Below are positions 1-37,265 of a DNA stretch of 37,265 nucleotides, in pieces. Within the stretch, counting starts at the first letter, position 1; each line of letters opens with the position of its first letter. The translations under genes were made by a program, and so were the position numbers. Origin of the DNA: Acidobacteriota bacterium. GTDB taxonomy: Bacteria > Acidobacteriota > Blastocatellia > Chloracidobacteriales > Chloracidobacteriaceae. The DNA lies in contig JACQXX010000125.1 of NCBI GenBank assembly GCA_016208495.1, positions 1 to 37,265 of the forward strand, read 5' to 3'. The notes beneath the pieces were generated by a model, which saw only the letters and a program-made list of their open reading frames with translations, was not told where the DNA came from and did not search any database.

Positions 1-1
1 C

Positions 2-601
2 TGCCATTCCGGCCAGATATACTGCTTCCCGGCCTTGATCATTTGGAAATTTGAGTATTGTTTTTTTCATATCTTCCCATTTTTCCTGATCGGGCCTTCT
101 TTTGTCACCTCACTTTCTCAATTGGTAAAACACGAGATTCTGCTTTTGGCCCCGGTGTTTTCAATTCTCTGGGCGAAATGGGGAGACCGGCAGCCAACCA
201 GCATGGGGAAATTTTCGGCTGGCCTGTTCTTCGTCGGTCTTGGGTATCTGGCGCTCATTTTTGGAATGTGTTTTTCGAGCGGGAAAATTGGTCCGCTGTG
301 GCTGGTGGGGTTGTATTTTCTCCACACCATCGGTGAATTGTGCCTCAGCCCGGTTGGCCTGGGCACGGTGACCCGTGTGGCTCCAGCTAAAATGGTGGGA
401 CTCCTGATGGGACTCTGGTTTGTGTTTACCGCGATTGGCAACTTTGGCGCGGGGTACATTGCCACCTATTTCAACCCGGATAAAGGCTGGACTTCGCTCC
501 AGTTATTTTTCGGAGTTCTGGCGGTGATAGCGGTTGCCGGCGCCGTTTTGCTGGCCGTAATTCGACCTTTCGTTCAACGAATAACAGGAATGAAAGTGTA
601 A
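2..601 (+). CDS. POT-family peptide transporter, C-terminal part (5' end missing or damaged)
   Basis: The frame is open from base 2, so the gene enters from outside the window. The C-terminal part is typical of the proton-dependent oligopeptide transporter (POT/PTR2) family of inner-membrane di/tripeptide importers: LLAPVFSILWAKWG, then a helix, then LYFLHTIGELCLSPVGL and a helix with GLLMGLWFVFTAIGNFGAGY, ending in a hydrophobic final helix and a short basic tail. About five membrane segments are visible. The first ~35 residues, up to about base 135, do not resemble the family, where a segment like FQSxNPxFII should precede LLAPVF. That region may carry indels or be poor sequence at a contig edge. 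Family assignment is strong; intactness cannot be judged. Confidence 0.75.
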   Translation, partial: CHSGQIYCFPALIIWKFEYCFFHIFPFFLIGPSFVTSLSQLVKHEILLLAPVFSILWAKWGDRQPTSMGKFSAGLFFVGLGYLALIFGMCFSSGKIGPLWLVGLYFLHTIGELCLSPVGLGTVTRVAPAKMVGLLMGLWFVFTAIGNFGAGYIATYFNPDKGWTSLQLFFGVLAVIAVAGAVLLAVIRPFVQRITGMKV

Positions 602-617
602 CTCAGGGTTCAGGGTC

Positions 618-772
618 ATAAGCCCCAGGATAAGGATTTCAGGCCCGGAGGGTCGTCGTGTAATAGCCGTGGTGCGAAGCCCACGGTCACGGCCAGGACG
701 AGACCCAAACCCAACAAGAACATCGTTCAACACCAACGGAAAGGACACAGGGGTTCTTATCCTGGCGCTTAT
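618..772 (-). repeat. Dispersed palindromic element, copy 1
   Basis: A ~155-bp intergenic block bounded by inverted ends: ATAAGCCCCAGGATAA at 618-633 and its near-complement at 757-772 (one mismatch). The inside segment 632-688 is the reverse complement of 7704-7760 with about 51 of 57 bases identical, so it is copy 1 of an element found again at 7620-7774 in the other orientation. The conserved core holds a 6-bp hairpin (CCGTGG/CCACGG). It encodes no credible protein. It resembles a small non-autonomous palindromic repeat, but no transposase or target duplication was seen. Confidence 0.7.
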
Positions 773-849
773 GGGGCAAGGAAATGCTTTCGAAAACCCG
801 GAATCCGGCGGCGCGGAACTCAAAATGGTATTACTGACTGGCTTGAACT

Positions 850-2400
850 ATGAAAACTGACTACTTTCGAACCAAACCGCTGGCTCAAGTGCTCAATGAA
901 GCTGGCGAAGACGGTGAACATACCCTGCGTCGGGTTCTTGGGCCGGTGCATTTGATTGCGCTGGGAATTGGAGCGGTCATCGGCGCCGGGATTTTTGTGA
1001 TTACGGGTTCGGCGGCGGCCCAATATGCCGGGCCGGCGATTACCTTGTCGTTTATCCTGGCAGGGCTCGGATGTGCGTTCGCCGGGTTATGTTATGCCGA
1101 ATTCAGCACCCTGATTCCGGTTTCAGGTTCAGCTTATACCTACGGGTATGCCACGCTGGGAGAAATCGTCGCCTGGATTATCGGCTGGGATTTGATCCTC
1201 GAATATGCCTTTAGCGCCGCTACTGTTGCTTCGGGGTGGGGTGCCACGTTGGTGAGTTTGCTCCAGGATTTTGGGATTTCAATTCCTCCGCAATTGACTG
1301 AATCACCTGGGGAAACGCTGGTTCAATTCCAGGGCCGCTGGGAGTTGCTTTCGACGGTCGAGCCACTCATCCGGGCAGCCGGTGTGTCAGTTGATTCCCT
1401 GCCGCATGTGACTTCGCTGTTGAATCTGCCGGCGTTTCTGGTGATTTGCGTTGTCACGGCCATTCTTGTGGTTGGGGTTCAGGAATCTGCAGCACTCAAC
1501 ACCGTGATGGTGGTGGTCAAACTATGTACAGTTCTGATTTTCATCGGTGTCGCAGGGCTCTTTCTGGCAAAAAATCCAGAACTGGCGACCACCAACTGGA
1601 CGCCGTACATTCCTGAAAACACAGGGCATTTTGGTGAATTCGGCTGGTCGGGTATTGCGCGTGGCGCCGGGGTTATCTTCTTTGCCTACATTGGATTTGA
1701 CAGCGTTTCAACCGCTGCCCAGGAGGCCAAAAACCCGCAACGTGATATGCCGATTGGCATTTTGGGTTCGCTGGTGATTTGTACGGTGCTCTACATTGTG
1801 GTGGCCGGGTTGCTCACGGGTTCAATTTCCTATTCACGGCTCAATGTCGCGGCACCAGTGGCTCTGGCGATTGACGCCACGGGTGTTCGCTGGGGAAGTT
1901 TTCTGGTCAAGGTCGGTTCACTGGCTGGACTCAGCACCGTGATTCTGGTCACGCTGATGGGCCAATCCCGCGTGTTCCTGTCAATGTCACGGGATGGCCT
2001 GCTTCCACCCTGGGCGGCCAAAATCCATCCCCGATTTCGCACCCCCTGGATTTCTTCGATTCTGGTCGGGCTGGGCGTTGCCATCTTTGCCGCGTTGATT
2101 CCAATTGGGACGCTCGGTCAACTGGTTGCCATCGGCACCTTGCTGGCGTTTTCCATCGTCTGTGCTGGTGTCTGGATTTTGCGCATCAAGCAGCCGAATT
2201 TACATCGTCCGTTCAAAACGCCCTGGGTGCCGTTTGTGCCATTGATGGGAATTGGAATTTCCATGCTGTTGATGGTCAGTCTTCCACCTGATACCTGGAT
2301 TCGGCTGGCGGTGTGGCTTGCTATCGGCATGGCCATTTATTTCGGCTATGGCCGCAACCACAGCCGGGTCCAGTCAATTCAACGAAACGAAGCTGGTTAG
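850..2400 (+). CDS. APC-superfamily amino-acid permease
   Basis: A 516-residue inner-membrane transporter of the amino acid-polyamine-organocation superfamily, closest by eye to the cationic amino-acid transporter (CAT/YfnA-like) group. The first helix carries the substrate-binding glycine motif GAVIGAGIFV at residues 41-50. Helix 6 and the following loop have FFAYIGFDSVSTAAQEAKNP, diagnostic of the family. About twelve hydrophobic segments are visible, with a polar stretch around residues 135-190 before the fourth. Length is normal. The start has no strong ribosome-binding site; ATG 850 is chosen because the cytoplasmic tail and first helix follow naturally. A terminator-like hairpin lies just downstream. 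The substrate cannot be told from sequence alone; cationic or branched amino acids are guesses. Confidence 0.9.
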   Translation: MKTDYFRTKPLAQVLNEAGEDGEHTLRRVLGPVHLIALGIGAVIGAGIFVITGSAAAQYAGPAITLSFILAGLGCAFAGLCYAEFSTLIPVSGSAYTYGYATLGEIVAWIIGWDLILEYAFSAATVASGWGATLVSLLQDFGISIPPQLTESPGETLVQFQGRWELLSTVEPLIRAAGVSVDSLPHVTSLLNLPAFLVICVVTAILVVGVQESAALNTVMVVVKLCTVLIFIGVAGLFLAKNPELATTNWTPYIPENTGHFGEFGWSGIARGAGVIFFAYIGFDSVSTAAQEAKNPQRDMPIGILGSLVICTVLYIVVAGLLTGSISYSRLNVAAPVALAIDATGVRWGSFLVKVGSLAGLSTVILVTLMGQSRVFLSMSRDGLLPPWAAKIHPRFRTPWISSILVGLGVAIFAALIPIGTLGQLVAIGTLLAFSIVCAGVWILRIKQPNLHRPFKTPWVPFVPLMGIGISMLLMVSLPPDTWIRLAVWLAIGMAIYFGYGRNHSRVQSIQRNEAG

Positions 2401-2465
2401 AATTGAAAAGGAAAAACCGCGAACACACAAATTTCAAAAAACATAGAACCCCTCCAAAAATTGAC

Positions 2466-2511
2466 ACAGTGAGTAACTCCGAAGTCAGGGTTATTCACTG
2501 TTTTGTTTTTT
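2466..2511 (+). terminator. Rho-independent terminator after the amino-acid permease
   Basis: A 12-bp stem (ACAGTGAGTAAC at 2466-2477 against GTTATTCACTGT at 2490-2501, one G-T wobble) encloses a 12-base loop and runs directly into a T-rich tract (2501-2511). This is the classic intrinsic terminator layout, 65 bases past the permease stop codon. The rest of the 2401-2703 gap holds a short CGAACACAC-like motif near 2419 and a small AAAACTG/CAGTTTT inverted pair near 2560-2590; nothing else is recognisable. Confidence 0.75.
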
Positions 2512-2703
2512 CACCCACCTTGTTTTCATCATTCAAAGTTCTCCATTTTCAGTTGTAAAAAACTGTAAAAGCGAGAATCCAAAGCAGTTTTCCCGGAAAA
2601 ACTTCACGATTCTTTACAAACTTTTACTGAGTCACGGGCTTCTTTATGGTACTTCTATCCATCCACTCTCTACATATAACCAAACACTTTTTTAGGAGGC
2701 CCT

Positions 2704-3825
2704 GTGAGAGCATTGTATTCATTCGTGTTGATTGTGAGCGTGATTGGGGTGACTGGGAACCAATCACAGGTCTTTGGACAAACGGCACAGGGTGCCACAA
2801 CGGCGGCGCCGGCCACGGCACCGCGCATCATCGGCGAAGTGGTTGCCGTCAATAAAGAAAAACGCGTGCTGCAAATCAAAACCGCCCAGGGTGAATGTAC
2901 CGTTGCAGCCGAAGATTCAGCCGCCTGTAAACGCGTCGCCCCAGACGCGAAAACCCTCGATGGCGCTGAAACAATTGAATTTACCGATATCCGCCCCGGA
3001 GATCGGGTCTGGGCCCGCAGCACCACGGCTGTGGCTGAAACACCAAATACCTTCCTCTCGAAACAACTGGTGCTAATGAGCGCCACCTCCATTGCCGAAC
3101 GCAACAAACTCGACCAGGAAGCCTGGCGACGGCGCGGCGTGCGTGGCGAAGTCGTGGCGGCGGATGTTGCCAAAAACGAGTTCACCCTCAAATTGCGCGA
3201 CGGGCAGACGGTATTGATGAAACTGGCGCCACAGGCTGATATCCGACGGTTCCCGCCTGGGTCATATGAATTCACCGCTTCAAAGCCAATTACCGCCAGC
3301 GAAATCAAAATCGGTGAAACCCTGATGTGTATGGGCGACCGAAGTCCTGACGGCACGCAATTTTCAGCCGAACGCGTCGTCACTGGCGATGTCCCACGTC
3401 CAACGTTTGGACAGGTGAAAGAAATCCGGCTTGAGAAAAAGGAAATCGTCGTCCAGTCGCGCGAAGGCGAAACCGTGGTTCAACTCACCAGTGAAACTCT
3501 GCTTCGTCAAATGCCGGAAGAACTCCGCGAACAGCCCGCAAACGGCGGCGGGAACTCCGAGGCCCAGCCACAACGTCGTCAAGGTCGTCAAGGGATGCGA
3601 ATGAACCCCGAAGCGATGATGGAACGGCTCAAACAAGCCCCCGAATTGAAACTTACCGAATTAAAAGTCGGCGAATACGTCATGGCCAATGGGCCCAAAT
3701 CAACCGATGGCAAATCGGTGACAGCCCTGTTTCTGGTCCGCGTTCCGGCGCCGAATTTCCGGAATCAAGGTCCATCGCTCAGTTCCCCCGACGGCGGCTT
3801 GAGCGACCCAGGGTCACAACAGTAG
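2704..3825 (+). CDS. Secreted DUF5666-like repeat protein
   Basis: A 373-residue exported protein of unknown function. GTG 2704 is the start because AGGAGG lies at 2694-2699, four bases upstream, and a signal peptide (hydrophobic core LYSFVLIVSVIGVTG, cleavage near VFGQ) follows at once. The mature part has three repeats of a small beta-rich unit: GEVVAVNKEKRVLQIKT, GEVVAADVAKNEFTLKL and GQVKEIRLEKKEIVVQS, each followed by a 'GDRV/GETL/GEYV' turn and an 'A..I/V' strand. This pattern matches DUF5666-type OB-like repeats. A Gln/Arg/Asn-rich linker sits at about residues 278-305 between the third repeat and its last strand. It is upstream of a TonB-dependent receptor on the same strand, but a 126-bp gap with an inverted repeat separates them. 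Confidence 0.75.
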   Translation: MRALYSFVLIVSVIGVTGNQSQVFGQTAQGATTAAPATAPRIIGEVVAVNKEKRVLQIKTAQGECTVAAEDSAACKRVAPDAKTLDGAETIEFTDIRPGDRVWARSTTAVAETPNTFLSKQLVLMSATSIAERNKLDQEAWRRRGVRGEVVAADVAKNEFTLKLRDGQTVLMKLAPQADIRRFPPGSYEFTASKPITASEIKIGETLMCMGDRSPDGTQFSAERVVTGDVPRPTFGQVKEIRLEKKEIVVQSREGETVVQLTSETLLRQMPEELREQPANGGGNSEAQPQRRQGRQGMRMNPEAMMERLKQAPELKLTELKVGEYVMANGPKSTDGKSVTALFLVRVPAPNFRNQGPSLSSPDGGLSDPGSQQ

Positions 3826-3832
3826 CGGGCAT

Positions 3833-3950
3833 AGGGTTCAGGGTTCAGGGTTTGGAAAGTCTGGATTCCTGGTTTGGGAAAGAGACCAAAACGACCAAAG
3901 TGATCAAAAAATCAAAAACCCTGAACCCTGAACCCTGAACCCTGAACCCC
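3833..3950. repeat. CCCTGAA heptamer inverted repeat between two genes
   Basis: The left arm (3833-3853) carries AGGGTTC units in tandem. The right arm (3916-3950) carries four CCCTGAA units, the exact reverse complement. The ~62-base loop contains further partial complements (TTTGG against CCAAA). The left arm starts 7 bases after the stop codon of the DUF5666-like gene and the right arm ends one base before the ATG of the receptor gene. RNA of either strand could fold into a stem of about 20 bp. No T-tract follows, so it is not a classic terminator. Confidence 0.85.
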
Positions 3951-3951
3951 A

Positions 3952-6882
3952 ATGGAAAATACCATGCACGCATTCTTTCGATTTTCTGCTTTTTTTCTCA
4001 TTCTTTCTCTGGTCGTGGTGACTGCCGCGACCAGCCAGCCGGTGTTTGCCCAACGCAAAGCCAGTGGGTTGAATTTGCGAGGATTGGTTCTTGACGAATC
4101 TGGCGCCGGATTGGCCGGTGCCGAAATTACACTCACCACCAGCGCTGGAAAAGACTTGCAATCAGTTTCAGGTGAAAAAGGCGGATTTGCCTTCGATGGA
4201 TTAGCACCGGGTGAATACCTGGTGAAAGTCTCAGCTCCTGGATTTGCTCCCTATCAAAGTGAAGTGATTCAGCTTGGGAATGGTCAACTGACACCGCTTG
4301 TGATCCAAATGGCGATTGAAACCGTGGCCGAACAAGTCACGGTTGATGCGAACCAGGCGCTCACCCTTTCAGCGGACAACAATGCCAGCGCCGTGGTTTT
4401 TAAAGGTGCTGATCTGGAAGCCCTTCCGGAAGATCCCGACGAACTCGCCAGCGCGCTCCAGGAACTGGCCGGGCCCGGCGGCGGGCCCGGTGGTGCCCAG
4501 CTTTTCGTGGATGGCTTTTCCGGCATTCGATTGCCGCCGAAAAGTTCAATTCGAGAAATTCGCATCAATTCCAACCCGTTTTCAGCCGAATATGATCGTC
4601 TGGGCTTTGGCCGAATTGAAATCCTGACCAAACCTGGAATCGAACAACTTCGCGGCGAAGCCTTTTTCAACTTCAATGACGAAAGTTTGAATGCCCGCAA
4701 TGCGTTTGCTCCGTTTCGTGGGCCGTTGCAGGTCCGACGGTATGGCGGCAATCTGTCAGGTTCGATCATTCCGAAAAAAGCTTCGTTTTTTGTGGATTTT
4801 GAACGCCGTGACACCGATGAAAACGCCTCGGTCAATGCGACGATTCTGGATGCCAACCTGCAGCCAGTGAGCTTTTCGGATGTGATTGTGACACCGCGCC
4901 GGTTTACCACCTTTTCACCCAGGGTTGACTGGCAGTTAAATGACAAAACAACGCTGGTGGTTCGATACAGCTTGAACAACAACTCCAGTCAGAACCAGGG
5001 AATCGGCAATTTTTCACTCGAAACCCGTGGATTTGACACCACCAACCGAACCCACACCCTCAACTTTACCGCCACGACCATTTTCAGCCCGCAGGTCATC
5101 AATGAAGTCCGGCTGCAAATGACCAGACAATCCACACGATCAGTGGGTGATAATTCCCTGCCGTCAATCAATGTTTCGGGGTCTTTTAATGGCGGTGGTG
5201 CCCAGGTCGGCGAAAATGAACGATCCGAACAGCGGTTTGAATTTCAGGACTATGTCTCGATTGCGCTCAACGCCCATTCAATCAAAACCGGAGTTCGACT
5301 GCGGGGAATTCGCTCATCTGATAGCAACACGGCCAACTTTGGCGGCGCCTACACGTTTGCTGGCGACGTCAACCGCGACCCGATAACCGGCCAGCCCATT
5401 GGCGGGACGATTACCAGCCTTGAACAATACCGCCGGGTGCTGCTTGGGCTTCCGGGCTATCGTCCGTCACAGTTCACGCTCAATGCCGGAGACCCGTTTG
5501 TCTCAGTCAATCAATATGACGCCGGGGTTTTTCTCCAGGATGAATGGCGCGCCCGCGATAACCTGACGGTTTCGATGGGTTTGCGGTACGAAGCTCAGAC
5601 CAACCTCAGCGCCAAATACAATTTCGCTCCACGCCTGGCATTTGCCTATGCTCCGCGTCAGGGGACAAACAGCAGCGGAAAAACGCTGGGAACGGTCATT
5701 CGCGGTGGATTTGGAATTTTCTACGACCGGTTTGACGAAAGCCTGACGCTCGGAACGCGTCGTTTGGACGGCAACCACGTCACCCAGTTTTTCACGACGC
5801 AACCTGACTTTTTCCCCAACATTCCTGATCCTTCATTTCTGAATGCCCAGCAGCCAATCCGACGCCAGATTGCTGAAGGGTTGGAAGCGCCCTATATCAT
5901 TCAGGGTGGAATTGGTGTTGAGCAACAACTGCCGTGGAATCTGACGACAAGTGTGAACTACGTCTGGTCACGGGGTGTGCATCAACTTCGGTCACGCAAC
6001 ATCAATGCGCCGCTGCCGGGGACGTTTACAGGTATTCCCGGATCGGGAACCCGTCCGTTTGGTAACATTGGCGATATTTATCTGTATGAAGCCACCGGGA
6101 AATCTGTCACCCATCAGATTCGAGTCGGCGTCAACCGCCGGTTGGCCAATAATTTCTCGATTTTTTCGAATTACACCTGGACGAATGCCAAAAGCGACAC
6201 GGAAGACGCCGGGGCATTTCCAGTCAGTAGTTATGACCTGAGCACCGAATGGGGCCGCACCGGGTTTGTCGCTCCGCACCAGTTGTTTATGGGCGGTTCG
6301 ACCACGCTGCCCTGGGGAATCCGGCTCAATTCGTTTATCAATCTGCGTTCGGGCCGACCGTTTAACATTACCCTTGGGCGAGACTTAAACGGAGACACGG
6401 TCTTTACCGAACGGCCTTCGTTTGCCCAGCCTGGAACACCCGGCAGCATCACAACGGACTTTGGGACATTTAACCTCACCCCCAAACCCGGCGAAGCCTT
6501 GATCCCACGCAATTATGGTGACGGCCCTGGCTTTGCGTCCGTCAATGTCAACCTGAGCAAGACCTTCAATCTGGGTGCCAAATCCAAAAATGAAATGGCT
6601 GGCAGCCAGACAGGAGAAACCAGGATTCCCGGCGGCTTTGGCGGAATGGGCGGCGGCGGACGCGGCGGTGGTGGTCCACGTGGAGGTGGTCCTGGCGGTG
6701 GCTTTGGTGGTGATGGCGGAGACAGCCGCTATAGCCTGACGTTCTCGATTCGAGTTTCAAACTTGCTCAATCGGACCAATCTGAATAACTTTAGCGGGTC
6801 ACTGACTTCCCCGATCTTTGGGCTGGCCAACTCGGCTTCCGAATCCCGTCGGATTGAAGCCCAGGTTCGATTTCGATTTTAG
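3952..6882 (+). CDS. TonB-dependent receptor with carboxypeptidase-regulatory-like N-terminus (Oar-like)
   Basis: A 976-residue outer-membrane protein. Residues 1-35 are a signal peptide ending near VFAQ. A carboxypeptidase-regulatory-like beta sandwich follows (LRGLVLDESGAGLAGAEITL ... GEYLVKVSAPGFAPYQ, about 36-105). Next is a plug domain (VFVDG-type turn seen as LFVDGFSGIRLPPKSSIREI, then NPFSAEYDRLGFGRIEILTKPG), then a long Oar-like beta barrel ending in RIEAQVRFRF with the terminal aromatic residue expected for barrel insertion. A glycine-rich tract at about residues 893-925 lies in a late barrel loop. ATG 3952 directly abuts the CCCTGAA repeat and no ribosome-binding site is visible; ATG 3964 is possible. 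The ligand is unknown. Confidence 0.92.
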   Translation: MENTMHAFFRFSAFFLILSLVVVTAATSQPVFAQRKASGLNLRGLVLDESGAGLAGAEITLTTSAGKDLQSVSGEKGGFAFDGLAPGEYLVKVSAPGFAPYQSEVIQLGNGQLTPLVIQMAIETVAEQVTVDANQALTLSADNNASAVVFKGADLEALPEDPDELASALQELAGPGGGPGGAQLFVDGFSGIRLPPKSSIREIRINSNPFSAEYDRLGFGRIEILTKPGIEQLRGEAFFNFNDESLNARNAFAPFRGPLQVRRYGGNLSGSIIPKKASFFVDFERRDTDENASVNATILDANLQPVSFSDVIVTPRRFTTFSPRVDWQLNDKTTLVVRYSLNNNSSQNQGIGNFSLETRGFDTTNRTHTLNFTATTIFSPQVINEVRLQMTRQSTRSVGDNSLPSINVSGSFNGGGAQVGENERSEQRFEFQDYVSIALNAHSIKTGVRLRGIRSSDSNTANFGGAYTFAGDVNRDPITGQPIGGTITSLEQYRRVLLGLPGYRPSQFTLNAGDPFVSVNQYDAGVFLQDEWRARDNLTVSMGLRYEAQTNLSAKYNFAPRLAFAYAPRQGTNSSGKTLGTVIRGGFGIFYDRFDESLTLGTRRLDGNHVTQFFTTQPDFFPNIPDPSFLNAQQPIRRQIAEGLEAPYIIQGGIGVEQQLPWNLTTSVNYVWSRGVHQLRSRNINAPLPGTFTGIPGSGTRPFGNIGDIYLYEATGKSVTHQIRVGVNRRLANNFSIFSNYTWTNAKSDTEDAGAFPVSSYDLSTEWGRTGFVAPHQLFMGGSTTLPWGIRLNSFINLRSGRPFNITLGRDLNGDTVFTERPSFAQPGTPGSITTDFGTFNLTPKPGEALIPRNYGDGPGFASVNVNLSKTFNLGAKSKNEMAGSQTGETRIPGGFGGMGGGGRGGGGPRGGGPGGGFGGDGGDSRYSLTFSIRVSNLLNRTNLNNFSGSLTSPIFGLANSASESRRIEAQVRFRF

Positions 6883-6915
6883 GGACCCAGAAGAAAATAA
6901 AATCCCAGTGAAATC

Positions 6916-7097
6916 GGGTTCAGGGTTCAGGGTTCCTAAATCCCCCCGGATTTTGTGGGATATGCTCAAAATGAAGCAAAAAGTCCGAAAAATAGCCTGT
7001 TTTGAGCTGTTTTATCTGTCACCCACAAAAATGTAGGTTAGCTAAGTCCTTTGTTTTCGATATAGGGTTTGCCAACCCACCCTGAACCCTGAACCCC
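6916..7097. repeat. Inverted CCCTGAA arms plus nested palindrome
   Basis: Outer arms are heptamer repeats: GGGTTCAGGGTTCAGGG from 6916 and ACCCTGAACCCTGAACCCC at 7079-7097. Nested inside are two further inverted pairs: ATTTTGTGGG (6950-6959) with CCCACAAAA (7022-7030), and GCTCAAAA (6964-6971) with TTTTGAGC (7000-7007). The right outer arm ends three bases before the ATG of the deacylase gene. The inner pair could act as a transcript 3'-end structure for the receptor gene, but there is no U-tract after it. Confidence 0.8.
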
Positions 7098-7100
7098 GCT

Positions 7101-7592
7101 ATGGCCAAAATTGATTACCCCGTTACCCCAGCCATTCGGCTTCTGCGTGAGAAGAAAATTGCGTTTGACCCGCACCTCTATGACTATGAGGAGCGCGGCG
7201 GAACCAAACATTCGGCTGAAGCGCTTGGCGTGGACGAACACATCGTTGTCAAAACGCTGGTCCTTGAAAACGACGCTCGCAAGCCGTTGATTGTGTTGAT
7301 GCACGGCGATTGTGAAGTTTCAACCAAACAACTGGCCCGTACACTCGGTGTGAAGAGCATTTCCCCCTGTGACCCGGCAACGGCGCAAAAGCATTCCGGC
7401 TATCTGGTCGGAGGCACCAGCCCGTTTGGCACCAAAGCCACCATGCCGGTTTATGTCGAACGAACCATTTTCTCGCTCCCAAAAATCTACCTCAACGGTG
7501 GCAAACGCGGCTTCCTGGTTTCGATTGATCCACAGGACCTGAAGAAAGTGCTTCCGGTCACCGAGGTCGAGGTGGCGATTTCTGGGAAGTAA
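7101..7592 (+). CDS. ybaK: YbaK/EbsC-type aminoacyl-tRNA deacylase (Cys-tRNA(Pro) deacylase-like)
   Basis: A 163-residue cytoplasmic protein of the YbaK/ProX/EbsC family, which hydrolyses mischarged tRNAs such as Cys-tRNA(Pro) made by prolyl-tRNA synthetase. The opening TPAIRLLREKKIAF, the lysine in VVKTLVL (K51, matching the essential lysine of YbaK) and the GGTSPFG loop at residues 104-110 are all present. The last strand has KIYLNGGKRGFLVSI as in YbaK. Length matches the ~159 residues of the E. coli protein, and no domain seems missing. The start is ATG 7101, placed immediately after a heptamer repeat arm with no clear ribosome-binding site. Substrate specificity between YbaK and related editing proteins cannot be settled by eye. 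Confidence 0.88.
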   Translation: MAKIDYPVTPAIRLLREKKIAFDPHLYDYEERGGTKHSAEALGVDEHIVVKTLVLENDARKPLIVLMHGDCEVSTKQLARTLGVKSISPCDPATAQKHSGYLVGGTSPFGTKATMPVYVERTIFSLPKIYLNGGKRGFLVSIDPQDLKKVLPVTEVEVAISGK

Positions 7593-7619
7593 CCGCCTGA
7601 GCCCTGGGGCTTCTTGCCG

Positions 7620-7774
7620 ATAAGCGCCAGGACAAGGAAAATAGTCTGTGGTTTATGGTTATTTTACGACACTCGTGATGCGCTTAAACCCCGATCTGAC
7701 CCAGACCGTGGGCTGCGCACCACGGCTATTATACGGCGACCCTTCGGGCCTAAAACCCTTACGCTGGCGTTTAT
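7620..7774 (+). repeat. Dispersed palindromic element, copy 2
   Basis: Second copy of the element at 618-772, in the opposite orientation. The ends are ATAAGCGCCAGGACAA (7620-7635) and an inverted partner at 7759-7774 (four mismatches). The core 7704-7760 matches the reverse complement of 632-688 at about 51 of 57 bases and keeps the CCGTGG/CCACGG hairpin. The part between the left end and the core differs completely between the copies, so only the ends and one core side are conserved. Confidence 0.7.
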
Positions 7775-7800
7775 ACCCTGAACCCTGAACCCTGAACCCA
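7775..7800 (+). repeat. CCCTGAA heptamer tract before the Uma2-like gene
   Basis: Three and a half CCCTGAA units directly follow the palindromic element and end 11 bases before the ATG at 7812. Unlike most sites in the window, no complementary GGGTTCA arm is seen in the same gap; copy 2 of the palindromic element sits where it would be expected. Confidence 0.85.
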
Positions 7801-7811
7801 AATGGTATTTT

Positions 7812-8315
7812 ATGGCTCTCGATGCACGGTTTTTACGCGCCGAAGAATTTGGAATCCGGCTTGAACTGGTTGGCGGGTTGCCTCTGTGGGAACCGTATCC
7901 GGTGTATAAGCACCAGAAAGCAATTGACCGGATCCGGGCTACAATTGCGCCAATCCCTGAAGTTGCTGATTCTGCAAGCTCACCTTGTGCCTGTATTCAT
8001 ATTTCTGATGTGTATGTCAGTTTTTCGGACGGCTCTCTGAAGCGCCCAGACATTGCCATTTTTTGCCGTGAACCTGATGAAGAGGACGAAGCCATTACCT
8101 TGATTCCGGAAGCCGTCATTGAGGTTATCAGCAAAGGCTATGAAGCCAAAGACTTAGACATTGGGCCCAAATTTTACCTTGCCAACGAGGTGAAAGACGT
8201 TGTCGTTTTGAACCCCTATTCTGGCGAAGTCATCCTTTTTACCGCCTCACAGACACAACATTTTGTCTCGCCTGTCACCCTTTCCCTCCAGTGTGGTTAC
8301 CGGTGTACGGTTTAA
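7812..8315 (+). CDS. Uma2-family (DUF820) restriction-endonuclease-like protein
   Basis: A 167-residue soluble protein with the pattern of the Uma2/DUF820 family, which has a PD-(D/E)XK nuclease fold and unknown cellular role. Visible elements are an early ELVGGLPLW strand-turn, the KRPDIAIF motif at about residues 77-83, PEAVIEVIS around 99-106 with the conserved glutamate, D115 and K120 in DLDIGPKFYL, and the closing VKDVVVLNP strand. The insert DEEDEAITL between the second and third motifs is acidic. Spacing of the D, E and K residues fits a potentially active nuclease site. It stands alone, with no partner gene of a known defence system. Members often occur in many copies per genome. Confidence 0.78.
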   Translation: MALDARFLRAEEFGIRLELVGGLPLWEPYPVYKHQKAIDRIRATIAPIPEVADSASSPCACIHISDVYVSFSDGSLKRPDIAIFCREPDEEDEAITLIPEAVIEVISKGYEAKDLDIGPKFYLANEVKDVVVLNPYSGEVILFTASQTQHFVSPVTLSLQCGYRCTV

Positions 8316-8325
8316 GTTTTTGATC

Positions 8326-8699
8326 ATGAAAAAGTCGGTTCTGGTTTTGCTCGCTCTGGTGCTCGTTGCCGCCGGAGCGAGCTTTTTGTTTTCGCGTAAA
8401 AACATAAAAACTCAGAAAAGTTCTTAGCGAAATACATCTCATAAATCACTTCAGCCACATCAGGATCTGGTTGACGTCTTTTTGTTTCCATTCTCTTCGT
8501 CTTCCTTTTTTCTTGTCGAAATTTCACTCCCACCCCCTTGCGCCAAACCAGAGCTTTCGGTCAAAGTGTGCGGATGCAGCGTTGCTAAAGCATTCGACCA
8601 AATTTGTCTGGAAATTCCGACTAAATGGAGTGTGATTGCAGTGAAGTCTCAAGCCCAAACGCTATACCCAAACACCGTTTATTCTGAAGAGGTTAAGAT
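8326..8699 (+). pseudogene. Remnant of a DUF3142 gene (first copy of the duplicated cassette)
   Basis: Bases 8326-8427 encode a 33-residue signal-peptide-like ORF (MKKSVLVLLALVLVAAGASF) that is nearly identical to the start of the intact DUF3142 gene at 11267 but stops at TAG. Bases about 8554-8699 match the 3' end of that gene (11918-12063), including CTTTCGGTCAAAG and CGGATGCAGCGTTG, but with a one-base deletion and later stops. The middle ~600 bases are missing and replaced by a ~110-base unrelated segment (8428-8540). The pseudogene sits in the same place relative to the 8700 gene as the intact copy does to the 12064 gene. Confidence 0.85.
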
Positions 8700-11177
8700 A
8701 TGAAATCCAAACTTCAGGTTGTGTTTTTGTTGTGTTTATTGGGAAGCTCTCTGATTATTTTTCCCACTCAATCGGTTCGAGCATGCGGCCCATTTTATGA
8801 TGAGGCGCGATTTGTCTTTACCAAACATCCTGATCATCCGCTTCACCGGTTTGCTCAGGGTGAATTGAATGTCCTCCAGCCGGGTTATGCCTGGTCCTAT
8901 TTAATCGTGGCTTATCGCTATTTCAATGGTATTGGACTTGATGAAACTGAACAGAAAGCTGCCGTGGGAAAATGGGAAACCCGATTGGGTATAACCGATG
9001 AAAGCAAGCCTGATTACTGGCTCAATCAGTGGCTTGAAGCCCGAAAAAAAGTTACTGGCATAACCAGTCCACCAACCATTTCCCAATATGTGAAGGAAGA
9101 CGAAAGTTACAGCTATCAGATTGCGATTACTGGAGATGCGTTTCATCTTGCGACCCAAACCCTCGCTGAGCGAATCAACCAGTTTGGCGCCTCCAGCCCA
9201 CAGGTTCGCGAATGGCTCAAAGCCCAGGATCAGGTGTTTCAAACCGCCAGCGGTGAAACCTCGATTCCCGACGCAGCACCAGCTTCGGTTGATCCAATGA
9301 TAAAGGCTGATCGTGCCTATCAGATTGCCGCCGCCAATTTTTACGGAAACAACTATGAAGCGGCCCTTGCTGGCTTTGATCAAATTGCAAACGATACAAA
9401 TTCTCCCTGGAAAATCATTGCCCCTTATTTGGCAATTCGGACGCTTTATCGCCAATATGAGAATCAGGATCAGAATACACCTCAACAAGATGCCGCCATC
9501 CTGAGCGATGCACGTGATCGGTGTACTAAACTTCTGGCTGATGCACAACTGAGCGAATATCACCCGGCTACCCGCCGTCTGGTGGCCGATATTCAATATG
9601 GGCAGATCGCAATTGAACTTGGAATCCCGGATTCTGAATACCTGACACCGGCACAGTTCCAGGCCCAATTCGTTGTCCTCGAACAACTCACCCTCGATGA
9701 AGCTCAAGACCTGCTGCGACCACATTCGGGCCCTGCGTTTGGGCGCAATTTGTGGAATTTCCCTGATCATTTGGACAACATCATCGAGGCCACAGCCGAC
9801 GAAAATGATCCAGTGGACGTCGTGGATTATGATCGGGTCAAACGAACCTTTGAGTCGCTTCCTGCGATTCGGTTGAAAGATGATTTGATCGACTGGATTC
9901 TGGTGTTTCAAACCATGGACAATCCAGCCAGCGATTACGCCACCCAAACCTGGGAAAAGACCAGGAAACTCCACTGGCTGTGCTCGGCTTTATCCAAAAC
10001 TACTGGAAATGCTCCGAAATTGGCGGCATTGCTATCGGCGGCTGAACAGGTACCGGCTGATTCGCCCGCTTATCCAATGGTGAGCTATCACCGCATTCGA
10101 TTGCTGATTGAAGCCGGCAAACTCGATGACGCCCGCAAGCTTCTGGCCGAATTTATGCCAACCAGAGGTACGTCATTAACCCAATCATCGTGGAACCTGT
10201 TTTCTCAACTTCAAATGCAGGCGGCAACTGGTTTGCCCGAACTCACAAAATTCATCAGTCGTCGTCCCGCAGGTATTGTCGAGGCATATGATTATTATCA
10301 AATTTCAGCCGAATTTGGATCAAACTACTCTGATAGTCCAGAGTCAGTCAAATACAGGCAAGAACGGTTGGAAAAGGAAAAACAACCGCTCTTTGACACG
10401 CCAGCGTCTCGGATACTCAACCAGGGATTGCCACTCAGTCTGCTCGGAGAAATAATTCAGAATTCAACCCTCCCAAAACATCTACGCCGGGATCTGGCAA
10501 TGGTGGTTTGGGTGAAAGCCGGGTTACTTGAAAATCGGAAGATTGCAACCCGGGCATCGCGTGTGGTTGGCAAACTGGTTCCAGAATTAAAAAACCTGAC
10601 AGCGGCCTATCGTTCGTCAAAATCATCCGCGAAAGCCAGATTTGCGCTTATTTTCGCGGTGCTTCGGTTTCCAGGGCTTCGCCCGCATATCGTGGCTGGG
10701 GTACCCCGGCCTAAGCGACTCAGTAAAATTGATGGCCATCGTGACAACTGGTGGTGTGCATTTGACACCAGAGGAGAAGTCTCAGCCCAAAGTTATGAAA
10801 AATACAATGGCAACGGCCTGAATGAGGAATATGGCCCCGATGGGTCTCCGCTTCCTCAACCACCATTTGACCCGGCCAAAGCGTTTTACCCACCTGCTTT
10901 TTTAACGACTTCCCAGAAAGAGGCAGCCTTCGATGAATGGAAAGCACTGGTGGCCATTGGAACAGCACCCAATTATCTGTGCCGCCAGACGATTGATTTT
11001 GCCCGAAAATACCCACGGGATCCGCATGTTCCTGAAGCGCTGCATCTGGCAGTTCGGTCAACCCGGTATGGATCTACGGATGACACAACCACGGATTTTT
11101 CAAAAGAAGCCTTCCTGCTTCTCAAAAAGAAATACCCCAGGACTCATTGGGCCCAGAAGACGAAATATTATTTTTAA
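8700..11177 (+). CDS. Large secreted 'CGP' protein, cassette copy 1
   Basis: An 825-residue exported protein of unknown function. A signal peptide (VVFLLCLLGSSLIIFP) is followed by RACGPFYDEARFVFTKHPDHPL, so the mature protein probably starts near the ACGP motif. The rest is alpha-helical with paired-helix segments reminiscent of TPR-like repeats (for example DRAYQIAAANFYGNNYEAALAGFDQIA at about 205-230) but no standard domain is recognised. The cysteine pair in CGP and the late APNYLCRQT is shared with copy 2. ATG 8700 has AAGAGG at 8687-8692. It aligns end to end with the 12064 gene, sharing blocks such as DPMIKADRAYQIAAANFY and EWKALVAIGTAPNYLCRQT. Its third codon positions look more AT-rich than copy 2. 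Confidence 0.85.
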   Translation: MKSKLQVVFLLCLLGSSLIIFPTQSVRACGPFYDEARFVFTKHPDHPLHRFAQGELNVLQPGYAWSYLIVAYRYFNGIGLDETEQKAAVGKWETRLGITDESKPDYWLNQWLEARKKVTGITSPPTISQYVKEDESYSYQIAITGDAFHLATQTLAERINQFGASSPQVREWLKAQDQVFQTASGETSIPDAAPASVDPMIKADRAYQIAAANFYGNNYEAALAGFDQIANDTNSPWKIIAPYLAIRTLYRQYENQDQNTPQQDAAILSDARDRCTKLLADAQLSEYHPATRRLVADIQYGQIAIELGIPDSEYLTPAQFQAQFVVLEQLTLDEAQDLLRPHSGPAFGRNLWNFPDHLDNIIEATADENDPVDVVDYDRVKRTFESLPAIRLKDDLIDWILVFQTMDNPASDYATQTWEKTRKLHWLCSALSKTTGNAPKLAALLSAAEQVPADSPAYPMVSYHRIRLLIEAGKLDDARKLLAEFMPTRGTSLTQSSWNLFSQLQMQAATGLPELTKFISRRPAGIVEAYDYYQISAEFGSNYSDSPESVKYRQERLEKEKQPLFDTPASRILNQGLPLSLLGEIIQNSTLPKHLRRDLAMVVWVKAGLLENRKIATRASRVVGKLVPELKNLTAAYRSSKSSAKARFALIFAVLRFPGLRPHIVAGVPRPKRLSKIDGHRDNWWCAFDTRGEVSAQSYEKYNGNGLNEEYGPDGSPLPQPPFDPAKAFYPPAFLTTSQKEAAFDEWKALVAIGTAPNYLCRQTIDFARKYPRDPHVPEALHLAVRSTRYGSTDDTTTDFSKEAFLLLKKKYPRTHWAQKTKYYF

Positions 11178-11266
11178 GTTCAAGGGTTTGAGGCTCACAG
11201 AAATCCAACTTTTCCAATGATGAAGCCTGCCCCCGTAGCCTGTTTCCGAGTAGGGTTCAGTCACAC

Positions 11267-12067
11267 ATGAAAAAACCGTTCCTGATTCTGCTCGCTCTGG
11301 TGCTCGTTGCCGCCGGAGCGAGTTTTTTGTTTTCGCGTAAAAACATAAAAAACCAGAAAAGTTTTTCGGTTGATTGCCAAAAACCCCGAATCCAGGCAAT
11401 TCCCCGTCTGATGCTCTGGGCCTGGGAACGCCCCGAAGACCTTCGGTTCCTTGACCCGGCCCAGGCAGGTGTGGCCTATCTGGCGGCAACCTTGACATTG
11501 TCGGGTGATGGGGTTGCGGTTCGTCCACGATTACAACCGCTCAAAGTGCCTGCGGGAGCCTATATCATGACCGTGGTGCGCATTGAGGTGGATTCAGAGC
11601 ACGCTCCAACCCGAAGCGAAGCACAGCGCCAACAAACCGTGGCCGAAGTCCTCAAGGCCATGAAATCGCCAAATGTCGCCGCACTCCAGATTGATTTTGA
11701 TGCCAGACAATCGGAACGTGACTTTTATCGTGCCCTGCTGACTGACCTGCGGGCCAACCTTCCAGAAACCATGCCGCTGGTGATGACGGCACTGGCATCG
11801 TGGTGTTTGTTTGATGACTGGATTCACGACCTGCCAGTGGATGACGTCGTCCCGATGGTTTTTCGAATGGGAAAAGACACGGAAAACGTCGTGAAGTTCC
11901 TTGCATCCAACCAGTCCTTTCGGTCAAAGTTGTGCGGATGCAGCGTTGGTGTCGCCCTCGACGAACTTCGTCCCGAAATTCCGACCAACCGGCGTGTGTA
12001 CGCATTTAATCTTCGATCCTGGACGCCGCAACAATTCAAGTTTTTTTCAGAAAAGGTAAGGCAATGA
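11267..12067 (+). CDS. DUF3142 family exported protein
   Basis: A 266-residue protein with an N-terminal membrane or signal segment (PFLILLALVLVAAGASFLF). It carries the DUF3142 signature: PRLMLWAWERPEDLRFLDP near residues 45-63, then GVAYLAATLTLSG, then VRPRLQPL, a VVRIEV strand and a late ALQIDFDARQSERDFYRALL helix-strand. The family is often found in environmental bacteria and looks like a TIM-barrel-type domain; its function is not established. Its stop overlaps the next start as ATGA (12064-12067), so the two genes are likely translated together. This is the intact second copy of a cassette whose first copy of this gene has decayed at 8326-8699. Fold and function are inference. Confidence 0.8.
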   Translation: MKKPFLILLALVLVAAGASFLFSRKNIKNQKSFSVDCQKPRIQAIPRLMLWAWERPEDLRFLDPAQAGVAYLAATLTLSGDGVAVRPRLQPLKVPAGAYIMTVVRIEVDSEHAPTRSEAQRQQTVAEVLKAMKSPNVAALQIDFDARQSERDFYRALLTDLRANLPETMPLVMTALASWCLFDDWIHDLPVDDVVPMVFRMGKDTENVVKFLASNQSFRSKLCGCSVGVALDELRPEIPTNRRVYAFNLRSWTPQQFKFFSEKVRQ

Positions 12068-14550
12068 AATCCAAGCTTCAGGCCGTGTTTTTGTTGTGTC
12101 TCTTGGGTGTGTCACTGGTGGTCTTCCCGCCGCAACCGGTCCGGGCCTGCGGGCCGGACTTTGGCACTGCCCGCTTTATATTTACCAAACATCCTGATTT
12201 TCCGCTTCGACGGTTTGCACGAGGCGAACTCAACGTCCTGCAACCAGCTTATGCCTGGTCCTATTTGATCGTCGCGTATCGCTATTTGAACAGTATCGGC
12301 CTGGACGAAACTGAACAGGAAGCCGCCGTTGCCAAATGGGAGGCCCGACTTGGCATCAGTCAGGAGAGCAAAAGTGACTACTGGCTCAACCAATGGCTCG
12401 ACGCTCGCAAATCAGTGCCAAATGCTCCGGCCAATCCCAAAGTCGTTGAATTCATCAAAGATCCCGATGGATATTCATCCAAAGTCGCGGTTTCCGCTGA
12501 AGCCTTTCAGGTTGCGATTCGGACGCTGAACGAACGGGCCAAACAATTTGGCGCCAGCAGTCCGCAGGTTCGCGAATGGCTCACCGCCCAGGATCAGGTC
12601 TTTCAGACCGCCAGTGGTGAGCCAGCGATTCCATCAGAACCTGCCGCCTCGCTGGACCCGATGATAAAGGCTGACCGCGCCTACCAGATTGCCGCCGCCA
12701 ATTTCTATGCCGACGAACACGACCTGGCCGTCAAAGGCTTTGACCAGATTGCCAAAGACGGCAAATCACCCTGGAAAATGATTGCTCCGTATCTGGCGAT
12801 TCGGACACTAAATCGAAAATTCGAGAAACAGATTCAGACAACGCCTGAAGAGCAGGCCAAACTCTTTGGAGATATCCGCGACCGGAGCGCCAAAGTACTG
12901 GCTGACAAACAGTTGAGTGAATACCACACGGCGACGCGACGCTTGCTGGCGAATGTTCAGTTGACCGAAATCGCGGCTAAAAAGACTGGAAGCGAACCAG
13001 ACAGCACACCAATCCCAGAACAGGAACAGGCTGAAATTGCCGTGTTGGAATCGCTGACACTCGATCTGGCACACGATCTGCTGAGGACACATTCAGGACC
13101 TAATTTTGGTCGGAACTTGTGGATGTTTCCAAACCGGCTCGATGACGTCATTGAAAAAACAACCCCAGATGAAGAGTACTGGGACGCGGTGGATTTTGAC
13201 CGGGTCAATCGGAAATTTAAGTCACTGCCGGCCATTCGGCTCAAGGATGACCTGATTGACTGGGTGCTGGTTTTTCAAACGATGGATGACGCCGCCAACG
13301 ACTATGCCGTCAAAACCTGGGAAAAGACCGGGAAACTCCACTGGCTGTGTGCTGCTTTAACCAAAGCCGCTGGAGATTCACCAAAACTGGCCAATCTGAT
13401 TTCAGCCGCCGAACGAGTTCCGGCTGATTCACCGGCCTACACGATGACAACCTACCATCGCCTTCGATTGCTGGTTGAAACCGGTAAAATAGACGACGCT
13501 CGCAAAATACTGGCTGACTTTATGAAAACCAAAGACGGCACGTTGACTCAATCAACCGCGAATCTGTTTTCACAACTTCAGATGCATACGGCCACCAGCT
13601 TGACCGAACTGGCCAAATACCTTGGCCGCCGTCCGGCAGGCATTACCGATTCCTTTGATTTTTCCCAGTTGTCGGCTGATTTTATACCAGTGTACCCGGA
13701 CTCGCCGGAATCAGCAGACTTCAAGAAACAACGACTGGAAGATGAAAAACAAGTGCGTTTTGACGTCCAGGCCGGGCGCGTCATCAATCAAGGGCTGCCG
13801 CTGAGTCAGCTTGGCGCACTTCTTCAAGACACCTCGCTCCCCAAAAATCTGCGTGGGAATCTGGCGCTGGCCGTTTGGGTCAAAGCCGGGTTGCTTGAAA
13901 ACCGTGACGTCGCCACCCAGGCATCACTCGTGGTTGACAAACTGGTACCGGAACTCAAAGAAATGACCTCGGCCTATCGGGCGGCCAACACCGCGCCGGA
14001 AGCCAAATTTGCCCTGATTTTCGCCGTGCTGCGCTTTCCTGGCTTGCGCCCGCATATTGTGAACGGCCTGGAACGCACAGAAACACTCGACACAATTGAC
14101 AGTTATCGCGATAACTGGTGGTGCAACTTTGACGGCAAACTCGAAGTCTCGACCGGGAATTTTGAGAAGTTCAACTACTATGATCCCGATCAAGAATACG
14201 GCCCCGACGGCGAGCCAAAACCCAAACCACAAGTGCCGTTTGATCCAGCCAAAGCGTTCTTCCCGCCAGCCTTTTTGACGGCTGAACAAAAGGAAGCCGC
14301 CTTTAAAGAATGGAAAGCCCTGGTCGCGATTGGAACCGCACCGAACTACCTCTGCCGCCAGACGATTGACTGGGCGAAGAAAAATCCGACCGATGCGCGG
14401 GTGCCCGAAGCCCTCCATCTGGCAGTGCGCACCACGCGGTTTGGCTGTACCAATGACACCACGACCAATCTTTCCAAAGAAGCCTTCCAGCTTCTGAAAA
14501 AGAAATACCCAACTGATCCCTGGGCGCAGAAGACGAAGTACCATTATTAG
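12064..14550 (+). CDS. Large secreted 'CGP' protein, cassette copy 2
   Basis: An 828-residue paralogue of the 8700 gene, with the same layout: signal peptide (AVFLLCLLGVSLVVFPP), RACGPDFGTARFIFTKHPD, long helical body and C-terminus KKYPTDPWAQKTKYHY. It shares the QPAYAWSYLIVAYRY motif near residue 60 and the IRLKDDLIDWVLVFQTMD motif in the middle. No known domain was recognised; the repeated short helices suggest a TPR-like solenoid. Likely periplasmic or surface-exposed. Its ATG overlaps the stop of the DUF3142 gene (ATGA) and AAGGTAAGG lies just upstream, which supports a shared mRNA. Compared with copy 1 its codons look more GC-rich, more like neighbouring genes. Confidence 0.87.
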   Translation: MKSKLQAVFLLCLLGVSLVVFPPQPVRACGPDFGTARFIFTKHPDFPLRRFARGELNVLQPAYAWSYLIVAYRYLNSIGLDETEQEAAVAKWEARLGISQESKSDYWLNQWLDARKSVPNAPANPKVVEFIKDPDGYSSKVAVSAEAFQVAIRTLNERAKQFGASSPQVREWLTAQDQVFQTASGEPAIPSEPAASLDPMIKADRAYQIAAANFYADEHDLAVKGFDQIAKDGKSPWKMIAPYLAIRTLNRKFEKQIQTTPEEQAKLFGDIRDRSAKVLADKQLSEYHTATRRLLANVQLTEIAAKKTGSEPDSTPIPEQEQAEIAVLESLTLDLAHDLLRTHSGPNFGRNLWMFPNRLDDVIEKTTPDEEYWDAVDFDRVNRKFKSLPAIRLKDDLIDWVLVFQTMDDAANDYAVKTWEKTGKLHWLCAALTKAAGDSPKLANLISAAERVPADSPAYTMTTYHRLRLLVETGKIDDARKILADFMKTKDGTLTQSTANLFSQLQMHTATSLTELAKYLGRRPAGITDSFDFSQLSADFIPVYPDSPESADFKKQRLEDEKQVRFDVQAGRVINQGLPLSQLGALLQDTSLPKNLRGNLALAVWVKAGLLENRDVATQASLVVDKLVPELKEMTSAYRAANTAPEAKFALIFAVLRFPGLRPHIVNGLERTETLDTIDSYRDNWWCNFDGKLEVSTGNFEKFNYYDPDQEYGPDGEPKPKPQVPFDPAKAFFPPAFLTAEQKEAAFKEWKALVAIGTAPNYLCRQTIDWAKKNPTDARVPEALHLAVRTTRFGCTNDTTTNLSKEAFQLLKKKYPTDPWAQKTKYHY

Positions 14551-14620
14551 GGTTTGGGGTTCAGGGTTCGGGGTTCAGGGTTTTTGAAGGGTGAAGGATG
14601 AGCAATTGTCCTTTACCCTT
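14551..14620 (+). repeat. GGGTTCA-type repeats and hairpin after the duplicated cassette
   Basis: Bases 14551-14583 hold GGGTTCAGGG-type units directly after the stop codon. A hairpin follows: AAGGGTGAAGGA (14587-14598) against TCCTTTACCCTT (14609-14620), one wobble pair, 10-base loop, then TTTT. The outer TTTGGGG and CCCAAA could extend pairing. This may serve as a transcription terminator for the cassette, though the T-run is short. Confidence 0.6.
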
Positions 14621-14655
14621 TTGCCCAAATTTAGATTTGAGGAGGGTCATTGACC

Positions 14656-14868
14656 ATGGAATTTCGAATTGAAGCCAAAATTGAACCAAATGGGACAATC
14701 GTTTTGCACGACCTCCCTTTTCACGAAGGTGATAAAGTGATGGTTGTCATCACAACTCGTCCTGACAATTCATCCCAAAGTTCAGACTATTCCTTGCGAG
14801 GATTACCCGTGGAATACAAAGACCCGTTTGACCCTGTAGCTGAAAATGATTGGGGGGTTTTGTCATGA
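14656..14868 (+). CDS. Small antitoxin-like protein (uncertain)
   Basis: A 70-residue protein. ATG 14656 is chosen over TTG 14650 because GGAGGG at 14641-14646 lies nine bases from it. The first half (IEAKIEPNGTIVLHDLPFHEGDKVMVVIT) is a small beta-rich unit of the type seen in AbrB-like or DUF104/AF2212-like antitoxins. The second half has the LRGLPVEYKDPFDPVAENDW motif, recurrent in short bacterial proteins encoded just ahead of another small gene. Its stop overlaps the next start (ATGA). If it is an antitoxin, the partner would be the membrane protein at 14865 or the 15379 product, neither of which resembles a known toxin, so the role is open. Confidence 0.55.
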   Translation: MEFRIEAKIEPNGTIVLHDLPFHEGDKVMVVITTRPDNSSQSSDYSLRGLPVEYKDPFDPVAENDWGVLS

Positions 14869-15416
14869 TCTTAAAAATTACCTCAACTTCAAAAGTTCGA
14901 ACTCTTCTCACATTTGGTCTGCTGGATGCCCTTTTTATGTGGTGTCTTTTTCTGATTCCGGTTTTGGTGGTGGCGGTGTTGAGTGGGCAACATCTTCAGA
15001 GTGACCTGCCACGTTTTCTTCAATTGTACTGGCCGGTTTGCCTTTTTCTGGCTTTTCCAATCTCAGTGCTCACTGCCTGGCGAGGGGCGCTGGACGCGTT
15101 TCGAACCCAGCGTGGCAAGGGGTTACCAGCCAGAGCCGTCGCTGAGGGCTTTATCCTTGGAATGGGCTATGCCGTTGTTTTCTTTACCTTTGGATATGTT
15201 CAACAGGTTTTGGCTGCAGGTACGATTTATGACGAAGTGACAGCACAACCCACCAATCCCTGGGCCTGGGCGAAACTCCTTGCGAGTATACTGCCATATA
15301 GTTTTTTATGCGGTATAGCAGGCAGTTGTTTAGGGCTTTTGATTCACGAGTTAAACCGGTCATTGATCGGAGGTGTGGATGGGATATTCCATCGAAAAAT
15401 TGAAACGACCTTATGA
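14865..15416 (+). CDS. Four-helix membrane protein of unknown function
   Basis: A 183-residue inner-membrane protein. ATG 14865 overlaps the previous stop by four bases. Four hydrophobic segments are visible: LLTFGLLDALFMWCLFLIPVL, LYWPVCLFLAFPISVLTAW, GFILGMGYAVVFFTFGYVQ and ILPYSFLCGIAGSCLGLLI, with a basic loop (RTQRGKGLPARAV) between the second and third. No family was recognised. It overlaps the following gene by 38 bp, so all three genes 14656-15885 are probably one transcript. Confidence 0.7.
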   Translation: MILKITSTSKVRTLLTFGLLDALFMWCLFLIPVLVVAVLSGQHLQSDLPRFLQLYWPVCLFLAFPISVLTAWRGALDAFRTQRGKGLPARAVAEGFILGMGYAVVFFTFGYVQQVLAAGTIYDEVTAQPTNPWAWAKLLASILPYSFLCGIAGSCLGLLIHELNRSLIGGVDGIFHRKIETTL

Positions 15417-15885
15417 CTACAAAGTGCTGGTGGAGGCGTATGTCCGAACTCAACGAGAGGATTATGTTCACCCGGATTTTGCTGCCTATTATCAAAGCCT
15501 TTGTGCTGTGTTGGAAAAGCAATTTGAGGTTCGCTTTTCCGCTGAATACTTCTCTGATTCAAAAGCGGCGTTGTGGATGTTGTTTGAATCAACGGTTGGA
15601 TCTTTGCTCCGAATTACAACTCCCTGGGATGCTTTTCTTGAAGAAACCCTGATTGTCTCCACATTACAAAAAAGCGGAAACGCTGGAAAAAGAATAGACC
15701 AGGCCAGTCAAACCATCTTGCAAGCAACCAGAGAGAGCCGGCAGGCTCATTTAGAGATATTGCACGAACTGTTCGCCCTGATGTATAGCAAAACCGATGT
15801 GATCATTACTTCTGAACAACTTGCACTGGTCGGGTTTGATGATTCACAAGAACCTGACATCAGGGACTATTATGATGACTTTTAA
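15379..15885 (+). CDS. Uncharacterised soluble protein, third gene of overlapping trio
   Basis: A 168-residue helical protein without membrane segments and with no recognised family. ATG 15379 is preferred over GTG 15373 because GGAGG at 15369-15373 stands five bases before it. The coding region begins 38 bp inside the membrane-protein gene. The C-terminus is strongly acidic (DSQEPDIRDYYDDF). A central WDAFLEETLIVSTLQK and a later RESRQAHLEILHELFALMY suggest amphipathic helices. Its genetic coupling to a membrane protein and a small antitoxin-like protein is the only hint about its role. Confidence 0.7.
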   Translation: MGYSIEKLKRPYDYKVLVEAYVRTQREDYVHPDFAAYYQSLCAVLEKQFEVRFSAEYFSDSKAALWMLFESTVGSLLRITTPWDAFLEETLIVSTLQKSGNAGKRIDQASQTILQATRESRQAHLEILHELFALMYSKTDVIITSEQLALVGFDDSQEPDIRDYYDDF

Positions 15886-15927
15886 ATCAGCCACTTATGG
15901 TTTCAAAGGACACTCGCATATTTTCTG

Positions 15928-15974
15928 AAACCCTGAACCCTGAACCCCAAACCCTGAACCCCAAACCCTATTTT
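15928..15974 (+). repeat. CCCTGAA/CCCCAAA heptamer tract before the CatA-like gene
   Basis: Tandem units CCCTGAA, CCCTGAA, CCCCAAA, CCCTGAA, CCCCAAA and CCCTATT run to within seven bases of ATG 15981. They create an apparent upstream coding extension of the acetyltransferase that is only translated repeat. No complementary arm was found between the previous stop codon and the tract. Confidence 0.85.
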
Positions 15975-15980
15975 CCTTCT

Positions 15981-16634
15981 ATGCCCCACTATCTCGACAT
16001 TTCCCAATGGGCCCGGCGCGATTTATTTGAATTTTTTCGCGAATATGACAACCCATACTTCAATATCTGCACGCGACTTGACATTACCAAACTCAAGCCA
16101 GCGGTTGCCCAGGTGCCACAGGCGACAATTTTTCTTGGGTATCAGTACATTGCGCTCCGGCTGGTCAACGAAATCGAATCGTTTCGTTATCGGCTCGAAG
16201 ATGGCAAAGTTCGCGTGTATGACGTGATCCACGGCGGAACCACCGTGCTGATGGAAAACGGGAGCTTTACGTTTGCTTACTTCGATTATGACGTCCGGTT
16301 TTCGAAATTCGTGACTGGTGCCCTGGAAGAACTCGCCCGCGTCAAAGCCGGTGATGGCAGACTGCATCCCAAACACGAAGACAACGCCCGGATTCACTCG
16401 ACCACCCTGCCCTGGATTTCCTTCACGAGCTTTACCAATGCCCGTAAATGGCGGCAGGAAGACTCGATTCCGAAATTTGCCTTTGGCCGCTTCGTCACTG
16501 AAGGCGACCGGGTATTGCTCCCGATTTCCATCGAAGTCCACCACGCCCTGATGGATGGCTACCACGTCGGACAATACCTCAACCGGTTTGAAGAAATTTT
16601 GGAAGATCCCGCCAAAGTTCTGCTTGAGGGATAA
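15981..16634 (+). CDS. Chloramphenicol acetyltransferase-like (CatA family) protein
   Basis: A 217-residue cytoplasmic protein of the CatA fold, which transfers acetyl groups from acetyl-CoA, usually as a trimer. The opening HYLDISQWARRDLFEFFREY and NPYFNICTRLDITKL match the family. The active-site motif HHALMDGYHVGQYL has H188 as the probable catalytic histidine and D192 as its structural partner. The substrate-site strand LPWISFTSF is present around residues 143-151. Length matches the usual ~215 residues. ATG 15981 is taken as the start; the frame extends upstream only through heptamer repeat sequence. Chromosomal homologues in environmental bacteria are not always resistance enzymes, so the natural acceptor is unknown. 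Confidence 0.9.
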   Translation: MPHYLDISQWARRDLFEFFREYDNPYFNICTRLDITKLKPAVAQVPQATIFLGYQYIALRLVNEIESFRYRLEDGKVRVYDVIHGGTTVLMENGSFTFAYFDYDVRFSKFVTGALEELARVKAGDGRLHPKHEDNARIHSTTLPWISFTSFTNARKWRQEDSIPKFAFGRFVTEGDRVLLPISIEVHHALMDGYHVGQYLNRFEEILEDPAKVLLEG

Positions 16635-16637
16635 AGA

Positions 16638-17171
16638 ATGGAGTACAAGTGTATGTTGAAGCAACTCACCCAGAAACCTCTGCGGCCAGCTACCAGGCGT
16701 TGTCTCCTCATCGGCTGGTCAGTATTGATTGCCGTCACGGCTACGCTGGGAGCACTCCATTACGAAACAAATGTCAAAGCTCGAAAAGTGGCGGTGTGGC
16801 TTTCCCGCACCAAACCTGGTGTCTATTCCCACCACATTGATTGGGCTCAGATGGATCCGGTAACGCTGGTTAAGGCACTTCACCAATGCCCGCAAATAGT
16901 TGTGACTCCGGCATCTCAACCACCAGCTTTTTGGATGAAACCCCACCACAAGCTGTACCTGTTCTTTTTGATCAATTCCACTGAGTCATCAGCTCACATC
17001 AATGACGTGTTATGCAGTTTAAATCCCCAAGAACGTACAACTACCAGAGAGGTAGCCTGGTATTTGGTCAATGAATTTGGGATTGGCAAAGCACCAACTC
17101 GGATGGTTACTCCACGCAAAGGGATGGTTCCGATATATCCAGGCGCTTCTCAGCCTGGAAATCGGGAATAA
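16638..17171 (+). CDS. Single-helix membrane-anchored protein
   Basis: A 177-residue protein of unknown family. GAGGG at 16626-16630 lies seven bases before ATG 16638, and the start is only three bases past the acetyltransferase stop, so the two genes are probably cotranslated. A single hydrophobic segment (CLLIGWSVLIAVTATLGAL, about residues 22-40) anchors the protein, with the remaining ~135 residues probably outside the cytoplasm. That part contains HHIDWAQMDPVTLVKALHQC and a proline-rich end. Position suggests a link to the acetyltransferase, but no motif supports one. Confidence 0.65.
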   Translation: MEYKCMLKQLTQKPLRPATRRCLLIGWSVLIAVTATLGALHYETNVKARKVAVWLSRTKPGVYSHHIDWAQMDPVTLVKALHQCPQIVVTPASQPPAFWMKPHHKLYLFFLINSTESSAHINDVLCSLNPQERTTTREVAWYLVNEFGIGKAPTRMVTPRKGMVPIYPGASQPGNRE

Positions 17172-17277
17172 GTTTAGAGTTCCGCCTTCAGGCGGTTCAT
17201 TTGTACTCAAGTGTTACTCAACCCTTTCAAATCGTATCTGAAATTCCAAAGCCGCCTGAAGGTGGAACTCTAAACTT
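17170..17277. repeat. 26-bp near-perfect inverted repeat between two genes
   Basis: AAGTTTAGAGTTCCGCCTTC... at 17170-17195 is complementary to 17252-17277 with one mismatch in 26 positions. The loop is 56 bases. The left arm starts just inside the stop codon of the membrane-anchored protein gene and the right arm ends 18 bases before the next ATG. An inner self-complementary CCGCCT/AGGCGG lies in each arm. Unlike other arms in the window, these are not made of tandem units. Confidence 0.9.
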
Positions 17278-17295
17278 TTCTCCCGAAACTGAACT

Positions 17296-17835
17296 ATGTT
17301 TCAATTTGTTGAGAAATACCTTTCAACTCGCTATTCCTACCTCGAACTCTTGTGTTCGTGTGGGTTTGAGCAAAAGCTTTTTCCCAACTATCCGCGGTAC
17401 TACCAGTTTGAAAACCAGGAAGTCATGCCGGTATTGGTGCGCCTGGCCTGGTGTCAGGAGTGTCGGCATTTTGTTGAATCCGAAGACTTGACGACGGCTC
17501 AAACGATTTTAGAGGTACTCCAAACGGTACAGACACAATTGATTCCAGTTCACGGACTGATCGAAGGCGACCCACCGGCTCCGACAGATCGCTGTGTTTT
17601 TTATCACGCCAAACTCAAATTGTTGCTGGCACGTCAATCACCGCCAAAGTGCCTGCGGTGTAGCTCGACTGACATCATCCCCTTTTCTGTTTCAACCGAT
17701 GAGCAGCCGCTGCATCCTGGATGCGGTCAGTTTTGTAAGATAACCAGGAAAGTGATGTCATTTGGGGATCCGTTTTTTTATGTTTTGTACACGCGGGAGG
17801 GCGAGTGGATTTCACAAATGTGGGCTTCGTCATAA
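17296..17835 (+). CDS. Cysteine-rich, probably zinc-binding protein of unknown function
   Basis: A 179-residue soluble protein. Cysteines are arranged in pairs: CSCG (about 21-24), CQEC (about 53-56), CLRC (about 118-121) and HPGCGQFC (about 138-145), which suggests two zinc ribbons or one split ribbon, here inferred only from spacing. The C-terminus ends in FYVLYTREGEWISQMW, a beta-hairpin-like stretch. No family was recognised. ATG 17296 follows the right arm of the 17170-17277 inverted repeat with no obvious ribosome-binding site. Its downstream gap (17836-17977) shows nothing recognisable. Confidence 0.65.
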   Translation: MFQFVEKYLSTRYSYLELLCSCGFEQKLFPNYPRYYQFENQEVMPVLVRLAWCQECRHFVESEDLTTAQTILEVLQTVQTQLIPVHGLIEGDPPAPTDRCVFYHAKLKLLLARQSPPKCLRCSSTDIIPFSVSTDEQPLHPGCGQFCKITRKVMSFGDPFFYVLYTREGEWISQMWASS

Positions 17836-17977
17836 CTGCTCGTCAGCCAAGGGTTTACCGGCTTGTGATTGCCCCCGAAGATTGAGTTTTCTTTCAGTTT
17901 TCCAAATTCAATTTATTCGGCACGTGGGTTGCTGTGAAGCCAGCAGGACAATTTGATTTTCAATTGGCTGAAATTCA

Positions 17978-18023
17978 GAAAAGGACGAAAAGGACATAAG
18001 GGACGGAAAAGAAGTCAGGAAAA
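17978..18023 (+). repeat. Left arm of repeat flanking the four-helix-bundle gene
   Basis: GAAAAGGACGAAAAGGACAT and following AAGGGACGG units lie 50-95 bases before the four-helix-bundle gene. They are complementary to the TATGTCCCT tract at 18651-18700 on the other side of that gene, so the gene sits between inverted copies. Confidence 0.75.
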
Positions 18024-18072
18024 CCCTGATCCGGGCTTGTCCAGGAAGTCCTTTTAAGAAGAGAGGTCTCAC

Positions 18073-18642
18073 ATGCCCAAAGGGTTTATTCCAAAACACG
18101 GTGGCTATCAAAAACTGCTTTCCTACCAGAAAGCTGAGATTGTCTATGATGCCACGGTGTATTTTACTCGGCGCTTTTACCGAATCGGCGACCGGACGAT
18201 TGATCAGATGGTCCAGGCCGCCCGTTCCGGAAAACAAAACATCGCTGAAGCCAGCCTTGCATCAGGGACTTCGAAAGAAACCGAGATCAAACTCACCAAT
18301 GTTGCCCGCGCCAGTTTGGAAGAACTCCTGATTGACTACCGTGACTTTCTGAGAACCCGAAATCTCGATGAATGGTCACCTGACCACTCCTACACCCGGC
18401 GATTGCGCGAACTCAACCGCCAGCCTGACGCAACATTTGAGACCTTTCGCAAAGGAATTGAGCACCCGGATCCAGCCATTTCAGCCAACGTCATTGTCGG
18501 ACTGATCAAAGTCACCTGCTTTTTGCTGGACCAGCAACTCAAAAAACTGGAACAGGAATTTCTCAAAAAAGGCGGCCTTCGCGAGCGGATGACTCAGGCC
18601 CGAATTGCAGCCAGAAATACTGGCCTAAAAAAGTCCAACTGA
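18073..18642 (+). CDS. Four-helix-bundle protein with suffix domain (23S rRNA intervening-sequence protein family)
   Basis: A 189-residue protein. The core resembles the S23/IVP four-helix-bundle proteins first found inside intervening sequences of 23S rRNA genes: LSYQKAEIVYDATVYFTRRFY, IDQMVQAARSGKQNIAEA, SKETEIKLTNVARASLEELLIDYRDFL. The N-terminal MPKGFIPKHGGYQKL and the C-terminal helix ending in RERMTQARIAARN fit the variant usually named 'four helix bundle suffix domain' protein. The pentameric family is thought to bind nucleic acid; its role outside rRNA is unknown. No rRNA gene is nearby. The gene is flanked by inverted repeats (17978-18023 and 18651-18700), reminiscent of the stem that flanks rRNA intervening sequences. 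Confidence 0.88.
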   Translation: MPKGFIPKHGGYQKLLSYQKAEIVYDATVYFTRRFYRIGDRTIDQMVQAARSGKQNIAEASLASGTSKETEIKLTNVARASLEELLIDYRDFLRTRNLDEWSPDHSYTRRLRELNRQPDATFETFRKGIEHPDPAISANVIVGLIKVTCFLLDQQLKKLEQEFLKKGGLRERMTQARIAARNTGLKKSN

Positions 18643-18650
18643 CTTTCCTC

Positions 18651-18700
18651 AAAAGTCTTTATGTCCCTTATGTCCCTTATGTCCTTTATGTCCTTTTTTG
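18651..18700 (-). repeat. Right arm of repeat flanking the four-helix-bundle gene
   Basis: CTTTATGTCC, CTTATGTCC, CTTATGTCC, TTTATGTCC units in near-perfect 9-10 base tandem directly after the four-helix-bundle gene. The reverse complement (AAGGGACATAAGGGACATAA) matches the left arm at 17978-18023. It lies between two convergent genes and could form the 3' end of either transcript; T-rich runs exist on its + strand. Confidence 0.8.
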
Positions 18701-18714
18701 CCCTCTCACTCAGG

Positions 18715-19260
18715 TTATTTGGTCCAATGGGTTTGATAAAACAACGTCCAGGTCTGGCCGTTGTCGTCTGAAACCTCCATGACCTGGTCAAGCCCGTTTT
18801 TGGTGATATTGGAATATTTCAATCGCCCAAGCTGAACTCGATTATTTGCCGGATTGCGGAAATTCCCGGTGAGTATCATTTCTCCACGTTCAAACTTTCC
18901 AGTGAGTTGCAAAAATAACCCGTTACTATCGGCATAGGTTTGGGTCCAGGTTTGGTTGACTTTGTCATACACATTGATGCTTGATCCGCCGCTTGACCCA
19001 TCTGGCGCCGCCCAGGTTTCCATCAGCGCCGTGCCACCCGCAACGATTTTGACCGTGTCGGTAAAGGGAAGTGTCCCAGGTCCAGTTACCCGCCATTTCC
19101 CAACCCAAAAATCAAACTCACGAGCTTCGGGCGGAATGACATTATAAACAACCGGTTTGGCTTTGGGTTGAGCCTTTTTTTCTTGAAGAGCAACGGCTGG
19201 ACTGGCCCACAGTAGACACACCCCAACCAGGAACAGAATTGATATAAACGATTTTCTCAT
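18715..19260 (-). CDS. Secreted DUF1579-like protein
   Basis: A 181-residue exported protein. A signal peptide (FISILFLVGVCLLWASPAVA) precedes EFDFWVGKWRVTGPG, the hallmark opening of DUF1579-type lipocalin-like barrels, and alternating strands up to WTLFYQTHWTK, the typical final strand. The function is unknown. GAGGAG lies about ten bases ahead of the ATG on the minus strand. It begins 26 bases after the permease stop, so it may be the third gene of the PadR-permease unit. Confidence 0.75.
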   Translation of the reverse strand: MRKSFISILFLVGVCLLWASPAVALQEKKAQPKAKPVVYNVIPPEAREFDFWVGKWRVTGPGTLPFTDTVKIVAGGTALMETWAAPDGSSGGSSINVYDKVNQTWTQTYADSNGLFLQLTGKFERGEMILTGNFRNPANNRVQLGRLKYSNITKNGLDQVMEVSDDNGQTWTLFYQTHWTK

Positions 19261-19286
19261 GGTGGAAAAACTCCTCGCACGCAGTA

Positions 19287-21611
19287 TTACTTCTTTTGAG
19301 ATGAAGCGGCCTGGATTGACCTGGTTGGGTCAGAATGCCCAACCACAATCGCCATCACGGCTACGATCATCGCGAGCAACGACTGTAGCGCAAAACGTTG
19401 ACGACTCAAGAGTTCGGTCATCCTCTGATTGAGAGAACTCAAATGAAACACCCGAATAGCTGGTTGAGGTTCACTCCGCTGGTCGAGCATCGGCAGCGGT
19501 GTCCCCTTACGGTTCAGAACCAGAAATGTCAGGATGGGAGGTGGAAATTGGACAATCGGACAATAGACTTCCGGCAAAACTTGATCATCTGTGCCAGGAA
19601 GCAAGGTATTTTCAACCACTCCGATAATTGTCCGCCAGCCCCGAGGATCACCAGGGTTTAAATTGAGCCGGTGACCAAGTGGATTCTCACCCGGCCAGTA
19701 GGCATCGGCAACCGCACGATTGATAATCACGACCCGTTCTGAATTGGATCGGTCTTCGGCTGTAAAATCCCGTCCAAGCAGAATCCGGGACTGAAAGGCG
19801 GCAAAATAGCCGGGGCTGACGGCGCTCACACCATGGGTTGGAAATTTCCCGGTGCGTTCAGGACGGTATCCTTCGATCTCAATTGACCAGTCAGCCTTTC
19901 GGGGACCGAACGGGAACCGACTGGAAGCACAGACAGCCGTCACACCATCGAGGGATCGAATTCGCTGAGTGGTCTCATTCAGAAATTGCTCGACCACAGC
20001 CGGGTCTTTTGGATTTACTCCGGGTAATCGAACTTGAAACGTGAACCAGTCGCGGACGTCGTGCCCTCCAACTTTCTGATGTTTTTCAAGCGTTATCTGA
20101 TACATTCCTGCAACCACAGCCAGACCCAGAAAAAGGGTTACTGCCACCGACTGAAACGCCCGTTTTGGCCAGGTTGGAGAAATAATTTCTGCTGACACCA
20201 GGGATTGGCTGGCCCGAAAGCTCCGGATGATCACCATCAGCATCAGCACAACACAGGTAGTTGCCCACACCCATCCATCAAGTCGGGCTGGTTCAACCTG
20301 GAGAACTGGCTGCAAAAACACGTGATTGACCAGCTTCAAATACCATATTCCAGCCAGACCACCGCCGATCATCCCCAGAGTGATCAGCCCCCAGCCTTCT
20401 CCGAGACTCCACCGAAAACGTTGACGTGAGTTGGTCGCAAAATCAGTCTCAACCGGTTGCCGACCCTCGGTTCGAATGGTGGCCCACACCGCCAGACCAA
20501 AGACACCCACCGTTCCGGCAAACAGCCACAGAATGGTTGTGTACCAGTCACCCAACCACCACTGGCGCACGCTCTTGACCGTCATTCCCCACACTGGCCA
20601 CTGCACGTCGGTCACTGGCGGCGTTGGCTTTAGCTTCCGAGCCAGCATGTCGAGTTCCTGTTGCACCTCGTTGACGGTCATTCCAGGTTGGAGTCGCCCA
20701 AAAACAGTGAGAAATCGGGTGTCCCGCTCAGTCTGGCTTCCCAAATTGGCCGGAGATGTCAATTGGATCCACACATTGATCTGGCCTGGGAGATCAAACC
20801 CGGCGGGCATCACGCCCTGAATTTGATAGGGCTTCTGATCAACTTCAATCTGGGTTCCAAGAATATCCGGCGTTGCGTCAAAATACTGTTTCCAAAACCG
20901 GTGACTGATCACAACACCTGGCAGTGATTGAGATGAATTGGGTTCCGCTGGCCAGTGGCAGGTTCCCAATGCGGCCCCGCCTGACGTGAGTGATAAAAAT
21001 CCATCCGAGACCCGGCCTAGCTTCACGGCCACTGAGGTGTGTGTGAATGAAACATTCGCCAGCGAAGGGTGGAGGGCTTCGATTGCCTGCAGCGATGTCA
21101 CACTGTGTTGCAGGTCATAAAATTCAGAAACTGAAAACGGAAGCTTTTTGGATTCGATGACCGAACAGGTGTTGTTGACAACCACCAGACTGTCCACCTG
21201 GGCCATGGGCAATGGCAACCAGAAGCCCGCACCAACCACAGCCAGCCCAACCATCAAGCAACTGATCCCGGCGGAAAGCATTCCGCTTGATACCAGAGCC
21301 GTTCGCGGATACCGAATAACCGCCGCCATGCCCTGGGCGAAATCTCCGACCCACTCAACCAAACCACTGGATTCAGCTCTCAAAACCAACGCATCAACCA
21401 CCGCTCCACTGCAGTAATTCAATGCCTTGAAATGCCTTTTTCGATTGAAGCGGTGCCGCTGGTGCAATTGCCTCCAGTGAAAAATAATTTCGGCCTGCCA
21501 CTCCTGCTTCCAATCGGTTCGCTGACATCGAGGCACCACCACCGCAATAGTCGAAATCAACGACAAGAGCAACTGGAGTTTGAATTCCGATGGTGAATCC
21601 AGTTTCAGCAT
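19287..21611 (-). CDS. MacB-like ABC transporter permease, C-terminally shortened and divergent
   Basis: A 774-residue membrane protein of the FtsX/MacB permease type found as orphan 'duplicated' permeases (ADOP) in Acidobacteria. Two MacB-like periplasmic halves are visible. The first has VVISHRFWKQYF and ILGTQIEVDQKPYQIQGVMP with FGRLQPGMTVNEVQQEL. The second has SPGYFAAFQSRILLGRDFTAEDR and VVIINRAVADAYWPGENPLG. Membrane segments stand around residues 110-135, 365-385, 420-440, 465-485 and 505-525. The family normally ends with a three-helix FtsX domain after QRFALQSLL; here only one helix remains and the protein stops at IQAASSQKK. The usual 'NLLLARA..R..E.AIR.ALGA' cytoplasmic motif is also absent. 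It may be non-functional. It starts 5 bases after the PadR stop. Confidence 0.8.
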   Translation of the reverse strand: MLKLDSPSEFKLQLLLSLISTIAVVVPRCQRTDWKQEWQAEIIFHWRQLHQRHRFNRKRHFKALNYCSGAVVDALVLRAESSGLVEWVGDFAQGMAAVIRYPRTALVSSGMLSAGISCLMVGLAVVGAGFWLPLPMAQVDSLVVVNNTCSVIESKKLPFSVSEFYDLQHSVTSLQAIEALHPSLANVSFTHTSVAVKLGRVSDGFLSLTSGGAALGTCHWPAEPNSSQSLPGVVISHRFWKQYFDATPDILGTQIEVDQKPYQIQGVMPAGFDLPGQINVWIQLTSPANLGSQTERDTRFLTVFGRLQPGMTVNEVQQELDMLARKLKPTPPVTDVQWPVWGMTVKSVRQWWLGDWYTTILWLFAGTVGVFGLAVWATIRTEGRQPVETDFATNSRQRFRWSLGEGWGLITLGMIGGGLAGIWYLKLVNHVFLQPVLQVEPARLDGWVWATTCVVLMLMVIIRSFRASQSLVSAEIISPTWPKRAFQSVAVTLFLGLAVVAGMYQITLEKHQKVGGHDVRDWFTFQVRLPGVNPKDPAVVEQFLNETTQRIRSLDGVTAVCASSRFPFGPRKADWSIEIEGYRPERTGKFPTHGVSAVSPGYFAAFQSRILLGRDFTAEDRSNSERVVIINRAVADAYWPGENPLGHRLNLNPGDPRGWRTIIGVVENTLLPGTDDQVLPEVYCPIVQFPPPILTFLVLNRKGTPLPMLDQRSEPQPAIRVFHLSSLNQRMTELLSRQRFALQSLLAMIVAVMAIVVGHSDPTRSIQAASSQKK

Positions 21612-21616
21612 ACCGA

Positions 21617-21961
21617 TTACCCCTGGGAAGGTCGCTCTTTCCGCGGCAGATTTGGAATCATGGTTTCAAGTAATCGAAACCGTTTGACCGCCTCAGCTAA
21701 TGACTGTTCACCGGTTGGGGTCACTCCATAATACTTTCGAGGCGGACGAAGCTCCTGCTGGGCAATCTCGGCGGCTTCCCACTGAGAAGCAATCAACCCG
21801 GATTGTTCGAGGCGACGCAAGGCTGGATAGACAGTGCCACTGGGTAATCCCGTGACATCCATAATATCAAAGCCGTATTGGTACCCATTGACGATAACCT
21901 GGAGAATCAAGGCCGAAGGATAGGTCAGATTGACTTTTGCAGGCACAACTGAAGTCCTCAA
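21617..21961 (-). CDS. PadR-family transcriptional regulator
   Basis: A 114-residue winged-helix regulator. The DNA-binding part has [40 protein letters not shown], matching the PadR N-terminal pattern (G-Y-G-F/Y, then G-T-V-Y-P-L-R-R-L). The wing ends with [14 protein letters not shown]. The C-terminal dimer helix is short, as in the smaller PadR subclass. The start is probably TTG 21961, though the GTG five codons downstream is possible. PadR proteins in this phylum usually sit just ahead of orphan permease genes, as here, and repress their own operon. Confidence 0.88.
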
Positions 21962-21965
21962 TTGA

Positions 21966-22006
21966 TATATGTACTATTCTACCTATGTAGATCTCTACCT
22001 ATATAA
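21966..22006 (-). promoter_or_regulatory. Candidate PadR operator and promoter
   Basis: The stretch just ahead of padR is AT-rich and holds two exact TCTACCTA octamers (21978-21985 and 21994-22001) at a 16-base spacing, with TATATGTA at the near end and CTATATAA at the far end. On the minus strand this reads TAGGTAGA twice, followed by TAGAAT- and TACATA-like hexamers that could be a -10. Such AT-rich repeats are a common form of PadR operator; the call rests on position and repetition only. Confidence 0.45.
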
Positions 22007-22259
22007 AGTATCCTGGTTCAGACTGTCAAGCATTTCATTCGAAATGATCAACCCTTGGTCCGAACCGACGTCCCAAAGAATCTGGCGTGAAGGCCAGGCT
22101 TCGTTGCCTTTTTTGAGGTTCGTCCCCAGTACTCAAGATAATCAGGCTTGTGACATGACCCAACCAAAGGCATAATGACGGCGCTTTTCACCTCAATTTG
22201 CTTTCCTCACATCTTTCAACCTGTTTTTTCACTGCCGAACTGGAAGGAGTGCGCCGGTT

Positions 22260-23915
22260 ATGCTGTGGTGGACGCTTCAAGAACTGAAGTCAAACAACAT
22301 CGAAACCCGCTTACGAGCCGCTCGCAAGTTAGGTGAATCGAAAGACCAGCGCGCGATTGAAGCCTTGATTCTGGCGTTGAAAGACCGGGAATTTATGGTT
22401 CGCAACGCCGCCGAAGAAGCACTCAGTAAAATTGATCCGAACTGGTTGCGGTCATCAACCGCCCGTTCGACCGTACCGGCCTTTATTGCGGCGCTCAATG
22501 AACAGGATCGTGAAGTTCGCAAATCGGCGGCCTATGTGCTCGGAATCATTTGCGACCTGAAGGCTTCGGATGCGTTGATTACCAAACTGGCCGACCATGA
22601 TCGGGATGTCCGTAAAGCAGCGGCTGAATCGCTGGGCATGATGCGCAGCAAAAAAGCCGTCCCGGCGCTGGTGTCAGTCCTGGGCGACAGCGACAGCGAT
22701 GTGCGCAAAAGCGCAACCTACGCGTTGTGGAACATCGGTGACGAACGGGCTATTCAGCCGCTGGTCGGCGAACTCAATGACCCAAACCGCGCCGTCCGTG
22801 AAGCCGCCGCCGAAGCCCTCCAGGCACTTGGCTGGCGAGCCCAAACGACTCAGGAAAAAGCCTATCTCGCCGTTGCGGTTCACAACTGGGATCTGGCTTC
22901 GCAGCTTGGTAAAGATGCGTTTGATGTCCTGGTGGCAACGCTCAAAGACCACGATAAGGAAATTCAACAGGGTGCGATCGAAGCCCTTGGAAAAATCGGT
23001 GATCCTGCCGCACTTGAACCGCTCTTTGAAATGCTCAAACATTGGGAACCCGATGTCAGACGGGCAGCACTCCGGGCCCTGAGCATCATCCATGACCCCC
23101 GAGCGGTTGATACCATTCTGGTTTTATTGGATGACAAAGATGGCGAGGTTCGAAAAATGGCGGCCAAAGCACTTGGGGAATTCAAACAACCCCAATCGGT
23201 GTTGCCATTGCTCGCCAAACTCAAAGATACGGAAAGCGGTGTTCGGCAAACAACCGCCGAAGCGCTTGGCAAACTGGGCGACCCACAAGCGATTGACTAC
23301 CTGGTGAACGGCCTGGTTGATGAAGACAGCGAAGTCCGTGAAGCATCCGCCTGGGCACTCTCGACCCTGCGCTGGATCCCCCCTGATGAAACCCAGTTTA
23401 TTCGATGTGCGATTGCCCTGCGAAACTGGGATGAATTGGTCAATGTTGGGGCCGCCGCCATTCCATTTCTCATCGAAGCCCTCAACGACAAACATAATTA
23501 TGTTCGCGTAGCCGCAGCCTATGCCCTTGGTCAGATTAAAGACCCGGCGGCAGCCGAACAATTGCTCAATTTATTAAGGCACCGCAACGCCGAAGTCCGA
23601 GGCGTTGTGGCTGAGGCTCTCGGGTCACTCGGAGACGTTCGGGCGGTTCGACCACTCCTGCGCCTGACGGAAGATTCGGATATTGCCAGTCGGGTGATTG
23701 GTGCGTTACGGCAGCTCCTGGAGCAAAGCGCGCCTCAGTTTTCAATTGATGAGTTACGAGCGGTGATTCGTCTGGATAATGTCCAGCAGGTCCGGCTTGA
23801 AACTGACCGCCAGTTGGAAACTTATAAAAGCTGGAATACCAAACAACTGGTCAATTGTGGATACATCCGCCAACTGGCTCAGGAAGAATTGTCCCGCCGA
23901 GGACTCACCATTTGA
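22260..23915 (+). CDS. HEAT-repeat (PBS-lyase-like) protein
   Basis: A 551-residue soluble solenoid. About thirteen HEAT-like repeats of ~30 residues are visible, with the pattern 'A.xxLxxxLxDxDxxVRxxAAxALGxIGD', for example SDALITKLADHDRDVRKAAAESLG. After repeats five and ten comes a different 30-residue linker (residues about 198-225, AYLAVAVHNWDLASQLGKDAF; and about 383-405, RCAIALRNWDELVNVGAAAI). Such proteins act as scaffolds or lyase subunits; no catalytic residues are identifiable. AAGGAG at 22244-22249 stands ten bases before ATG 22260. The C-terminal ~50 residues (ETYKSWNTKQLVNCGYIRQLAQEE) are not HEAT-like. The gap 21962-22259 otherwise holds only a weak hairpin near 22085-22110. 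Confidence 0.9.
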   Translation: MLWWTLQELKSNNIETRLRAARKLGESKDQRAIEALILALKDREFMVRNAAEEALSKIDPNWLRSSTARSTVPAFIAALNEQDREVRKSAAYVLGIICDLKASDALITKLADHDRDVRKAAAESLGMMRSKKAVPALVSVLGDSDSDVRKSATYALWNIGDERAIQPLVGELNDPNRAVREAAAEALQALGWRAQTTQEKAYLAVAVHNWDLASQLGKDAFDVLVATLKDHDKEIQQGAIEALGKIGDPAALEPLFEMLKHWEPDVRRAALRALSIIHDPRAVDTILVLLDDKDGEVRKMAAKALGEFKQPQSVLPLLAKLKDTESGVRQTTAEALGKLGDPQAIDYLVNGLVDEDSEVREASAWALSTLRWIPPDETQFIRCAIALRNWDELVNVGAAAIPFLIEALNDKHNYVRVAAAYALGQIKDPAAAEQLLNLLRHRNAEVRGVVAEALGSLGDVRAVRPLLRLTEDSDIASRVIGALRQLLEQSAPQFSIDELRAVIRLDNVQQVRLETDRQLETYKSWNTKQLVNCGYIRQLAQEELSRRGLTI

Positions 23916-24046
23916 AGAGTAGCGAAAGAGCGAGTAGCGAGAAAGAGCGAGTAGCGAGATAGCGAGTAGCGAGTAGTCTAGGAGCCAAAGCACTATTCAC
24001 TCTTCACTCTTCACTCTTCACTCTTCACTATCTCGCTATTTCACTC
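23916..24046. repeat. GCGAGTA / CTCTTCA tandem arms between two genes
   Basis: The left arm (23916-23978) begins at the stop codon of the HEAT-repeat gene and contains GAGTAGCGAGA-type units in 7-base phase. The right arm (23991-24046) has five TTCACTC heptamers followed by TATCTCGCTATTTCACTC. Read in reverse complement, the right arm gives GAGTGAAATAGCGAGATAG, matching the left arm with mismatches. The two arms are separated by only ~12 bases, so a long imperfect hairpin is possible. Confidence 0.8.
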
Positions 24047-24074
24047 ATCCTATAAGGAAAGGAACGCTCTGGTT

Positions 24075-24746
24075 ATGCCATACAGCGTAAATGGGGTAGG
24101 TACCGGGTTAATTAAAGCATCAAAAGAACGCAATATTGATGGCTGCATTCAATATGATGCTATCGAAGCCTTCATGCTGTTCTATATTCCAATCATTCCC
24201 TATAAGGCCATCCATGTGTTGGCCATCTGGCAAGCAGGGTATGAACAAGAAAAATACCAATCCATCAAATTGAAATCTTCCTCTCGGCTGGTTGCTAAAG
24301 GAATGTTAAATGGCTGGGGGAATGTGCTGTTGATCTTTGGTGGTGGGGCTTTTTTGTTTTTTAGTTTTGTGACCCTCACCATGAGCCGTCCATCAAATAT
24401 AAAAGATTATATGTTTTTGAGCGGTATGATGGGCCTGTTTCTGATTGGTGTTTTTTGCAAAGCCGCCTGGTATCTTTTGAATGACACTGATGAACGGATC
24501 AAGAACATCATTGGACCTCATGATCTTGGGACGTCTGACCCGTTTGACTGGCCAGATGAAATTGCCCAATCCGTCATCAAGCATTTGGTGGCTGGAGCCA
24601 ATGGCCAAACCCTGGTCGAAATTGCCAATCAGGCACTGGCTGAGCAAAACCGGGCCAAAGCAATGTTCTGTGTTCGACTGGCCATGCGAGGTGGCCAAAA
24701 TCCGGCAGCTCAAAAGCTGTTTGATCAAATGATGGCGTCTGTGTGA
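24075..24746 (+). CDS. Membrane protein with N-terminal NGVGTG motif, unknown function
   Basis: A 223-residue protein with two adjacent hydrophobic segments: GWGNVLLIFGGGAFLFFSFVTLTM and MFLSGMMGLFLIGVFCKAAWYLL. The start YSVNGVGTGLIKASKERN and the segment FYIPIIPYKAIHVLAIW resemble uncharacterised bacterial proteins in which a short soluble head (residues 1-75) precedes the two helices. The C-terminal ~85 residues form helices rich in A and Q (ALAEQNRAKAMFCVRLAMRG), reminiscent of TPR-like pairs. AAGGAAAGGAA upstream (24054-24064) supplies the ribosome-binding site. No role is apparent from its neighbours. Confidence 0.65.
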   Translation: MPYSVNGVGTGLIKASKERNIDGCIQYDAIEAFMLFYIPIIPYKAIHVLAIWQAGYEQEKYQSIKLKSSSRLVAKGMLNGWGNVLLIFGGGAFLFFSFVTLTMSRPSNIKDYMFLSGMMGLFLIGVFCKAAWYLLNDTDERIKNIIGPHDLGTSDPFDWPDEIAQSVIKHLVAGANGQTLVEIANQALAEQNRAKAMFCVRLAMRGGQNPAAQKLFDQMMASV

Positions 24747-24846
24747 AAAATCGGCTTCTGGCTGATCTTCAGTTGGTTTGGGTTCCTTAGCCCCAAATCA
24801 GAGTCCTCAAACCTGCGTCCTCAATTCGCTTCTTTCTGATTTTCTT

Positions 24847-26187
24847 ATGGTGATTTCTGACAATTTCAAAGCTTTGGCAAAGCTGTATTACAACCCGATC
24901 CGGGCCATGAATGACATCATTGACCACGGCAGCCTGCTTTTTGCGATGACCGTGGCGGCGGTGGCAACAGTTGTCTTTTATCTGGCCCTGGCGATTCCGA
25001 TGTTGACCGTGGTGGGAAATCTCTGGTTTGTTGGATCATCGTTGCTCCCCTCAACTCACCAGGTCGCCCCGGCCCAAGCCGACGCCCCTGCCAGTACCAC
25101 AGGAGATGAAACCGAGGAAGATGTCCCCCCTCTCAGCCGTGGCTTTACACCAACCCGGATGCTCTATTTGTTTTATGCCTTTTTAAGTTCACCAATGTCG
25201 GTTTTGTCCTGGGTGGCGGCCTTGACCCTGCTCTATGTGCCGGCCTCGATCATAGTTGGATCGTGGTTTATTCCCACGGCTCGGGTTGGGATCTTTTTTC
25301 AGCAGCACTATGGGTCGCTGCTGGCCTGTACCTGCATGGCCTGGGCGGCGGCATTTCTGCCTGGGGCGCTGTTGCTTCTGGTGGGGCCAGTTGGAAAATT
25401 GTTCCTGGCCCCGTTTGTGGTCAGCCTTGGAACGCTGTATTTTGCGATTTTGATGGTCTGTGCCCTGCGGGTAAACCTTGGGTCTGAATATCAGGGCGCG
25501 ATTGTGACGGTTCTGCTGTCGTGGGTTTCCCTTTTGCTGGCGCCAATTTTTTCAAGCTGCCTTTCGTATGTGATGCTTCCCTGGATCGCTTTTTACCTCT
25601 ATGGGTACATCCGCGGTGAAGCCAACTTTGTTTCGACTGCGTTTAGCGGACAGCAAAGTTTTCGCCGATATCTGGAAGCTTCGACCATTAACCCACGGGA
25701 TGCGGAAGCACACTATCAGCTTGGCTTGATCCATCAAAAACGGCGTCAGTACAGCGATGCGATTGACCGGTTCAACCGCTCTGTCGAGATTGACCCGAAC
25801 GAAATTGACGCCCATTACCAGCTTGGCCGGATCGCCCGTGAACAAAAACGTTTTCAGGATGCCATCTCCCATTTTGATGCGGTGGTAACTCGCGATGAAA
25901 AACATTGCCGGTATGAAATCTGGCGTGAAATCGGCGCCACCTATTTTGAAGCCGGAATGTGTGAAGATGCCCGGCCTTTTCTTGAACGGTATGTGCAACA
26001 GCGGGAGTTTGATCCTGAGGGACTGTATTTTCTGGGTGCTAGCTACGCCGGGTTAGGCTTACGTGAACAAGCCCGTCAGGCACTGGAACAATGCCTCGAA
26101 GCTGTCCGAACCACTCCTCACTATCGGCGCGGCGAAGTTCGTCAATTTCAGAAACTGGCGAATGAAAAACTGGCTGGCTTGGCCTGA
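24847..26187 (+). CDS. YIP1-domain membrane protein with C-terminal TPR repeats
   Basis: A 446-residue protein. The first ~250 residues carry about five membrane segments with a Yip1-like layout (LYYNPIRAMNDIIDHGSLLFAM start, helices at about 27-50, 115-150, 175-200, 205-230, 240-255). Residues ~280-440 hold three to four TPR units: AEAHYQLGLIHQKRRQYSDAIDRFNRSVEIDP, then IDAHYQLGRIAREQKRFQDAISHFDAVV, then IWREIGATYFEAGMCEDARPFLERYV, then LYFLGASYAGLGLREQARQALEQCL. ATG 24847 is used; the frame extends upstream to 24778, but that start is less fitting. The role is unknown; related proteins occur in Acidobacteria and Deltaproteobacteria. Confidence 0.8.
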   Translation: MVISDNFKALAKLYYNPIRAMNDIIDHGSLLFAMTVAAVATVVFYLALAIPMLTVVGNLWFVGSSLLPSTHQVAPAQADAPASTTGDETEEDVPPLSRGFTPTRMLYLFYAFLSSPMSVLSWVAALTLLYVPASIIVGSWFIPTARVGIFFQQHYGSLLACTCMAWAAAFLPGALLLLVGPVGKLFLAPFVVSLGTLYFAILMVCALRVNLGSEYQGAIVTVLLSWVSLLLAPIFSSCLSYVMLPWIAFYLYGYIRGEANFVSTAFSGQQSFRRYLEASTINPRDAEAHYQLGLIHQKRRQYSDAIDRFNRSVEIDPNEIDAHYQLGRIAREQKRFQDAISHFDAVVTRDEKHCRYEIWREIGATYFEAGMCEDARPFLERYVQQREFDPEGLYFLGASYAGLGLREQARQALEQCLEAVRTTPHYRRGEVRQFQKLANEKLAGLA

Positions 26188-26217
26188 CCCCAGTTCGAAA
26201 TTGAGTTCCACACTGAA

Positions 26218-26260
26218 AAGGGAAAGGGAGGTGATTTGGTAAATCACCTCCCTTTCCCTT
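26218..26260. terminator. Perfect 20-bp bidirectional terminator hairpin
   Basis: AAGGGAAAGGGAGGTGATTT (26218-26237) and its exact complement (26241-26260) flank a 3-base GGT loop. It lies 30 bases past the YIP1-TPR stop and between convergent genes. On the + strand GTTTATA follows; on the minus strand TTTTCAGTG follows. The stem alone is strong enough to stop transcription from either side. Confidence 0.8.
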
Positions 26261-26264
26261 GTTT

Positions 26265-26300
26265 ATACCACTTTGCAATGAAGGCAGTGTATTACGCGGA
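26265..26300 (+). repeat. Dispersed ATACCA-type repeat, copy A
   Basis: ATACCACTTTGCAATGAAGG and a following GTATTA resemble 30390-30420 (ATACCATTTTGGAATGAAGC ... GTATTA) and, more weakly, 36988-37020. The three share an AATGAA core at the same distance from their left end. This copy lacks the GAACAGTCAA tail found in the other two. Confidence 0.5.
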
Positions 26301-26367
26301 GGCTAGATCATTGAAATCATTGTATTTCCCTCAGCTCTTAGCCCTGTACCCTCAGCCCAAAACGATT

Positions 26368-26856
26368 TTATTTTGCACTTTGAACCCGCTTTACCCAGCC
26401 ATCCCGTGAATTTTTCCAATCTGGCTGGAACATATCCGGCTTGACGCTCCCTGAAAATTCAACCATCAGTTTGGCCAGTTCTGGGTTTGTCGTGACAGCT
26501 TTGACTTCGCTGATCCATCCGGGCCGACGGCTTTTCCATTTGGGATCATTGCCGGTTTCTTTCACAAATGAATCCAATTCAATCAATAATTCGGCAATCT
26601 TCGTGGTGTCCCACTGGGTCTGGCATTGTCTGAGCCAGATTCCGCGCCGGCTTGCCCATTTTTCATTCAGGGCTTCTGGTTTGATGTTGCCGGGTAATTC
26701 CATTAAGAAAAAGCCGAGCATGTTGATTGAACTTCGTTTTTCTCGCTGCTGGTTTTGGGCTGATTTGGCCTCCACAGTCAATGTCGTGAGGCCGATTGGA
26801 GCAATCATCAGAATGGCCGCCATTACCAAAACTAACTTCCGAAACAGTTGATTCAT
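26368..26856 (-). CDS. Secreted protein with three ~43-residue repeats
   Basis: A 162-residue exported protein. After the signal peptide (VLVMAAILMIAPIGLTTLTVEA) come three repeats: FFLMELPGNIKPEALNEKWASRRGIWL, LLIELDSFVKETGNDPKWKSRRPGWI, LMVEFSGSVKPDMFQPDWKNSRDGWV. All share L-x-x-E-[LF], K-x-[ED], a tryptophan and S-R-x-x-[IG]-W. No family was recognised. GAGGGAC lies six bases upstream of the ATG on the minus strand (26863-26869). A small helical repeat with conserved W and R could bind ligand or protein; this is inference. Confidence 0.7.
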   Translation of the reverse strand: MNQLFRKLVLVMAAILMIAPIGLTTLTVEAKSAQNQQREKRSSINMLGFFLMELPGNIKPEALNEKWASRRGIWLRQCQTQWDTTKIAELLIELDSFVKETGNDPKWKSRRPGWISEVKAVTTNPELAKLMVEFSGSVKPDMFQPDWKNSRDGWVKRVQSAK

Positions 26857-26869
26857 ATTTGAGTCCCTC

Positions 26870-27694
26870 GCAAATTTGCTCTTAGAAATAAATTAAAATG
26901 CTGAATTTCCTTTTTCCAGGTGTCACCACGTAACTGAGTGATTCCATGGTGAAGCTGGTTGGGAAAAGAAATTTTCAATGATACAAGTCTTTTGAAATTG
27001 CTCAAGGTGGATTTGAAATGAACAACCACGCTGGCTTAATTGGGAAGCTACCCGGACAGATGCCACCTGAACCGGGTAAGGTTTGCTGAAGCCAATTTCC
27101 TCCCCCTTGTTGGATTATAGCCAACCTTAACTCTCCGGGTCGGATTGCGTTCCATTTTCTTCTACTGGTTTCCGGAAATTCAGGTGGGATGGGTTTAATT
27201 CCCAGGCAAGAATCTCATCTATTTTTTCCTATGTAAAACTATTTATATCAAGAATTTACACTGATTGTCCCACCTCGTCTCGCCACTTTGGAATCCGATT
27301 ATTTACAAAGGATACATCATTGCAACGCCAAAGAATTTATCCATAAAAACTTTTTAACGCAGTTATCTTTTAACGCAATCAAGTTTTTAAATTTTACTTC
27401 ACGATTGATGTCCAGCAACCAGTTCCAGGCAAGTCTGTGAAAATGACCTATACAACCAAGTCAGGGTTCAAATATTCTCACCCTTTTGGCTGTCATATCT
27501 GTCTTTGAGGGTTTGTTTCTGGCGGTGACCAAATTTTACACCTATGGTTACGGTCCAGGAGAGACCCACTCACACACCTGACTTTTCAAACCAGAGTCGA
27601 GGCTCAACGGCCCTCAATCCCTCTTGCGGAAGAACCTCCTGCTCTTTTTGAAAGTCAAAACAATAAGAAACGATTCAGAAAGTGGACATTCGGT
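26870..27694 (+). other. Long gene-free region upstream of the second receptor
   Basis: About 825 bases without a credible gene. Seen in it: a TACCCGG/CCGGGTA hairpin (27049-27055 with 27072-27078) and a GTTGG/CCAAC hairpin (27108-27112 with 27120-27124); two TTTTAACGCA direct repeats at a 16-base spacing (27352-27361, 27368-27377); and AT-rich stretches around 27230-27260 and 27340-27400 that could hold promoters for either neighbour. A 23-codon ORF at 27018 is not convincing. No known riboswitch was confidently identified. Confidence 0.4.
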
Positions 27695-30205
27695 ATGCAC
27701 ATGGCGATTCGAGCTTTTATTGGAGCAATGCTGATCTTCGCGCTCGTCAGTGGACAAGCCGTAGCCAACTGGCAAGCGGCGAAAATTAAAGGACTTGTCA
27801 ATGGAATTCAGGCAGATGGGTCGAAATTACCGCTTGCGGGAGCCGTTGTAACGTTGCGTGGTACGGCGCTGACAACGAAAGACCCGGTCACGGTCACAAC
27901 TGATGAAGAGGGCCGCTATACGTTATTTGATCTCTTACCCGGTGATTATCAACTCACGATTGAAGTGCCAGGGTTTGAAAGCTATAGCAAGAGCTATAAA
28001 ATCGTTTCGGGCGCCGTTTCAGCCATCACGGTTGATTTAAGAATCAAAGAAACTAAAGAAGCCGTCGTTGAAATCAAGGCCAACCCAAATGAAATTGATA
28101 AAACTGAGACCTCGGTTGTTTCCCAAATCCAGGAAAAGACACTGCGCAACGCACCACTCGTCAACGAGACATTTCAGGATGCACTGCCGCTGGTGCCAGG
28201 CGTTGTCCGTGGGCCTGATGGACTCTTAAACATTAAGGGCGCCCGCGCCAGTCAATCCGGTTTGCTGGTCAATAGTGCCAACGTCACGGATCCGGTCACC
28301 GGAAACTACGCCATCAGCCTTCCTATCGAAGCAATTGAAACGGTTTCGGTGCTCTCAAGCCCCTACTCAGCGGAATTTGGAAAATTCAGCGGCGCGGTGA
28401 CCACCATCGGCACCCGTGCTGGGGGCAATACGTGGCGATTCTTGTTTACCAACTTTATTCCCCGGATGCGCCGTCGCACAGACCCAGACACCGGTAAAAG
28501 CAAGCTGGTTGGACTTGAATCCATTACGCCCCGCCTGATTTTTATGGGGCCGATCATCAAAGACAAACTGACGATTTCACAATCCTTTCAGTATCAGTTT
28601 GTCCGCAATATCGTTCCGTCGCTTCCAAATTTGAAAAACGATGTCCAGTACGAGTCATTCGACTCATTCACGCAACTTGACTGGAACATCAATGGACGAA
28701 ACCACTTAACTGGTGTTTTGTCGCTTTATCCACAAAACTTGCAGTCAGTCAATCTCAACACCTTTAACCCCATTGAAGTCTCGGCCAACTTTCGCCAGCG
28801 CGGCTTTTTTGCTTCAGCCGCCGAGCGGGCCGTCTTTACCAATGGCTCATTGCTTGAAACCACATTTGCCGCCAAACGGTTCAATGCGTTTGTGTTTCCT
28901 CAAGGAGACACGCCGATGACTGTTGCGCCAGCCGTCAACAGTGGGAATTTCTTTAACCGTCAGGATCGGTTTTCGACCCGGTACGACGGACAGTCAATCT
29001 ACAACTTTGCACCGGTTGACGCGAAAGGGGATCACCTGCTCAAAGTCGGCACCACGCTGAGCTACACAACCTTTGACGGACGTGAGCGCAACAACCGAAT
29101 TGATGTGGTCAGGCAAGACGGCACACTGAGCCAGCGGATTGACTTCGTCGGTGATGGCCAGTTTGAACGCAACGTCGGCGAAGTCTCTGTTTTTGTTCAG
29201 GATAAATACACAGTTCGGCCAAATGTTGTGCTTGATTTGGGGTTGCGCTATGACCGAAACGGCCTCTCAAACCAAAACAATTTTGCCCCGCGCTTTGGGT
29301 TTGTAATTGTGCCATTTTCAGGCGGAAGAACTGTCGTTCGCGGCGGAATTGGCGTGTTTTATGACAAAGTGCCACTAGGCATCGGTGTCTTTGATCGGTT
29401 TCAAAGCCGTCGGGTCACAGCCTTCCAGTCAGACGGCATCACACCGGTTGGTCCGGCTGAAACACTGCGCAACGTGTTTGCCGGCGAATTGCGGACGCCC
29501 TACAGCGTGTCAGGCACCTTCGAAATTGACCATCAACTCTTCAAGCGCTTTTTCCTGCGCTTTGGATACCAGAAGCGCGAAGGGAAAAACGAATTTCTGG
29601 TCAACCCTGCGACGGACCCGCTTCAAGGCCCGGTGCTGGTGATGTCCAATGGCGCCACGTCCAGTTATCGGGAATATCAGGTTACCACGCGCTACCGATT
29701 GAATGACGTAAGCGACATTTCGTTTTCTTATGTCCGATCAAAAACCACTGGCGATTTAAATGATTTCAACACCTACTTTGGAAACTTCCGGGCGCCGATT
29801 ATCCGCGACAACCAGCGCTCTCGTCAGCCATTTGACACGCCGAATCGCTTTCTCACGGTCGGCAATTTCGAGTTGCCCTTTGGCATTGTGGCCTCACCGG
29901 TACTGGACATTCACACCGGGTTTCCCTTCTCACGGGTGGATAATGACCAGAATTTTGTTGGCATCCGCAACCCAAATGACCAGCGGTTTCTTCGGTTTTT
30001 AGCGCTTGATTTGCAGGTAACCAAGAAAATCGCCATTCCTTTCCGAGGCAAAAAACTGATTACTCGAATTGGTGTCAAAATCTTTAATCTGACCAATCAC
30101 TTCAATCCTCGTGATGTGCAGGCCAATATTGGAAGCCCAATGTTCGGAGAGTTTTACAATAGCATTGGACGCACCTTCCGCGGCAAATTCGAGTTTGATT
30201 TTTAA
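27695..30205 (+). CDS. TonB-dependent receptor, shorter Oar-like type
   Basis: An 836-residue outer-membrane receptor. A signal peptide (FIGAMLIFALVSGQAVA) is followed by a carboxypeptidase-regulatory-like domain (IKGLVNGIQADGSKLPLAGAVVTLRG ... GDYQLTIEVPGFESY, about residues 30-110). Then comes a plug (QEKTLRNAPLVNETFQDALP, GLLVNSANVTDPVTG, PYSAEFGKFSGAVTTIGTRAG) and a barrel ending in RTFRGKFEFDF. At 836 residues it is about 140 shorter than the 3952 receptor, with a compact barrel, and it lacks a glycine-rich loop. It has no visible ribosome-binding site; ATG 27695 and ATG 27701 both fit. A long leader (26870-27694) precedes it, so it may be regulated at the RNA level. Ligand unknown. Confidence 0.9.
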   Translation: MHMAIRAFIGAMLIFALVSGQAVANWQAAKIKGLVNGIQADGSKLPLAGAVVTLRGTALTTKDPVTVTTDEEGRYTLFDLLPGDYQLTIEVPGFESYSKSYKIVSGAVSAITVDLRIKETKEAVVEIKANPNEIDKTETSVVSQIQEKTLRNAPLVNETFQDALPLVPGVVRGPDGLLNIKGARASQSGLLVNSANVTDPVTGNYAISLPIEAIETVSVLSSPYSAEFGKFSGAVTTIGTRAGGNTWRFLFTNFIPRMRRRTDPDTGKSKLVGLESITPRLIFMGPIIKDKLTISQSFQYQFVRNIVPSLPNLKNDVQYESFDSFTQLDWNINGRNHLTGVLSLYPQNLQSVNLNTFNPIEVSANFRQRGFFASAAERAVFTNGSLLETTFAAKRFNAFVFPQGDTPMTVAPAVNSGNFFNRQDRFSTRYDGQSIYNFAPVDAKGDHLLKVGTTLSYTTFDGRERNNRIDVVRQDGTLSQRIDFVGDGQFERNVGEVSVFVQDKYTVRPNVVLDLGLRYDRNGLSNQNNFAPRFGFVIVPFSGGRTVVRGGIGVFYDKVPLGIGVFDRFQSRRVTAFQSDGITPVGPAETLRNVFAGELRTPYSVSGTFEIDHQLFKRFFLRFGYQKREGKNEFLVNPATDPLQGPVLVMSNGATSSYREYQVTTRYRLNDVSDISFSYVRSKTTGDLNDFNTYFGNFRAPIIRDNQRSRQPFDTPNRFLTVGNFELPFGIVASPVLDIHTGFPFSRVDNDQNFVGIRNPNDQRFLRFLALDLQVTKKIAIPFRGKKLITRIGVKIFNLTNHFNPRDVQANIGSPMFGEFYNSIGRTFRGKFEFDF

Positions 30206-30211
30206 AAGAAG

Positions 30212-30270
30212 GTCAGTCGTCAGTCGTCAGTCGTCAGTCGTCAGTCGTCAGTCGTCAGTCGTCAGTCGTC
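30212..30270 (+). repeat. Perfect GTCAGTC heptamer array
   Basis: 8.4 uninterrupted copies of GTCAGTC directly follow the receptor stop codon. Complementary-type units (CTACTGACTAC) occur at 30379-30390 and 30460-30502, with a C/T change in each unit. Perfect tandem heptamers of this length are prone to slippage, so the copy number may vary between cells. Confidence 0.95.
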
Positions 30271-30378
30271 GAGTGTTAGGATTTTGAAGCGCCTGTCAAG
30301 TGTATTTGGTTCTTTTTGAGTCATTTGCAAAGAGTTCTTTTCAAGGTCTGTGCAAACTGAAATACCTGGGTTTGGTCT

Positions 30379-30507
30379 ACTGACTACTGATACCATTTTG
30401 GAATGAAGCTATCGTATTAGGGAACAGTCAAGTAATTCAATCAATTGAATTTAGTGAACTACTGACTACGATCTACTGACTACAAACTGGTATGACTACT
30501 GACTTCC
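30379..30507. repeat. ACTGACTAC arms and dispersed repeat, copy B
   Basis: Contains TACTGACTACTGATACC at 30379, then ATACCATTTTGGAATGAAGC (30390-30409), then GAACAGTCAAGTAATTCAAT (30422-30441), then TACTGACTAC units with an inverted TGGTAT at 30488-30493. The GAACAGTCAAGTAATTCAATC stretch recurs at 37021-37043 with two changes. The rest of the 30206-30658 gap shows nothing recognisable apart from a ribosome-binding site at 30646-30650. Confidence 0.6.
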
Positions 30508-30658
30508 CAAAATTCCAAACCAAATCAGCACAAAAAGGCTCTAACAAACCACAAGTTCAAATCATTCCCTTGACCAATACCTGGTTTGCCAATCGTTACG
30601 TGTACAATCGAACTCAATCAATCCCAGACATCTTGATCATCACCTAAGGAAAACTCTC

Positions 30659-32179
30659 ATGTCACAGAGTTTTAAGCATTTGCGGATGGGTTTCACATTT
30701 TACTTTTGTTTTTGTCTCCTGACAGGTTTAGGCGTCTTCGGAAAGCCAGTTGCCGTTCTGGCACGCCAGGGAAACGCTCTGGCGCCTCCTTCTGGGTTAA
30801 CGGCACGTCAGACCGGAAGCCAGGTTGTTTTAAACTGGCAACCCCCCGATTTAAGCCGCTTTTCAACCGAACTTGCAACCCTTCGGCAAGCACCAGTTGC
30901 GGAAACTGAGCCAAATAACAGCCAGACCCAGGCCCAATCAGTATCATTGAATTCGATTGTCAGCGGCAGGGCCGAAACATCTGATACCGGTCAGTATGTC
31001 CTGGCACTGGCTGATGGTTCCAGCGATGATTTCGAAGATGTCTTCAAGTTTACTTTGACCGAGGCCAAACAGGTCTCGATCAAACTTGAATACACTGAAG
31101 AAGATGCTGATCTTGACGTGTGGCTCCTGGCCAATGATGCCCGGTTGACGATTCTGGATGACGACGGAGCGACCCAGGATAACCCGGAGCTGACACTGGT
31201 TGATCTTGATCCGGGAACGTACTTGATTGCCGTTTCGACCTTTGAGCCCGGCCCACCAACTCCGGCTGAAAATTCAGACTACCAGTTGACAATTTCAACC
31301 TCTGACTCTGGAACACCCCAACTTGACAGCTTCAATATCTACCGCGCTGAAAGCACCACCGTCCCGTTGACCCGTGAATTTCTGGTTGGGAATGTCCTGG
31401 CTGACACAACTCAGTTTATTGATACGCCACAGGGTGGAGATGGCCGAACCTCCTATAGCTACGTTGTAACGGCTCTCTATGACACAGGTGAAAGCGCGGC
31501 TTCAAACACAGTATCTATTGCGTTTAGCACTGATCGTACAACACCTACAGTTCGGGTTTCGTCACCAAATGGAGGTGAAACAGCCTCCGCTGGAAGCCCC
31601 CTCAATATCACCTGGACAGCCACCGACGACATTGGCGTTACCAGCCAGGAAATATCCCTTTCAACCGACGGCGGCACCACTTTTCCAACCTCAGTGGCAA
31701 CAGGACTTTCTGGAAATACCAGTATCTTTACCTTTCCAATTCCCACCACTTTGCGTTCGACTTCGGCCCGGATCCGGGTTGTGGCCCGTGATGCGGCTGG
31801 AAACGAAGGCTCTGACACCAGCGATGCCAGTTTCACCATTGGCGGAGCAGATGCCATGCCGCCAACGGTGCGGCTCATTTCACCTAATTCCAAATCAGAC
31901 AAGTTAAGAGCCGGCCAATCCTTCCTCGTTCAATGGCAATCGTCTGACAATAGTGCACTTGCCAGCCATGACTTACTGCTCTCGACAGATGGCGGTGCCA
32001 CCTTTGCAACCACCATCGCCACTGGTCTTCCAGGGTCAGCCCAAAGTTTTTCATTTGCGGTCAGCGCGACCCAACCCAAATCCAAAACGGCTCGCATTCG
32101 AGTGATTGCCCGTGATGCGGCTGGAAACGCGGCTCAGGATGACAGCGACGAAAACTTCAAGATCAAGAAAGCGAAGTAG
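30659..32179 (+). CDS. Secreted FN3/PPC/Ig-like protein
   Basis: A 506-residue exported protein. The signal peptide (FTFYFCFCLLTGLGVFG) is followed by the first strands of a fibronectin type III domain (APPSGLTARQTGSQVVLNWQPP, about 42-63). A PPC-type beta domain comes next (AETEPNNSQTQAQ, then DVFKFTLTEAKQVSIKLEY, DADLDVWLLAND, GTYLIAVST; about 80-212). The rest of the FN3 domain follows (LDSFNIYRAES ... TSYSYVVTALYDTGESAASNTVSI, about 220-288). Two Ig-like repeats finish the protein (VRVSSPNGGETASAGSPLNI to RIRVVARDAAGNEG, and VRLISPNSKSDKLRAGQSF to RIRVIARDAAGNAA). The PPC domain is often found next to secreted peptidases, but no catalytic domain is present. AAGGA at 30646-30650 precedes ATG 30659. 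Likely a surface or matrix protein. Confidence 0.85.
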   Translation: MSQSFKHLRMGFTFYFCFCLLTGLGVFGKPVAVLARQGNALAPPSGLTARQTGSQVVLNWQPPDLSRFSTELATLRQAPVAETEPNNSQTQAQSVSLNSIVSGRAETSDTGQYVLALADGSSDDFEDVFKFTLTEAKQVSIKLEYTEEDADLDVWLLANDARLTILDDDGATQDNPELTLVDLDPGTYLIAVSTFEPGPPTPAENSDYQLTISTSDSGTPQLDSFNIYRAESTTVPLTREFLVGNVLADTTQFIDTPQGGDGRTSYSYVVTALYDTGESAASNTVSIAFSTDRTTPTVRVSSPNGGETASAGSPLNITWTATDDIGVTSQEISLSTDGGTTFPTSVATGLSGNTSIFTFPIPTTLRSTSARIRVVARDAAGNEGSDTSDASFTIGGADAMPPTVRLISPNSKSDKLRAGQSFLVQWQSSDNSALASHDLLLSTDGGATFATTIATGLPGSAQSFSFAVSATQPKSKTARIRVIARDAAGNAAQDDSDENFKIKKAK

Positions 32180-32505
32180 CGCAGGAAAGCGAGTAGCGAG
32201 TGGCGAGTAGCGAATAGTCAATCAATTCAACATTATCGTCAGTCAAATCCTTGAGCTTAAGTACCTTACCGAAAATTTCCAGACATTTTGAACCACGAAA
32301 CACACGAAATACACGAAAAGAATCAAATACTTACCAAATCCAATATCTCAGGAAATTTATGACAAGGTACTTACTTCGCATGAATTTCTCAAAGCATGAG
32401 GATCTTTTTCTGACTACTCGCTACTCGCTACTCACCACTCGCTACTCTTGCTATCTCGCTCGGCTGGATTGACTCCTCGCTCCTCGCTCCTCACCACTCG
32501 CTCCC
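32172..32505. repeat. GCGAGTA inverted arms and related tandem repeats
   Basis: The left arm (32178-32220) has GCGAGTAGCGAGTGGCGAG and ends in AATAGTCA; it starts at the stop codon of the FN3/PPC gene. The right arm (32411-32460) has CTACTCGCTACTCACCACTC and reads in reverse complement as GAGTGGTGAGTAGCGAGTAG, ending in the same TAGTCA. A further block of CTCCTCG units lies at 32472-32505. Between the arms, 32290-32322 has ACACGAAATACACGAAA-type tandem units. Confidence 0.85.
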
Positions 32506-32638
32506 TTTGTTGCCTGCCCCAAACCGTCCTCGCTATTCCTCAATTCAAAAAACTGATATATAAACCGGCTCTTTCGGCTTTGGTGTTTTGAACACTCAAG
32601 GCTTGCTGGTCATCATCATTTTTATTGAGGAATTTTTT

Positions 32639-33811
32639 ATGTCTTTTGTGTATGGAGTTTTGGGCGCTGGTCGCCAGGGCACAGCGTCAGGGTATGATAT
32701 TGCACGGTTTGGCGATGCCGAAGCCGTGATTATGGCTGATTCCAATGGAAGAGTGGCTGAAGAAAGCGCTGCCCGAATCAACCGCCTTGTGGGCAAAGAA
32801 ATTGCCCGTGGCGTGGAACTCAATGCCAAAGATCCAGCCGCGGTGGCCGCTTATTTTGAGCCGCTGGATTCTTGTGTCAGCGCGATTCCTTATTTTCTCA
32901 ACTTTGAAGCCACCAAAGCTGCCATTGCTGCCAGATGCCATTTTTGCGATATGGGCGGCAATACGGGCGTGGTGATGCAGCAACTTGGGTTGCACGAAGA
33001 CGCCGCTCAGGCCGGCGTTTCAGTGGTTCCGGATTGCGGTGTCGGCCCGGGAATGATTTCCAATCTGGCCGTCTACCTCGCCGAACAGTTTGAAGTGGCC
33101 GAAGATATCCTCATTTATGACGGCGGATTGCTCCAGCAGCCCCGACCTCCGTTTAACTTCGCGTTGTTCTTTAACATTGAAGGATTGACCAACGAATACT
33201 GGGGAGATGCGCTGTACCTGGTTGATGGCAAGGTTAAACCAACGGCCTGTTTTGCTGATGATGAATATGAACTGATTGAAATTCCGGGCCTTGGGACCTT
33301 TGAAGCTTTTGTAACTTCAGGCGGCCTTTCGACAATGGTTCCAACCTATGAGGGAAAACTCAAAACCCTGAAAAATAAAACGTTACGCTATCCTGGGCAT
33401 GTGGCACTGTTTAAAGGACTACGTGACATTGGGTTGTTTAATCTGGATCCGATTGATGTTGGTGGTGTGTCGGTTGTACCGCGTCAGGTGCTCCATACAC
33501 TTCTGGATCCGAAGATTGCCCCTCTTCCTGAAGACAAAGATATGATGGTCATTCATATCGTTGGCCGGGGTCAAAAAGGTAGCGCCCAGGCTGAAATCCA
33601 TCTGGATATTGTTGACCGACTTGAGGAAACCACCGGCTTTTATGCCATGGAACGCATGACCGGATTCCACGCTGCCATCGTGGCGCAAATGATGGCACGC
33701 GGAGAAGTCGCCCAGGGTGCCGTTTCCCTGGAAAAAGCAGTCAACGCCACTCGAATGGTTGAAGAAATGGCCAAACGCGACATGACCGTCACCCTCACTC
33801 AGGTGAAATAA
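32639..33811 (+). CDS. Saccharopine dehydrogenase-family enzyme, L-lysine 6-dehydrogenase-like
   Basis: A 390-residue NAD(P)-binding enzyme. ATG 32639 has GAGG at 32627-32630 and starts the Rossmann motif VYGVLGAGRQG (GxGxxG at residues 9-14). Downstream are CHFCDMGGNTGV and VVPDCGVGPGMISNLAVYLAE, seen in saccharopine-dehydrogenase-like proteins and in lysine 6-dehydrogenase, which converts lysine to the allysine/piperideine form. The substrate domain holds EAFVTSGGLSTMVPTYEGKLKTLKNKTLRYPGHV, a conserved block of this group. Length fits the ~385 residues of the known enzymes. The next gene on the same strand is a threonine-dehydratase-like enzyme, so amino-acid degradation is a reasonable context. 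Exact substrate remains inferred. Confidence 0.8.
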   Translation: MSFVYGVLGAGRQGTASGYDIARFGDAEAVIMADSNGRVAEESAARINRLVGKEIARGVELNAKDPAAVAAYFEPLDSCVSAIPYFLNFEATKAAIAARCHFCDMGGNTGVVMQQLGLHEDAAQAGVSVVPDCGVGPGMISNLAVYLAEQFEVAEDILIYDGGLLQQPRPPFNFALFFNIEGLTNEYWGDALYLVDGKVKPTACFADDEYELIEIPGLGTFEAFVTSGGLSTMVPTYEGKLKTLKNKTLRYPGHVALFKGLRDIGLFNLDPIDVGGVSVVPRQVLHTLLDPKIAPLPEDKDMMVIHIVGRGQKGSAQAEIHLDIVDRLEETTGFYAMERMTGFHAAIVAQMMARGEVAQGAVSLEKAVNATRMVEEMAKRDMTVTLTQVK

Positions 33812-33819
33812 GATCGGAA

Positions 33820-33945
33820 GAATGAAGAACAAGTGGTTAGTGATTAGTGATTAGTGGTTAGAAATCAATACTTTCAACGAAGAACCAAGAACCAAAAACT
33901 AATCACTAACCCCTAACCCCTAACCCCTAACCCCTTTCTTCATCC
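33820..33945. repeat. GGTTAGTGATTAG / CCCCTAA inverted repeat
   Basis: The left arm (33820-33861) reads GAATGAAGAACAAGTGGTTAG followed by TGATTAG units. The right arm (33896-33945) reads CTAATCACTAAC then four CCCCTAA units and CTTTCTTCATCC. In reverse complement the right arm gives GGATGAAGAAAGGGGTTAGG, so even the non-repeat flank (ATGAAGAA) is matched. The loop is ~35 bases. It starts 8 bases after the dehydrogenase stop codon. Confidence 0.9.
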
Positions 33946-33974
33946 AGTTTTATCTCAATTGGTTCCAAAGCTTT

Positions 33975-34988
33975 ATGAATTTTTTAAGTGAATTTTCGAC
34001 CGGGCGTTTTGAGCGTGCGCATCAGCGGATTGCATCTTTTGTCAGGCATACCCCGCTCTTACCTGCGCCGTTGCTGCAAGAGAATGTTCCAGGCAATCTG
34101 ATTTTGAAACTTGAGAACCTGCAAATCAGTGGATCATTCAAAATTCGAGGTGTTTTCAATACACTGCTTCAGTTGAGCGAGTCTGAACGGCAACGCGGTG
34201 TCATCACGGCTTCAGGTGGAAATCATGGTGTGGCGCTTGCGATTGGGGCTCACAAACTTGGGATTCGCTGCCTGGTGTACCTTCCAGCAACTGCCGATGA
34301 TGATCGGGTCAAGCGGGTTGAACGATGGGGTGCCAGGGTGATCAAACATGGCCTTGCCTGGGACGACGCCAATGTCCAGGCGCTGGTTCACGCCGAACAG
34401 GAAAACATGACCTATGTTCACCCGTTTGATGCCATTCAGACGATTGAAGGCCAGGGCACGCTTGGACTTGAGCTTCTGGATGATGTTCCGGATGTTGATT
34501 GTGTGCTGGTGGCAATTGGCGGAGGCGGGTTGATTTCTGGTGTGTCAACCGCCATCAAGTTGAAAAAACCTGAGGTTCAGATCATCGGGGTGGAACCGGT
34601 CGGAGCGCCTTCGATGTTGGAAAGTATGAAAAATGGAGCGGTGAGGAAATTATCGGAAGTACGTACCGTGGCTACCACTCTTGCGCCGAGAAGCGTCAGC
34701 GAACGAACTTTAGCACTCTCTCAACACTTTGTAAATCAAATAGTTCTGGTCACCGATGACCAGATGCTGGATGCAATGCGCTGGCTCTGGGTTGAATGCA
34801 ACCAGCTTGTGGAACCGGCTGGGGCCGCTGTCATGGCAGCCATTTTTTCCGGTGACTTCCCGGTTGACCGCTTCAAAAAACCAGTCGCGTTGATTTGCGG
34901 CGGCAATGCTGACGCAGAATCAGTCTTTACCACGTATTCGTCCTCGTTTTCACCACAGAGGACGCAGAGGAACACAGAGGCAGAATGA
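33975..34988 (+). CDS. PLP-dependent threonine/serine dehydratase-like enzyme
   Basis: A 337-residue fold-type II PLP enzyme related to threonine ammonia-lyase (catabolic type), serine racemase and threo-3-hydroxyaspartate ammonia-lyase. The PLP lysine is K56 in SGSFKIRG. The phosphate-binding loops are ASGGNHG (79-85) and GGGGLISG (181-188), and the last strand ends in ALICGGNADAE. It lacks the C-terminal ACT/regulatory domain of biosynthetic IlvA. The final ~15 residues (SFSPQRTQRNTEAE) come from a dispersed tandem repeat (34951-34985), so the natural stop was probably lost or moved. It sits about 160 bp after the lysine dehydrogenase-like gene. Exact substrate cannot be fixed by eye. Confidence 0.88.
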   Translation: MNFLSEFSTGRFERAHQRIASFVRHTPLLPAPLLQENVPGNLILKLENLQISGSFKIRGVFNTLLQLSESERQRGVITASGGNHGVALAIGAHKLGIRCLVYLPATADDDRVKRVERWGARVIKHGLAWDDANVQALVHAEQENMTYVHPFDAIQTIEGQGTLGLELLDDVPDVDCVLVAIGGGGLISGVSTAIKLKKPEVQIIGVEPVGAPSMLESMKNGAVRKLSEVRTVATTLAPRSVSERTLALSQHFVNQIVLVTDDQMLDAMRWLWVECNQLVEPAGAAVMAAIFSGDFPVDRFKKPVALICGGNADAESVFTTYSSSFSPQRTQRNTEAE

Positions 34989-35033
34989 TCTTCTGGATTT
35001 CTCTGCGATCCTCTGTGTCCTCTGTGGTTCAAA
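34951..35033. repeat. CACAGAGGA inverted repeat overlapping a gene end
   Basis: The left arm (34951-34985) has 9-base units CACAGAGGA, CGCAGAGGA, ACACAGAGG and codes for the enzyme's last residues. The right arm (34994-35033) has CTCTGCGATCCTCTGTGTCC and TCTGTGGTTC, which read in reverse complement as ACCACAGAGGACACAGAGGA. The loop is under ten bases. It lies between convergent genes. Similar CACAGAGG motifs are, from general memory, common in intergenic DNA of environmental bacteria. Confidence 0.9.
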
Positions 35034-35051
35034 GTGAATTTAGGAGTTCTT

Positions 35052-36734
35052 TTACAAGGGAAGTCGAATCGTAAAGCACGTTCCCACACCTGCCTGGCTC
35101 TGGCAGGTAATCGTCCCCCCGTGGGCTTCGATAATCCGCCGGCAAATATCCAGACCCAATCCTGTCCCTTCGTCCCCTTTGGTGGTAAAGAACGGCTCCC
35201 AAATTCGTTGCAAGTTCTCGGCTGGAATCCCACATCCGTTATCGGCGACATGAATTGCAACGGTGGGGCCTTCGACCACGAGGCGAACTATGACTTGACC
35301 AGCGTCCTCTTTGGTTGCTTCGACGGCGTTGCGAACCAGGTTCATCAGTACCTGTTCCACTTTTTCTTCATTAAAGACAAGTTCTGGAGATTCAGTAAAT
35401 TGAAAATGGAGTGAGCGCCGTTTGACGCCGTGATCTAATCGCAAAAATGAAATCGTGCGTTCGATGGTCGGCACAATCGGGCGACGAATCTTTTCAAAAT
35501 CCATCGGTCGGTTTTTGGCATAGGCGCGGATTTCTTCGACCAACGCCAGGGCCCGTTCCTGACCAAGCAACACCATATCGGTAAACTGCTTTACCTCTGG
35601 GTCATTGCCATATTTGATTTCCAAAATTTCCGCGCCACTCAGGAGCGCCAGCCGATTGCGAAGCTCATGGGAAATGGACGAGGCGAGTTTTCCAATTGCC
35701 GCCATGCGTTCCGATTTGACGAGTTGCTCTTGAGTTGCGCGTAACTCATTGATCAGGCTGAGGTTTTCCATTACCAGGCCGACTTCGCGCGCCGTTGCCA
35801 TCAGAAATTCCAGGTCCTCGGAATCAAATAACGCCGCCTGAGTTCGACTGTAGAGGTAACACACACCCCAGACCCGGCTCTTGGAACTAATCGGTGCCGA
35901 AAGGACTGACCGAATATTTTGAATAATGATGCTTTCCCGCGCCGAAAACCGTTCATCGGCACTGGCGTCGCTGGCTAGAATTGCAACGTTTTCCAGAAAT
36001 GTTTTTTCGACAATGGTTTTGCTGAAGGTGGTCAGTGCCCCAGTATTGCCTCGGTCCCGGTTGATAGCAGTTTCAAGCTGACCGCTGGCCGGATTGTAGA
36101 TCAAAATTACACCGTGCTCGACCGGCAGGGCTTTAAAAATGCAGTCCAGCCACATCGAAACCAGTTCCATGGGGTCATGAACCGGTAGGATTTTATGTGT
36201 GATTTCATACAGCGAAGCCATGCGCTGGAGCGTCCGGGTTGAAACATACTGTGGTTGCAGCATCAACTCGGTATTGAGAAATCGGGTTTGCCGGTCGGTG
36301 ATGATCGTGGCGCCGGCCATTTCTGGAACCAACACCTTTTGGGCCCGAGTCGGAGCGGTCAGGATATTTGAAACCGACTGCCGACTGTCCTCAGCCTGGC
36401 TGACAACTGACGGAGAAGCCCAACTAAACACAATTCGAGCGGCGGTAATGTCACCCAAAATGATTTCATCACCAGTTGCCAGGGGTTTTTCGGTCACCAT
36501 GGCGCCATTGATAAAGCTTCCTGACTTGCTTTCCTTGTCCCGAAAGAGAAAGCTGCCGTCAGCTAACCGGACAATTTCGGCATGGTTGCGCGAGATCAAT
36601 AAATCTTTGATTTGCAAATCGTTATCTGGTCCACGTCCAATTGAAAAAACATCGCCAGTGATTTCTCTGGAGAGCGGCTGGTTATCCCTGGTAAACAATG
36701 TGATACACGGGGTCTGAGCGTTTGGCGAAGACAT
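35052..36734 (-). CDS. FHA-GAF sensor histidine kinase
   Basis: A 560-residue soluble kinase. An FHA domain (phosphothreonine-binding) covers about residues 10-105, with FSIGRGPDNDLQI, SRNHAEI and SGSFINGAMV. A GAF domain follows at about 170-325 (HGVILIYNPASGQL, IQNIRSVLSAPISSKSRVWG). The HisKA helix has the phosphoacceptor H356 in SISHELRNRLA; the proline normal after HELRN is replaced by arginine. The ATPase has LMNLVRNAVEAT (N box, about 463-474), DNGCGIP (498-504) and GTGLGLDICRRIIEAHGG (523-540). There is no receiver domain or membrane segment, so it is a cytoplasmic kinase whose response regulator is encoded elsewhere. FHA-GAF kinases of this layout are frequent in Acidobacteria and Myxococcota. 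Confidence 0.92.
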   Translation of the reverse strand: MSSPNAQTPCITLFTRDNQPLSREITGDVFSIGRGPDNDLQIKDLLISRNHAEIVRLADGSFLFRDKESKSGSFINGAMVTEKPLATGDEIILGDITAARIVFSWASPSVVSQAEDSRQSVSNILTAPTRAQKVLVPEMAGATIITDRQTRFLNTELMLQPQYVSTRTLQRMASLYEITHKILPVHDPMELVSMWLDCIFKALPVEHGVILIYNPASGQLETAINRDRGNTGALTTFSKTIVEKTFLENVAILASDASADERFSARESIIIQNIRSVLSAPISSKSRVWGVCYLYSRTQAALFDSEDLEFLMATAREVGLVMENLSLINELRATQEQLVKSERMAAIGKLASSISHELRNRLALLSGAEILEIKYGNDPEVKQFTDMVLLGQERALALVEEIRAYAKNRPMDFEKIRRPIVPTIERTISFLRLDHGVKRRSLHFQFTESPELVFNEEKVEQVLMNLVRNAVEATKEDAGQVIVRLVVEGPTVAIHVADNGCGIPAENLQRIWEPFFTTKGDEGTGLGLDICRRIIEAHGGTITCQSQAGVGTCFTIRLPL

Positions 36735-36987
36735 GGCGAAAAATGTGGGGGTTCCTTCGGATGAGATGTTGTCGTGAGTTGCTATTCTAAATCAGACAAG
36801 CATTTAAAAGAAACATTCCGTGAACGCAATTTCACCCGGTCGGCAGTTTGATTGAAAATCCCTGGTTGAAAAGCTGCTGGCTGACACTCTCCCTATGTTT
36901 TGGTTTTGAGACACCCCATTCCCATGACCGAACAATTTCCGGCCAGGGTGGCCTGGATTGGCTTCGGATTGCTTGCATCTACTGTGT

Positions 36988-37043
36988 AATACTAATCTGC
37001 AATGAAATCCTCGTGTGAGAGAACAGTCAAATAGTTCAATCAA
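36988..37043 (+). repeat. Dispersed repeat, copy C
   Basis: AATACTAATCTGCAATGAAA then GAACAGTCAAATAGTTCAAT matches copy B (30390-30444) over its whole length with scattered changes; the GAACAGTCAA...TTCAATCAA part has two differences in 23 bases. It abuts the GC-rich segment that starts at about 37050. The rest of 36735-36987 shows nothing recognisable other than the upstream region of the kinase gene. Confidence 0.55.
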
Positions 37044-37044
37044 A

Positions 37045-37265
37045 CAAGCTTAGGGAGCGTTAAAAAATAAGTTCCTGGGGCGCGTTCTGCCACATCCAGG
37101 TTTTGGTCTTGCACCGCGAAGCGTTGCCGTTCGGATAGCCGGTCGGTTGGCCGCTTTGGGCCTACCACCGGATCCAAAGGCCACCCCTTGTGGCTCCCCG
37201 CTTCGCCCGCGCCCCGCAGGGGCGCGGGCGAAGCGGGGGAGCACTGGAGAGAACGAACCTGTTCC
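37045..37265. other. GC-rich edge segment with a very stable palindrome
   Basis: From about 37050 the base composition becomes clearly more GC-rich than the rest of the window. At 37193-37242 a stem of 23 bp (CCCCGCTTCGCCCGCGCCCC and its complement) forms around a GCA loop with one bulged G. The start reads GGGAGCGTTAAAAAATAAG, an AT-rich run next to the GC-rich body, as at an insertion boundary. No transposase or clear inverted end can be shown because the window stops here. Open frames in it look like shadows. Confidence 0.4.

Follow-up and report, generated by a model that had tools for sequence, protein, structure and literature searches.

Inverted pairs of tandem heptamer arms in an Acidobacteriota genome: putative IVS-like mobile elements built around a four-helix-bundle gene

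Background

Here we report that the inverted pairs of short tandem arrays lying between the genes of an Acidobacteriota bacterium are probably mobile elements of the kind found as intervening sequences (IVS) in ribosomal RNA (rRNA), together with the remains of such elements. In its complete form the putative element would consist of a G-rich arm of 7-9 bp tandem units, an open reading frame (ORF) and a complementary C-rich arm, the ORF presumably encoding a four-helix-bundle protein of about 120-190 aa from the 23S-rRNA-IVP/S23 family. This complete architecture is found repeatedly, both across many bacterial phyla and on plasmids of cyanobacteria. The repeat unit, hereafter the word, and the enclosed protein tend to covary, and gene-bearing and ORF-less pairs have words in common and, for one word in one genome, part of the core as well. 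One site is filled, carries a footprint or is empty among congeners, and arm pairs, together with one whole element, are also found inside a long open reading frame. The gene within the arms, the breadth outside rRNA and the link between word and protein are new here.

The analysis started from one stretch of 37,265 nucleotides (the window, C125:1-37265) of the host genome G000, which comprises 8.38 Mb in 177 contigs. Genome-wide statistics come from a host sample of 1.22 Mb (61 stretches, window included) and from 0.76 Mb (40 stretches) of G001, a genome of the same family and a different genus. Genes in both samples were called with a simple in-house caller. The densities given below may be somewhat high because stretches were picked partly via matches to the word AGGGTTC on contigs.

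Results

Arm pairs within the window

The original prediction placed matched inverted arms at eight sites in the window, and TRF indeed reports tandem arrays at these positions. For each stretch the best ungapped inverted pair was compared with 500 dinucleotide shuffles of the same stretch. Six of the eight sites hold up, with 0/500 shuffles reaching the observed score: 3833-3950 (score 21), 6916-7097 (18), 17978-18700 (20, the arms being about 660 bp apart and enclosing an ORF), 32172-32505 (21), 33820-33945 (15) and 34951-35033 (19). The pairing at 23916-24046 is weak (an 11-bp inverted match at most, reached by 15/500 shuffles) because GAGTAGC-like units on the left face mainly CACTCTT units on the right. 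At 30212-30507 the ungapped test finds no inverted match (score 7, 460/500 shuffles), because the left units are GTCAGTC and the right units complement GTCAGTA, one base per unit being different. A wide pair at 14548-14582 and 15936-15970, with an unshuffled score of 32, was absent from the predicted sites (Table 1).

The gap at 6916-7097 contains a dispersed sequence that recurs in L018 and beside the gene-bearing element L124, and the spacer after the left arm at 33832 belongs to the largest dispersed spacer cluster. Rfam over the whole window gave 0 matches at the gathering score, and a tRNA search of the window returned none.

Table 1 Arms, arrays and the enclosed gene in the window
Feature	Position	Strand	Basis or remark
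Left arm, AGGGTTC units	3833..3853	+	TRF, inverted test
Right arm, GAACCCT units	3916..3949	+	TRF, inverted test
Left arm, GGGTTCA units	6916..6935	+	TRF, inverted test
Right arm, TGAACCC units	7079..7096	+	TRF, inverted test
ACCCTGA array immediately preceding a gene, its gap having no listed left partner	7775..7799	+	TRF
Left arm of wide pair, AGGGTTTGGGGTTC units	14548..14582	+	Score 32 with 15936-15970
Right arm of wide pair	15936..15970	+	Pair encloses at least 2 listed ORFs (14850-15416, 15373-15885)
Left arm of gene-bearing element, GAAAAGGAC-type 9-bp units	17978..18011	+	TRF; inverted match 18672-18697, 0/500
Putative four-helix-bundle gene, 189 aa, kin of 23S rRNA IVP / S23, '4helix_suffix' domain	18073..18642	+	NCBIfam
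Right arm of gene-bearing element, CTTTATGTC units	18657..18697	+	TRF, inverted test, RNA stem
Left array, GAGTAGC-type units	23917..23973	+	TRF; weak inverted match, 15/500
Right array, CACTCTT units then CTATCTCGCTA	23991..24038	+	TRF, inverted test
Left array, GTCAGTC x8.4	30212..30270	+	TRF; partner units one base off, no match in inverted test
Right array, ACTACTG-type units	30458..30507	+	TRF (30458-30483), sequence
Left arm, AGCGAGT units	32188..32220	+	TRF, inverted test
Right arm, CTACTCG units	32411..32447	+	TRF, inverted test
Additional right-type array, CTCCTCG units	32473..32504	+	TRF
Left arm, AGTGATT/AGTGGTT units	33832..33861	+	TRF, inverted test
Right arm, ACTAATC/CTAACCC units	33898..33935	+	TRF, inverted test
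Left arm, ACAGAGGA-type units, overlaps PALP gene end	34952..34979	+	TRF, inverted test
Right arm, TCCTCTGTG units	35001..35028	+	TRF, inverted test

Other repeats and genes of the window

A dispersed repeat of about 160 bp with its own inverted ends (CATAAGCCCCAGGATAAG) occupies positions 602-777; scoring 40 of 343 candidates located 34 near-full copies outside the window. On inspection it looks like stretches close to Y1 transposase genes and is perhaps REP-like. Positions 1-141 are identical to the ends of five contigs (C30, C119, C137, C155 and C39), so a multi-copy repeat breaks the assembly there. A palindromic, non-tandem intergenic repeat (AAGTTTAGAGTTCCGCCTTCAGGCGG) lies at 17170-17277, and similar CCGCCTTCAGGCGG motifs occur in gaps of G001. 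The adjacent ORFs 8700-11177 (825 aa) and 12064-14550 (828 aa) look like paralogues with similar starts; a Pfam search of the former returned no match.

Genome-wide pairing, polarity and spacers

Pairing within gaps is far above that of shuffled gaps. Among gaps of 40-800 bp, pairs scoring at least 15 occur in 157/544 in the host genome and in 101/381 in G001, compared with 0 shuffled gaps in either genome and with 23 and 19, respectively, when arms were drawn across gaps. Arms of one gap are thus more complementary to each other than to arms of different gaps, and the presence of the pattern in a relative rules out assembly error as its source. In the first 431 kb of sample, the 231 array pairs lying in one gap comprise 37 inverted, 10 direct and 184 unrelated pairs, while arrays from different gaps are inverted in 2.8% and direct in 2.8%. 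Period 7 is found in 159/264 intergenic arrays of this portion versus 7/80 coding arrays.

That the unit differs at each site, as originally proposed, is not quite the case. Words recur, and 35 AGGGTTC-type arrays are present in the same 431 kb. Across the genome, AGGGTTC x3 gives 954+772 matches (at most 1 mismatch, overlapping registers counted) and the reversed-pattern control gives 0; the triple word is present in 5/39 genomes searched, own included and G001 being one of them. Two other genomes, G015 and G031, have 7 matches each to the reversed control, and CTTGGGA may be a tandem word there.

Pairs with loops of at most 12 nt (22 here, 4 in G001) resemble ordinary hairpins. Wide pairs, estimated by extrapolation at about 900 in the host genome, have a strong polarity: the left arm is G-richer in 127/135 host pairs (C-richer in 3, equal in 5) and in 86/97 G001 pairs (C-richer in 6, equal in 5). 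For clearly tandem arm pairs the G-rich arm is on the left in 56/56 here and 51/52 in G001 (107/108 together). As a palindrome is identical on both strands, this polarity is a property of the structure and not of gene direction.

A further copy of the spacer is present in the sample for 92/135 wide pairs here and for 23/97 in G001. Recurrence in G001 depends on the word, being 9/15 for AGGGTTC and 6/8 for AGTCTTGGG, and 0/19 for AATTGAG and 2/19 for ACTGAGG. A single universal core was considered and rejected on the basis of spacer clustering, which yields 15 clusters and leaves 124/232 spacers single.

A gene of the four-helix-bundle family inside the arms

The protein encoded between the arms at 17978-18700 matches NCBIfam TIGR04258 (E 1.1e-20) and TIGR02436 (E 1e-5), both above cut-off, and reaches 22.6 bits against Pfam PF05635, under the cut-off of 33.8. 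PF05635 is above cut-off for 6/8 matches in the host genome, and the family profile A1, from which the window protein was left out, matches the structures 2gsc (4e-39) and 2rld (3e-17). For the divergent window protein, AlphaFold gives an all-helical model with a pLDDT of 68; searching structures with this low-confidence model yielded nothing in the PDB at E<=0.001. When the window element is folded as RNA, its two arms form one terminal stem that closes around the ORF in both the MFE and the centroid fold, with z -8.8 (20 shuffles).

All eight PF05635 matches in the host genome are accompanied by 7-9 bp arrays, six on both sides and two, near contig ends, on one side; at one of the six, L123, divergence of the arms keeps the pair below the threshold of the inverted test (score 11). 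The family is present in 40/58 genomes, own included, and in 0/14 control genomes. Among 29 loci, one per genome, a flanking pair scoring at least 14 occurs in 23, mostly with 7-9 bp units and with many words. When the ORF ends are taken as borders, 23/31 loci (four host loci included) are flanked, the left arm being G-rich in 22:1. Ordinary genes of 300-750 nt used as controls are flanked in 5/205 cases here, one of them the window gene itself, and in 3/124 in G001.

A phylum scan with a 15-sequence alignment against genome contigs named the best 80 of 589 loci; this set is non-exhaustive because of that selection and because the pattern requires the NIAEG motif. Within the best 80 of 589, 53 of the 76 testable loci (4 are cut) are flanked, 48 with the G-rich arm on the left and 5 not, versus 2/177 control windows taken at these loci. 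They come from Planctomycetota, Pseudomonadota, Chloroflexota, Bacteroidota, Bacillota, Acidobacteriota, Gemmatimonadota, Kiritimatiellota, one cyanobacterium and others. Two archaeal loci are among the best 80 of 589: one is cut and the other, L213, has a score of 13, just under threshold. Nine additional loci, picked from the 58-genome survey, are flanked in 9/9 cases (G-left 7, not 2). On cyanobacterial plasmids 8/10 loci, chosen from 43 match records, are flanked, and the two failures have shorter arrays on both sides.

Pooling all distinct ORFs, 96/128 lie inside inverted arms compared with 3/237 control windows (Fisher p 1.5e-55, for loci that are phylogenetically non-independent). This count takes in the nine additional and the plasmid loci; an ORF was excluded if it lay close to the end of a contig or locus (7 cases) or was a duplicate (1 case). 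The 96 flanked ORFs have polarity 87:8:1, with the G-rich arm on the left in 87, and period 7 in 79, 8 in 13 and 9 in 4. The remaining 32/128 ORFs are without arms at threshold, L123 and the archaeal L213 included. The surroundings of some plasmid elements are distinctive: four-helix-bundle elements lie between cas6 and cas4 on two cyanobacterial plasmids (L329, L331) and between two ribonucleotide reductase genes on a Nostoc plasmid (L325).

Words, parents and ORF-less derivatives

Word similarity follows protein identity (Mantel r 0.126, p 0.001), an effect that is weak overall because most words differ. Similar words are found in 28% of 18 protein pairs at 60-80% identity, in 2/4 pairs above 80% and in <1% of 2955 pairs below 50%. 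AGGATTC-type words are common to Chitinophaga, two Betaproteobacteria and one Acidobacterium.

The three commonest ORF-less words of the host genome have a gene-bearing or fragmentary parent. Parent words there are AGGGTTC, AGTAGTC, AGGTGAC and, as a fragment, AGTGGTT, and the words with a gene-bearing or fragmentary counterpart are AGGGTTC, AGTGGTT, AGTAGTC and AAGGTGAC. For AGTAGTC the likeness extends beyond the arms, as ORF-less spacers match the inner right end of the gene-bearing element L125 with E down to 8e-9. AGCGAGT (9 pairs) and AAGAATG (5 pairs) have no parent among the 8 host matches, a search in which a divergent parent below the PF05635 cut-off, as the window protein is, could be missed.

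For G001, the gene-bearing arms at 5/9 matches examined are of the ACTGAGG, AGGGTCT, AGTCTGGGG, AGGGTGAC and GCTTTCA types, with ACTGAGG, AGGGTCT and AGTCTGGGG as parent words. The commonest ORF-less words of this genome are ACTGAGG, AATTGAG, AGGGTTC and AGTCTTGGG. AATTGAG (19 G001 pairs) has no gene-bearing parent among the 5/9 G001 loci examined and is the largest exception to the parent-word pattern.

Insertion sites and relatives

At the L137 site of genus g13 the element is present in G042 and G082, a footprint of two units in G051 and 12 nt in G059. Of the 13 other genomes compared at this site, 1 is filled (G082) and 1 has just the two heptamers left (G051); arms are missing in six with 12-138 nt, of which G059 is the shortest, and five have inserts of other kinds of 547-734 nt. 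The latter (L313, L316, L318, L321, L323) differ from each other and look gene-like by eye, marking the site as an insertion hot spot. No target-site duplication is evident at the L137 site, the sole filled/empty site read. At the L131 site, as judged from coordinates only, a gap of about 50-90 nt replaces the element in many relatives.

The pair G004 and G005 (about 94% identical) allows orthologous arms to be compared directly, and the differences are of entire 7-nt units. In 9/10 compared regions the arrays occupy the same positions with differing unit numbers, and thus little recent movement has occurred there; at one 232-bp difference a remnant of the right arm is left in G004. Both genomes contain a long ORF (1470 aa in G004, 1935 aa in G005), which by its motifs may be methyltransferase-like. 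Several arm pairs and, in another frame, an entire gene-bearing element lie within this ORF without interrupting it. The arms are read as peptides such as EASGEWRVASG and PLATRHSPLA, and the words involved are open in all frames on both strands. Over a 200-kb stretch, the G005 ORF has one in-frame arm pair beyond those of G004; in G004 the ORF breaks off at an arm region that its G005 counterpart reads through, so the frame is not always kept. A separate insertion in G004, absent in G005 (L240-L249 joined, 33337-34762), appears by eye to be of the IS605 type with tnpB, and a heptamer arm pair lies between its end and tnpB.

Discussion

Putative mobile elements and their remains

These observations are best accommodated by arm pairs that are probably IVS-like mobile elements and what is left of them. 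Most pairs of the window would then be ORF-less, non-autonomous or decayed derivatives, and single arrays would be leftovers. A multimer of the four-helix-bundle protein may recognise its own word in DNA or RNA and, together with host enzymes, make the element spread, with slippage afterwards altering copy number. We propose that the arms of a site match because both arrive as one unit, and that the coexistence of several families makes sites differ. A more tentative suggestion, somewhat less likely than not, is that spread is driven by the four-helix-bundle protein itself through word-specific binding. Counted against the element reading are the steep ratio of 8 genes to about 900 extrapolated pairs, the AATTGAG pairs, which have unique spacers and no parent among the loci examined, and the polarity exceptions (8/96). 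The 32/128 ORFs without arms, the lack of an evident target-site duplication at the site read and the shared array positions in G004 and G005 also count against it.

The mechanism originally proposed was local: template-switch (quasipalindrome) correction together with slippage would make the arms and keep them matched, with no mobile element involved. Its slippage component fits the whole-unit copy-number differences between orthologous G004 and G005 arms and the varying heptamer number in Coxiella (PMC4990558), and the unique AATTGAG and ACTGAGG spacers also speak for local formation. Correction by template switching is unneeded, however, and leaves unexplained the G-left polarity, the identical words at many unrelated sites (the AGGGTTC-type arrays above), the enclosure of one protein family (96/128) and the covariation of word and protein across phyla; we consider it decidedly improbable as the source of the pairs. 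A role as RNA structure at gene ends, also raised at the outset, would make the pairs selected terminators, RNase III processing sites or stabilising stems, with the four-helix-bundle gene regulating them. Left arms do start early in the gap (at a median of 23 nt here and 13 nt in G001), and five ORF-less stretches fold with z -3.9 to -10.3, alongside -8.8 for the gene-bearing one. Convergent gaps are clearly enriched in G001 (19/59 versus 2/67 divergent) but not significantly here (7/78 versus 4/85, p 0.35). As pairs also lie within long open reading frames and the gene family is scattered over phyla with differing words, selected RNA structure is unlikely to be the primary explanation, though the arms may have some RNA role at gene ends.

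Mobilisation in trans is a further way to account for dispersed palindromes, and REP/REPIN-like repeats moved by Y1 (RAYT) transposases are the obvious model. PF05635 counts track Y1_Tnp counts over 58 genomes (Spearman 0.67), and some words contain GTAG, the REP tag according to the title of PMC3733652. Both counts rise with genome size (genome size at 0.50), 2/40 family-bearing genomes are without Y1 and 6/18 family-free genomes have four or more Y1. Inverted flanks are present at 7 of the 16 Y1 loci examined, none of them, by eye, with 7-9 bp tandem units. Y1 as the mobilising agent is therefore rather improbable; given the correlation of 0.67, a helper role for it is possible. Telomerase-like repeat addition at both 3' break ends before joining would give G-rich heptamers, G-left/C-right arms, filler spacers and no duplication. 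The polarity, the unique spacers of two words and the lack of an evident duplication at the site read agree with this scheme, which is nevertheless very improbable: other words have conserved cores, one gene family is enclosed, and reverse transcriptase is uncorrelated with the family (rho 0.15), 12/25 genomes with five or more copies being without an RT match. Reverse transcriptase as a necessary partner of the family is likewise unsupported (rho 0.15, p 0.26, 58 genomes; 20/40 family genomes without an RT match).

Returning to mobile elements as the preferred reading, a wider form of it can be put forward. One minimal class, consisting of a four-helix-bundle protein and word-matched tandem heptamer arms, may be spreading through bacteria and perhaps archaea, the protein multimer reading a heptamer 'address'. 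It would be the common source of 23S rRNA IVSs, of the Xanthomonas and cyanobacterial heptamer repeats, of the IVP genes in cas operons and of the ORF-less hairpins that number hundreds per genome in certain lineages, with stop-free words permitting in-frame seats in proteins. We hold this to be a serious possibility, slightly short of evenly balanced. If true, several heptamer repeats so far described one by one would have a single origin, and the IVP genes that occur beside cas4 and cas6 (PMC3936711) would be simply explained. Should one element with a word-specific protein be spread over the whole chromosome, its mobility could be tested directly in natural multi-copy systems. A literature search in which subscription journals were little covered found no publication joining heptamer arms with PF05635 genes outside rRNA, and none tying the Coxiella 23S IVS heptamers to the Xanthomonas GGGAATC pairs.

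Comparison with known systems

REP/REPIN with RAYT and MITEs resemble the pairs in being small, palindromic and intergenic and in presumably depending on a protein that acts in trans. Here, in contrast, the arms are tandem arrays, the enclosed protein is a four-helix-bundle protein and no known transposase such as the parent of a MITE would encode, and no duplication is evident at the one filled/empty site read; at the 16 Y1 loci the Y1 gene is not flanked by the same repeats, as it would be for REP/REPIN. The Avd protein of diversity-generating retroelements is said to resemble PF05635, with a structural alignment suggesting homology (PMC10053308); unlike Avd, the family here has no reverse transcriptase association (58 genomes).

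Intergenic heptamer arrays recurring in distant phyla are known from cyanobacterial STRR and from the TAACTGA repeats of Beggiatoaceae (PMC4679880). Tandem heptamers between genes, which define STRR, are present here as well (the period-7 intergenic arrays above), whereas TAACTGA arrays are reported as 169 direct and 1 indirect and lie mostly upstream of start codons (PMC4679880). The paired-arm layout had been thought to be without parallel; this is wrong, as Rehm et al. 2015 described 70 and 75 inverted GGGAATC array pairs in two Xanthomonas genomes (PMC4692102). These and the Nostoc GGGGA(C/T)T arrays are intergenic tandem heptamers, their G-rich strand being the sense strand up to 50 bp from a stop and the antisense strand up to 50 bp from a start (PMC4692102). 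For one word, both the pairing and the preferred side had thus been described in Xanthomonas. That work differs in treating the arrays as G-quadruplex repeats, generally apart from mobile elements, and the portions of that source available to us make no link with a four-helix-bundle gene and give few paired repeats for Nostoc (PMC4692102).

A close likeness is to the rRNA IVS, whose mobility, with the ORF as mobility factor, has been suspected since Ralph and McClelland 1993 (cited in PMC4990558), although such elements continued to be seen as an oddity confined to rRNA. IVP ORFs also occur in 16S and 23S rRNA insertions of CPR bacteria (PMC11270868). RNase III cuts the IVS of the Coxiella burnetii 23S rRNA, which belongs to a type with proposed mobility and has GACAGAT heptamers in strain-variable number before an S23p ORF (PMC4990558). 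The elements described here differ in occurring as multiple copies in a genome, placed between protein genes or within them, in their many ORF-less relatives and in having tandem-array arms on both sides; Rfam places none of those scanned inside rRNA (0 matches in the window and in 20 gene-bearing loci, L131-L150). Like the rRNA IVS, they are 0.4-0.7 kb long, with terminal inverted repeats that close an RNA stem around an ORF of the same S23p/IVP family (TIGR02436/TIGR04258), and with tandem heptamers in variable number ahead of that ORF (PMC4990558).
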